Part shown: piece by piece, positions 1 to 64,000 of the stretch
Position numbering within the stretch: position 1 is the first letter of the stretch
How the letters are laid out: each line of letters begins with the position of its first letter
Source: Protonemura montana
Lineage: Eukaryota > Arthropoda > Insecta > Plecoptera > Nemouridae
Assembly: GCA_947568835.1 (NCBI GenBank)
Contig: OX387610.1
Location: 1,986,501-2,050,500 of the forward strand
DNA length: 64,000 bases
Reading direction: 5' to 3'
Notes under the pieces: model-generated
Told to the model about the DNA's origin: nothing
Databases searched by the model: none
The model's input: the letters and a program-made list of their open reading frames with translations, nothing else
Program-made: the position numbers and the translations under genes

Positions 1-82
1 CTTAACACTCGAAACGACGGTGGCTCCACCTGGCAGCATCCTACATTTTTTTCGCGGTAAAGCAGTCATTCGGCGGCTATGG
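1..82 (-). repeat. Family 3 element, 5' fragment
   Basis: This is the reverse complement of the start of the dispersed element seen at about 3119, including the GCCGCCAGGTGGAGTCACC-like core (here with GGAGCCACC) and the GACTGCTTTACCGCG stretch. It lies in the FAR intron just after exon 5. Only the left end is present and the 60-bp array is absent, or lies beyond the window edge. Confidence 0.7.
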
Positions 83-117
83 TATTACGGTTTGACTCTG
101 CACATATTTTCGACTAC

Positions 118-2836
118 CTTTTCTCTGACACCTCCCACGCCGCGACAATTGCCGAGTTGATAGCCAGATCACATGGCACGATATTAGCAAAAGCTGAGCC
201 ATCAACTTGAAAGATTCTTATGATGCCCAGCGCCATGCCCAACAGTGTTCCCGTTGCACCGGAGTAGTTGTCGATCCATCCACAGGAAGGCTCCTTGCTA
301 GAACACATCACTGGAACAGCGCTGCTGTCGCTTAAAACAATGTATTTTTGTTTGTTTGTGTGGTTCTGGATTTACAAGGGAAGTCGAAAGCAATCAAACC
401 CGTCCTGGTGCTGGCCAGTCGAAAACACAACAAGCTTTATGTTAGCCTCTTTGCCTCTTATTTTAGCCTCATGGTCCAGTATTAAAATTGTCTTAACTTC
501 TAGATGAAGTGGGAGTTAAATCTATTGGCCTGGTGACAACCAATCACAAGCAGTAAAAGTCAGTTGTTTCTAAGAGTTAAGAGTCCCCGTTTGGGCATCA
601 ACTTAAGACGGTTATAGTGTTCATAATAATAAAATACCTCGTGCATTGCAAGCGTTTGCAATTTAAAAAATAGGATTTCAAATAAAATACAACGCATTTA
701 ACGTCAAATTGCAGTAACTGGAGATTGACAGGTTGTCAATACACTAAAATCATCTCAAAAAGCATGTGTCCAAGTAGCTCAATGGGTTAGAGCAACACCC
801 GCGACAGGTGGAGATCGGGGTCCAAGTAGCTCAATTGGTTAGAGCAACACCCGCGACAGGTGAAGATCGGGGTTTGTGTCCCCATTTAGGCATCAATTTT
901 TGAGACGGTTCTAATAATTAAAAAAAGCTTACTGAGAGTTTAAAAATGTTGTAATTACATGTCTAAGAAACCTAACCGACATAAAATGATTTATTTGTAT
1001 ATGTTTTCTGCTGTGGCTGCGACGTACCTACCGCCGGTCTTATGATCGCAATTGGCAGCCCTGCTCCATGCTTTCGCACGACTTGTTCAGCCAGAGATTT
1101 AGTGAACGCGTATGTGTTTGGCGAGTCGCCCAGCAATCTGAGAAATTACAAGCACAGAGAATAATTTCAAATGAAAAATGTCCAACGTTGAAATATTGAC
1201 AAACCTTCTTGTCAATATCTTATTAATCTCTGATCAATGATTAATATTATCTGATAAATATCTTTATTTGTCATTTATCGTTGTGTTTTTGATCTCAACT
1301 TAACCTCCTTGGGAGTTATAACCAATGTTTGCTTCCTTTTCACAACACAAGTAGGTAAGTTAAATGCAGCTGTCGACTCTAATATAACCAAAACCGATGG
1401 AGAGACATATTTTGGGTGCAAACTCCCGCAAAGGATTAACTATTTAGATATTTGTACGCTTACAATTTTGTCTTTGATTCCAAAACGTCTTCACTGAAAG
1501 CTTCCACCATGGCAATAAGTTGATCGCAGTCCAGCCGAGTATCGTAGAACCTCTCCCCGATCTCAGGCACTGGATAATTAGCATAAATAGTTGACACATG
1601 AATAATAGCCTGAAAATAAAACGCGTCAAACAAATGTCCACCAGCACCTCAGCCTTGTGGAAATAGTGAAAACAATCGCTATCATCAATGCAACCTTTAG
1701 TCGAGGGCACATCTTGCAAAGGGTCAAAACGCTTCTGGTTGCCCGCACATTTTGCTTGACTGCAGTGGAAAGTTTCTCCTCAAAGCGGACCGTTGCTGCC
1801 ACGTGGAAAACAATGGTGACGCGTTCTGTCAACCGATGGCGGTCCTGGTCGCTCAAACCGAGGCCATCTTCGCCGATGTCGCCAGAGACTGCTACCAGTT
1901 TAGAGCTGAATCCAGGATCTTGAGCTCTCACACGATCGAAACACTGCAGACGAAGAGGTTGACAGAATTAACCTCTATGGTTCTAATAGTTTTTGGGTGG
2001 GTGAGACAGACTGGACAAATGTGCAGTCGAACTGGAATAGTAACCCAGGACCTCTCGATTATCAGGTGCTCTATACCGTGAGCTATCCGGGCACACAGGA
2101 TCAAGCTTAGCAGGGTGGAATAGAGGATTCTCGTAGCTGAACGAAGCTAGAATCTAGAATCCTAGAATCAGAGTGACTGTGAGTATTTACAGCCTCTTGG
2201 TTCTACTCCTTGGAGATCTGTCATTCTCATCAAATACACTAAAATCGTCTCTCATATTATGGGTACAAGAAGCTCAATTGGTTAGAGCAACACCCGCGAC
2301 AGGTGGAGATCGGGGTCCAAGTAGCTCAATTGGTTAGCGCAACACCCGCGACAGGTGGAGATCGGGGTCCAAGTAGCTCAATTGGTTAGAGCAACACCCA
2401 CGACAGGTGGGGATCGGGGTTCGAGTCTTAGTTTGGACATCTATTGTTGAGAGGTTACAAGAGTTCCTAATAATAAAATACCCAGAAATTTAAACCAAAT
2501 TTCACATAATGTTGAATATTATTTTTGTTCATCCATCTCATTGGAATCGCTTCGTCATAAGCAAAATCAGTGAGACGCTATGAAAGGCTACCAACTGTTA
2601 AAAAGTGAAATGATCAGCGTACACACTCGTGAGTTCGCTAGGTCTTCGATTCTCTCCCGGCACGACTTCTCTTTCTTGTTCCTCACCAACAGGTAGATTG
2701 TGTCGACTCCGGGACAAGACCACAACAACTTCTCGACAAGGACTTTGCCCATGAAGCCAGTTCCTCCCGTCACGAACACAGAGGCACCTCTGTAGAACTG
2801 TTGCACTTCTGATTCTTCGTCGATTGCTGCTTCCAT
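118..2836 (-). CDS. Fatty acyl-CoA reductase, N-terminal five exons (gene continues past left edge)
   Basis: Five exons chain in consistent phase: 2627–2836, 1695–1943, 1464–1609, 1028–1137 and 118–310 (908 bp, about 303 residues). All introns are GT–AG. The protein carries the NAD(P)H-binding glycine motif TGGTGFMG (residues 23–30), SGDI (90–93), FHVAATVRF (116–124), HVSTIYAN (157–164), the catalytic pair YAFTK (Tyr211–Lys215) and a late GWIDN motif. These are the signatures of the NAD_binding_4 domain of FARs, which reduce fatty acyl-CoA to fatty alcohol with NADPH for waxes, cuticular lipids or pheromones. FARs are usually about 500 residues, so the FAR_C domain lies outside the window. 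The start ATG at 2836 has A at -3 and G at +4. For exon 4, the donor at 1027 rather than 1031 is chosen because it alone keeps phase with the exon 5 acceptor and yields the family-like sequence RPAVVMCSSKEPSCGW. No frameshift is seen. The exact paralogue cannot be named. Confidence 0.9.
585..930 (+). repeat. tRNA-derived composite element, two tRNA-like heads, FAR intron 4
   Basis: The order is a tail segment (about 585–690, ending in a GCATTGCAAGCGTTTGCAAT near-palindrome), a leader (about 690–768), two 52-bp tRNA-like heads starting CCAAGTAGCTCAATGGG and CCAAGTAGCTCAATTGG (about 770–873), and a second tail. TAGCTCAATTGG fits the pol III A box (TRGYNNARNNGG). The B box is degraded here (GGTTTGTGTCC). 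Confidence 0.75.
2150..2490 (+). repeat. tRNA-derived composite element, three tRNA-like heads, FAR intron 1
   Basis: The leader (AGAATCAGAGTGACTGTGAG) is followed by three tandem 52-bp heads at about 2267–2422. An intact B box, GGTTCGAGTC, sits at about 2418, and the tail has TAATAATAAAATACC. It lies in the first FAR intron, antisense to the gene. No left tail is visible. Confidence 0.8.
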
Positions 2837-3118
2837 TTTTATCCGAATTGGTGACTTCCCACTTTGACGAATTCGAACAGTTTTCGGCGAGACTCGTGTT
2901 TGAAATTACCTTCAAAAGACAACCAATGAGTTTTTTTCTAAGCAAGTTTAGTTTATTTGGGATAACTGCTTGTTTTCACTGTCCTCTTGATTTTAAATGG
3001 ACTATCCACGATTACTAACAACAAAAAAACACCACCTACTTTAAAATGACTGTGACAACAAAAGTACAAAGCATAGAGTTTATAGGTTTAGTCAGAGCCT
3101 CAACGCTAATTTGTTAAA

Positions 3119-3500
3119 CTGTCTTCGCTGAAAAATGACTGCTTTACCGCGACAAAAATGTAGGATGCCGCCAGGTGGAGTCACCGTCGTTTCGAGTGTT
3201 AAGAAATTGCATTTCGTTATATCTCGCAGATTACTCGCATTTGAGTCTGGTTTACACTCAATTAATCTTTATTAATGCTAACCTCAACGATTGATAAACA
3301 TGTATCGCGATATTTTGAGTCGTAATTATTTAATTGTAGAGGTTTGTTCAAAAGGACGGCTGCTAGTGCCATCGGGGGGCACCTACCGTTACCACGTGTT
3401 GCCGGCCTCGTTTGCTCAGCAGCAAGCGCCATCGGGTGGCACCTACCGTTACCACGTGTTGCCGGCCTCGTTAGCTCAGCAGAACGTTTAACATTAACGC
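3119..3500 (+). repeat. Family 3 element with two 60-bp units
   Basis: The unique left part starts near CTTCGCTGAAAAATGACTGC and includes GCCGCCAGGTGGAGTCACC, GATTACTCGCATTTGAGTC and TTGATAAACATGTATCGCG. It is followed at about 3351–3483 by two copies of a 60-bp unit containing ACCACGTGTTGCCGGC. The same order recurs at about 9355, 12070, 26568 and 58150, so it is a dispersed element. It contains no coding sequence and its class is not recognised. Confidence 0.75.
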
Positions 3501-5042
3501 TGTATCTCTTACTATTTCTGTCAACTAAATGGTATAAATTCAGCATATGTAAATCATCAATTCTGACCAGTATCACAAAAAGAGATGGGACATGTCTGTT
3601 ACGGAAGGTCCCATATTTCTGCCGTGGAAATCAGTGGGAATGCATGGAAGTTCCCGACTTGCCACATTGAAAACTTTTTTTTTTAAATTTGAAACAATCT
3701 TTCTAAAAATACTTACACGCTCAAGACTTGAAGTGGCGAACTGGTTCAGTGCCCTGAGAAATTCCCTTGGTCCTAAAAGTGATAGAAATTTTCACTTACT
3801 TATATCTAAAAGTTGTAGCTAAACTGAACTGATATACATACTCACTAGTATTTAAATGTATACTTTAATGATTTATGCTTGTGCAGAAATCTTTGCCTTG
3901 TGCATTGGGTGCACTGCCAGTTCTTTGCAGGTGATTTATGATTTTATAGCCGCTTGGTTGCCGCTACGCTTGGGAATAGTCACGCACTTTTCTGATTGCA
4001 ATATTAATGTGGTTCGTGCGACTCAATGCGATTTTGCATTGTTAATAAAAGTATTTGTTTGTAATGAAATTGTTTTGTGTGAGGGATTTGCTGAAGCTAT
4101 TGTCTTTTATGCAAAGAACTGTTAAGTGGTTATGGTTTGATTTTTAAGTGTACTGAATATGGGTTAAAAACTAAAAAAAAAAACACATAAATATTTGAAA
4201 AATACACATAAAACCGGATGATTTTTAAGCAAAGAATATTGCTACAAGAAGATGTTTGCAATTACGGTACAGTTAATTTAAAAAGCTCTTTGGTATTTAA
4301 AAATTTGACCTATTTTTTATTCTTTTTGGTAAAAATTGGTGACAATTTGACTGAAATTTTCCAAAAGCGAAGCCATTAATAAAAGTACAGAGATTTCGAA
4401 GGTGGTTTCAAAATTGAATTCGAAAGCGAAGTAAAAATGTTTCATGAAATGACAATTCTGGTAAAACATCTCTCTATGCAACAATACTTGGTGGACGCAG
4501 CCTTCAAGGGAAAGGATATTTAATCAGTATATTTGTTCTTAGACTCATGTTTATTTGATGTAACCTTTCATCGTCATTACCATTTCACAGAATAATTATA
4601 AAATTAAAATAAAATATAGGTAATAGTACAAATATTTGTTAGATAGTTGTTTTTTAAACTGGGCGTTCAAAACCCAGTTGAAATAGTTTTTGTCAATATT
4701 TACACAGTTTTTACACTTTTATTTATTTAACTTTGCTCAGCCCCAAGCCAACAATGGATTGCCTGACTAACGGTTCTGCAATACAGTCTGTAGTTCTATC
4801 CTTTCCACTCATGATAATTGCAATGTAATTGTATATATGTGCTATCATAATTGAATATGATAATTATATTATAATACAACTAGTAATTCAAACATTTAAG
4901 TTACAAAAAAATGCAGGAAATCGGAAAAGTGAAGCGACCATTAGTTATGTATATTTCTGTCAGATTTCGAGGACTCCTGCCACGGTGAATTAAACACGTG
5001 AGAGGAAAGAAATATTTAGCTTTGTGAAATCTGATTTAAATT
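3501..5042. other. AT-rich intergenic stretch, nothing recognised
   Basis: Only short ORFs (the longest about 108 codons, overlapping the preceding element) are present, with no family motif. It separates the start of the FAR gene from the SINE and satellite block. Confidence 0.4.
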
Positions 5043-5170
5043 GTTAACGCTTGCAATGCTCGGGGTATTTTATTCATAGGAACACCAATAACTTCTCAAA
5101 AATTGATGTCCAAACGGGGACACGAACCCCGATCTCTTTTTGAGAGGGTAGGAGTGTTTCTAATAATAAA
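5043..5170 (-). repeat. tRNA-derived composite element, tail and 3' part of one head
   Basis: This inverted tail (ACGCTTGCAATGCTCGGGG, then ATTGATGTCC) runs into GACACGAACCCCGATCTC, the complement of the tRNA-like B-box arm. The head is cut off after the T-arm. Confidence 0.65.
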
Positions 5171-5202
5171 ATATTTACCTAGGAAAATAATTATTGATTT
5201 TA

Positions 5203-5432
5203 ATATGTGGTGTTTAACGACGCACTGTTTTGACATCTGGTCATGTGGCACTGGTCTAATGGCGTCGGTGAATGAGTGGATGATGATGAACCTAGCCTAG
5301 CCTAGACGGGAAGAGGGGAAACCCGGTGTCGGCACTGAGCCTTCTCCTGTCGAAGACCAAGGGGACCACCGGCTTAACGTCCCTTCCGAAGGACGGTACA
5401 ACGTGAACAACAGGATTCCTCCACAAATCCAT
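5203..5432 (-). repeat. 5S-derived SINE, tail and body, host of the 36-bp array
   Basis: The tail (GTGTTTAACGACGCACTGTT), (GAT)n tract, CCTAGCCTAG stretch and body (TTCCGAAGGACGGTACAACG, ATTCCTCCACAAATCCATGC) match the other SINE copies at 14155, 24684 and 41793. At the point where those copies carry one 36-bp segment and then the 5S head, this copy enters a ~2.2-kb tandem array. The 5S head is not seen beyond it. Confidence 0.8.
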
Positions 5433-7596
5433 GCTGTCGAGAGGTTGGTAAGCAAGTCGAGTGAAGTTGTTGTCGAGAGGTTGATAAGCAAGGCGAGTGA
5501 AGTTGTTGTCAAGAGGTTGATAAGCAAGGCGAGTGAAGTTGTTGTCAAGAGGTTGATAAGCAAGGCGAGTGAAGTTGCTGTCGAGAGGTTGATAAGCAAG
5601 GCGAGTGAAGTTGTTGTCAAGAGGTTGATAAGCAAGGCGAGTGAAGTTGCTGTCGAGAGGTTGATAAGCAAGGCGAGTGAAGTTGCTGTCGAGAGGTTGA
5701 TAAGCAAGGCGAGTGAAGTTGCTGTCGAGAGGTTGATAAGCAAGGCGAGTGAAGTTGCTGTCGAGAGGTTGATAAGCAAGGCGAGTGAAGTTGCTGTCGA
5801 GAGGTTGATAAGCAAGGCGAGTGAAGTTGCTGTCGAGAGGTTGATAAGCAAGGCGAGTGAAGTTGCTGTCGAGAGGTTGATAAGCAAGGCGAGTGAAGTT
5901 GCTGTCGAGAGGTTGATAAGCAAGGCGAGTGAAGTTGCTGTCGAGAGGTTGATAAGCAAGGCGAGTGAAGTTGCTGTCGAGAGGTTGATAAGCAAGGCGA
6001 GTGAAGTTGCTGTCGAGAGGTTGATAAGCAAGGCGAGTGAAGTTGCTGTCGAGAGGTTGATAAGCAAGGCGAGTGAAGTTGCTGTCGAGAGGTTGATAAG
6101 CAAGGCGAGTGAAGTTGCTGTCGAGAGGTTGATAAGCAAGGCGAGTGAAGTTGCTGTCGAGAGGTTGATAAGCAAGGCGAGTGAAGTTGCTGTCGAGAGG
6201 TTGATAAGCAAGGCGAGTGAAGTTGCTGTCGAGAGGTTGATAAGCAAGGCGAGTGAAGTTGTTGTCGAGAGGTTGATAAGCAAGGCGAGTGAAGTTGTTG
6301 TCAAGAGGTTGATAAGCAAGGCGAGTGAAGTTGCTGTCGAGAGGTTGATAAGCAAGGCGAGTGAAGTTGCTGTCGAGAGGTTGATAAGCAAGGCGAGTGA
6401 AGTTGCTGTCGAGAGGTTGATAAGCAAGGCGAGTGAAGTTGCTGTCGAGAGGTTGATAAGCAAGGCGAGTGAAGTTGTTGTCAAGAGGTTGATAAGCAAG
6501 GCGAGTGAAGTTGCTGTCGAGAGGTTGATAAGCAAGGCGAGTGAAGTTGCTGTCGAGAGGTTGATAAGCAAGGCGAGTGAAGTTGTTGTCAAGAGGTTGA
6601 TAAGCAAGGCGAGTGAAGTTGCTGTCAAGAGGTTGATAAGCAAGGCGAGTGAAGTTGCTGTCGAGAGGTTGATAAGCAAGGCGAGTGAAGTTGCTGTCGT
6701 GAGGTTGATAAGCAAGGCGAGTGAAGTTGCTGTCGAGAGGTTGATAAGCAAGGCGAGTGAAGTTGTTGTCAAGAGGTTGATAAGCAAGGCGAGTGAAGTT
6801 GCTGTCGAGAGGTTGATAAGCAAGGCGAGTGAAGTTGCTGTCGAGAGGTTGATAAGCAAGGCGAGTGAAGTTGTTGTCGAGAGGTTGATAAGCAAGGCGA
6901 GTGAAGTTGCTGTCGAGAGGTTGATAAGCAAGGCGAGTGAAGTTGCTGTCGAGAGGTTGATAAGCAAGGCGAGTGAAGTTGCTGTCGAGAGGTTGATAAG
7001 CAAGGCGAGTGAAGTTGCTGTCGAGAGGTTGATAAGCAAGGCGAGTGAAGTTGCTGTCGAGAGGTTGATAAGCAAGGCGAGTGAAGTTGTTGTCGAGAGG
7101 TTGATAAGCAAGGCGAGTGAAGTTGCTGTCGAGAGGTTGATAAGCAAGGCGAGTGAAGTTGCTGTCGAGAGGTTGATAAGCAAGGCGAGTGAAGTTGATG
7201 TCGAGAGGTTGATAAGCAAGGCGAGTGAAGTTGCTGTCGAGAGGTTGATAAGCAAGGCGAGTGAAGTTGCTGTCGAGAGGTTGATAAGCAAGGCGAGTGA
7301 AGTTGTTGTCAAGAGGTTGATAAGCAAGGCGAGTGAAGTTGTTGTCAAGAGGTTGATAAGCAAGGCGAGTGAAGTTGTTGTCGAGAGGTTGATAAGCAAG
7401 GCGAGTGAAGTTGCTGTCGAGAGGTTGATAAGCAAGGCGAGTGAAGTTGCTGTCGAGAGGTTGATAAGCAAGGCGAGTGAAGTTGTTGTCGAGAGGTTGA
7501 TAAGCAAGGCGAGTGAAGTTGCTGTCGAGAGGTTGATAAGCAAGGCGAGTGAAGTTGTTGTCGAGAGGTTGATAAGCAAGGCGAGTGAAGTTGCTG
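5433..7596 (-). repeat. 36-bp tandem array, about 60 copies, amplified from the SINE body
   Basis: The unit GCTGTCGAGAGGTTGATAAG followed by CAAGGCGAGTGAAGTT is repeated head to tail with few substitutions, mainly GCTGTC/GTTGTC and GAG/AAG. Every ordinary copy of the 5S-derived SINE contains this segment once, flanked by two GCTGT pentamers 36 bp apart. As 36 is a multiple of three, open frames of 769–830 codons appear on both strands. These are not genes. Confidence 0.95.
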
Positions 7597-8673
7597 GACA
7601 TTTTTTTGATACAATTTGTAAATATTCTTCTGTAATCTTGTTTCGTATTTCCAATGGAAGGGTCCTGACAATGCTAGTTTCAATTGAACGGTTTTTCTGG
7701 AATTTTATCACCTTTATATTCCTGATAAAAACACTTGACTCGTGTCGTTGGCACATGCTTAACAACGATCCGATTCTCAGGGATCCCAAAGTTACAAGAT
7801 GGGAATGAAAAAGTCAGGAAACAGCAAAACTTTCCAGAGATATTGTGGTCCTGACCTAGATTCAATTTTACTTTTCTTACTTGTGAAATGGCAATGGCGA
7901 CGAAAGCCGCCGCTTAAAAGCTGAATAAATAAGTAATTACATAAAAAATCAGTTCGAAAATAAATAGAAAACGAGAGACATTTTTTAAAATATTTAAGCT
8001 TTATTTGGCATGATGAAAAATTGTATTTTATGATTTATGATTAACATTAGGTGTTTGGAAGCGATATAACACAATTAATTCTGTATTTTAATATTATGAA
8101 AAAAAATATTTATGAACAGTGCCTATTCTAAAATCTGATATAGAAATCAAAATTTGGCAAGACGGTATTGTCACCGCCAATATGATTGCAATTATCAGAT
8201 CAATAAAAATAATGGTATTTTTCCTATAATAAATTACTTCTTTTTTAGCTTAGGTAAAGTGTAAAATCTGCATCTGCTATTGCACTGTTCCCGCTTATCC
8301 TAAATTCTTTCACAACTTTAATAACTACTACATTCTTAACAATTAATAAGCATTGACATATTTGTTATTACAGATTAACGTACTGAACATCTTAAAGCTA
8401 TTTCAATCAGTGAAAATATGTTAAACAATTAGAAGTTAATATCTTCAATGCCAGAAGATTTGAATGTGTTGGTTAACTCCTACTTAACTGACTTAACTGA
8501 CTTATGTTTGATAAAAAAATTATATGTGGATTTAATGATCTCATTTCATGACCAATCTTAATTCCTTAAAAAAGAATTAATCTAAAATCATCAATTATAC
8601 TATTGTCTTACGCGTTTGTTTAAATTTTAAATCTCACCCACCATGGAGCCCTGACCTCAAAGTCAAATTTTTT
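7597..8673. other. AT-rich region downstream of the yellow gene
   Basis: This stretch between the 36-bp array and the last yellow-family exon is very AT-rich and has no convincing ORF or repeat match. It should hold the 3' UTR and poly(A) site of the distal terminal exon. No AATAAA in the right orientation could be picked out close to the stop codon. Confidence 0.35.
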
Positions 8674-9275
8674 TTAATTATTCTCTCTGAAAACAAACCC
8701 ATGCTCCCCTTGCTCAGCCGGAAACGTAACAGGACGATTGGTACTAACAGCACAATTTGTCCCAGCAATCAAACTATTCACAGGTGCCATCAAAATCCTA
8801 TAATTCACTTCATTATGATCCATTGTACCATCAAACAACTTCTGCAAACGGTTGGTAACCATCATCAACGTCTCGGCACCCTCATAATCAACCACATTGA
8901 TACCAGTATTAAACTGCAGAGCCGTCACATCGGACTCAATCATCGGATTGTTGTCACCTTTGAACGCTAACTTGGTATTGAAACAATGCAACGAGTTTCT
9001 TGTGAGATCGCTATAGAACAAAACGCCATTGGAAGCCATTGCTAATACTGCAGATTGTCCTTTGCGTTTGTCTGCGAAGGTCTTGAAAACGTCTGAGACG
9101 GGTGGGTAAGAGATGACGCCGTCCGTGAAGAGACTGTTGTTCATCAGAGTTGTAGTCGGCGCGTGGTTGAGGGTATCTGAAGCGAGACTCTGGTAGTAGA
9201 GTGTTCTTGGTTTCTTACCGTTGTATGGGGAGAGTGCGGTGCCTAGGATGCCATCCATTAGGTTAAACTGGGTGC
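8674..9275 (-). CDS. Yellow/MRJP family, second (distal) terminal exon
   Basis: The acceptor TTCTTCCAG precedes position 9275. The exon encodes about 200 residues, beginning TQFNLMDGILGTALSPY and ending at TAA (8674). It is homologous over its length to the proximal terminal exon at 11318–11850 (LMDGILG-ALSPY, RTLYY-SLA, KGQSA/RGQSA, ATNCA/SNCA-like end) and uses the same phase, taking one base (G) from exon 3. No separate signal-peptide or middle exons lie between 9275 and 11318. It is therefore either an alternative 3' terminal exon of the yellow gene upstream or a partial tandem duplicate. Spliced to exons 1–3 it would give a 438-residue protein. It has a longer C-terminus after the conserved cysteine (NCAVSTNRPVTF) than the proximal exon. 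No stop or frameshift is seen, which argues against decay. Confidence 0.85.
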
Positions 9276-9354
9276 CTGGAAGAAGAGTTATAACGAACAT
9301 TTCAAGTGATGCGATTGGTAAGACGTCACTTCTGCTAGGATTGGTTGATAGTTG

Positions 9355-9640
9355 TTAAACTCTCTTTGCTGATGACTACTTTACCAACACAAATTTAGGT
9401 TGCCGCCAGGTGGAGTCACCGTCGTTTTGAGTGTTATGTCGTTATTACTCGCATTTGAGACTGGTTTACACTCAATTAATCTTTATTAATGCTAACCTCA
9501 ACGATTGATAAACATGTATCGCGATATTGTTATAACGTAACTGTAGAGGTTTGTTAAAAGGGACGGCTGCAAGCGCCATCGGGTGGCACCTACCTTTACC
9601 ACGTGTTGCCGGCCTCGTTTGCTCAGCAGAAAGTTTAACA
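9355..9640 (+). repeat. Family 3 element with one 60-bp unit
   Basis: The left part is diverged (GTTGCCGCCAGGTGGAGTC) and is followed by a single unit with ACCACGTGTTGCCGGC at about 9570–9632. It lies between the two yellow terminal exons. A single unit may represent the ancestral state. Confidence 0.7.
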
Positions 9641-9747
9641 TTATCGCTACCTCTCTGATTGTAATTCTGAACCCAATGCTACTTGTGTCTACTTTTAGTT
9701 TCTAGTTTCTATTTCTGTAGAACGTTAAGGAATAAAAAAAAAAGTAT

Positions 9748-10440
9748 CCGAAGGACGGTACAACTCGAACAGGATTCCTCTACAAATCCATGCTGTCGAG
9801 AGGTTGATAAGCAAGGCAAGTAAAGTTGATGTACTAACTTTCATCCCTCCAACCTCTCTCCCGAACAGAACTGGTCATGTGTATGATGGTCACCCGTCCA
9901 ATACCTGACTCAGCGCAGTGTTGCTTAACTTTCATCCCTCCAACCTCTCTCCCGAACAGAACTAGTCATGTGTATGATGGTCACCCATCCAATACCTGAT
10001 CCAGCGCAGTGTTGCTTAACTTTCATCCCTCCAACCTCTCTCCCAAACAGAACTGGTCATGTGTATGATGGTCACCCATCCAATACCTGACTCAGCGCAG
10101 CGTTGCTTAACTTTCATCGCTCCAACCTCTCTCCCGAACAGAACTGATCATGTGTATGATGGTCACGCATCCAATACCTGACCCAGCGTAGTGTTGCTGA
10201 ACTTTCATCCCTCCAACCTCTCTCCCGAACAGAACTGGTCATGTGTATGATAGCCACCCATCCAATACGTGACCCAGTGCAGTGTTGCTTAACTTCCATC
10301 CCTCCAACCTCTCTCCCGAACAGAACTGGTCATGTGTATGATGGTCACCCAACCAATACCTGACCCAGCGCAGTGTTGCTTAACTTCGGTGATCTCACGA
10401 GGACCGGTGTTTCCAACACGCCAAACCGTTCGGTTCATTT
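9748..10440 (-). repeat. 5S-derived SINE with six promoter-segment units, tail-truncated
   Basis: The body part (CCGAAGGACGGTACAAC) and one 36-bp segment are followed by six 91-bp units, each the complement of GTTAAGCAACACTGCGC…GGATGGGTGACC. The 5S start follows (AAACACCGGTCCTCGTGAGA, complement). The (GAT)n tail is missing. It sits between the two yellow terminal exons. Confidence 0.85.
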
Positions 10441-11317
10441 CAACTACGATGATCCGCTTAGTTTGATATAAAATGTATGTTCCTTGTTTTTCAAAATGGA
10501 TAACTGAAGAGGGAAAGACGTTTATGGAGGCATATTTTAAGTTACTAAAGAAAAACAAATAGGACTTATTTTGAAAACTATTCGAAGATAGAAAAAATGA
10601 TGCAATTTTTACTGAGTTTAGTTGTTGGGGATGAAGAATAAGCTTGGTCCATTAGATACACGCGGTCATCTTCCTGACAACAGTGGCGTTTTGATTGATT
10701 AGAATCGGAAAGCTAACAAATCAAGTAGATACCAAGGTCAGACGGAAACATACTTGCAGCTAGAATGATCGGTAAGCAATGTCGAATGATTTCCATCTAC
10801 AATGTACGCAATAATAATACAAGCCATCGTCAAATATATTCTCGATGCCTAGCATATACCTACTTATGAAGAATCATTTGAACTGAAAAAAAAAACTCAA
10901 TAGGTCTTGGGAAATACATGTGACGCACTTTCTTTAATATGAATCATCTTATGCGACCATTTTCCTGGAATTCAAGCAACATTTTCTAGTCCAACAGACA
11001 ATTGAAACATTCAAATTTAGACAACAACAACAATGAAACGCAAAAACAAGGTTAAAAACGCAAAAATAACCAACATAAATTATTAGATTGTAAAAAAAAA
11101 ATATAACTGACAGGGTCCCCCGTACCAAATTAAATAAACCCTCGACAAGGTGAGCTACAAAAAACATTCTGATAGAACATACACACAAACTAACAAGCAA
11201 GAAAAAAAACACAAAACACAAATGGTTTAAAGCAGGGCTACGCAGACACACAAACACAAAGCAGAAGACACAAAAAAAGAGGTAAAATAATCGCACAAAA
11301 ATTCATGAAAACTGAAA
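10441..11317. other. AT-rich DNA between the two yellow terminal exons
   Basis: No recognisable coding sequence is present. It should include the 3' UTR of the proximal terminal exon. A 115-codon minus-strand ORF (10949–11296) is made of low-complexity Phe/Cys/Val codons from a CA-rich tract and is not believed. Confidence 0.4.
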
Positions 11318-14300
11318 TCACGCGCAATTGCTATTACCCACCAGGCTGGAAACAGAAGCTTTCAAAATCCTAAAGTTAGTTTGAGTCAGAGTATTCATAG
11401 ACCCATCGATGTACTTCCCCAAACTATTGCTCAGCACAATAATCTCTTCGTCACCCTGGTTGTTAACCACGGCTTTCAGCGACGATACAAACTGCAACTG
11501 TACATCGTCGCTATCAGCCACATAACTGGCAGCTCCCAAATACGATGTCGGCCCGGATATTTTACTGCATTGCAAATTCGCGGCGGGCAAATCGCTCCAA
11601 AACAGAATTCCAGTCGAGGTCATGACCATGCCAGCGCTCTGTCCTCGGCGCACGTTCTGGTAGGTATAGAACTGACGCATAACCTTGTTACCGCCGTGGT
11701 GATAGTGGGTTTCATTCTGTAGATGTGAGGTCAAAACGTAGTGTGCTGTGTTACCAGCTAGACTGTGGTAATAGAGAGTGCGATCGCGGTTTTCGGTGTA
11801 CGGCGACAGTGCGAGGCCGAGAATTCCGTCCATAAGGTCGAAATTAGATCCTGGAACAGATCAGGAAGGTCACACAGGGTGTAGGGTGGGATGTGTGGAT
11901 TGGTGTTTTGAAGGAAAGAGCCGAAGAAATTGAGACCGAGGTTATGTGGAAGAAATTGTTAGTTCCATTAGATCATAAGTTATTGTGTTGATCTTCTGAA
12001 AATCTGAGAAGAAAATGTTTAGTAATTTAAAGCATTAAACTCATAGGCATAGACAGAGGACCAGCGCTTATGTAAAAAAGCTTTACAGCGACAAAAATGT
12101 AGGATGCCGCCAGGTGGAGCCACCGTCGTTTCGAGTGTTAAGAAATTTCATTTCGTTATTTCTCGCAGATTACTCGCATTTGAGTCTGGTTTACACTCAA
12201 TTAATTTGTATTAATGCTAACCTCAACGATTGATAAACATGTATCCCGATATTTTGAGTTGTAATTATTTAATTGTAGAGGTTTATTAAAAACCTCCGAC
12301 GGCTGCAAGCGCCATCGGGTAGCACCTACTGTTACCACGTATTGCCGGCCTCGTTTGGTCAACAGAAAGCATAGCCCTCTGAACATATCCATATAAACTC
12401 CACGGTTAAAATATGCCTAGTTACAATCAGTTTGACATGATCTTGGTCTTCCCTACTTGGACTTGTTTTAGTTTTGTGCAAATTCGTTCGGATATCTTGT
12501 ACAGTCTGACATATTGAAGGACTCGCTCCCATTATCTACCTGGCATGTCATTACTACCAGAGACCACATTGTTGACATCTAGCCAAGGTCTCGGTAACTC
12601 TGCATTTCCTATAATGCATGAGACTTAGTTGTCAAGAGCAAGTAAACTAGACCAATAAAAATTGTCAAACTATTATCACGGCCAAATACTGTTTATCATA
12701 GAGAGAAGAGAAGAGAAGTCAAACAAATCCAGCGAAAAGATAGACCTCATGAGAAGAATGAACAAAAATTGTGTTAGTTGCGTTGGTATTTTATCGCCTG
12801 TCACCTGACAGAATCTGAAAATAAGTGACGGTGTTAATGTTTAAATTGTGGTTACATAAGAAAAGGTTTTGAAGAAGTAATGTTTTTTTTTCCACCAAGC
12901 TATGACGGAGTTTGGTGAGCACTTCTGTGAAGTCAAGGTGATGTCAATAGATCAATGGGTTAAGATCACTTCAAGGATATAATTACATAGTTGTAGCTTT
13001 AAATCACAGTAGGACAGAAAGTAATGTTCAACTCGGTAAAGAGTTTTTAGAGCACAGAGAACAGCACAACAAAGAGTCGAACCACAGACCACAACAATCC
13101 ACAGACAATCAGGACAACAGACAATCAGAACAACAGCACGTTTAGCACAATCACTAATTAGAAGCACAGAAAGATGACACAAAGAATTTATAGTCGCAAA
13201 GAATACCAGCACAATCAAGTAAATACGCGAGTACAGGAGAATAAAGTACGAAACAAACAAACAAACAAACAAACAGTCGGACCTCTTGAAGACGAGGCGA
13301 ATCATTGGTCAAGAACCCAAGCAATCAGGAAACAACCACCAGTTCGATGAACTTCCGAAATAAATCATGCAAACCTAACCTGCTCTAGCTCAAGAAAAAT
13401 ACGTCCCCAAATGTAATGACACGCTCAGACTTTTAGCTAACGAGGCGTTAGCTTATAATTAAAATACGTTTTAACTGATCATACTGGATAGATTCAACTT
13501 AAAAACAATTTGAACTATGATTTAAATTTGGGATATTAGCAAATGATTGGATATTTAATAATTATTTTGAATCGCCCCCTCAAAAATGTAAATCCTATCC
13601 GGGTATCGAACCCAGGACCCCGCCTCGTGGCATCACTCCTTGGAAATTCGTCTAGACTCATCAAACGCACTAAAATTCTCTCAAAAATGTAGCAACCAAT
13701 TTGCACAAATTATAAGTGCTGCACCCGCAACAGGTGGAGATCGGGGTTGGGCACCAATTTAAAAAACTCCAAAATCCTTACCTTGCAGCGAGAAGTAACC
13801 GAAATACGGAATCGGCCAGAAGCTGTTAGCAGTAATTCTCCACGACCTATCATTCTTGGCATCATAGACAATCAGTCCATATGTGGTCGTATCTGAGATG
13901 TAGGCAAAGGTGGACCGACACTTCAGAGTTCTGTCTCTGACGTCGACCGCGATGGTGGTGAGAATGGTATCGGGTTTGATCACCCTCTGAGGGAATCGAT
14001 GGCGACGGATGTGCTTGTCTGTGGCCAGGTCGAAGACCAGTATTTGCTTGGGACACACGTGTTTGATGCCGGTGAAGATATCAATGCTGCCGGTGTCAAG
14101 AACCCACATGCGACCGCACTCGTCAATCTGTGGGCGAGGAAGAGTATAAGTTTGCTTTTTGGTGTTTAGCGACGCACTGTTTTGACATCTGGCCATTTGG
14201 CACTGGTTTAATGGCGTCGGTGAATGAGTGGATGATGATAAGGATGATGATGAACCTAACCTAGCCTAGAGGGGAGGAGGGAAACCCCGGTGCCGGCACG

Positions 14301-17300
14301 TAGCCTACTCCAGTCGAAGATCAACTTGACCACCGGCTTAACGTCCCTTCCGAAGGACGGTACAACGCGAACAACAGGATTCCTCCACAAATCCATGCTG
14401 TCGAGAGGTTGATAAGCAAGGCGAGTGAAGTTGCTGTACTAACTTGCATCCCTCCAACCTCTCTCCCAAACATAACTGGTCATGTGTATGTTGGTCACCC
14501 ATCCAATATCTGACCCAGCTCAGTGTTGCTTAACTTCGGTGATCTCACGAGGACTGGTGTTTCCAACACGTGAAACCGTTCGGTTAAGAGGTGGTTGGCT
14601 CATAGTTTCAAGGATCGTGTCTTTCTAATTCATTGTTTGTGTGTAAAAACTATTTTCATGTGATACTGGTCTCCAGTATTCAGTGTACTATTCACACACT
14701 GTACTAACCGTATTAATCATATTAATCATACTAATCATATAACCCATATTATTCAATCATTCGGTGCTACCGATTCGAACTTCTCTATAAGTATTGCGAA
14801 AGCTAAAAATCATTCTAAATTTCATAAGTAAATTATTCACTAACGACAATACCCCACTTCGACTGGTTTCCATGTTGTCATCTACGCTGTGATTTAGTTA
14901 AAACTAGTTTAGGGTATACGTACGCGTATTCTTTTTTATTACCCCCTGCAATGTCCTTTGGGTTCAGTTCATCATTCGGTAGTGAGCTGGCATGTAGACC
15001 AGTCAAGTGGAATACTGAACTTACAATGACATTCTGTTCTATTGTAAGCATTCAGTTATTTGTGTTTTTTAAATATTTTATCGTATAAAACAGTGAATAT
15101 AAAGTGCATCTCCTTTGAAAAGAAATTGATCTTCATCGGCTGGTTCTGTCTCAATGCAATGTAACTTTGCGTTCAACATTTGCAAGGTAAGTTTTTAACC
15201 TGTTCACAATTTAGTTTTGATTATTTTGGCTTAATTCGTTTAAATACTCACAGGACATGTAATTAATTGCAAGGAATCCAAATTGATGTTATTATTGGCC
15301 AGAAATACCGATGTATTTTGATCTTTATACTAAAGTTTACTAACTTGTCAATATAAGCTGAGTGTAGGATGTAGGTTATTTGCCAAGTGTGAGAGACCTT
15401 TGGCGGCGGCAACAACTCTGTGGTTGGATCTTTAATAACGCCTACATCAGTTTTCTTTTAATTTCTTCTTCGTCGGTACGTTTTGTTACTTTTATGTAAG
15501 CATAATAACTGCGTTCTAAATATGGTTTAAGACAATTTAATTTGTGAACTCCCAAAGATAAGATCGGTCGAACTTTTGAGGGATCCATCGATCGAACGGT
15601 TTGTCGTGTTGGAAACACCGGTCCTCGTGAGATCACCGAAGCTAAGTAACACTGCGCTGAGTCAGGTATTGGATGGGTGACCATCATACACATGACCAGT
15701 TCTGTTCGGGAGAGAGGTTGGAGGGATGAAAGTTAAGCAACACTGCGCTGGATCAGGTATTGGATGGGTGACCATCATACACATGACCAGTTCTGTTCGG
15801 GAGAGAGGTTGGAGGGATGAAAGTTAAGCAACACTGCGCTAGATCAGATATTGGATGGGTGACCATCATACACATGACCAGTTCTGTTCGGGAGAGAGGG
15901 TGGAGGGATGAAAGTTAAGCAACACTGCGCTTGATCAGGTATTGGATGAGTGACCATCATACACATGACCAGTTCTATTTGGGAGAGAGGTTGGAGGGAT
16001 GAAAGTTAAGCAACACTGCGCTGGATCAGATATTGGATGGGTGACCATCATACACATGACCAGTTCTGTCCGGGAGAGAGGTTGAAGGGATGTAAATTAG
16101 TACACCAACTTCACTCGCCTTGCTTATCAATCTGTCGACGGCATGGATTTGTGGAGGAATCCTGCTGTTCGCGCTGTACCGTCATTCGGAAGAGACGTTA
16201 AGCCAGTGCACCCCTTGGTGCTGTTTGACAGGAGTAGGCTAGATTACGTGAAAAATTATCCACTCATTCACCGATGCTATTAGACCAGTGCCACAAAGCC
16301 CCGTTGTCAAAACGTCAATGATTCAACCCGACAACGCATCACTTCTTCGCATACCATACCTTTATCCTAAAGACCGACGTGAGTCCCTCACAATGTCCCG
16401 GTTTGTGCCAGCCCCAATCGGGATACGGCTCGAACAGCGGCGACAAGACGTTGCCTTGCTTCGAGACGGTCGACAGTGTGGCCGGGATGCCTTTCTTAAG
16501 ACGAGGCGTTGTGATGAAGACCCGTCCGTTGTGGATGCCGACATCAACTGGTACCGAGTTGTTGGGGATGTATAAACCTGGAACAAGAAGAAGTCAAATG
16601 AGCTCAATTCGGCAATGAGTTATGACCACGCGTGAATGTTCTTATGTCTGGTCATCTTATACTCTGAGCCGGTCAGCACTGGGATCTCTCGATAGTTTTG
16701 TCGATGTAGACATAACAACTTAATGATCTTTTCATGATTGCAATTGAACAAATGCTAGTGTAGCCATTGCAAACTCCCAGGATCGGCCACTAGCTACTAC
16801 CAGAGGCTACTACCGGAGGGTGCTACCAGAGGTCGCTTCCCTTCCATTTCCGTCTCAAATGGCGCGGTGGTGGATGCATTTTTGGAGCTAAAAAAAATCT
16901 CCCAGGATCTTCGATAGAGAATTCACCCAAATTAAGCAAAATATGCATTTTATACTGAAGTTAAGTTCCAGAGGGAAGGCAGATTTTGCCGCATACGAAT
17001 TCAAGGTATTTTTTTTTTGTGTTAATATTATGACAATGAATTTGCTCAAGATCTAAGATAGTAAACCAAAACTTAAGCGTCCACATAACCACTTTGCTTT
17101 GTGATCAAAGTATTCGCCATATAAACAAAGCGACCGATCGAAAGTAGCTACATATTTATCGTGCATAGCTTTTGAAAAACAAAAATATGGAGACAATCTT
17201 ACATTTAGATTAGGTTAGAAACATAGAAAAATATTAAGCGAATGTTGAAAACGTTATTTTTTAATGTCAATTTATATTCTTTGAATATCGAACCAGTTTC

Positions 17301-17558
17301 ATGAAGATTTAAAAACGTTTTTCTCATCAATTTCGCTATCAAACGGGTAAACATCTCATATTCAATGCACCTAAAGCAAATACCACTTATCTTCAACAAC
17401 GCCTTACCTTGGTGCATCATAGCTTGTCGCGAAGCAGCATTAGGAAACAAGTAATCGATGTACTTCCAAGAGTACAAAGGTTGCAGAACATTGAGTTGGT
17501 AACTCGGTTTAACGACCATCAGCGTCGTTAAACACAACAGCAGCAGCAGCGGCCTCAT
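11318..17558 (-). CDS. Yellow/major royal jelly protein family gene (exons 1–3 plus proximal terminal exon)
   Basis: The exons are 17408–17558, 16360–16577, 14127–13782 and 11850–11318. All splice sites are GT–AG, and the phases (1, 0, 1) agree exactly, giving a 415-residue protein of normal family length. Exon 1 encodes a signal peptide (MRPLLLLLCLTTLMVV) and LYSWKYIDYLFP, the usual yellow N-terminus. Exon 2 has GRVFITTPRLKKGIPATL and PYPDWGWHKPGHCEGLTSVF. Exon 3 opens with IDECGRMWVLDTG and continues with DTTTYGLIVYDAKNDRSWR. Exon 4 has FDLMDGILGLALSPY and ends NSNCA-stop. Conserved cysteines (HC-EG, DECG, HVCP, LKCR) are present. MRJP-domain proteins are secreted beta-propellers; some take part in melanin/cuticle pigmentation or the dopachrome step, but the role of this paralogue is unknown. 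The introns hold SINEs on both strands. Confidence 0.93.
12060..12372 (+). repeat. Family 3 element with one 60-bp unit
   Basis: The element starts about TTTACAGCGACAAAAATGTA and carries GCCGCCAGGTGGAGCCACC. Its single unit has a changed E-box (ACCACGTATTGCCGGC). It lies in yellow intron 3. Confidence 0.7.
12373..13559. other. Intron 3 sequence of the yellow gene, no further feature
   Basis: AT-rich intronic DNA with a short (CAAA)n tract at about 13257–13275. A 117-codon minus ORF (12952–13305) reads through CA-rich simple sequence and has no family motif. Confidence 0.4.
13560..13762 (+). repeat. Degraded tRNA-derived composite element
   Basis: The leader remnant (CTCCTTGGAAATTCGTCTAG, CACTAAAATTCTCTCAAAAA) and a decayed head (GCACCCGCAACAGGTGGAGA) end 20 bp from the exon 3 donor at 13781. 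Divergence suggests an old insertion. Confidence 0.5.
14155..14586 (-). repeat. Full-length 5S-derived SINE with a single promoter unit, next to yellow exon 3
   Basis: This is the best single-unit copy and serves as the reference: tail (GTGTTTAGCGACGCACTGTT), (GAT)n, CCTAACCTAGCCTAG, body, one 36-bp segment, one 91-bp segment and the 5S start (complement of GGAAACACCAGTCCTCGTG). Its tail ends 28 bp from the exon 3 acceptor at 14128. Confidence 0.85.
14590..15584. other. Intron 2 of the yellow gene, unique part
   Basis: AT-rich DNA with ATTAATCAT reiterations at about 14710–14740. On the plus strand a possible splice donor, TTTGCAAGGTAAGT, occurs at about 15184, but no supported exon goes with it. 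Confidence 0.35.
15587..16318 (+). repeat. 5S-derived SINE with five promoter units
   Basis: It starts at CGAACGGTTTGTCGTGTTGG, the 5S 5' part. Five GYTAAG-AACACTGCGCT units 91 bp apart follow, then body, 36-bp segment and tail. It ends about 42 bp from the exon 2 donor, in yellow intron 2 and antisense to the gene. Confidence 0.87.
16578..17407. other. Intron 1 of the yellow gene
   Basis: This 830-bp intron runs from the donor AAG|GTAAGG at 17407 to the acceptor CTTGTTCCAG at 16578. A short CTACCAGAGG/CTACCGGAGG reiteration lies at about 16796–16835. No repeat family was recognised. Confidence 0.6.
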
Positions 17559-17596
17559 GGCTTAGCAGTTTGTGTGGCACTGGTTTCAGTTGGTGT
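17559..17596 (-). other. 5' UTR segment of the yellow gene behind a splice acceptor
   Basis: Reading the minus strand, ATTAATATGCTTCTTTCCAG ends at 17597 and is a strong acceptor with branch-like and polypyrimidine sequence. It lies only 38 bp before the ATG. The signal-peptide exon therefore probably starts at 17596, with the promoter and a non-coding exon further right (above 17.6 kb). The upstream exon was not located. Confidence 0.55.
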
Positions 17597-17904
17597 CTGG
17601 AAAGAAGCATATTAATGATTTTAATTTCGGAAGTCTGATAAGTGATTTATTTTAGTTATTAACTTAAAGGGCATGCAAATGTTTTAGACGTTTAATTGGG
17701 GGTTATCTGCTAGTGCAACGGATGCTTACGAAGCCGAGTTGATTATTTGTTGTTGATTTAAAGTCGCTAATTTGTGTGAATTTACTGATAAGATAGTGTA
17801 TGTGTGTGTGCGTAATAAGCTGGGTAAAAATGGAGCCTCCGCAAATGAACAGTGCTTTCTTTGATAATATATTTGAACGCTAATTATATAGTTTTTAATA
17901 TGGA

Positions 17905-18277
17905 CTTAGCCACGATTTCACCGACGCCGTTTAAATCTTGTTTAATCTGTGTTTGTCTTTGTGACATTGTTGATTTTTGCACTTTTTGCCAGACAGTAAT
18001 ACATATTTGAATGCGGGTTCTTTGACAAATACACAAAAAAGATGTAAATTTAAATTTGAATTTGAATTTGTTGATGATTCAGGAAGGCTTTGTCCTGTCA
18101 CATAAAATAAATTTTATTTAGCAGCCGTCACTATTTTCTCTCTGTTCAAATCAGTGTTTAATATTTGAACCTGGAAGGATGGGGTTTAACTTTTAAACTG
18201 TCATTTGGAGGTCAAAGTAAGAAGTCACATTGATATTTTGTCTGTATTTCCAAGTCACCAAATATTCCGTTTCAGAG
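17905..18277 (+). repeat. Dispersed repeat, copy 1 of 2
   Basis: About 250 bp, from ACACAAAAAAGATGTAAATT to ACCAAATATTCCGTTTC, is nearly identical to 39960–40203. The flanking GACGCCGTTTAAATCTTG is shared with 39860 as well. There is no coding capacity and the class is unknown. Confidence 0.75.
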
Positions 18278-19160
18278 CAAGTACAGTGCTAAAAACGACT
18301 TGTTTTTAAAAGATCAAAAGGTGAAACAATTTCAAAATAAACTCGTGAAGTACTACTTGAATTATTTTATTTTCTTGAAATGTACATTTTTAATTACTAG
18401 CATTTTATCTTGGTACGGTCACATGGTAAGTCTAAAGAATAAGTTTCAAATCATCATTTCAACAAAATGATCTCTTCGATTAATCTCGAACATTTAAATT
18501 CAAACGCCAACCAACTGCCAACTGCCTTTAGACTGCCATCTTTAACTTTTATTGCCTATAGCCCCCGTATCGCTCTAAAACGCTTTTGACCTCAGATTTC
18601 ATACTAACTCAAAACATAATCTTACCCAAAAAATAACGACTTTTAACTCCACGCTTCGCTATAAAAAATCAAAATTTGCATAAAAGCAGGCTGACGACCT
18701 GTAATTTTACGACCCAATTAAGTTACGGACCCAAGATTCGCACGTTTATTTCGAAAAAAAAAACACATACACATTCATCTTCTCTGTTGCTAAACGGACA
18801 GTAAAAAAACGATAACTTAAAAGAAAGCATAATTTTATTACCTCTAATTGTACATGTCCTAGCCAAACCCCACTCAACTGCTAGACAAAAATGTGGTTCC
18901 ACATCTTGTGCCTCGTGTGTTAAGCCTCGCTGTTTTTCGATAATCATCTCGCTCCGTTTTTTTCAATCCGGTTATTGGGGCTCTCGACCCCAACCTCTTG
19001 GGTGAATGGCCCCACCTTTGCGAAAAGTCTACCGCAACTCTTAGAAGTCGAGTTCAGCGCCGGTCATCTCTGTCCTGACCCATTGCTTTATTGGTTGGAT
19101 GTGGCGGGCGGATGACCATTTCAAGCCGGCACGTGTCCAGCCAGTGGCGTTTGTAATCTT
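18278..19160. other. Intergenic, nothing recognised
   Basis: Mostly AT-rich. A more GC-rich patch at about 18960–19135 (GGGGCTCTCGACCCCAACCT) has no ORF or motif that could be named. Confidence 0.35.
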
Positions 19161-19560
19161 AACTGAATTGCAAACGCTTGCAATGCGCTTATATCATCTA
19201 AATCATCTAATCTTATCTGATCTGATCATCTAAATACAACGAATCCAATGTCAAATTGTAGTTACTCGAGATTGACAGGTTGTGACGTGATATAGCGTCA
19301 CTAGAATCAGAGTGACTGTGAGTATTCACAGCCTCTTGGTTCTACTCCTTGGAGATCCGTCATTCTCATCAAATACACTAAAATCGTTTCAGAAAGCAAG
19401 TGTCCAAGTAGCTCAATTGGTTAGAGAGCAACACCCTTGACAGGTGGAGATCGGGGTTTGAGCTTCAGTTTCAGCATCAATTTTTGAGATGGTTACAGCA
19501 CAGATAGACAATAGTCAATAGTCAATCTGTGGTTACAGTGTTCATAAAATAAAAAAATCC
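19161..19560 (+). repeat. tRNA-derived composite element, one head, full leader
   Basis: An inverted tail piece (ATTGCAAACGCTTGCAATGC) is followed by the leader with the hairpins GTGACG…CGTCAC and CTGTGA…TCACAG, one tRNA-like head at about 19404, and a tail broken by a short CAATAGTCAATAGTCAAT duplication. The B box is mutated (GGTTTGAGCTTC). Confidence 0.75.
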
Positions 19561-19732
19561 TGTGGGTTTACTAATTTTCAGGAGTAGAGTCGTGATCGCA
19601 CGATTTCAAAAGATGGTCAATCGATGAAGAAATACACCCTTTTTTAAATAGTTTTTAAAGTTTTTAAAATCATGTTCATCGCAGCTAGCCTTTGCATATA
19701 AGTATAAAAAAAAAATTCAAACTTTAAAAAGT

Positions 19733-19800
19733 TGCGAAATCTGATTTAAATTGCAAATGCTTGCAATGTGTAAAGTATTTTATTATTAGTGTTCCTAATA
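19733..19800 (-). repeat. tRNA-derived composite, tail fragment
   Basis: ATTGCAAATGCTTGCAATGT and TATTTTATTATTAGTGTTCC match the tail in inverted orientation. No head is attached. Confidence 0.6.
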
Positions 19801-20567
19801 ATCATTTTTTCAATTTTTTTTCAAAATAAATTTAAACTTTGCTTGAAATTGTTGCGAAACGGGGGATGGTTTTAGCTAAACAACGGAATCTCGTCGTTAA
19901 ATCTCCAGTTTGAAAAGCTAACTGGACGTTAAGTTGACAATAAAAGTATCTGATTGGCTGTAACCATGGACTTTAACTGTCCGTTATCTTTATAACCGGC
20001 ATTGAAATACCGGAATAAGCATTGACAAATTTTCCAGCCATTTTTGTTGTTGTGAAAATGTGTTTTAGGATTTAGTTTTCCCAGCTTTTCAGAGAGCAAA
20101 CTGTCATGGTAAATAAGTTGGGCGGTCATGTGTTGGATGAGGTAGCGGGTCGCAAGAAAAGCTGCGGATTACGCGGCACTTTAGAATAAAGATTGGAAAA
20201 TCAGCTCAAGGGTTAGGTTTGTGTTGGGTGTTGTTTTGAGAAGATTTGATGTAGGTTTTATAGTAGCCATCGCAGCAGCCTGGTTTGCCAAATCTCATTA
20301 GACTTTTAAATGCTTGCCCAGGAATTAACCCCGTGAACGCATTGAAAGGAAGTTGGGAATACAAATCTATCGTTCGATGTCAGTGCACGGAATTTTGAGG
20401 TTTTGAGAATAATTACCACTAAAACATATACTTAGAAAACGATCGAAAATCTTATTAAAAATAAAAATTCATAGACGAGAACTACAAAATTTTTTATATT
20501 GAAAATAGTTCATTTTTTAAGGAAAAAAAGGTAACTTTTTACCCTGAAATGAATGTGAAAACTCGTA
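19801..20567. other. Intergenic, nothing recognised
   Basis: AT-rich DNA with ORFs no longer than 66 codons and no detected repeat family. Confidence 0.35.
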
Positions 20568-20720
20568 TCTATCCGTATCTATCCGTATCTATCCATATCT
20601 ATCCGTATCTATCCATATCTATCCGTATCTATCCATATCTATCCGTATCTATCCGTATCTATCCATATCTATCCGTATCTATCCGTATCTATCCGTATCT
20701 ATCCGTATCTATCCGTATCT
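20568..20720 (+). repeat. 10-bp tandem repeat (TATCTATCCG), about 15 copies
   Basis: The decamers TATCTATCCG and TATCTATCCA alternate without indels over about 150 bp. Confidence 0.9.
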
Positions 20721-20920
20721 AGCCGATGACCATTCATTCGCAATGCTTTCTTTTGGTTTTGCGACACTGAATTTTGGATTCCGATACCATTTTCGTAAAC
20801 CCCACCCCCCTCCCCATTCTTAGTTAGGGGTAGGTGTTATGCTCGGGGTGGTTTAATGTTGGTGTAATCCCTCATTTAGATGCAAGTACAGGCTCAATCC
20901 TAACACGGGATGTTTGGAAG

Positions 20921-21003
20921 TAGCCTGCTAAACGCCCCAACAGTTCTACATGAAGCCTGCTAAACGCCCCAACAGTTCTACATGAAGCCTGTTAAACGCC
21001 CCT
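20921..21003 (+). repeat. 32-bp tandem repeat, 2.5 copies
   Basis: AGCCTGCTAAACGCCCCAAC followed by AGTTCTACATGA is present three times, the last copy partial. It lies about 70 bp before the 30-bp array. Confidence 0.85.
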
Positions 21004-21075
21004 AGGACGATATCTAAAAGTTCTACTTTTTTTTGTATTGTTGTTTTATAGAAACGATAAATGAATAAATTTCAG

Positions 21076-22397
21076 TACCCTACCAACTTGCACGAGCCAC
21101 TCCTGTACCCTACCAACTTTCACGAGCCACTCCTGTACCCTACCAACTTGCACGAGCCACTCCTGTAGCCTACCAACTTGCACGAGCCACTCCTGTACCC
21201 TACCAACTTGCACGAGCCACTCCTGTACCCTACCAACTTGCACGAGCCACTCCTGTACCCTACCAGCTTGCACGAGCCACTCCTGTACCCCACCAACTTG
21301 CACGAGCCACTCCTGTACCCTACCAACTTGCACGAGCCACTCCTGTACCCCACCAACTTGCACGAGCCACTCCTGTACCCTACCAACTTGCACGAGCCAC
21401 TCCTGTACCCTACCAACTTGCACGAGCCACTCCTGTACCCTACCAACTTGCACGAGCCACTCCTGTACCCTACCAACTTGCACGAGCCACTCCTGTACCC
21501 TACCAACTTGCACGAGCCACTCCTGTACCCTGCCAACTTGCACGAGCCACTCCTGTACCCTACCAACTTGCACGAGCCACTCCTGTAGCCTACCAACTTG
21601 CACGAGCCACTCCTGTACCCTACCAACTTGCACGAGCCATTCCTGTACCCCACCAACTTGCACGAGCCACTCCTGTACCCTACCAACTTGCACGAGCCAC
21701 TCCTGTACCCTACCAACTTGCACGAGCCACTGCTGTACCCTACCAACTTGCACGAGCCACTCCTGTACCCTACCAACTTGCACGAGCCACTGCTGTACCC
21801 TACCAACTTGCACGAGCCACTGCTGTAGCCTACCAACTTGCACGAGCCACTCCTGTAGCCTACCAACTTGCACGAGCCACTCCTGTACCCTACCAACTTG
21901 CACGAGCCACTCCTGTACCCCACCAACTTGCACGAGCCACTCCTGTACCCAACCAACTTGCACGAGCCACTCCTGTACCCTACCAACTTGCACGAGCCAC
22001 TCCTGTACCCTACCAACTTGCACGAGCCACTCCTGTACCCTACCAACTTGCACGAGCCACTCCTGTACCCTACCAACTTGCACGAGCCACTCCTGTACCC
22101 TACCAACTTGCACGAGCCACTCCTGTACCCTACCAGCTTGCACGAGCCACTCCTGTATACCCTACCAACTTGCACGAGCCACTCCTGTACCCTACCAACT
22201 TGCACGAGCCACTCCTGTACCCTACCAACTTGCACGAGCCACTCCTGTACCCTACCAGCTTGCACGAGCCACTCCTGTACCCTACCAGCTTGCACGAGCC
22301 ACTCCTGTACGCCACCAACTTGCACGAGCCACTCCTGTACCCTACCAACTTGCACGAGCCACTCCTGTACCCTAACAACTTGCACGAGCCACTCCTG
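21076..22397 (-). repeat. 30-bp tandem array, about 44 copies
   Basis: The unit TACCCTACCAACTTGCACGA followed by GCCACTCCTG repeats with single-base variants (CACCAAC, TAGCC, TGCTG). A 2-bp insertion near 22157 shifts the phase, so the open frames on both strands (up to 431 codons) jump there. The ORFs reflect unit length 30. Their translations (VQVGRVQEWL or GYRSGSCKLV) match no family known to me. Confidence 0.95.
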
Positions 22398-22399
22398 AG

Positions 22400-23160
22400 G
22401 AACAATTGATTTCAAATTGATTTTCGCCGGTTTGAAAAAAAAAATTCTAAGCTCACACGTGTTTGCCTAGAGGTTCATATCACAACCTTCACATTGAGAT
22501 TAACAATTTGATAATTAATTCAAATAAAACAAATAGTTTCGTTTTGATGGGAATTTCAACAATTGCCTTCAAACACTAGGTACTATCAAAACAATGCGTT
22601 CTTAAACACGACACATCAATACATACGCTACAGGTCAACATGCTGCCGGTAAATGGGAAATGTATTTTATGTGCTATTTCAATAAATTATCGGATCATTC
22701 TTGTTGTCTAATAAATCCTGTCAAGCCGGCCAGACGTTTTGATGTAATTAGTTGATAATTATTCATTAATAATTAACTAAATAGCAACAAAAACCAATTA
22801 GAAAGTGTTGAAAACACAAGAAGCCGAAGACACAAAGAAGTGTTTTTGTTTAATCTTAGGGCTTAGCGTTGGTCAGCTAATCCCGTATGGTTATAAACTC
22901 ATGTTTACTTTATATAACCAATTAGCACTTAGGGGAATTTAGTTGTTATTCACTCAGCATTCAAAGCTCAGTTGACACACTGTGTTTGTCAATCACAGAC
23001 TCTGTTTTGTGGATTCAGTTCAAAAGGTTTTTGGTAAAATCTTTTTTTTTGTCCTTAACCGATCTTAGAAAAAAAAGCAAAAAAAGCAAAACAAAAAAAA
23101 AAAGGTTATTTTTATAATAATTTTTCCTTAACAAGATTAGTACTAAATTAACTTTCAGCT
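22400..23160. other. Intergenic, AT-rich
   Basis: There is no coding evidence. A phrase near 22935 (TTTAGTTGTTATTCACTCAG) resembles one near 25915 (TTTAGTTGTCATTCACTTAG), suggesting an old dispersed repeat. Confidence 0.35.
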
Positions 23161-23310
23161 ATGAAAACTGATTTTAATTGCAAACGCTTGCAATACGCGG
23201 AGTATTTTCTCATTATCAATAACCTCCTAAAATTTTATGCCCAAACCTTTGACCCCCGTTTGAACATCAATTTCTGAGCGGTTTTACTGTAATAATAATA
23301 AAAAAACTTA
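23161..23310 (-). repeat. tRNA-derived composite, tail fragment
   Basis: The inverted tail (ATTGCAAACGCTTGCAATAC, then GTATTTTCTCATTATCAATA) is followed by TTTTATGCCCAAAC. The head is lost. Confidence 0.6.
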
Positions 23311-23422
23311 TATCTACTTTTTGGCACCACCAGTTTTCACCGCCCCAACAATTGTGATACAATTCAAAGTGGTCTGATTTCTATGCTCACCTGTTTGTTG
23401 TCAAGAGCTGGCTACCACTTAC

Positions 23423-23607
23423 TTCGGCCACGTTCCTGAACAGAATGCCAGTACAGAAGGTCGAGGGTATTTCCATTCGCAGGCCACGGGACCGTCAAGG
23501 TGGGGGCACTCGACTAAACCACACAATATATATTTCACTGGAAACTGGATTTCGCTGCTAAGGTCAACGTATCTTGAAATTGTTTGCTCCGGTCTTGGCC
23601 GTTTCAA
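23423..23607 (-). CDS. Exon-like ORF with a strong donor, unassigned
   Basis: The minus strand stays open for 62 codons and ends at GGCCGAA|GTAAGTGG, an excellent splice donor. Possible acceptors TTTCCAG (before 23537) and ATCCAG precede it. The peptide holds regularly spaced cysteines (LCGLVECPHLDGPVACEW, then FCSGTW), and its base composition is richer in GC than its surroundings. No domain is recognised and no partner exon was found, so it may be chance. Confidence 0.25.
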
Positions 23608-23836
23608 TGGAATCTTCTTTTGGAAGTCAAGTTCGCAGTGGACATAACAACCGAATCAACGAAGGAAATATTGCGTTGATCTGTGAGCTACGAGTATGGT
23701 AATTTATCGAGACGCACCTTGGCACAATCGTAAAAGTCGTCACTGTATTTGTTGGTTTAGTAGCTGTAGATTTAATAACAAATACGCTGTGCATTGTTTG
23801 TGATTTTGATTGAACTCTTCTGGCTTCGATGATCAA

Positions 23837-24683
23837 ATGTTATGCAATTTTTCTTTTCGTGTTTTCATCAGCTGATCTTTCGTTCCACTCTGTAGGCGTG
23901 AAAGCCAAATTATCAGATTGAGTTCACTTTAATCAAAGACACAACTTGATTTCTTAGTTTTAAATTAATTAAATACACAAGATCTAACTTTCTGTAAGGT
24001 ATTTCAATATTTTCATAATAAATATTCTACGCCTTGTGCGACCGTTTTTCTAAAGACAGTATCATAAAAAATGTTTCATAAAAAAAAACGCATTGTCAGT
24101 TATAAATTTGAAAAGAACGTTGTTGGTTTCAAACTAAAATGTGCCCCAAAGTTAGGATACGAGCAACGAAATTAAAAAGCTCACATTATTTTTTTTTAGA
24201 TATTCAACACCTTAACATTCCTTTGTATTATAAAACTTGTTCTTGAAATGGGCAAAGCAGAATGAAACCGATAGTGCAAAGATCCAAAACCACTTTTCTA
24301 CCAAATCAAGTTTATATTCAAATTTATAAATGTTTTCTTCTACCGCGAAACTGGTCACAATTCCTGTGCAAAAAACTTCACTCGAATAATTTGCCGAAAG
24401 TTAACCGCAGATAATAAAGGAGCTAAAGATCTTTAAATCAGCAAAGATTGAATGCACATCTCGTTCGATTTGGAAGCCGGGAGACGTTCGTGAAAAGTTC
24501 TAGCCTTCTAAAACAACCCGTATAACTTCGGTCGTTAGTAGCTAATCACGATTTAGGAATCGAACCCGCGGTCTCTGGACACTAACAATGTATTTACTAG
24601 AGTGGAACCTCTGCGGGAAGTGCGACTGTAAGTGGCGTTGCCAGTGGCGTACCGAGCGAGTCATGGTTTGAAGATGATGATGA
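23837..24683. other. Intergenic, AT-rich
   Basis: No repeat family or coding feature is recognised before the SINE at 24684. Confidence 0.35.
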
Positions 24684-25340
24684 TTTTTGGTGTTTAACGA
24701 CGCACTGTTTTGACAACTGGCTATGCGGTACTGGAACCTAACCTAGATTAGAAGCGAGGAGGGGAAATCAGGTGCCGGCACGTAGCCTACTCCTGTCGAA
24801 GACCAAGGGGACCACCGGCTTAACGTCCCTTCCGAAGGACGGTACAACGCGAACAACAGGATTCCTCCACAAATCCATGCTGTCGAGAGGTTGATAAGCA
24901 AGGCGAGTGAAGTTGCTGTACTAACTTTCATCCCTCCAACCTCTCTCCCGAACAGAACTGGGCATGTGTATGATGGTCACCCATCCAATACCTGACCCAG
25001 CGTAGTGTTGCTTAACTTTCATCCCTCCAACCTCTCTCCCGAACAGAACTAGTCATGTGTATGATGGTCACCCATCCAATACCTGACCCAGCGCAGTGTT
25101 GCTTAACTTTCATCCCTCGAACCTCTCTCCCGAACAGAACTGGTCATGTGTATGATGGTCACCCATCCAATACCTGACTCAGCGCAGTGTTGCTTAACTT
25201 TCATCCCTCCAACCTCTCTCCCGAACAGAACTGGTCATGTGTATGATGGTCACCCATCCAATACCTGACCCAGCGCAGTGTTGCTTAACTTCGGTGATCT
25301 CATTAGGACCGGTGTTTCCAACACGCCAAATCGTTCGTGG
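24684..25340 (-). repeat. 5S-derived SINE with four promoter units
   Basis: Tail (GTGTTTAACGACGCACTGTT), short CTAACCTAG segment, body, one 36-bp segment, four 91-bp units at about 24927–25290, and the 5S start. The tail part lacks the GGCGTCGGTGAATGAGTGG stretch and (GAT)n inside the element; an ATGATGATGATT run instead lies just outside it. Confidence 0.87.
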
Positions 25341-26567
25341 TCACCCATCCAATATCCGACTTTAATGAAGTAGAAATGTCCATCACTGAAGAAATAATAT
25401 GCTTTTTATTTAAAATAATTTGTCTGTAATATGAGCGAAAACACTTTAAGAAAATTATGTTTTTCTTTGAATTCTCTCGATATTTCCCGGTAACCTGAAT
25501 TTCCTCGAGATAAAATTGCTCAGATATTTTCAAGTGTCTTCCTCAACAATCATTCGTCTCTTCCTGTAGGTCCCATCGATGCCATGTACTCGACACTAGC
25601 TTCCTGTCAATCGCACTGCATCTCCAGTCTCTCTCTGCAATTAATGAAAACAATCACTTAACGTCAAGTGCATTTCTCTGTAATTGCACTTAGTACTGAT
25701 GAGAATTTAAAAATTGCATCGCATTTAGTCCCCGATCTTCAGTCCATTGGAGTGCAATCAAATTCTCTTTCTACATCGATGTAATAAACACATTTTAAGC
25801 TGGGTTTTCAATGCCAAGTGAAGAACAAGTTAATTTCCCGGTGTTTCGTAACTTTTACCCAAGAGTTAAAGCAGTCCTTGATAAAGTAACAGGTACAAGT
25901 TACGAAACGTTGGGAAATTTAGTTGTCATTCACTTAGCATTGAAAATATCGAAGGTTAAGTAAAGTAGAAATGAGTATACCAACCTAATTGTTGGCTGGG
26001 AAAAACTGGGAAAAACATCATGATTACCTTGGTCTTGAAAGTTGTTCGAATTATTTTCCTAATTTCCAATCAGGTGAACACTTAATATAGTCGCCTAGTT
26101 TTTGTTTCGTCGCGATTGGACAAGTGGTTTGGCCGTTTAGTTGTCTCCAGCAAACCTTGATATATTCTATATATATCCAACAGCCTTAATATCTAACAGC
26201 CCGTGCGCCACTGTTTGGTACTCTACAGCAAGCACAATGGAAAGTGTACAATCGGTGCTGCTCAACTTTTGTGCAGGCGTCAATGCATTTTGCAGACCAA
26301 TGATTTGATCGGGAGCGTTGGAGGTGCGACACAATATTATCAGAGAACACAGCACCTTTGTAGTCCCACCTTCCGGTTCCGTTGTATACCGTTTACAAAC
26401 AATCAGACATTCAGTGAACATTTCAATTGTAACATAAATCAGTTGTCACATGAGTTAGTTCTGGGTTGATTATCATTACCATAGCACTTACATATGGTAA
26501 TTTCCTTCGTAATGACTTTTTTCTTGTTCACCTTCAGGTACCGTTTGATTTAATAATTAAGCTCTTC
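25341..26567. other. Intergenic, nothing firmly recognised
   Basis: Overlapping ORFs on both strands at 26167–26469 (84 and 88 codons) are more even in composition than their flanks but show no family motif and no paired splice sites. Confidence 0.35.
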
Positions 26568-27728
26568 GCTGAAAAATGGCCGCCAAATGACTGCACTTTA
26601 CCGCGACAAAAATGTATGATGCCGCCAGGTGGAGTCACCGTCGTTACGAGTGTTAAGAAATTTCATTGCGTTATTTCTCGCAGATTACTCGCATTTGAGT
26701 CTGGTTTACACTCAATTAATCTTTATTAATGCTAATCTCAACGATTGATAAACATGTATCGCGATATTTTCAGTCGTAATTATTTAATTGTAGAGGTTTG
26801 TTAGAAAGGACGGCAGCAAGCGCCATCGGGTGGCACCTACCGTTACCACGTGTTGCCGGCCTCGTTTGCTCAGCAGCAAGCGCCATCGAGTGGCACCTAC
26901 CGTTACCACGTGTTGCCGGCCTCGTTTGCTCAGCAGCAAGCGCCATCGTGTGGCACCTACCGTTACCACGTGTTGCCGGCCTCGTTTGCTCAGCAGCAAG
27001 CGCTATCGGGTGGCACCTACCGTTACCACGTGTTGCCGGCCTCGTTTGCTCAGCAGCAAGCGCCATCGTGTGGCACCTACCGTTACCACGTGTTGCCGGC
27101 CTCGTTTGCTCAGCAGCAAGCGCCATCGGGTGGCACCTACCGTTACCACGTGTTGCCGGCCTCGTTTGCTCAGCAGCAAGCGCCATCGGGTGGCACCTAC
27201 CGTTACCACGTGTTGCCGGCCTCGTTTGCTCAGCAGCAAGCGCCATCGGGTGGCACCTACCGTTACCACGTGTTGCCGGCCTCGTTTGCTCAGCAGCAAG
27301 CGCCATCGGGTGGTACCTACCGTTACCACGTGTTGCCGGCCTCGTTTGCTCAGCAGCAAGCGCCATCGGGTGGCACCTACCGTTACCACGTGTTGCCGGC
27401 CTCGTTTGCTCAGCAGCAAGCGCCATCGGGTGGCACCTATCGTTACCACGTGTTGCCGGCCTCGTTTGATCAGCAGCAAGCGCCATCGGGTGGCACCTAC
27501 CATTACCACGTGTTGCCGGCTCGTTTGCTCAGCAGCAAGCGCAATCGGGTGGCACCTACATTTACCACGTGTTGCCGGCCTCGTTTGCTCAGCAGCAAGC
27601 GCCATCGGGTGGCACCTACCGTTACCACGTGTTGCCGGCCTCGTTTGCTCAGCAGCAAGCGCCATCGGGTGGCACCTACCGTTACCACGCATTGCCGGGC
27701 TCGTTAGCTCAGCAGAAAGTTTTAACAT
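26568..27728 (+). repeat. Family 3 element with about fifteen 60-bp E-box units
   Basis: The left part (TTTACCGCGACAAAAATGTA, GCCGCCAGGTGGAGTCACC) is followed at 26812–27719 by about 15 units, each containing ACCACGTGTTGCCGGC and GCTCAGCAGCAAGCGCCATC. Most copies keep CACGTG; the last has CACGCATTG. One 1-bp deletion near 27520 shifts the reading phase. Open frames of 223–310 codons on both strands reflect the 60-bp unit and are not believed. Confidence 0.93.
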
Positions 27729-28308
27729 TAGCATAACAGAACAGTATAATATTCAACGGTGACTTGTTTTACTATAAAAAATATTCCACAGCAAGAATTA
27801 GATTAAAGAAATAATTTACAGCACAATGTTCCAAGGAAATAAAATTCTAATGCGATATACTAAACAGAAAGAGAATTGCACCAAGTAACCCAACTCAGCA
27901 CGAGAATATTGCATAACGACGAGGACGTAGTACACTTGCATTGAAAATGTCCAATTCAAAACACAGAATTATTGACTACCATTCCCATATTGTACCCTGA
28001 ACTGGATTAAAGTGTTAGAAACCATGAATTATTTTGTCCTGGCGCGTTTTCTCTCTTTCACCTCAGTACCTTGATCTTATCTAGAACAGTAGGTAACACA
28101 AAACATGTACAGAGTTTAATGCATTCTAGAAGCATATCAGTAGCACCGGCGTACTCGAAACGACGACATTAAACTTGGATGTTTGCATAGAAATGTGAGC
28201 GGAGTTCAGAGTATTTTCCGCAACATGCATGACGCATTCTCACTCCATTCCAACGATAGATACATGTTGGAAACTTCACGATTGCACGCCGTTAAAACTG
28301 AGTTTGTC
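27729..28308. other. Intergenic, AT-rich
   Basis: No coding or repeat feature is recognised between the 60-bp and 54-bp arrays. Confidence 0.35.
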
Positions 28309-29213
28309 CGTGAGAGAAAATACCAGTGCAATGACTGTCCCCTGCATTGCTACAGTCTAGCCAGTGAGAGAAGATACCAGGACAAGGACTGCCCCTGCAT
28401 TGCTACAGTCTAGCCCGTGAGAGAAGATACCAGCACAAGGACTGTCCCTGCATTGCTACAGTCTAGCCCGTGAGAGAAGATACCAGCACAAGGACTGTCC
28501 CCTGCATTGCTACAGTCTAGCCCGTGAGAGAAGATACCAGCACAAGGACTGTCCCATGCATTGCTACAGTCTAGCTCGTGAGAGAAGATACCAGCACAAG
28601 GACTGTCCCCTGCATTGCTACAGTCTAGCCCGTGAGAGAAGATACCAGTGCAATGACTGTCCCCTGCATTGCTACAGTCTAGCCCGTGAGAGAAGATAAC
28701 AGCACAAGGACTGCCCCCTGCATTGCTACAGTCTAGCCCGTGAGAGAAGATACCAGCACAAGGCGACTGTCCCTACATTGCTACAGTCTAGCCCGTGAGA
28801 GAAGATACCAGCACAAGGACTGTCCCCTGCATTGCTACAGTCTAGCCCGTGAGAGAAGACACCAGCACTAGGACTGTCCCTGCATTGCTACAGTCTAGCC
28901 CGTGAGAGAAGATACCAGCACAAGGACTGTCCCGTGCATTGCTACAGTCTAGCCTGTGAGAGAAGATACCAGCACAAGGACTGTCCCCTGCATTGCTACA
29001 GTCTAGCCCGTGAGAGAAGATACCAGCACAAGGACTGTCCCTGCATTGCAACAGTCAAGCCCGTGAGAGAAGATACCAGCACAAGGACTGTCCCCTGCAT
29101 TGCTACAGTCTAGCCCGTGAGAGAAGATACCAACACAAGGACTGTCCCCTGCATTGCTACAGTCTAGCCCGTGAGAGAAGATACCAGCACAAGGACTGTC
29201 CCCTGCATTGCTA
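28309..29213 (+). repeat. 54-bp tandem array, locus 1, about 17 copies
   Basis: The unit GCTACAGTCTAGCCCGTGAG, AGAAGATACCAGCACAAGGA, CTGTCCCCTGCATT repeats. Several copies have CTGTCCCTGC (53 bp), which breaks the frame. The first units are more diverged (GTCCGTGAGAGAAAATACCA). It is the same unit as the larger array at 53435. Confidence 0.93.
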
Positions 29214-29781
29214 CTAACTCGTGAACTTTATTTCTGCTGTGTTTTTCCGAGATCTTTGAAAGACGAAAGCGTTGAAGCGACAAAAAATTACTAAGATCAT
29301 TATTGACATCTATGTTATCAGTGATTTTTAGATGTTTTATTGGTGATATTTGTTTTTTGTAAGAGCTTGCAGTTGGCCTGCGTGTCAAAGTCGACAGTTT
29401 TAACATTGCGCGGGGTTAAAACATTTCCTATATTTTCATCGTTTTTTTTTTGCAATTAAGTCAACCTTTAATTCTGAGCCGGAGGAGTTCCAAAAACATT
29501 TCCAAACAACGTAGAAACGCCGAATTGCCTGAAAGAATTTTGCTGATACCGCTTGTTAGCATTATAAGAGCACATTCTTCTTCTTGGAATTATAACCGGG
29601 AAATCTCTTACTTTTCCGACGGAGAAACGTCTGCGTCTCGAACATTTTTAAGTCGGTAAAGACATTCTTAAGACATAGCTCTGGGTAGGAGCAGATAAGA
29701 GGCGAGGAAATATTTCACCATGTTTAAAAGAAATGAAAATGTGAAATTACTTTCATACCATTTTCCTTCAAACAGCACAGC
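29214..29781. other. Intergenic between the 54-bp array and a SINE
   Basis: A minus ORF (29164–29406) borrows its C-terminal part from the array. Nothing else is recognised. Confidence 0.35.
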
Positions 29782-30280
29782 GTAACGTCCCTTCCGAAGG
29801 ACGGTACAACGTGAACAACAGGATTCCTCTACAAATCCATGCTGTCGAGAGGTTGATAAGCAAGGCGAGTGAAGTTGCTGTACTAACTTTCATCCCTCCG
29901 ACCTCTCTCCCGAACAGAACTGGTCATGTGTATGATGGTCACCCATCCAATACCTGACCCAGCGCAGTGTTGCTTAACTTTCATCCCTACAACCTCTCTC
30001 CCAAACAGACTGGTCATGTGTATGATGGTCACCCATCCAATACCTGACCCAGCGCAGTGTTGCTTAACTTTCATCCCTCCAACCTCTCTCCCGAACAGAA
30101 CTGGTCGTGTGTATGATGGTCACCCATCCAATACCTGACCCAGCGCAGTGTTGCTTAACTTTCATCCCTTCAACCTCTCTCCCAAACAGAACTGGTCATG
30201 TGTATGATGGTCACCCATCCAATACCTGACCCAGCGCAGTGTTGCTTAACCTCGGTGATCTCACGAGAACCAGTATTTTA
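29782..30280 (-). repeat. 5S-derived SINE with four promoter units, tail-truncated
   Basis: Body (AACGTCCCTTCCGAAGGACG), one 36-bp segment, four 91-bp units, and the 5S start ending at GATCTCACGAGAACCAGT. The tail beyond the body is absent, the same type of truncation as at 9748. Confidence 0.85.
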
Positions 30281-30967
30281 AATACTTCAATTTATAAATG
30301 TTCGTTCTTATTTTCAAAAACTGTATCCTCAGTTACAATTAAGCTATCATCAAAGTTCAGTTCAAAAAAATAACGGCTTCATAATCAAATTTCTAATATC
30401 CTTCCACTCCAACTGATTGTCAGACAGTTGATAATAAAAACGAATTAAAGCTGTCGTCAGCAATTGTTATGCATGTGATGCATCAGCTTGGTTTGCGTTA
30501 TACGCATCATCCATAAAGAGTACCCGACAAGAATGTCGAGAAGCGATGATTTGGTTTCATCTCGAGCTCACGCGTCTCTGTCCTATCTTCATCTCGACGC
30601 CGACGCCGACGCCGACGCCGATGTCGCGTTCTGATCCGATATCCGAAGTGAGCGAAACGCGTTTCGCTGGCAAAATTGATGAGTGCGGTCGATTGCGTGA
30701 CAGTAATAAAGGGTGAAATTGGCGAGATCGGAATTATTGGTGAAGTCTCTGGTATTTGATCGTGAAATCGCGTTAGTCGCTGGAATGTTCGTGTAATTAC
30801 AGTTTCTACATTCGATAGCGTCGTTATCGAGTGTTCTGGATATATTGCGTTTACCAGTTTACAATGACTGACCCCCCCCCCCCCCCCCAAACACACTTAC
30901 ACATATTGAAGCTACCTAATCATGAATGAAATTTCAGTTAATATTTAAAAATACTTGAGATATCTAC
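30281..30967. other. Intergenic, with a CpG-rich patch and a C homopolymer
   Basis: At about 30590–30625 a GACGCC hexamer is repeated (ACGCCGACGCCGACGCCGA), and CpG-rich sequence continues to about 30660. A run of about 16 C lies at 30871–30888. The 129-codon minus ORF across it contains an Arg run from the hexamer and is doubtful. Confidence 0.4.
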
Positions 30968-31185
30968 GAAATAATTCCCAAGATTGTTATTATATGTATA
31001 AAAAGCTTCAAAACCAAAATATATTGTCATGAAAAAAGCTTTAGAGCAAAAGTAAAATGGTGGACGTCAGCTGAGATGATTTCTAGTGTTTTTTAAAATG
31101 ACAGTTTGCCCACATGACATCCCGTAACGACCGGTGGCGCCTCTACGGCAAAGTTAGTTCTTTCATTGAATGCAGTAAAGATACT
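30968..31185 (+). repeat. Dispersed repeat D2, copy 1
   Basis: Shares ordered blocks with 55930–56160: GATTGTTATTAT/ATATTGTTATTATT, AAAACCAAAA, TGGTGGACGTCAGCTGAGAT / TGGAGGACATCAGCGGAGAT, and CGACCGGTGGCGCCTCTA / CGACCAGTGGCGCCTCTA. Divergence is marked, so it is old. Class unknown. Confidence 0.6.
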
Positions 31186-32744
31186 TTATTGCTAGAAATC
31201 AAGGATTTGATGCACGTTTGGTGTGAACCTTAAGTTAGTCCTCCAGGATTAAAACAAAATCTGAAACTAAACGGGTATGGCATCGATTTTAAACTGTCTT
31301 ATGATATTGATAGAACATTTGTCTATACATTACGTGTCTTGTAAAGGGTGTTTACTACAAAAATCACTGTCATGTTGTTAAACCGGGTGCCAGCATGAAG
31401 TTTGCATTCAAATGAACTTCTAAACTTTGAATTATTACACGATATTTTGTTTTTATAAACGTAGTTACACTCATCGTTGAATCGCTTTTCACCTACATTT
31501 GTTTCACGTTTTTTTAAATCATTACAGCGCATGGTCAGTACACAGGGGACCAGGCGTACAAACTAAAAAACGACGCCTAGGCGTCCCAGGCGTCGGATTT
31601 TGTGCACCTATATCTCAAATTTAACTTTAAACCAAGATGGTTCTATTAAAATAAAAGCCCCTTTTCTCTTTAGATCGCTGAACAATTATATAATCATTTC
31701 AGTTTGATAATGAATTTGTGTACCTTACAAGATGCAGTTGGGTAAAAAACTAATTCCCATAACAGCCAGTAATGTCAGTGACCAACATGCTTTTAACAGA
31801 GTTTAATCACTAAGTAATTCAGTCATTAATTACTTTTTAATGCGGTAATTAACTTGCCAGCAGCGTCATATATGTACTCATATACTTTAAATCGATATCT
31901 TAAAGTATATTCAACGTGCAACTCAACGTGCTACAGCGGTGCTCTTATAACAATGCTCGCCGAATAGAAATTACACTGATACTTACTGCAGGTATAAACG
32001 CATCGATCTAAAATTAACATCTCCGAAATCGAGTGCAAAATGATCGAAACTGTAATACCTACGGAAATAGCTGTGACATGCATTACCAACCGGTTACTGA
32101 ATTCTTTGTAGTGAACGGTGAACTGCTCAAGTCTTCTGCTTACCTTCATTGTTGTGTTAAACAAACCTACGATATTATTTCCACCTGCACCAATCTCAGT
32201 TAGCAGGTAGCGTTACCCACATGGTAAACCCACAGATGAGCCTTGAGGAAAGATGGCTTAGAAACACTATTCAAACAACTGATTTGCTTGTAAAACGAAA
32301 TAAATTAAATGTTTTTTACAACATTGCCTACCTATAAAAATCTATGCTAGATTGTATACAATTATAATGAACTTGTCATTAGCCAATAAGCAAATACAGG
32401 TACACAGGGATATTTCAAATTAACTGTCATAACATGCAAGTTATTGCTTGCACGATAATGTTTGAAAATGAAAATGTGGTTAAGAGTAATAAAACTTCAG
32501 TGTGTTACAATGTTTAATGAAAGTAGTTATCTTTACTGACTTACTTCCTACCGATCCTACAGAGGAACAAACACATTCATTTGAATGATTGAACTTTTTA
32601 CAAAGCCGGCCATGACACTCCTGACGCTGCACCGCACATTTATTCGCTATCAACTCTTTCCAGAACTTCTCATTTTAACAGACACTCCTCTCTGTTCTTT
32701 CTTCAAATTCCTTCTTAATAAATAAACTCCATTTCCCTGTTCTT
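31186..32744. other. Intergenic, AT-rich, with one perfect palindrome
   Basis: GACGCCTAGGCGTC (about 31574–31587) is a perfect 14-bp palindrome, followed at once by CCAGGCGTCGG. No genes are recognised. Confidence 0.4.
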
Positions 32745-33150
32745 TCTGTTCGGGAGAGAGTTTAGAGGGATTAAAGTTAAGCAACACTGCGCTGGGTCAG
32801 GTATTGGATGGGTGACTATCATACACATGACCAGTTCTGTTCGGGAGAGAGGTTGGAGGGATGAAAGTTAGTACAGCAACTTCACTCGCCTTGCTTATCA
32901 ACCTCTCGACAGCATGGATTTGTGGAGGAATCCTGTTTTTCGCGTTGCACCGTTCTTCGGAAGGGACGTTAAGCCGATGATCCCCGTGGTCTTTTACAAG
33001 AGTAGACTACGTGCCAGAACCTGGTTTCCCCTCCTCTCTTCTAAGCTAGGTTATGATCATCATCATTCTCATTTCATTCACCGACGCCATTAGACCAGTG
33101 CCACAAAGCCCGTTATCAAAACAGTGCGTCGTTAAACACGACTGATCAAT
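32745..33150 (+). repeat. 5S-derived SINE, 5'-truncated
   Basis: It begins inside a promoter unit (TCTGTTCGGGAGAGAGTTTA), has one further full 91-bp unit, then the 36-bp segment, body, CTAGGTTATGATCATCATC and the tail (GTGCGTCGTTAAACACGA) with a final ATCAATCAA. Confidence 0.85.
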
Positions 33151-33299
33151 CAAAACCTCCTCCAAGTCGCAACGCAAGTTTTTATCTACACCTTGACTCG
33201 CATGCTCGACTTATATGGAAATCATATCAATATCATTAACCAACTCGGTCACGCGAGTGAAACAAATGGAAGTCAGTAATTTCAAACCACCCTACAGCT

Positions 33300-33768
33300 C
33301 ATTTGAAATGCTATTTAAATTGCAAACGCTTGCAATGCGCGGGGTATTTTATTATTATCAACACTATAACCGTCTCAAAAATTGATGCCCAAACGCAGAC
33401 TCGAACCCCGATCTCCATCTATCGCGGGTGTTGCTCTAACCAATTGAGCTACTTGGCCCCCGATCTCCACCTGTCGCGGGTGTTGCTCTAACCAATTGAG
33501 CTACTTGGACACTGGCTTTTTGAGACGATTTTAGTGTATTTGATGAGAATGACGGATCGCCAAGGAGTAGAACCAAGAGGCTGTGAATACTCACAGTCAC
33601 TCTGATTCTAGTGACGCTATATCACGTCACAACCTGTCAATCTCGAGTAACTCCAATTTGACGTTGGATGCGTTGTATTTTAGTTGAAATCTTATTTAAA
33701 TTGCAAACGCTTGCAATGCGCGGGATATTTTATTTTTATGAACACTAAAACCGTCTTAAAAATTGGTG
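33300..33768 (-). repeat. tRNA-derived composite with tail copies at both ends
   Basis: In plus-strand order: a tail (33310–33392), two heads (complement of CCAAGTAGCTCAATTGGTTA) at about 33400–33512, the leader with both hairpins (about 33515–33660), and a second tail in the same orientation (about 33675–33768). The two tails are direct repeats of about 90 bp. This is the clearest example of the tail–head–leader–tail layout. Confidence 0.85.
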
Positions 33769-33769
33769 C

Positions 33770-33928
33770 TTATTTGAAACTAGCCCCAAACATCTCCATG
33801 GCAATAACGGTTAAAAACTCAACCGCCTCGACACTGGAAACTTGTTGATCCCAACTCTGTGGCGCACCCCGTGTAACGACCCAAGCCAGAGAGAGACAGA
33901 GACCGACGGCTAGAAGCTGCGTTACCAT
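33770..33928 (-). CDS. Probable first coding exon of a small secreted protein
   Basis: The minus strand has ATG at 33928 (G at -3, G at +4), then MVTQLLAVGLCLSLAWVVT, a typical signal peptide, then RGAPQSWDQQVSSVEAVEF, ending at TAA (33770) after 52 codons. A splice donor GCG|GTTGAGT at 33823 would end the coding exon at 33824, just before sequence that abuts a tRNA-derived composite. The ORF is GC-rich and lies at the edge of a CpG-rich island (33850–34110), as expected of a promoter-proximal exon. The product is not recognised. A neuropeptide-like or other small secreted precursor is possible, but no dibasic or cysteine pattern settles it. Downstream exons were not found to the left. Confidence 0.45.
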   Translation of the reverse strand: MVTQLLAVGLCLSLAWVVTRGAPQSWDQQVSSVEAVEFLTVIAMEMFGASFK

Positions 33929-34110
33929 GACGACGGCATGTGGAAGCGACGCGTCGCGACGCGCATTTTACCCGGCGTCGACTAGCGTCGGGCGTCCTTT
34001 AGTATCCACCCCGCGGCGACGTCGGTCGGGTATGTTCTAGCCCCCAGTGCGTGACGGACTGCGTGCGGGTGTGCGTGTGTTCTACGCGTTGCGTCATGTG
34101 TGTTGCGTGT
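33929..34110 (-). promoter_or_regulatory. CpG-rich island, candidate promoter of the secreted-protein exon
   Basis: The stretch has many CpGs in otherwise AT-rich DNA (GCGACGCGTCGCGACGCGC, CCGCGGCGACGTCGGTCGGG). It is the densest CpG cluster in the window and is immediately 5' of the ATG at 33928 on the minus strand. No TATA box was identified. A bidirectional promoter is possible, but no plus-strand exon was found. Confidence 0.4.
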
Positions 34111-37100
34111 GTTTTTGGTGATGTGTAGAGAGTAATTCGTGATAATTGCTCGGTGAATTTGCGATGAGCTGCGTTTAAAACGCTAGACGTTGGGTAATTT
34201 TTAGCGTGTGGTTGTTTTTTTTTTGTTAGCTGCGAAATAGTTTTTAAGTTATGGTAACACTTTTTGGTGTGGATTTTGCTTTCAGAAATTAGGAATTTGG
34301 TTATAAATTAAATTTCATTTTTATTACAATATTTTTTCTTTGGGAAGCTAGCTTGTTATGTTGCGACGGTGAATTTGACTTTGCATAAAAAAATTGTAAC
34401 CCTTTAAGCTGGTTTGCCGCAACAGGATGAGACGAGATGTAATGTTCTGAGGTCAAGGGTTACAAATCGCAAGCCACAAGATCAATCTAATCTGTCTCAT
34501 GGATATCTTGATTTGCTTGTTTTTACTTTGAAATCGGCCACGCGTTTGACAGAACCAGGCTGCGCGTTCATCTTTCAAACAACTGTTGAATTCAGTTTAC
34601 AAAAACAAGCAAACAGCGGAAAACAAATACTAAAAACAAGTAGACGATCGATATTTTAAACAGAAAGTTGACAAGCGAAGAAGTCAACCGATCAGAAAAT
34701 AACAGTTTTGTTGTCATTTGTTTCGTTCAGTTTTTTTAACCGTCTTGATTTGAATCTAAAAAAAAAACGGAGCATAATTTTTAAATTTGACGTTTGAAGC
34801 TGATCGGCCAATCACAGACGTTGTTTCCAGATTTTCAGAAGTCGTTGCCATGGTGATAACAACTGTTTTGTAAATACGGTAAAATCGTTTCCTATTCTTT
34901 GTCTTAACTGTGTCTCTTTCAGCAAAGATAGCGTAGAGGTTTCACAGAGACGGTTGCTAGGCAAATAAAAAATTAACAGACAGCTGAAAAATCGGCGCTA
35001 ATGTACAGCATATTTAAAAAAAATAACCCACCGGTAACATTAATTGATCTGCCGTACACATCAGCGGTTCTTACAAAATGTCAAAAAACGTCAAAACCTT
35101 TTTTTTTTTTCATAACATTCGCTTTCTGTACTTTAGATTGTATTCACTTTATTCGCATCTCGAGAGAAACTCTTACAAAGTCTAAACAACAAATTCTAAT
35201 GGAACATTCCAGGCCATTATCCCTGTTGTTTATTCACATCCCGTTTGAAACATCTGGATTTGATCCTTCTTGGCAAACTAGTATGATATACACAAGGACC
35301 AACCGACCCTTTGTTTAAATTTCAACAACATGTACCTAGCCACAGGCCTAAGTGGACTTATCTCTAAAATTTCCTCAACGCAATTGTGGCCCATGTTACC
35401 TCCCTAGTTCGGAGGGCTGCCGTTCCTGTTGGTCCCGAAACACTATAGAATATTAACGCCGTGCGATTTCATGGCATGGTCGAAGTTGGCATAAATTCTT
35501 AACCGATTTAATCTGCAATAATTGCTTTGCCTACGGGGAATACCCAATTAATGAAAGATGATACGATTACACTTAAGACCAATCTTGTAATGGAGAACAT
35601 ATTAAGTGAAGTTGTTCTTTTTTGGCTAGGTCACAGCGAAACCGCGCAGGTATTTCGGTTTAAATGTTCGAACCTCGTCCCGTGTGCGTGTGTTTATAGA
35701 TATTTTTTTAATTAGTTTGCTCTGCTAGGCTGTAACCAATTTTCAAATCGAATTAACCTGTACTTGCCACTGGTAGTGCGACCGACAGAAATCACAAAAT
35801 GTGTACCTACTATACCAGCCGAAATCACGATCATATAGGTATATGAGAATACCGGAAACGGAAGTGTCCGCTGAAATCTGGACGCGACGAGTCAACCGAA
35901 ACCAACATGGCGGACAGTCGGACGGATGGGAAAATAAGAAATTTAAATTTAATTACAGACGACAGTTTGTCATGTTGAAGTTGAACTTGAATATTTTGAA
36001 GCTTGATATTATTTTGTTCGTTCTAATGCTAGTTTCGTGGCAACAAACCATTGATTAAGATGTGATTCAGCCAAATTTTACCCTTGTCATATGATTGTTA
36101 AACTTAGCAGTAGTTGCTATGGTGAATTTAACGCGTTGCCAACAATTTAGTTGAGTTATTTAATGATTAAACTGGCTTATTAACGTGTTAAATTTGATTT
36201 CTTTTTAGGTTTTGAGAGCCGTTGTGAATTTTTGGTTGATGCTTTTTTGTGAAGGTTTTTAAGTTCTAAAAAAGACTTGCCCCCGAAGTGACATCTTTAG
36301 GGTGAGACTTCAGCGTTGTAAAAGCGTTCAGGTGTTAGATTTTTTTAGTAACATATAAAAAGGTGCTTTAATATTATTACTGTAGCGGCAACGGCAAACG
36401 TTTGAACTGCAAGTACTGGAATTCCTGCTATCAAATGATATATTATTGTTGTAGCTGGAGATAAAACGAAATGTATTTCCTAGTTGATTGTGTTAGTGGT
36501 CATTTCATTAAATACCGTACAAGCTCTGAAATTAATTATGCATTAGGTTTTTTAACGAAAGAGATGATCAAATGTATTTTTCATTTTTGATTATGATGGA
36601 TTCAACATGAAAATTCCAGTAAAACCACTATGAAATTAAATTCAATATCATTTCCAGCGAGAAGCGAGATAATTTCAGTCTAAATTACCATCTGATATAT
36701 TATTTATTTCATTTATATGCGGAGAGCCCGTTTTCCTCACAGCTCTCGCGGGGGAAAGAAATTGGAATACTTCTCCCAAAAACGGTTTCGCGAAGCTGTT
36801 TCGTTGCCCGAAAATGCCGACGTTGAGAACGAGAATTCGACAACCAGTGAATTATTTATAGCATAGACGGCGTCACGTCGGTTCGAATCATATTCTGATT
36901 TCATAATGGAGTCATCTTTTGGGTACCATCGTGCAAATTGTGTAACCAGCATGCAAATCTGCAGGTACATTTACTTAGTTGAAGATGAGAAACACAAAGA
37001 TTAGTGACCCCAACTTGAATTCCTGTAATCATCGGAGATAAAGATAAAATCAATAAATTGATAGCAATATATTATTTGAATTTGCTTAGTGATGCAGCGC

Positions 37101-37889
37101 TGTGATTATTTCGACGCCAACGCCTACGAAACTTCGCCTCTTTAGATCCTTTTTCAGGACAAAGCAAATCCGTTACCTATACCAACAAAAATATTTAATT
37201 TAATCATTCCAAAATTACAAAACAATATATTGTGCAGCTGAACAATGCCTTAACATATCTTGTTTATTATAAAAAATGTAAAATCCTCAAATCTCCGTTA
37301 TTTATGTACGTATTAAACGGTTAAATACCAAATTTTGCCACAAAGTCACAAATTTTTGACATGGCTAGTGTAAAAATGTGCATGCTAGCATCACGGTTTG
37401 TACGATAATACCCGAAAAGTGCAGAAATGAAACGTGCTATTAAATAAACGGATCGAATTTGCCTTCCAGCTCGTGTTAGCATAACCGTTACGTGCCAGCT
37501 ATGTGCGATATTATTTGAATTTTCAAACACACAGAACTCAGCTCTGAATTTTGATATTCAAAACGAGTGCTAGGTTGATTAAAGATGCCATTGTCGATTC
37601 AATTGGTGTCAATTATGCATACAGACAAACACATACAGACAATGATCTGTTGGTTTAATTCAAATAATTAAATTCTCATATTAATGATGCGTTTGTTTCG
37701 GTGATTGTACGCGTTTGGCCGCGTTAAATCAGTTGTAAATTCAGGTTCGTTTGAATATGTGTCTGAATATTTGATCAATCTAATTTGACACGTCACGTTC
37801 AGATGTGTGCCAAAGTGTAAAATTAATAATGGGTACATTTAAAAAAATAACAAAACTATATATTCGCAATTTCTAAGTGTACGCCTTGC
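34111..37889. other. Long unique AT-rich intergenic stretch
   Basis: No gene or array is recognised. X-box-like and CCAAT motifs occur (GGCCAATCACAGACG near 34807, GTTGCCATGGTGATAAC near 34844, GGTTGCTAGGCAA near 34954, GTTGCTATGGTGA near 36113). ORFs up to 105 codons (35001–35318) have no family signature. A CpG-richer patch lies at about 36740–36880. Confidence 0.4.
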
Positions 37890-38066
37890 TGTATTATAGA
37901 ATGAAATCTTATTTAAATTGCAAACGCTTGCAATGCGCGGGGTATTTTATTATTAACATCATTATAACCGTCTCAAAAATTGATGCCCAAACGCGGATCC
38001 CAAATTGATCCCCGTTTGGGCATCAATTTTTGAGACGGTTATAGTGTTGTTAATAATAAAATATAT
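37890..38066. repeat. Inverted pair of tRNA-composite tails between an 11-bp direct repeat
   Basis: An inverted tail (ATTTTATTATTAACATCATT, ATAACCGTCTCAAAAATTGA, TGCCCAAACG) is followed by a short spacer and its reverse complement (CGTTTGGGCATCAATTTTTG…TTAATAATAAAAT). GTACGCCTTGC occurs on both outer sides (37878 and 38068), which looks like a target-site duplication. No tRNA-like head lies between the arms. Confidence 0.75.
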
Positions 38067-38334
38067 GTACGCCTTGCCGAGCATTCGTATTTTCGACCAT
38101 CAGATCTGAAAATGAAACACTTTAGCGCGATGATGGCAAGCAAAGAGAATGTCTGAAATAATGGCCGGCCGTACAAAGTGAGAAGACGTTTTTATAAAGC
38201 AAAGAAAATTCACAAAATGTGATGCTAACAACGAGCTTCGTATTTAATCTCGAGGATAAAGATGGGCTTTTACCAAATTGCGATGTCATGTGTGTTATTT
38301 GTCAAAAGTCAGGTGCTAAAGATGCGTTTTATTT

Positions 38335-39285
38335 ATGTGAAATCTTATTTAAATTGCAAAATAGTTATAATAATGTTCACAATAAATATCATGAATTAAT
38401 TAATTCATAATTAATTCATGTGATAGAGTTCATAATAATAAAATACTTCGCGCATTGCAAGCGTTTGTAATTTAAATAAAATTTCATAAAAATAAAACGC
38501 ATCCAACGTCAAATTGGAGTTACTCGAGATTGACAGGTTGTGACGTGATATAGCGTCACTAGAATCAGAGTGACTGTGAGTATTCACAGCCTCGTGGTTC
38601 TTCTTCTTGGAGATCCGTCATTCTCATCAAATACACTAAAATCGTCTCAAAAAGCCAGTGTCCAAGTAGCTCAATTGGTTAGAGCAACACCCGCGACAGG
38701 TGGAGATCGGGGTCCAAGTAGTTCAATTGGTTGGAGCAACACCCGCGACAGGTGGAGATCGGGGTCCAAGTAGCTCAATTGGTTAGAGCAACACCCGCGA
38801 CAGGTGGAGATCGGGGTCCAAGTAGCTCAATTGGTTAGAGCAACACCCGCGACAGGTGGAGATCGGAATCCAAGTAGCTCAATTGGTTGGAGCAACACCC
38901 GCGACAGGTGGAGATCGGGGTCCAAGTAGCTCAATTGGTTAAAGCAACACCCGCGACAGGTGGAGATCGGGGTCCAAGTAGCTCAATTGGTTAGAGCAAC
39001 ACCCGCGATAGGTGGAGATCGGGGTCCAAGTAGCTCAATTGGTTAGAGCAACACCCGCGACAGGTGGAGATCGGGGTCCAAGTAGCTCAATGGTTCAGAG
39101 CAACACCCGCGACAGGTGGAGATCGGGGTCCAAGTAGCTCAATGGTTCAGAGCAACACCCGCGACAGGTGGAGATCGGGGTACAATTCCACGTTTGGCCA
39201 TCAATTTTTGAGACGGTTCTAGTGTTGTTAATAATAAAATACCCCGCGCATTGCAAGCGTTTGCAATTTAAAGATGATTTCATCT
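38335..39285 (+). repeat. tRNA-derived composite with ten tandem tRNA-like heads
   Basis: Tail (about 38425–38500, GCATTGCAAGCGTTTGTAAT), leader with hairpins at 38540–38559 and 38574–38589, then ten 52-bp heads at 38662–39181 (each CCAAGTAGCTCAATTGG…ACAGGTGGAGATCGGGGT with few substitutions), then a second tail to about 39275. Each head keeps an A box, but only the last is joined to a B-box-like position (GGGGTACAATTCC, degraded). A fragment of inverted tail precedes it at 38335–38400. Confidence 0.9.
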
Positions 39286-39847
39286 GTGAGCTTATATTTG
39301 ATCAGTTTCCCTTGAAGACCACGTTTATAAGGAATGTAATAAAGTTACATTGTCTAGCCAGACTTGCTCTCAGACTTCGTAAGAAGGTAGATTCTCTGGA
39401 GTATTCCTGGATTTATAATACGCCGAGAGCTAAGATAGGTTCTCCAGAGATCTTGTTAATCTTCTTCCCCTCCAGACTCCACGTGATCCTTAAGGAGCGT
39501 GATTCCTGTGCATTTTATAACACCAACGCTCGTGCCGGAGTGAAGGTAACACGTGGCTTGACTGTTCAAAATTTAAAGCCCACTTAAAAATGGAAATGCA
39601 AGTGAACTATGCAAGCAATTTCCACCTAATTATTATAGAAGCTGGGAAAGTGCTTTGCACATTATAATGTTATTAGAAATATGTAATATCTTCTTGAAAC
39701 TTGATACCGGAACCGTTATTTTTAACAATTGCAATTAAAAATTCAATTATATTTTCATCCAAAGATTGTAAACTAACAAAGAAAAGGTAAATTCCATAAA
39801 AACTTAACTACACATCAAAAAATATTATCATATTGGTTCGTTGAGTA
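39286..39847. other. Intergenic, open frame of doubtful value
   Basis: A plus-strand ORF (39168–39587, 139 codons) starts inside the composite tail. Its second half includes SCAFYNTNARAGVKVTRGL but no recognised motif. It could be a decayed transposon coding fragment; nothing firmer can be said. Confidence 0.3.
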
Positions 39848-40205
39848 ATAGCCGATTTCGTGAACGCCGTTTAAATCTTGCGTTTAAGGGAGGTTTTAGG
39901 TCAAAATTGATTTTCTCCGTTAAGCCGGCATTTTAAAAGATTTCAAAATTAATGTTTAGATAAATACACAAAAAAGATGTAAATTTAAATCTGAATTTGT
40001 TGATGATTCAGGAAGACTTTGTCCTGTCACATAAAAGAAATTTAATTTAGCAGCCGTCACTATTTTCTCTCTGTTCAAATCAGTGTTTAATATTTGAACC
40101 TGGAAGGATGGGGTCTAACTTTTAAACTGTCATTTGGAGGTCAAAGTAAGAAGTCACATTGATATTTTGTCTGTATTTCCAAGTCACCAAATATTCCGTT
40201 TCGAA
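39848..40205 (+). repeat. Dispersed repeat, copy 2 of 2
   Basis: Near-identical to 17905–18277 over its right 245 bp (GATGATTCAGGAAGACTTTG through ACCAAATATTCCGTTTCG). The left parts are diverged, so homology is strongest inside. High identity between copies about 22 kb apart suggests a recent event or gene conversion. Confidence 0.75.
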
Positions 40206-40411
40206 GCAAACACATTGTTAAAAACTATTTTATTCTTGTTCTCCGTGTGTTGTCATAGTTTCTTGGTTTGCAATTATTAAAATATCATTGTTTTAAAGCA
40301 AATTACTGCGCCGGTTAAAATCACTCATAAACGGCGTTTAATAGCGTTTTAAACGGCGTTTTTTTTTAAATCGGCCGTTGGGTCTGGTTTTTACCAAAAT
40401 CTCGCCTCTTA

Positions 40412-40976
40412 GTTGAAGTTTTTGTTGAAACTGTTGCCATGACGACTTCCAATCACATGCAGTGAAATTCAGATGTTTCTGTGAGCTAGAGATCCAACTT
40501 ATAGTTGAACATTTTGTTGAAACTGTTGCCATGACGACTTCCAATCACATGCAGTGAAATTCAGATGTTTCTATGAGCTAGAGATCCAACTTATAGTTCA
40601 ACATTTTGTTGAAACTGTTGCCATGACGACTTCCAATCACATGCAGTGAAATTCAGATGTTTCTGTGAGCTAGAGATCCAACTTATAGTTGAACATTTTG
40701 TTGAAACTGTTGCCATGACGACTTCCAATCACATGCAGTGAAATTCAGATGTTTCTGTGAGCTAGAGATCCAACTTATAGTTGAACATTTTGTTGAAACT
40801 GTTGCCATGACGACTTCCAATCACATGCAGTGAAATTCAGATGTTTCTGTGAGCTAGAGATCCAACTTATAGTTGAACATTTTGTTGAAACTGTTGCCAT
40901 GACGACTTCCAATCACATGCAGTGAAATTTAGATGTTTCTGTGAGCTAGAGATCCAACTTATAGTTCAACATTTTG
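40412..40976 (+). repeat. 92-bp tandem repeat, about six copies, with X-box-like and CCAAT motifs
   Basis: The unit TTGAAACTGTTGCCATGACG, ACTTCCAATCACATGCAGTG, AAATTCAGATGTTTCTGTGA, GCTAGAGATCCAACTTATAG, TTGAACATTTTG repeats almost without change. GTTGCCATGACGAC resembles an RFX X-box half and CCAATCA a CCAAT box, so each unit could carry both. Confidence 0.9.
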
Positions 40977-41792
40977 GTAAAACCCGAGCTAAGAAACGTC
41001 AATTTTTCGGAGTCATTTTATGCAGAACATATCAATTGAGTTGCGTGAGTTATTGACATTGATAGTTACCTAGAGAAGGTAATTGTTTATATTTTTGTAG
41101 TTCTTTTGTTATCGGAGAAAAGTTGCAATACCCTTGATGTAAGAGGAAAAAGTTACAAAACGTTGACATTTGCACTTAGCATTCATTAATCATTTGTTTA
41201 TTTTTAAAACTATTACTAATTGGTTAATTACAGTAGACTTGATTGTAAATAATCATCATAATTATTATAAAATTAAATTTTTCTGTGTTCGTACCTCGAC
41301 GATAACAAGGTTATAATAAAAAAGTATTTCCTTTTCGTTTATCGCCTTGCAACTAATCAAGGCAGAGTTGTGAATTCCACAGCAATTAATTACCTGCAGG
41401 CTAAAAAATAAAGGCAAGCATCTACGCATGCCCGCCATTCTACGCTCTATGAAAAGGATGCTTCATCTTAGATTATATTTTCCTCTCCTCTGGCCATTAT
41501 GTTTCTCTGGCTCGTGAGTTGCCAGCCCTGAGTAATGAAGGATCAGTAATAAGGAGTTATTGCTCTGCTGGCCAACTTTTCTGCTCCACCTGACGAAGAA
41601 TTTATCAGCACGGCGGTATTTTTCCCCCGCAAGTGGAAAGCAACAGAAAAACAAACAAGTGTTTGGTTCTCCCAAATATAAAACCACATAGAAAACAATT
41701 TAATTTCAATGAGGAAATTCACAATATTTGTTTTTCTTTTCTTTCTTCTCGGCGATTGTTGAAAACATATGATCTCATTATTATTATTATTT
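40977..41792. other. Intergenic, AT-rich
   Basis: No coding or repeat feature is recognised. Minus ORFs at 41463–41830 (74 and 95 codons) have no motif and partly overlap the next SINE. Confidence 0.35.
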
Positions 41793-42676
41793 GTGGTGTT
41801 TAACGACGCACTGTTATGACATCTGGCCATGGGGGACTGGTCTAATAGCGTCGGTGAATGAGTGGATGATGATGATGATGATGAGGAACCTAACCTAGTC
41901 TAGAGAGGAGGAGAGGAAACCCGGTGCCGGCACGTAGCCTACTCCTGTCGAAGACCAAGGGGACCACCAGCTTAACGTCCCTTCCGAAGGACAGTACAAC
42001 GCGAACAACAGGATTTCTCCACGAATCCATGCTGTCGAGAGGTTGATAAGCAAGGCGAGTGAAGTTGCTGTACTAAATTTCATCCCTCCAACCTCTCTCC
42101 CGAACAGAACTGGTCATGTGTATGATGGTCACCCATCCAATATCTGACACAGCGCAGTGTTGCTTAACTTTCATCCCTCCAACCTCTCTCCCAAACAGAG
42201 CTGGTCATGTGTATGATGGTCACCCATCCAATACCTGACCCAGTGCAGTGTTGCTTAACTTTCATCCCTCCAACCTCTCTCCCGAACAGAACTGGTCATG
42301 TGTATGATGGTCACCCATCCAATACCTGACCCAGCGCAGTGTTGCTTAACTTTCATCCCTCCAACCTCTCTCCCGAACAGAACTGGTCATGTGTATGATG
42401 GTCACCCATCCAATACCTGACCCAGTGCAGTGTTGCTTAACTTTCATCCCTCCAACCTCTCTCCCGAATAGAACTGGTCTTGTGTATGATGATCACACAT
42501 CCAATACCTGACCCAGCGCAGTGTTGCTTAACTTTCATCCCTCCAACCTCTCTCCCGAACAGAACTGGTCATGTGTATGATGGTCATCCATCCAATACCT
42601 GACCCAGCGCAGTGTCGCTTAACATCGGTGATCTCACGAGGACCGGTGTTTCCAACACGCTAAACCGTTCGGTCAC
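41793..42676 (-). repeat. 5S-derived SINE, full length with six promoter units
   Basis: Complete tail (GTGTTTAACGACGCACTGTT), (GAT)n, body, one 36-bp segment, six 91-bp units at about 42078–42610 and the 5S start. Most units are over 95% alike by eye, so the array is recent or homogenised. Confidence 0.9.
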
Positions 42677-42923
42677 ATGATCGTAAAAACGTTTGCGTGG
42701 AGTTAAGTTTAAAAATAATTTAGCGGCTTGAATATGTTTTGCTTGCACGGAATTTCAATAAGGATTATTGTAAAGTTCAGACATAGTTGAGTTTAAAATT
42801 TGATGACACGTTTTGCCAATAATTTCAACTGCTAACGGTAGTGGTATAAGCAATAATAATAATAATAATAAAAGGCCTAAATCGTAGAACGCGCCAAATC
42901 AACAATAGGCAATTAACCTTATA

Positions 42924-43993
42924 CTAGCAGAACCCGATGCCTAACGGCACCTTAAGATATTGAGGGAGTGGGCATTTTTGTTTAAATGGGACCATAACCA
43001 ACAGTACCCCCATTTATTTTATTTGAAATTTGCCGCTTATTTCACTCGGGGTCACTGCATTGTGGAAACTCTGTGAATTCCAAAGTGACCCCGATGACAA
43101 TTTCGAAAACAAACGACGTTGGCTGTCAAAAGATTTCCGTGCATGATTTCTTGAAATATTTTCTTAGAAAGTAAAAGTTGTGAAATACCTTTTACATCTC
43201 CACCAGATCTTACTAAAAAGATGTTTAATGAACGGATACGCACTTTAAATTGACAAAATGTAAGTTTCTTCGGTAATTAAGTTGTTTGACATCTGTCAAA
43301 ATCTTTCCTTGCCAGCCAGTTTTAAATAAAATTCATGACGAAAATCCCATCAAATCACCGTATAAATGTCGCGTTGGGTCGTGCTCTGAAGTCATGTAAG
43401 ATTTAAAATTATTCCCAGCAATGTTTGACTGGTTTCTAAAAAGTATTTGATGTTCTAATCCTTTTTGACGTTTAAATATCCTGAATTCACTGCCGCAAAG
43501 ATAAGTTCAAGAATTCGTTCACCCTGCAGTGGTAAAAAAACCAAACAAATGAATGCATCTGTCAAACTTTTTTGCGAAATTATTTCTATTTCACGTAAAA
43601 CGAACGTAAATAACAGCCGTTTGGCTCAATTTCTTCAATAACTTTCATAGGCATGCATGAACAGTATTACCGAGCTGCTGCGGGTGAGTAAAAGGCAAGT
43701 TTTGAATCAAATAAAAATCGAACTGTGAGACATGGCTCCAATTTTCCTAGGCAAGAAATTTTAAACATAATTATCAATATTTCACCAAAAAAACGCTTTC
43801 AAATCACCCTTAAAGTGTCACAATAGGATAGAGATTTGAATTTTGAACAATTATAACCCAATTGCACACGTTTTTAACCAAATTTCGCAATTTAAATCAA
43901 CATGTACAGAAAAATGTTACCCCAGCTGGTCGGTCGCCAGATACAAACTAAAAAGTTGAACATCGCTAAAATAAGGCTTTTATATAAGGTTAA
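42924..43993 (+). repeat. ~1-kb repeat unit U1 (long form)
   Basis: It begins CTAGCAGAACCCGATGCCTA and ends TTTTATATAAGGTTAA. The unit includes GGGTCACTGCATTGTGGAAA and GACATGGCTCCAATTTTCCT. A short AATAAT microsatellite precedes it at about 42855. Confidence 0.88.
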
Positions 43994-46847
43994 CTAGCAG
44001 AACCCGATGCCTAACGGCACCTTAAGATTTTGAGGGAGTGGGCATTTTGATTTATATTTTACTTGACTTGAAGCATATTTTAAAAAGTTTTCGAAATTTG
44101 TCAGATGCCGTTCCAAAAGTTTTAAATAGGGCCACAACCTAAAGTGCCAAACAACACCTAACAATATTGTTAAATACCATACAATTCCATAAAATACCAT
44201 AGAATACCATAGAACTCCATAGAATACCATAGAATACCATATAACTCAATAGAATTTCATAGAATATCATAGAACTCCAAAGAATACCATAGAATACCAA
44301 ACAATATCATAGAATACCAAAGAACTCCATAGAATACCATAGAATACCATAGAATACCATAGAATACCATAGAATACTAAATAATATCATCGACTACCAT
44401 AGAACTCCATAGAATACCAAAGAATACCAAACAAAATCATAGAATACCAAAGAACTCCAAAGAATACCATAGAACTCCATAGAATACCATACAATATCAT
44501 AGAATACAAAAAAAATATCATAGAATACCCTAGAACTCACTAGAATATCATAAAATACCGAACAATGTCATAGAATACCATAGAATACCATAGAATACCA
44601 TATAATATCATAGAATACCAAAAAATATAATAGAGTACCATAGAACTCAATAGAATACCATAGAATACCATAGAATACCAAACAATATCATAGAATACCA
44701 TAGATCACCAAACAATACCATAGAATACCATAAAATACCAAACAATATCATAGAATACCATAGAACTCAATAGAATATCATAAAATACCAAACAATGCCA
44801 TAGAATACCATAGAATACCATAGAATACCATAGAATACCATAGAATACCATACAATACCATACATTACCATACAATATCATAGAATACCAAAAAATATAA
44901 TAGAGTACCATAGAACTCCATAGAATACCATAGTACACGATAGAATACCATAGAATACCATAGAATACCATAGAATATCAAACAATATCATAGAATACCA
45001 TAGAATACCATAGAATACAATAGAACTCCATAGAATACCATAGAATACCATAGAATACCATAGAATACCATACAATATCATAGAATACCAAAAAATATCA
45101 TAGAATACCATAGAACTCCATAGAATACCATAGAATACCATGGAACTCCATAGAATACCATAGAATACCATACAATATCATAGAATACCAAACAATATCA
45201 TAGAATACCATAGAACTCCATAGAATACCATAGAATACCATAGAATACCATAGAATACCATAGAATACCATAGAATACCATAAAATACCATAGAATACCA
45301 TAGAATACCAAACTATATCATAGAATACCATAGAACTCCATAGAATACCATAGAATACCTTGGAATACCATAGTTTACCATAGAATACCATAGAATACTA
45401 TAGAATACCATAGAATACCATAGAATACCATAGAATATCATAGAATACCATAGAATACCATAGAATACCATAGAACTCCATAGAATACCATAGAATACCA
45501 TAGAATAACATAGACTACCATGTAACACCATAAAGTACTATACAATATTAAACACTTCCATAGAAAACCGTATTAAACTTAGATTGCTTATTTGGATTAG
45601 ATTTGATAAAACTGCACTCCGTCATTAATGACGTTTTGAATTTAAATACCTGTTGAATAATCACGGCATCCTCGAAAATAAAATAAGTATCCACGGCGTC
45701 CTGATTCGATGAAAGATATCTGTCAAATGTTTATCTTTGATCTGTCAATGTCACTTTAAATCTAGTTTTGGCAAAATTATCAATAAAAAACTAATCAAGT
45801 GTGTTTTGTTTGTTTAAAAACCCTATTTAATGTGTAAAAGACCTGCAAAGAAAGTTAGGATTGTTATTGATTTACATATTTGTCACAAATATCATTGATG
45901 GCTTGGAATCAACTGTGTGATCTTGTCTAGGCTGGGGATGGAGAAAAATCGTCGTATTTTAAGAAATTTCTTGTCTTTCGTATACTATTTACAATAAATA
46001 TCTTTAAATATGTTTACAAAAGATTCCAATAGTTGTGTTAATAGATTGTTTAACTTTCCAAACCTTTTTGACGTGTAAATAACCTCCACAAGAATGCCAC
46101 GGGCTTGTCAAGTGGCTATTTTTCATCTTGCTAGCCAAGACACCAACAATATTTTTGATACTTTACTATAATAATGCTCTTTAAAATCACCGTGAAAAAG
46201 ACGTAGTTGGATTAAATCCTGAATAAAGAACCAAAATAAGCCAATTTCACACGTTTTTCCTTCAGTTCTAGAGATTTTGAAAAGAATTTGACATTGACGT
46301 TGACATTGACATTGACGTTTGAATATCCTGAATGCACTGCCGCAAAGATAAGTTTAAGAATTCGTTCACCCTGCAGTGGTCAAAAAACCAAACAAATGAA
46401 TGCATCTGTCAAACTTTTTGCAAAATTATTTCTATTTCACTTAAAACGAACGTAAATAACAGCGTTTGTGCTCAATTTCTTCAATAACTTTCATAGGCAT
46501 GCATAAACAGTATTACCAAACTGCTGCGGGTGAGTAAAAGGCAAGTTTTGAATGAAATAAAAATCGAACTGTGAGACATGGCTCCAATTTTCCTAGGCAG
46601 GAAATTTCAAACACAATTATCAATATTTCACCAAAAAAACGCTTTCAAATCACCCTCAAAGTGTCACAATAGGATAGAGATTTTAATTTTGAACAATTAT
46701 AACCCAATTGCACACGTTTTTAACCAAATTTCGCAATTTAAATCAACATGTACAGAAAAATGTTACCCCAGCTGGTCAGCTGGTCAGCTGGTCAGATACA
46801 AACTAAAAAGTTGAACATCGCAATTTAAGGCTTTTATATTAACCTTA
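43994..46847 (+). repeat. ~1-kb repeat unit U2, split by foreign and simple sequence
   Basis: It starts with the same CTAGCAGAACCCGATGCCTA, loses homology after about 44160, where a 10-bp array occupies about 1.4 kb, and regains it from about 46130 (GCTAGCCAAGACACCAACAA) to its end at 46847. The interval 45560–46130 is unique AT-rich DNA. Confidence 0.8.
44165..45560 (-). repeat. 10-bp tandem array (CCATAGAATA), about 1.4 kb
   Basis: Decamers CCATAGAATA with variants (CCATAGAACT, CCAAACAATA, TCATAGAATA) run for about 140 copies and stay in 10-bp register for most of the length. The minus-strand ORFs it creates (MVFYGILWYSMVFYG type) are by-products. Confidence 0.93.
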
Positions 46848-47783
46848 CTAGCAGAACCCGATGCCTAACGGCACCTTAAGATTTTGAGGGATTGTGCATT
46901 TTGGTTTTAATGTAAAGCCTCTAATGGGACCACAACCAAAAGTACCCCCATTTATTTTATTTGAAATTTGCCGCTTCTGTCACTCGGGGTCACTGCATTG
47001 TGGAAACTCTGTGAATTCCAAAGTGACCACGATGACAATTTCGAAAACAAACGATGTTAGCTGTCAAAAGATTTCCGTGTATGATTTCTTGAAATATTTC
47101 TTAGAGAGTGAAACTTGTGAAATACCTTTTAGAATCTGGGCTAGCCAATCTTGCTAGCCAAGACACCAACAATATATCAGTTTTGTCATTTATTTCCCTT
47201 CAGTTTTAGAGATATTGAAAAGAATTTGACATTGACGTTGACATTGACATTGACGTTTGAATATCCTGAATGCACTGCCGCAAAGATAAGTTGAAGAATT
47301 CGTTCACCCTGCAGTGGTCAAAAAACCAAACAAATGAATGCATCTGTCAAACTTTTTGCAAAATTATTTCTATTTCACTTAAAACGAACGTAAATAACAG
47401 CGTTTGTGCTCAATTTCTTCAATAACTTTCATAGGCATGCATAAACAGTATTACCAAACTGCTGCAGGTCATTTAAAGGCAAGTTTTGAATGAAATAAAA
47501 ATCGAACTGTGAGACATGGCTCCAATTTTCCTAGGCAGGAAATTTCAAACACAATTATCAATATTTCACCAAAAAAACGCTTTCAAATCACCCTCAAAGT
47601 GTCACAATAGGATAGAGATTTTAATTTTGAACAATTATAACCCAATTGCACACGTTTTTAACCAAATTTCGCAATTTAAATCAACATGTACAGAAAAATG
47701 TTACCCCAGCTGGTCAGCTGGTCAGCTGGTCAGATACAAACTAAAAAGTTGAACATCGCAATTTAAGGCTTTTATATAAGGTT
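46848..47783 (+). repeat. ~1-kb repeat unit U3 (short form), left arm of a palindrome
   Basis: The short form contains TTGACATTGACGTTGACATT and lacks about 150 bp found in the long form. It ends at the orientation switch. Its 78-codon ORF (47516–47752, MAPIFLGRKFQTQLSIF) is identical in U2, U3 and U4, which reflects repeat identity. Confidence 0.88.
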
Positions 47784-48715
47784 AATATAAAAGCTTTAAA
47801 ATGGCGATGTTCAACTTTTTAGTTTGTATCTGACCAGCTGACCAGCTGACCAGCTGGGGTAACATTTTTCTGTACATGTTGATTTAAATTGCGAAATTTG
47901 GTTAAAAACGTGTGCAATTGGGTTATAATTGTTCAAAATTAAAATCTCTATCCTATTGTGACACTTTGAGGGTGATTTGAAAGCGTTTTTTTGGTGAAAT
48001 ATTGATAATTGTGTTTGAAATTTCCTGCCTAGGAAAATTGGAGCCATGTCTCACAGTTCGATTTTTATTTCATTCAAAACTTGCCTTTTACTCACCCGCA
48101 GCAGCTCGGTAATACTCTTCATGCATGCCTATGAAATTTATTGAAGAAATTGAGCACAAACGCTGTTATTTACGTTCGCTTTAAGTGAAATAGAAATAAT
48201 TTTGCAAAAAGTTTGACAGATGCATTCATTTGTTTGGTTTTTTGACCACTGCAGGGTGAACGAATTCTTAAACTTATCTTTGCGGCAGTGCATTCAGGAT
48301 ATTCAAACGTCAATGTCAATGTCAACGTCAATGTCAAATTCTTTTCAATATCTCTAAAACTGAAGGGAAATAAATGACAAAACTGATATATTGTTGGTGT
48401 CTTGGCTAGCAAGATTGGTAAGCCCAGATTCTAAAAGGTATTTCACAAGTTTCACTCTCTAAGAAATATTTCAAGAAATCATACACGGAAATCTTTTGAC
48501 AGCCAACTTCGTTTGTTTTCGAAATTGTCATCGTGGTCACTTTGGAATTCACAGAGTTTCCACAATGCAGTGACCCCAAGTGAAATAAGCGGCAAATTTC
48601 AAATAAAATAAATGGGGGTACTTTTGGTTGTGGTCCCATTAGAGGCTTTACATTAAAACCAAAATGCACAATCCCTCAAAATCTTAAGGTGCCGTTAGGC
48701 ATCGGGTACTGCTAG
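47784..48715 (-). repeat. ~1-kb repeat unit U4 (short form), right arm of the palindrome
   Basis: It is the reverse complement of U3, starting at the joint and ending GTACTGCTAG. One difference at the tip is GGGTAC for GGGTTC. Together U3 and U4 form a near-perfect inverted repeat of about 0.93 kb per arm. Confidence 0.88.
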
Positions 48716-49800
48716 TTAACCTTATATAAAAGCTTTAATTTGGCGATGTTCAACTTTTTAGTTTGTATCTGGCTGACCAGCTGACCAGCTGGGGTAACAT
48801 TTTTCTGTACATGTTGATTTAAATTGCGAAATTTGGTTAAAAACGTGTGCAATTGGGTTATAATTGTTCAAAATTAAAATCTCTATCCTATTGTGACACT
48901 TTGAGGGTGATTTGAAAGCGTTTTTTTGGTGAAATATTGATAATTGTGTTTGAAATTTCCTGCCTAGGAAAATTGGAGCCATGTCTCACAGTTCGATTTT
49001 TATTTCATTCAAAACTTGCCTATTACTCACCCGCAGCAGCTCGGTAATACTGTTTATGCATGCCTATGAAAGTTATTGAAGAAATTGAGCACAAACGCTG
49101 TTATTTACGTTCGTTTTACGTGAAATAGAAATAATTTTGCAAAAAGTTTGACAGATGCATTCATTTGTTTGGTTTTTTGACCACTGCAGGGTGAACGAAT
49201 TCTTGAACTTATCTTTGGGGCAGTGAATTCAGGATATTTAAACGTCAAAAAGGATTAGAACATCAAATACTTTTTAGAAACCAGTCAAACATTGCTGGGA
49301 ATAATTTTAAATCTTACATGACTTCAGAGCACGACCCAACGCGACATTTATACGGTGATTTGATGGGATTTTCGTTTTGAATTTTATTTAAAACTGGCTG
49401 GCAAGGGAAGGTTTTGACAGTTCTCAAACAATGTCAAACAACTTAATTACCAAAGAAACTTACATTTTGTCAATTTAAGGTGCTTATCCATTCATTTAAC
49501 AGGTTTTTAGTCAGATCTGGTGGAGATGTAAAAGGTATTTCACAAGATTCACTCTCTAAGAAATATTTCACGGAAATCTTTTGACAGCCAATGTCGTTTT
49601 TTTTCGACATTGTCATCGTGGTCACTTTGGAATTCACAGAGTTTCCACAATGCAGTGACCCCGAGTGACATAAGCGGCAAATTTCAAATAAAATAAATGG
49701 GGGTACTTTTGGTTGTGGTCCCATTAGATGCTTTATATTTAAACCAAAATGCCCACTCCCTCAAAATCTTAAGGTGCCGTTAGGCATCGGGTTCTGCTAG
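48716..49800 (-). repeat. ~1-kb repeat unit U5 (long form)
   Basis: Contains the long-form segment (GAGCACGACCCAACGCGACA, TACGGTGATTTGATGGGATT) that is missing from U3, U4 and U6. Ends GGGTTCTGCTAG. Confidence 0.88.
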
Positions 49801-50732
49801 TAAGGTTAATAAAAGCTTTAATTTGGCGATGTTCAACTTTTTAGTTTGTATCTGGCTGACCAGCTGACCAGCTGGGGTAACATTTTTCTGTACATGTTGA
49901 TTTAAATTGCGAAATTTGGTTAAAAACGTGTGCAATTGGGTTATAATTGTTCAAAATTAAAATCTATATCCTATTGTGACACTTTGAGGGTGATTTGAAA
50001 GCGTTTTTTTGGTGAAATATTGATAATTATGTTTGAAATTTCCTGCCTAGGAAAATTGGAGACATGTCTCACAGTTCGATTTTTATTTCATTCAAAACTT
50101 GCCTTTTACTCACCCGCAGCAGCTCGGTAATACTGTTCATGCATGCCTATGAAAGTTAGTGAAGAAATTGAGCCCAAATGCTGTAATTAAGTTCGTTTTA
50201 CGTGAAATAGAAATGATTTTGCAAAAAGAGTGACAGATGCATTCATTTGTTTGGTTTTTTGACCACTGCAGGGTGAACGAATTCTTAAACTTATCTTTGT
50301 GGCAGTGCATTCAGGATATTAAAACGTCAATGTCAATGTCAACGTCAATGTCAAATTCTTTTCAATATCTCTAAAACTGAAGGGAAATAAATGACAGAAC
50401 TGAAATATTGTTGGTGTCTTGGCTAGCAAGATTGGTAAGCCCAGATTCTAAAAGGTATTTCACAAGTTTCACTCTCTAAAAAATATTTCAAGAAATCATA
50501 CACGGAAATCTTTTGACAGCCAACTTCGTTTGTTTTCGAAATTGTCATCGTGGTCACTTTGGAATTCACAGAGTTTCCACAATGCAGTGACCCCAAGTGA
50601 AATAAGCGGCAAATTTCAAATAAAATAAATGGGGGTACTTTTGGTTGTGGTCCCATTAGAGGCTTTACATTAAAACCAAAATGCACAATCCCTCAAAATC
50701 TTAAGGTGCCGTTAGGCATCGGGTTCTGCTAG
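49801..50732 (-). repeat. ~1-kb repeat unit U6 (short form)
   Basis: Short form with the TCAATGTCAACGTCAATGTC tract and GTCTTGGCTAGCAAGATTGG. Ends GGGTTCTGCTAG. Confidence 0.88.
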
Positions 50733-51815
50733 TTAACCTTATATAAAAGCCTTAAATCTGCGATGTTCAACTTTTTAGTTTGTATCTGGCGACCGACCAG
50801 CTGGGGTAACATTTTTCTGTACATGTTGATTTAAATTGCGAAATTTGGTTAAAAACGTGTGCAATTGGGTTATAATTGTTCAAAATTAAAATCTCTATCC
50901 TATTGTGACACTTTGAGGGTGATTTGAAAGCGTTTTTTTGGTGAAATATTGATAATTGTGTTTGAAATTTCCTGCCTAGGAAAATTGGAGCCATGTCTCA
51001 CAGTTCGATTTTTATTTCATTCAAAACTTGCCTATTACTCACCCGCAGCAGCTCGGTAATACTGTTTATGCATGCCTATGAAAGTTATTGAAGAAATTGA
51101 GCACAAACGCTGTTATTTACGTTCGTTTTAAGTGAAATAGAAATAATTTTGTAAAAAGTTTGACAGATGCATTCATTTGTTTGGTTTTTTGACCACTGCA
51201 GGGTGAACGAATTCTTAAACTTATCTTTGCGGCAGTGCATTCAGGATATTCAAACGTCAAACGGGATTAAAACGTCAAATACTTTAAGAAATCGGTTAAA
51301 CATTGCTGGAAATAATTTTAAATGTTACATGGCTTCAGAGCATGACCCAACGCGACATTTCTACGCTGATTTGATGGGATTTTCATAATACATTTTATTT
51401 CAAACTGGGTGGCAAGGAAAGATTTTGACAGTTCTCAAACAATGTCAAACAACTTAATTACCAAAGAAACCTACATTTTGTCAATTTTAAGTGCTTATCC
51501 GTTCATTAAACATGTTTTTAGTATGATCTGGTGGAGATGTAAAAGGTATTTCACAAGTTTCACTCCCTAAGAAATATTTCACGAAAATCTTTTGACAGCC
51601 AACGTCGTTTGTTTTCGAAATTGTCATCGTAGTCACTTTGGAATTCACAGAGTTTCCACAATGCAGTGACCCCGTGTGACAGAAGCGGCAAATTTGAAAT
51701 AAAATAAATGGGGGTACTTTTGGTATTGCATGGTACTTTTGGTTGTGGTCCCATTAAAACCAAAATGCCCACTCCCTCAAAATCGTAAGCGGCCGTAGGC
51801 AGCGGGTTCTGCTAG
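50733..51815 (-). repeat. ~1-kb repeat unit U7 (long form)
   Basis: Long form. Its end is more diverged than the others (GTAAGCGGCCGTAGGCAGCG), and a duplicated GGTACTTTTGGT occurs at about 51714–51740. Confidence 0.86.
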
Positions 51816-52895
51816 TTAACCTTATATAAAAGCCTTAAATCTGCGATGTTCAACTTTTTAGTTTGTATCTGGCGACCGACCAGCTGGGGTAACATTTTTC
51901 TGTACATGTTGATTTAAATTGCGAAATTTGGTTAAAAACGTGTGCAATTGGGTTATAATTGTTCAAAATTAAAATCTCTATCCTATTGTGACACTTTGAG
52001 GGTGATTTGAAAGCGTTTTTTTGGTGAAATATTGATAATTGTGTTTGAAATTTCCTGCCTAGGAAAATTGGAGCCATGTCTCACAGTTCGATTTTTATTT
52101 CATTCAAAACTTGCCTTTAAATGACCTGCAGCAGTTTGGTAATACTGTTTATGCATGCCTATGAAAGTTATTGAAGAAATTGAGCCCAAACGCTGTTATT
52201 TACGTTCGTTTTAAGTGAAATAGAAATGATTTTGCAAAAAGTTTGACAGATGCATTCATTTGTTTGGTTTTTTGACCACTGCAGGGTGAACGAATTCTTA
52301 AACTTATCTTTGCGGCAGTGCATTCAGGATATTTAAACGTCAAAAAGGATTAGAACATCAAATACTTTTTAGAAACCAGTCAAACATTGCTGGGAATAAT
52401 TTTAAATCTTACATGACTTCAGAGCACGACCCAACGCGACATTTATACGGTGATTTGATGGGATTTTCGTTATGAATTTTATTTAAAACTGGCTGGCAAG
52501 GGAAGGTTTTGACAGTTCTCAAACAATGTCAAACAACTTAATTACCGAAAAAACTTACATTTTGTCAATTTTAAGTGCTTATCAGTTCATTTAACAGGTT
52601 TTTAGCCATATCTGGTGGAGATGTAAAAGGTATTTCACAAGTTTCACTCTCTAAGAAATATTTCACGGAAATCTTTTGACAGCCAACGTCGTTTGTTTTC
52701 GAAATTGTCATCGTGGTCACTTTGGAATTCACAGAGTTTCCACAATGCAGTGACCCCAAGTGAAATAAGCGGCAAATTTCAAATAAAATAAATGGGGGTA
52801 CTTTTGGTTGTGGTCCCATTAGAGGCTTTACATTAAAACCAAAATGCACAATCCCTCAAAATCTTAAGGTGCCGTTAGGCATCGGGTTCTGCTAG
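51816..52895 (-). repeat. ~1-kb repeat unit U8 (long form), end of the block
   Basis: Long form ending GGGTTCTGCTAG at 52895, after which unique sequence (TTATTCTTTATTATCAG) begins. The U7 and U8 starts (CTTAAATCTGCGATG, GGCGACCGACCAGC) are the same as each other and differ from U4–U6. Confidence 0.88.
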
Positions 52896-53434
52896 TTATT
52901 CTTTATTATCAGTCATTCTGATAGTTGGGTTTATGGCGGTTAAGTAAAATTTCATGGCCATGACGACGACGTTTATTGGTTTTAGAATAGATTTTGTTCA
53001 GAAAAACAGTTTAAAAACTAGGATTTATACACAAAACAACAGTTACTTTTAGAACTAGGAGTTTTATCCAACGTTTTTCTGAGACTAAACGTAGCGAAAA
53101 CATGAAAATATCTGCAATAGAGAAACGACAATTTGCCTTTTTGATAGGTTAAGTCACAGTAATGTTATGTAAACAAACACAAGAATAAAAGAGAGATGAG
53201 ATGTAATATTTCTTTTAGCGTAAATATTCAACTTTATGCAATGCACGTGCAAAACAGAACCAAGATCTTTCACCCCGTGAAACAGAAAGCAAACATACGA
53301 TGTTCGTATACTTTCCGACGTCAAAAGTAACAAAATGTGTTGCATTTCAGTTTTAATTAACTCACGCACAGACGCCTTAAGCGAACATAATTCTTTTACA
53401 GCACCGCGTAGGCTCACTTAGTGTATACAGTCTA
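52896..53434. other. Intergenic spacer between the ~1-kb block and the 54-bp array
   Basis: Unique AT-rich sequence. A minus ORF of 87 codons (53154–53417) has no recognised motif. Confidence 0.35.
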
Positions 53435-55902
53435 TAGCCCGTGAGAGAAGATACCAGCACAAGGACTGTCCTTGTATTGCTACAGTCTAGCCCGTGAGAG
53501 AAGATACCAGCACAAGGACTGTCCCCTGCATTGCTACAGTCTAGCCCGTGAGAGAAGATACCAGCACAAGGACTGTCCCCTGCATTGCTACAGTCTAGCC
53601 CGTGAGAGAAGATACCAGCACAAGAACTGTCCCTGCATTGCTACAGTCTAGCCCGTGAGAGAAGATACCAGCACAAGGACTGTCCCTGCATTGCTACAGT
53701 CTAGCCCGTGAGAGAAGATACCAGCACAAGGACTGTCCTTGTATTGCTACAGTCTAGCCCGTGAGAGAAGATACCAGTACAAGGACTGTCCCCTGCATTG
53801 CTACAGTCTAGTCCGTGAGAGAAGACACCAGCACAAGGACTGTCCCCTGCATTGCTACAGTCTAGCCCGTGAGAGAAGATACCAGCACACGGACTGTCCC
53901 CTGCATTGCTACAGTCTAGCCCGTGAGAGAAGATACCAGCACAAGGACTGTCCCCTGCATTGCTACAGTCTAGCCAGTGAGAGAAGACACCAGCACAAGG
54001 ACTGTCCCCTGCATTGCTACAGTCTAGCCCGTGAGAGAAGATACCAGCACAAGGACTGTCCCCTGCATTGCTACAGTCTAGCCCGTGAGAGAAGATACCA
54101 GCACAAGGACTGTCCCTTGCGTTGCTACAGTCTAGCCACTGAGAGAAGATACCAGCACAAGGACTGTCCCCTGCATTGCTACAGTCTAGCCCGTGAGAGA
54201 AGATACCAGCACAAGGACTGTCCCCTGCATTGCTACAGTCTAGCCCGTGAGAGAAGATACCAGCACAAGGACTGTCCCCTGCATTGCTACAGTCTAGCCA
54301 GTGAGAGAAGACACCAGCACAAGGACTGTCCCCTGCATTGCTACAGTCTAGCCCGTGAGAGAAGATACCAGCACAAGGACTGTCCCCTGCATTGCTACAG
54401 TCTAGCCCGTGAGAGAAGATACCAGCACAAGGACTGTCCCCTGCATTGCTACAGTCTAGCCCGTGAGAGAAGATACCAGCACAAGGACTGTCCCCTGCAT
54501 TGCTACAGTCTAGCCTGTGAGAGAAGATACCAGCACAAGGACTGCCCCTGCATTGCTACAGTCTAGCCCGTGAGAGAAGATACCAGCACAAGGACTGTCC
54601 CCTGCATTGCTACAGTCTAGCCCGTGAGAGAAGATACCAGCACAAGGACTGTCCCCTGCATTGCTACAGTCTAGCCCGTGAGAGAAGATACCAGCACAAG
54701 GACTGTCCCCTGCATTGCTACAGTCTAGCCCGTGAGAGAAGATTCCAGCACAAGGACTGTCCCCTGCATTGCTACAGTCTAGCCCGTGAGAGAAGATACC
54801 AGCACAAGGACTGTCCCCTGCATTGCTACAGTCTAGCCTGTGAGAGAAGATACCAGCACAAGGACTGTCCCCTGCATTGCTACAGTCTAGCCCGTGAGAG
54901 AAGATACCAGCACAAGGACTGTCCTCTGCATTGCTACAGTCTAGCCCGTAAGAGAAGATACCAGCACAAGGACTGTCCTCTGCATTGCTACAGTCTAGCC
55001 CGTAAGAGAAGATACCAGCACAAGGACTGTCCCCTGCATTGCTACAGTCTAGCCCGTGAGAGAAGATACCAGCACAAGGACTGTCCCCTGCATTGCTACA
55101 GTCTAGCCCGTGAGAGAAGATACCAGCACAAGGACTGTCCCCTCCATTGCTACAGTCTAGCCTGTGAGAGAAGATACCAGCACAAGGACTGTCCTCTGCA
55201 TTGCTACAGTCTAGCCCGTGAGAGAAGATACCAGCACAAGGACTGTCCTCTGCATTGCTACAGTCTAGCTCGTGAGAGAAGATACCAGCACAAGGACTGT
55301 CCCTGCATTGCTACAGTCTAGCCCGTGAGAGAAGATACCAGCACAAGGACTGTCCCCTGCATTGCTACAGTCTAGCCCGTGAGAGAAGATACCAGCACAA
55401 GGACTGTCCCTGCATTGCTACAGTCTAGCCCGTGAGAGAAGATACCAGCACAAGGACTGTCCCCTGCATTGCTACAGTCTAGCCCGTGAGAGAAGATACC
55501 AGCACAAGGACTGTCCCCTGCATTGCTACAGTCTAGCCCGTGAGAGAAGATACCAGAACAAGGACTGTCCCCTGCATTGCTACAGTCTAGCCCGTGAGAG
55601 AAGATACCAGCACAAGGACTGTACCCTGCATTGCTACAGTCTAGCCCGTGAGAGAAGATACCAGCACAAGGACTGTCCCTGCATTGCTACAGTCTAGCCT
55701 GTGAGAGAAGATACCAGCACAATGACTGTCCCCTGCATTGCTACAGTCTAGCCAGTGAGAGAAGATACCAGCACAAGGACTATCCCTGCATTGCTACAGT
55801 CTAGCCCGTGAGAGAAGATACCAGCACAAGGACTGTCCCTGCATTGCTACAGTCTAGCCCGTGAGAGAAGATACCAGCACAAGGACTGTCCTCTGCATTG
55901 CT
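53435..55902 (+). repeat. 54-bp tandem array, locus 2, about 46 copies
   Basis: Same unit as at 28309. Copies of 54 bp (CTGTCCCCTGC) and 53 bp (CTGTCCCTGC) are interspersed. A run of uninterrupted 54-bp units gives a 275-codon frame (53739–54566). Adjacent identical variants (CGTAAGAGAAG twice near 54950 and 55000; TCCTCTGC in neighbours) point to local duplication of unit pairs. Confidence 0.95.
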
Positions 55903-55929
55903 ATAAACACACTAAAAAAATAACAGTTT

Positions 55930-56160
55930 TACTGGAAAGGAAGTGCCCAATATTGTTATTATTTCTAAAGAAAATTGATAATAGCTCGAAAACCAAAACA
56001 TCTTGGCTTGATAAAAGCTTAAAAGCAAATTGAAAATGGAGGACATCAGCGGAGATGATTTAAAAAAATGACGGTTGGTCTGCATGCCATTCTTAAACGA
56101 CCAGTGGCGCCTCTACCGGGCAAGTTTGTTCTCTCATTGAACGGAGTGTACACCCAACAT
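55930..56160 (+). repeat. Dispersed repeat D2, copy 2
   Basis: Matches 30968–31185 in the same order and orientation. It lies directly after the 54-bp array, whereas copy 1 is about 1.8 kb after the other 54-bp array. Both arrays may therefore belong to a larger duplicated segment. Confidence 0.6.
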
Positions 56161-56706
56161 TTGAACCCTTCTTTCATAATCCGACACCTAATGAAATTCA
56201 CTTCCATCTTTCTAGGAAGAGACTCTATGCAAGTGCGTCGTATGAATGTGAATCTCTTCTTGAAAAGCCCAACCCGACGGCGTTAGTTTCCTCACGTCGC
56301 CACGGCGACGTCGCAGCGCGCACGTGCCCACAGAATTTTCCACGGTGTCTAACCAGCTCGCGGGTAAATTACGTGAAACTCTGCGATGCAGAAGAAAAGC
56401 GCTAGGGGGGGAATATAATGCCTTATGTGGGATGGAAAATTGCCAGCGTGGAAAGTTCCCGGGCTTGAACATAGCTGTATGGCTGCAGATTGGTGCAGGT
56501 GGTTTATAAAGAAGATACAAGAATGGTGATCAACAGATGGTTGGCGTAGAATAGAATATGTGAATAGCAGACTCTGCATCGTACTTGCTTTGTAGAGAAA
56601 ATTACTAGTTTTTTTTCTAACAAATTACCTCATTTTGTTTCACTTTTTGTTTGTTGTTCTTTGTTCTTTTCAACCGAAATTACTTTCTGTATTTCCGAGC
56701 TCTTGT
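56161..56706. other. Intergenic with a CpG-rich patch
   Basis: About 56275–56330 is CpG-rich (ACGTCGCCACGGCGACGTCG, a near-palindrome). ORFs on both strands here (61–102 codons) have no recognised motif, and none has a convincing splice arrangement. Confidence 0.35.
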
Positions 56707-57537
56707 TCGAAGTTAAGCAACACTGCGCTGGGTCAGGTATTGGATGAGTGACCATCATACACATGACCAGTTCTGTTCGGGAGAGAGGTTGGAGGGATGA
56801 AAGTTAAGCAATACTGCGCTGGGTCAGGTATTGGATGGGTGACCATCATACACATGACCAGTTCTGTTTGGGAGAGAGGTTGGAGGGATGAAAGTTAAGC
56901 AACACTGCGCTGGGTCAGGTATTGGATGTGTGACCATCATACACATGGCCAGTTCTGTTCGGGAGAGAGGTTGGAGGGATGAAAGTTAAGTAACTTTGCG
57001 CTGGGTCAGGTATTGGATGGGTGACCATCACACACATGACCAGTTCTGTTCGGGAGAGAGGCTGGAGGGATGAAAGTTAAGCAACACTGCGCTGGGTCAG
57101 GTATTGGATGGGTGACCATCATACACATGACCAGGTCTGTTCGGGAGAGAGGTTGGAGGGATGAAAGTTAAGCAACACTGCGCTGAGTCAGGTATTGGAT
57201 GGTTGACCATCATACACATGACCAGTTCTGTTCGGGAGAGAGGTTGGAGGGATGAAAGTTAGTACAGCAACTTCACTTGCCTTGCTTATCAACCTCTCGA
57301 CAGCATGGATTTGTGGAGGAATCCTGTTGTTCGCGTTGTACCGTCCTTTGGAAGGGACGTTAAGCCGATAGTCCCCTTGGTCTTCGACAGGAGTAGGCTA
57401 TGTGCCAGCACCGGGTCTCCTCTATTCTGTTCTAGGCTAGATTATGTTCAGCATAAAACTCCCATACATTCAACGACGCCATTAGATCAGGCGCCGCATG
57501 GCCGTTGTAAAAAAAAATGCGTCGTTTAACACGAAAA
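56707..57537 (+). repeat. 5S-derived SINE with six promoter units, 5'-truncated
   Basis: It begins at the 5S box A (GAAGTTAAGCAACACTGCGC). Six 91-bp units follow, then the 36-bp segment, body and tail (GCGTCGTTTAACACGAAAAA). The first part of the 5S region is missing. Confidence 0.88.
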
Positions 57538-58149
57538 ATTAATAACAAGCAAATAAAGCAACGTTAAATAAGTAATTCAGTGATAAGTTATCATTGGTTA
57601 CTTGATCTTAATAAAGCTTATTAGCACAATGTGGTAAAAAATCTGAAATTAATCTAATTTCATCAATTTTCACAAGACGCTTTTTGCTAGTCGGTTTAAT
57701 TACAGACAAATTGGCAATTAGAAATCGCGAGACGCGAATGATACATGAAGAGAATTAACAAACTGGTAGCTAGCAATTAAATCGTCTGACGCCTGACAAT
57801 TGCTAGAACTCGTTGGTAGCCGAGCACCGAGGCACGTGCGTCATTTTCCTGCACGTGATTCGTGTCAATCCTAGTTTGACGGTTATCAATTAGCAGGTAC
57901 CATCCATCTCTATAATCGTGCCAAAAACACTATTCGAGCTCGTAATTAAATTTCAGGAATTAACATTAATGTTTGGATCATACAGGCGAGATGGGACAGT
58001 TAAACCGATTTACCTGCCGCTGTAATTTGCATTTTAGCAGAAGAATTTTTATGTTGTTTGGTGTAAATGTTTACCAGAGCATGGTTAAATGCTGAGCTAT
58101 TTCTATGAATTTTCATAACTGGGTTTCAAGCTTGTCTTTAAAGCTGAAC
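57538..58149. other. Intergenic, AT-rich
   Basis: No feature is recognised before the Family 3 element at 58150. Confidence 0.35.
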
Positions 58150-59010
58150 TGTCAACGCAAAAATTAACCGCCAAACGACGAATTTACTGATCAAAATGTA
58201 GGATGCCGCCAGGTGGAGTCACCGTCGTTTCGAGTGTTGAGAAATTTCATTTCGTTATTTCTCGCAGATTACTCGCATTTGAGTCTGGTTTACACTCAAT
58301 TAATCTTTATTAATGCTAACCTCAACTATTGATAAACATGTATCGCGATATTTTGAGTCGTAATTATTTAATTGTAGAGGTTTGTTCAAAAGAACAGCAG
58401 CAAGCGCCATCGGGTGGCACCTACCGTTACCACGAGTTTCCGGCCTCGTTTGCTCAGCAGCAAGCGCCATCGTGTGGCACCTACCGTTACCACGTGTTGC
58501 CGGCCTCGTTTGCTCAGCAGCAAGCGCCATCGGGTAGCACCTACCGTTACCACGAGTTTCCGGCCTCGTTTGCTCAGCAGCAAGCGCCATCGTGTGGCAC
58601 CTACCGTTACCACGTGTTGCCGGCCTCGTTTGCTCAGCAGCAAGCGCCATCGGGTAGCACCTACCGTTACCACGCATTGCCGGCCTCGTTTGCTCAGCAG
58701 CAAGCGCCATCGGGTGGCACCTACCGTTACCACGTGTTGCCGGCCTCGTTTGCTCAGCAGCAAGCGCCATCGTGTGGCACCTACCGTTACCACGTGTTGC
58801 CGGCCTCGTTTGCTCAGCAGCAAGCGCCATCGGGTAGCACCTACCGTTACCACGCATTGCCGGCCTCGTTTGCTCAGCAGCAAGCGCCATCGGGTGGCAC
58901 CTACCGTTACCACGTGTTGCCGGCCTCGTTTGCTCAGCAGCAAGCGCCATCGGGTGGCACCTACCGTTACCACGCATTGCCGGCCTCGTTTGCTCAGCAG
59001 GAAGTCTGAC
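58150..59010 (+). repeat. Family 3 element with about ten 60-bp units of three subtypes
   Basis: The left part (GCCGCCAGGTGGAGTCACC, TTGATAAACATGTATCGCG) is followed by ten units at 58396–59001. The E-box position reads CACGTGTTG, CACGAGTTTCC or CACGCATTG in different units, and the upstream site reads GGGTGG, GTGTGG or GGGTAG. The subtype order repeats, implying block duplications. ORFs of 203–226 codons are array by-products. Confidence 0.92.
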
Positions 59011-59743
59011 TTATGGGAAACTTGAAATGGTTTCATGCAGAATAACGTACGACGACGTGTCTCCAGAATTTTGACGCTGATGATCTCATTTTATACTTGA
59101 AGATTACCGCGCGGTCGCCATTTTGTGATGATCTTCTCACAAAGACTCGTGGAAATAGCTAGGAAATGTTTTTATCTAAAATATGGGTTGCTTCGTACGA
59201 GGCTACAGAAAAAAACATAATCATGAGCATAAAACTAAAAATATATCACACATATGTATGAGGAAAACGAGAAATATTTTCAGCTATCTAATTTGTCTGA
59301 CAGGTTATATAAAATCTCATTACAGAGCAAGTTGACTCTGAGATAATAATGTTCCTCCCTGCATATTTACATTTTTTTTTTTCAAATAACGCACCTTCAT
59401 TTTGTTAAGTCCTACAGAATTCGTCTTAATTTAATAAACATGCCCATGTTCATATAATTCTTGGAATTCTCCGACATTATCGTAGATTGTTCACTTGCGG
59501 CATGGTCTTGAGATGGAGGACGACCATTACCTGCGAGACCAGCTGCTTTTAGAATTGCTGCTAGAATATCGTTGTCATCCCCCCGTTTTGATATCATCTT
59601 TTATGGCAGAGACATTTCACAGGGCGCCCGTATGTAGATTGCGTCTCGCTATCATCATACGTAACAAGGTTTCTTGACAATACATCAGACTTTGTTAACA
59701 TAAACATCACGCGTAGCAAAGTTCACTACGCTCAACGACCCCC
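59011..59743. other. Intergenic, AT-rich
   Basis: No coding or repeat feature is recognised. Short ORFs only. Confidence 0.35.
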
Positions 59744-60299
59744 GTGTGCCGTGTCCCGTGTCCCGTGTCCCGTGTCCCATGTCCCGTGTCCCATGTCCCA
59801 TGCCCCGGGCCCCATGCCCCATGTCCCATGTCCCATGTCCCATGTCCCATGTCCCATGTCCCATGTCCCATGTCCCATGTCCCATGTCCCATGTCCCATG
59901 TCCCATGTCCCATGTCCCATGTCCCATGTCCCATGCCCCATGCCCCATGTCCCATGCCCCATGCCCCATGCTCCATGTCCCATGTCCCATGTCCCATGCC
60001 CCATGCCCCATGTCCCATGTCCCATGCCCCATGTCCCATGCCCCATGCCCCGTGCCCCATGTCCCATGTCCCATGTCCCATGTCCCATGTCCCATGTCCC
60101 ATGTCCCATGTCCCATGCCCCATGCCCCATGCCCCATGCCCCATGTCCCATGTCCCATGTCCCATGCCCCATGTCCCATGCCCCATGCCCCGTGCCCCAT
60201 GTCCCATGTCCCATGTCCCATGTCCCATGTCCCATGTCCCATGCCCCATGCCCCATGTCCCATGTCCCATATCTCATGTCCCATGCCCCATGCCCCATG
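59744..60299 (+). repeat. 7-bp tandem array (CCCATGT/CCCATGC), about 79 copies
   Basis: Heptamers CCCATGT and CCCATGC with rare variants (CCCGTGT, CTCCATG) run for about 555 bp. The left edge has more CCCGTGT units. All six frames are open, giving Pro/His/Cys-rich and Met/Gly/His-rich spurious products. Confidence 0.95.
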
Positions 60300-61300
60300 A
60301 ACGCGCTCTGAAAGTAAAACACATATCCGTGGAGCGTGGGAAATGTCTAACAAAGTTGGTGCAAATGGAGTGAACAAAAGGTGTCCAATTAATGTTACAG
60401 TTTTAATTAGGTTTTTAACACGGTTGGTCATTTATTTATTTTGTCCCACTCGACTATGCGTGGGTTTATGGGTAAACTTTTCATCTGACTTAATTGCAAT
60501 AGATTTTCTAGCCTCGGGTTGGTATTAGGTGAGAGGCGTGAGTACCCACCATACATTTGTTCAATTACCAGCGACGAAATTTTATACAAACTTCTCGTTG
60601 GGATTGTTTGGCTTGACAAAATAATTTCAACAAATATAAGAAGTACGTTGCAACATTTCTTCGATACTAATTACTGATAAAAATAGTTGCCCGTTAAGAG
60701 TCTAGCTGTTTATTCATTTGTTATTTGCTTAGCAGTAAGAAATCAGAAGATACTTTTCGTTTGTTAACGGTCTGTTAATTACTTAACGAATCACTGAAGA
60801 ACCGATCGTTACTAAACAATACAAAATACAGTTAATTCTTATTTTTAATTGTAACTTTTTGAATTACTTGCGAAGTAAAAAATAAAAAAAACAAGGAAAC
60901 AAATGTTTCAAATTAGTATGAAGGCGGTAAAACCTTCTAGGTTCATCATCATTCTCATCGTCATCCACTAATTCATCGAAACAGTGCGTCGTTAAACCTA
61001 ATAATCAATCAATCAGACGGTTAAACGTCATATAATTACCAGTTTAATAGCACATACACAATTAACCCAAAAGTAACTTTATTAATCTGCAACCATAAAC
61101 TATCTACTCGGAAAATATGATATTTTAAAAACATACAAATTTTTTAACCCTTTTTTTCTGTTAATGTATTTGAGTGCTTTCATCATTACATAACCTATCA
61201 ATCTTCCCCGAGCAGCGCAACTCTGCCGAGCTAACGAGTGACTAACTTTTAACTCTTGACAATCGAGTGGATTAACAGCATTCATCAACTGACAGCCAAG
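60300..61300. other. Intergenic, with a 5S-SINE tail fragment
   Basis: The tail of the 5S-derived SINE (TTCATCATCATTCTCATCG, CAGTGCGTCGTTAAACC, ATCAATCAATCAG) is present alone at about 60945–61017 on the plus strand. The rest is AT-rich without features. Confidence 0.5.
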
Positions 61301-61369
61301 TTAACTCCCAAGTCCCACGGGACACATTTTACAAACGAACTTTCTGAGTGCTGACATTTTGACAGAAAC

Positions 61370-61501
61370 AAATTCGCTGTGCGAGACGAATCAGCTGTGA
61401 GAGAAGAATCAGCTGTTGAAGGACGAACCATCAGCTGTGATTGACGATCTTGAGTGCTGTGACCATCAGCTGTGATTGACCATCAACTTTAAGACAACAA
61501 G
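61370..61501 (+). promoter_or_regulatory. 5' UTR or promoter-proximal region with reiterated CAGCTG E-boxes
   Basis: ATCAGCTGTGA-like sequence is repeated four times between 61390 and 61480 (GAATCAGCTGTGAGAG, GAATCAGCTGTTGAAG, CCATCAGCTGTGATTG twice), directly before the ATG at 61502. Each copy contains the palindromic E-box CAGCTG. It could be leader RNA or a bHLH site cluster. Confidence 0.45.
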
Positions 61502-61597
61502 ATGCAGACCAACGTTCAGATTGATTCGCGTGATTGTCGGCGATCTTCACCTGACCTGACGATCAAGGTCTATGACCCAACCACCAAGACTATGAAG
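61502..61597 (+). CDS. First coding exon of an unrecognised gene (32 codons)
   Basis: ATG at 61502 opens MQTNVQIDSRDCRRSSPDL and ends TTKTMK at a textbook donor, AAG|GTAAGAG, in phase 0. Exon length and composition are coding-like (GC-richer than its surroundings), with a short intact leader in front. No domain is recognised in 32 residues. No exon continuing it was identified to the right; the ORF at 62351 would need a different phase. The gene probably runs past the right edge, with the 118-bp array in its first intron. Confidence 0.55.
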
Positions 61598-62350
61598 GTA
61601 AGAGAAGCCTCAACTCAAAGTACCTACTAACAACACGTTTCACGATTAATTCAATCAGTTTTCTGATTGCTCCCCTGATTTTTGGGACGCTTTTTTGGGG
61701 GTCAATCACTTAGAAAGTAAAAAAAGAATAGGTTTATGTTATTTGAAATAGATTTGTATATTTTTAGCAGTGTGTGAGTTTCTTCAGATAGTTTACAGCT
61801 TAAATTAACAAAATATTTTAAACTATTTCTTAAAACTATTGAAATTCTTCTTCGTTCCTTGTTTGTTCATTAAATTAATTCATTAAAGTCACAACTGAGG
61901 TAAATTGTGCATTAAATGGATTGCTTCACGATTTTATTATCGCTAATTGCAAACATTTTCTACTTAAAAGTAGACATAACGTGTTTTATTTTTGATAAAA
62001 CTCGAATGACTGAATATTTCATAAAAGCTACGATAAGAATAATAAATAACTTGTTTTAAAATTACACGATTAATAAACTCACTGTCTAATTTATTGTATT
62101 GATGCAATTACTGGAATTTATCAACAAATTATTGTTGCAGAAAAAACAGGGCAATATTTCATTTCATGTTTTCAATTAAAAATAAAATAAAAATATAACA
62201 AAAAAAAATCTATATGTGAGTGAAATGAAACAATAAAAGCAGGCAAATAAATTTAAATTACAATTCCATACCAAATGCACAAATAGTTTTGGCTCAATTC
62301 TGAAAAGCGTCGCTCGTGTGGGTAAATGCATTTTGAAATCATGCTAAACA
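61598..62350. other. Putative first intron, AT-rich
   Basis: Very AT-rich sequence following the donor at 61598, with no repeat family recognised. Confidence 0.35.
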
Positions 62351-62776
62351 TTGGACACTAGCGTGCCCAGAAATTGCAGTTCCATACGACCTAGCATTGT
62401 TGCGCGTTCAAGCGTGAACCATTCCACCCCAACACACACACCTCAACCCTTCTCTCTGAATAATAATACAATCAACCGTGATCCAAATCAACCAAATGGA
62501 TACATTATCAATGATATTGCTATCAACTCGTGTGGTACAGTGTATCGCAAAACCTCAGATGCATCGATTTGCCATGAGAGCTTTCTGTCAGCTGATATCT
62601 CAAAGTGTCAGTGTGAAAATAAATATGTAGTTCCCATTGTCGCTGATGTCAAAGAATCTGTAGCCAGTATTTTACATTACCTAACAGTGTATCTAAAAAA
62701 CTTACCTGCATTGATTGCTATCAATGGTACTTTGTACCTATACCTCTCAAACATGTCAGATGTCAAAATTGATTGA
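62351..62776 (+). CDS. Open frame of 141 codons, unassigned
   Basis: The frame opens at TTG with no ATG near its start and runs through NGYIINDIAINSCGTVYR, HESFLSADISKCQCENKY and LHYLTVYLKNLPALIA to TGA. It is not low-complexity and not part of any array in the window, which makes it the best non-repeat ORF in the right end. It could be an internal or last exon (possible acceptor ACACTAG near 62360) or a decayed mobile-element fragment. No family is recognised. Confidence 0.25.
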   Translation: MDTSVPRNCSSIRPSIVARSSVNHSTPTHTPQPFSLNNNTINRDPNQPNGYIINDIAINSCGTVYRKTSDASICHESFLSADISKCQCENKYVVPIVADVKESVASILHYLTVYLKNLPALIAINGTLYLYLSNMSDVKID

Positions 62777-62857
62777 TTGTGCGTCGATTTAAAATATTTC
62801 TTTAACTTATGGTAAAACCAGTGCGTTTGGTTTTTAGCAAATATCACTATTTATCTG

Positions 62858-63676
62858 ATGGGAAGGGGTTGGGGTAGGTGCGTGAGTTGGCAACACAGCT
62901 TAGATGGTCGAGTCGAGACGGGTTGAAATGTTGACACCTGACAAGATGGACATGAATCGAACAAAGACCCTCCTGATGGGAAGGGGTGGGGGTAGGTACG
63001 TGAGTTGGCAACACAGCTTAGATGGTTGAGTCAAGACGGGTTGAAATGTTGACACCTGACAAGATGGACATGAATCGAACAAAGACCCTCCTGATGGGAA
63101 GGGGTGGGGGTAGGTACGTGAGTTGGCAACACAGCTTAGATGGTTGAGTCAAGACGGGTTGAAATGTTGACACCTGACAAGATGGACATGAATCGAACAA
63201 AGACCCTCCTGATGGGAAGGGGTTGGGGTAGGTGCGTGAGTTGGCAACACAGCTTAGATGGTCGAGTCGAGACGAGTTGAAATGTTGACACCTGACAAGA
63301 TGGACATGAATCGAACAAAGACCCTGCTGATGGGAAGGGGTGGGAGTAGGTACGTGAGTTGGCAACACAGCTTAGATGGTCGAGTCGAGACGGGTTGAAA
63401 TGTTGACACCTGACAGGATGGACATGAATCGAACAAAGACCCTCCTGATGGGAAGGGGTGGGGGTAGGTACGTGCGTTGGCAACACAGCTTAGATGGTCG
63501 AGTCGAGACGGGTTGAAATGTTGACACCTGACAAGATGGACATGAATCGAACAAAGACCCTCCTGATGGGAAGGGGTGGGGGTAGGTACGTGAGTTGGCA
63601 ACACAGCTTGGATGGTCGAGTCGAGACGGGTTGAAATGTTGACACCTGACAAGATGGACATAAATCGAATAAAGAC
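62858..63676 (-). repeat. 118-bp tandem repeat, about seven copies
   Basis: The unit GATGGGAAGGGGTGGGGGTA, GGTACGTGAGTTGGCAACAC, AGCTTAGATGGTCGAGTCGA, GACGGGTTGAAATGTTGACA, CCTGACAAGATGGACATGAA, TCGAACAAAGACCCTCCT repeats with few changes. As 118 is not a multiple of three, overlapping ORFs restart every 118 bp. The last copy is cut within ATCGAATAAAGAC. Confidence 0.95.
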
Positions 63677-64000
63677 TTAACTAATTGCCAGTTGGAAACT
63701 TTAAATCGAATACACACTAGTTTGTGGGATACACCATACAATGGTTGTTGGCACACATGATTCTCGCAGAGGTACGGTTTTCTGATGGTAAATACGGTTT
63801 ACACGAAGATTGTAATGATGAAACCTTGAATAGCAATTTGAAAGCGATCATATTCCAGTCGCTGTCGGGTCATGTAAATCACCTGATAGTGATATTTGAA
63901 TCACGTTTCGGTGATTCGAGCGCCTCGCGGCGGGACATCAGCGCGACAAATGTATGATAATGATTTGTAGAATCGTTTCATGAATTGAACAGCACAGAGA
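63677..64000. other. Right edge, nothing recognised
   Basis: A 77-codon plus ORF (63724–63957) has no motif. It is too close to the edge to judge. Confidence 0.3.

Follow-up and report, generated by a model that had tools for sequence, protein, structure and literature searches.

Tandem 5S promoter-bearing units in a SINE of Protonemura montana: a minisatellite that probably arises after insertion, mostly in chromosome-end domains

Insect SINEs derived from 5S rRNA have been described as HaSE3 and PxSE4/PxSE5, and SINE3-1_TC is named in the same accounts (PMC3272025, PMC8010984). In these elements a head that resembles 5S rRNA and contains boxes A, IE and C stands on an unrelated body, and LINE-like tails are reported for HaSE3 and PxSE5; the word "tandem" does not occur in the main texts of the two papers. 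Minisatellites derived from other SINEs are known: in Hydromantes Hy/Pol III and Xenopus Satellite 1 (both from the tRNA-related region) and in a B1-derived repeat of the mouse, a segment of a SINE became tandem (PMC9659126). In plants the TRIM Cassandra, a retroelement with 5S sequence and a pol III promoter, forms long tandem arrays that are attributed to recombination (PMC7215508).

The SINE analysed here has the same head-on-body layout as HaSE3 and PxSE4/PxSE5, but unlike in the accounts of those elements its promoter segment is present in 1 to ~20 head-to-tail units. It differs from the Hydromantes, Xenopus and mouse cases in that i) the head is 5S-derived; ii) the arrays, found at hundreds of places, are internal to dispersed SINE copies; and iii) several registers of one SINE expand. 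Cassandra is an LTR element whose tandem unit comprises the LTR and the internal domain, whereas the unit here is internal to a SINE and 91 bp long; the copies in the window lack the order LTR-internal domain-LTR with 5S sequence in the LTRs. An initial annotation had held that reiterated TFIIIA-type promoters inside a SINE are not known to be described. Tandem repeats derived from SINEs and from Cassandra are in print, and for a 5S-derived SINE with reiterated promoter units no description was found in the open-access literature searched. As far as that literature shows, what is new is the 5S derivation of the head, together with the scale, the presence of several registers and the effect of position.

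The window is a 64,000-nucleotide stretch of contig C13 (1,986,501-2,050,500) in a genome of 258.5 Mb and 34 contigs. Eleven contigs of 13-33 Mb total 247.6 Mb, and contig ends are treated throughout as chromosome ends, which is an assumption. A one-unit consensus, made from single-unit copies on contig C1 and trimmed to 434 bp, consists of a 48-bp head, the 91-bp unit, a body of ~200 bp and a tail with short ATC/ATAA-type repeats at its end. The 91-bp segment comprises two 5S-like stretches, boxes A and C, and a spacer. The box sequence GGATGGGTGACC with at most one mismatch occurs 32 times against 0.12 expected, and GTTAAGCAACACTG with at most two mismatches 32 times against 0.72 expected. 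At five places in the window the Rfam 5S_rRNA model (RF00001) scores 43.4-62.6 bits, above its gathering threshold of 38 bits, and at a sixth place it scores 31.6 bits, below that threshold. When the SINE was aligned to one 5S gene of the same genome (L082), the box A core GAAGTTAAGCAACA was unchanged and the box C core TTGGATGGGTGACC identical, the intermediate element was only partly kept, and outside the boxes the two were clearly unlike. The proposed 5S derivation is thus confirmed by the Rfam matches and the alignment; the further proposal that every unit holds all three promoter elements is right for box A of the GAAGTTAAGCAACA type and for box C, and less so for the intermediate element.

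A 34-mer of the SINE body, with up to two mismatches, was found at 9301 places on both strands of the genome. Exact target-site duplications of at least 7 bp flank 13 of 28 testable single-unit copies and five of 25 testable multi-unit copies, figures that have no chance control; two of the five (L057 and L076) represent one insertion. The 5S-derived 5' region and the dispersed insertion with target-site duplications mark the element as a SINE3-type retroposon, ~430 bp long and present in high copy number. The 434-bp consensus contains no TTTT, so pol III could pass through the inner units. The 5S genes themselves were found at 171 places by a DNA pattern with up to three mismatches, with tandem arrays notably at the starts of C11 (0.1-106 kb) and C15 (9-108 kb), and also on C23; their spacing is of two kinds: C11 has ~9.5-kb repeats, every one holding three matches, while on C15 and C23 the genes are ~957 bp apart.

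In the window, no copy has more than one head or body, and repetition in copies c1-c8 is confined to the 91-bp segment (Table 1). Counted from the body outward, these copies carry 6, 1, 5, 4, 4, 2, 6 and 6 units. The initial tally of eight copies with 1, 2, 4, 4, 5, 6, 6 and 6 units was reproduced by TRF, which reported six 91-bp arrays, and by the outward count, with the qualification that the 2 of the 5'-truncated c6 stands for one complete unit and ~30 nt of a second. In a ninth copy, c9, which the initial tally lacked, a 36-bp segment of the body, bounded by ACAGCA direct repeats, is repeated ~60 times.

Table 1. Copies of the 5S-derived SINE, insertions present in several places, SINE registers and other repeat families; positions are those of the window unless a locus or contig is named
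Feature	Position	Strand	Units and parts	TRF array
c1, 5S-SINE copy	9747-10434	-	head 10387-10434; 6 units 9841-10386; body ends early at 9747	9835-10386
c2, single-unit 5S-SINE	14152-14584	-	head 14537-14584; unit 14446-14536; body and tail to 14152	
c3, 5S-SINE	15591-16313	+	5 units 15639-16093; GGATC unit type in 4 of 5	15639-16099
c4, 5S-SINE	24681-25350	-	4 units 24928-25291	24922-25291
c5, 5S-SINE	29780-30278	-	4 units 29890-30252; head and body partial	29884-30250
c6, 5'-truncated 5S-SINE	32744-33153	+	~30 nt of one unit; full unit 32774-32864	
c7, 5S-SINE	41789-42673	-	6 units 42080-42625	42074-42623
c8, 5S-SINE	56708-57543	+	6 units 56710-57255; head not found	56710-57261
c9, ninth SINE copy	5190-7599	-	91-bp unit absent; 36-bp body array 5432-7596	
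Group A, L079	C1 20.98 Mb		10 units	
Group A, L080	C1 19.04 Mb		1 unit	
Group A, L105	C1 32.99 Mb		4 units	
Group A, L106	C2 0.18 Mb		3 units	
Group A, L115	C4 25.68 Mb		3 units	
Group B			13, 6 and 4 units (4-unit copy truncated)	
Group C			2, 4 and 4 units	
Group D	both arms of a single inverted repeat		3 and 5 units	
SINE, period 15	L008, L009, L078, L107			TRF
SINE, period 21	L088			TRF
SINE, period 36	window (c9)			TRF
SINE, period 90	L025		equals the 91-bp unit	TRF
SINE, period 12	L035		tail repeat	TRF
SINE, period 92	L010; L014 and L015 (overlapping); second array in L015			TRF
92-bp register	L014 2650-3032; L015 246-764, 1063-1250; L010; window 25339-25350			
tRNA-like repeat, 52-bp unit	38660-39179	+	10 units; Rfam and ARAGORN tRNA matches	
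tRNA-like repeat, further copies	768-871; 2263-2418; 13696-13745; 19402-19455; 33407-33510	33407-33510 -	2; 3; 1; 1; 2	
60-bp-unit dispersed repeat	26813-27711	-	15 units	
60-bp repeat, further copies	3359-3478; 9566-9625; 12302-12361; 58397-58996		2; 1; 1; 10	

The fate of the unit number after insertion can be read from duplicated segments, in which the same insertion was recognised by comparing flanks with the SINE masked. Four insertions were found in more than one place, and the unit number differs within all four groups (Table 1, groups A-D). Flanks are common on both sides in 12 of the 17 pairs and on one side only in five; in group A both flanks are common in all ten pairs (5' identity 91.8-99.5%), and in groups B-D in two of seven, the other five having one flank. 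L105 and L106 are one unit apart with 99.2% identical 5' flanks. In L079 the block of units 2-5 reappears as units 6-9, each pair having two private variants in common, and L047 resembles L057 minus two units; constant unit offsets are also seen in L021 and L026, and single related unit pairs in others. At least two rare variants are common to 40 of 900 unit pairs within an insertion group versus 90 of 37,326 pairs between insertions (counts made without L100-L115); among the latter, 31 of the 40 pairs listed reflect one subfamily marker. Taken together, the differences within groups A-D, the block of L079 and the case of L047 show that the unit number changes after insertion, with both gain and loss indicated. 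Variation in number at one insertion and internal block duplications, as from unequal exchange, are traits of a minisatellite or VNTR. The initial annotation had named unit-number variation at the same locus among individuals as the sign of expansion after insertion only; the variation seen here (1, 3, 3, 4 and 10 units in group A) is between duplicated segments of one assembly, rather than between individuals.

Multi-kb duplicated segments with arrays of this SINE include L079, L080, L105, L106, L115 and L075, and L047, L057 and L076. The insertion of group A also lies 0.13-0.18 Mb from ends of C1, C2 and C4, and the array-bearing segments look like dispersed subtelomeric duplications. A foldback transposon was considered for convergent SINE pairs ~3 kb apart in the interior of C1 and was rejected; the pairs are parts of larger duplicated segments. 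The open reading frames in L079 and L081 are short (123 aa at most).

The composition of the arrays bears on how they were founded. Units differ by 4.3% inside one array versus 5.3-6.4% between copies, and neighbouring units (4.6%) are no closer to each other than non-neighbours (4.2%). At unit site 22, A and G are both present in 26 of 34 arrays with at least three scored units, a tally made by hand that includes copies of one insertion. The A variant is enriched at the first unit (15 of 29 versus 47 of 187, p 0.007). The weak similarity within arrays and the mixture of A and G units show that the arrays were not each grown from one aged unit, nor are they simply fresh local duplications. This leaves two routes, sources of which some already held two or more units, or an exchange of units between loci; the mixed unit types and the weak homogenisation weigh against arrays growing solely in place from a single unit in every copy.

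Single-unit copies have the 91-bp segment bounded by exact 6-bp direct repeats, AAGTTA, spaced 91 bp apart, as had been suspected from the similar sequences around the unit of c2, which were thought able to seed expansion. The SINE consensus contains 18 direct repeats of at least 6 bp with spacings of 15-219, three of which (6 bp each) coincide in position and distance with the 91-, 36- and 15-bp units. The TRF rows that match the SINE have period 91 in 67 cases, and the other periods are given in Table 1; a fifth period-15 row (L083) was set aside, as it rests on a 14-bp match. The 36-bp and 15-bp segments reach arrays of 60 and 90 copies. In the 92-bp register, box C is fused directly to the 5' end of the SINE, and in c4 an additional partial box C segment (25339-25350) lies directly 5' of the head. 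The list of consensus direct repeats holds no 6-bp repeat of matching spacing for this register, which may therefore have a separate origin, e.g. template switching. Since the 36-, 15- and 92-bp registers also expand, tandem expansion of the SINE is not promoter-specific.

Copies on C1 were sampled by body sequence, blind to unit number, and the ends were defined as <2.1 or >30.1 Mb of 33.1 Mb, a zone set after the first 30 loci had been viewed. Outside duplicated segments, multi-unit copies make up 22 of 29 at the ends versus one of 33 in the interior (Fisher 9e-10); this comparison omits ten copies in duplicated segments (nine multi-unit, one single-unit), loci L001-L008, the window copies, copies without the 91-bp unit and the overlapping loci L016, L055, L072, L073 and L074, and L096 has no scorable copy. 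Two main body types, CA and TC, were named from body sites 72 and 79. Among CA bodies, multi-unit copies number six of nine at the ends versus none of 14 in the interior (p 8e-4); L014 was known before this test, and the ends minus L014 give five of eight. For TC bodies the numbers are 14 of 15 versus one of 11 (p 2e-5), and for the remaining bodies two of five versus none of eight (p 0.13). All remaining CA places at the ends were sampled, and for the TC interior 12 of the 29 places listed, plus four from other samplings. Non-CA copies with low unit divergence behave alike (16 of 19 versus one of 12). On C1, unit number thus follows position within both main body types.

Genome-wide, about a quarter of the sequence lies <3 Mb from a contig end. 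Within that distance are 77 of the 100 listed matches of exact G-type multi-unit copies, six of the 100 being >5 Mb from an end, and 54 of 68 exact A-type multi-unit copies. G-type single-unit copies are found there in 12 of 20 cases versus 77 of the 100 multi-unit matches listed (p 0.03), a weak contrast. An exact 87-mer of the youngest body type is present at 226 places; of 100 matches listed, 99 are on C1-C4, all at most 2.77 Mb from a contig end, and on each contig most of them share a single end (matches listed at the low/high end: C1 0/25, C2 30/0, C3 28/2, C4 1/13). Sixteen of these 100, chosen blind to units, have 0, 1, 1, 2, 3, 3, 3, 4, 4, 4, 4, 6, 6, 10, 10 and 12 units. Because this youngest body type is listed near contig ends only, the effects of age, subfamily and position cannot be fully separated. 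An overall surplus of tandem repeats near the C1 ends was considered and discarded: it was not significant at the left end (p 0.17) and almost absent from seven loci at the right end. A degenerate TTAGG-type telomere-like array lies in L014 (2073-2368), ~0.92 Mb inside C1.

The array is probably a SINE-derived minisatellite that arises after insertion, mostly in chromosome-end domains, the extra promoters being a by-product. New copies would arrive through LINE-type retroposition and mostly bear a single unit, and the 91-bp segment would afterwards be tandemly duplicated in chromosome-end domains, the AAGTTA repeat being the likely seed. The array then gains and loses units in blocks, as the number changes and the block duplication show; the molecular route would be unequal exchange or replication slippage. 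Unit types may be mixed across loci via ectopic exchange or some multi-unit sources. Other SINE segments expand alike, and neighbouring repeat families also vary in unit number. The initial annotation had the SINE itself multiply its promoter and spread in this way, a view opposed by the variation at one insertion, the expansion of the 36-, 15- and 92-bp segments and the position effect. An unlikely alternative is that one or a few active copies already had at least two 5S promoter units, which new insertions inherited and which drifted in number afterwards. Such sources would account for the mixture of A and G units in most arrays and the A-enriched first unit. Copies whose last unit is at most one mismatch from the G-type consensus are multi-unit in 566 cases versus single-unit in 20, tallies by 120-mers that serve purely as counts, since a young consensus is seldom matched by old single-unit copies. 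Exact target-site duplications lie outside the whole array in L108 (4 units), L057/L076 (one insertion, 4 units) and L081 (3 units), and in L097 (2 units) an imperfect one, judged by eye, surrounds the array. Yet interior C1 copies outside duplicated segments are almost all single-unit, copies of one insertion differ in number, and units of different insertions have at most two rare variants in common (37,326 pairs). Multi-unit sources were ranked second as the main route, on account of a position effect that holds inside body types and of the absence of common unit haplotypes. Of the two sides that the initial annotation set against each other, source and post-insertion expansion, change after insertion is upheld, and some multi-unit sources may have contributed as well (26 of 34 mixed arrays). 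A related and equally doubtful reading is a young SINE3 lineage restricted to chromosome-end domains, largely at a single end of each chromosome, whose active sources bear at least two TFIIIA-type promoters and would thus yield insertions with several promoters from the start, to be amplified further by the end domains.

Template switching during reverse transcription, building the array at insertion from one or several SINE RNAs, is quite improbable as an overall explanation. It would fit units that differ within an array almost as much as between copies, the mosaic of types, and a 92-bp register that links the SINE 5' end to an internal site; as the sole route it leaves the block-of-four duplication, the differences at one insertion and the position effect unexplained, and arrays of 60 and 90 copies of the 36- and 15-bp segments would be unexpected. 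That the units are instead ordinary tandem 5S rDNA spacer or pseudogene repeats is hardly credible, even though the 5S genes are likewise tandem at the starts of C11 and C15: the body is dispersed over 9301 places on both strands, the element has a defined head, body and tail with target-site duplications, and the 5S gene of the same genome is clearly different outside the boxes.

Post-insertion growth of the arrays offers a countable case of retroposon copies becoming minisatellites, in which hundreds begin from one sequence with a known 6-bp direct repeat, the unit number can be read at one insertion in several places, and chromosomal position seems to matter. A promoting role of chromosome-end domains in tandem duplication thereby becomes testable, as does the way in which satellites originate. 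The case also cautions against taking reiterated promoters in a mobile element as a necessary sign of selection for transcription.

Two further dispersed families in the window vary in unit number, a tRNA-like repeat and a 60-bp repeat (Table 1). Across the genome, exact unit junctions of the tRNA-like repeat number 6617; in a comparison of the positions of its arrays and single copies, 55 of 60 C1 places listed for the control pattern were also near the ends, and its exact junctions listed in the C1 interior lie at, or at most ~10 kb from, duplicated segments with arrays of the 5S-derived SINE. Tandem repeats of period at least 7 make up 19.8% of the window outside the SINE, among them 54-bp units at 28308-29214 (17 copies) and 53426-55903 (46 copies), a 30-bp unit at 21075-22397 (44 copies) and a 10-bp unit at 44173-45547 (137 copies). 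Dense nested inverted repeats occupy 43569-52343, and a pair of 944-bp arms (46821-47764 and 47799-48742), 34 nt apart, is 97% complementary. Matches to the major royal jelly protein/yellow family (Pfam PF03022) lie at 8674-9354, 11318-11860 and 13759-14265 (- strand), the third of which adjoins SINE copy c2.
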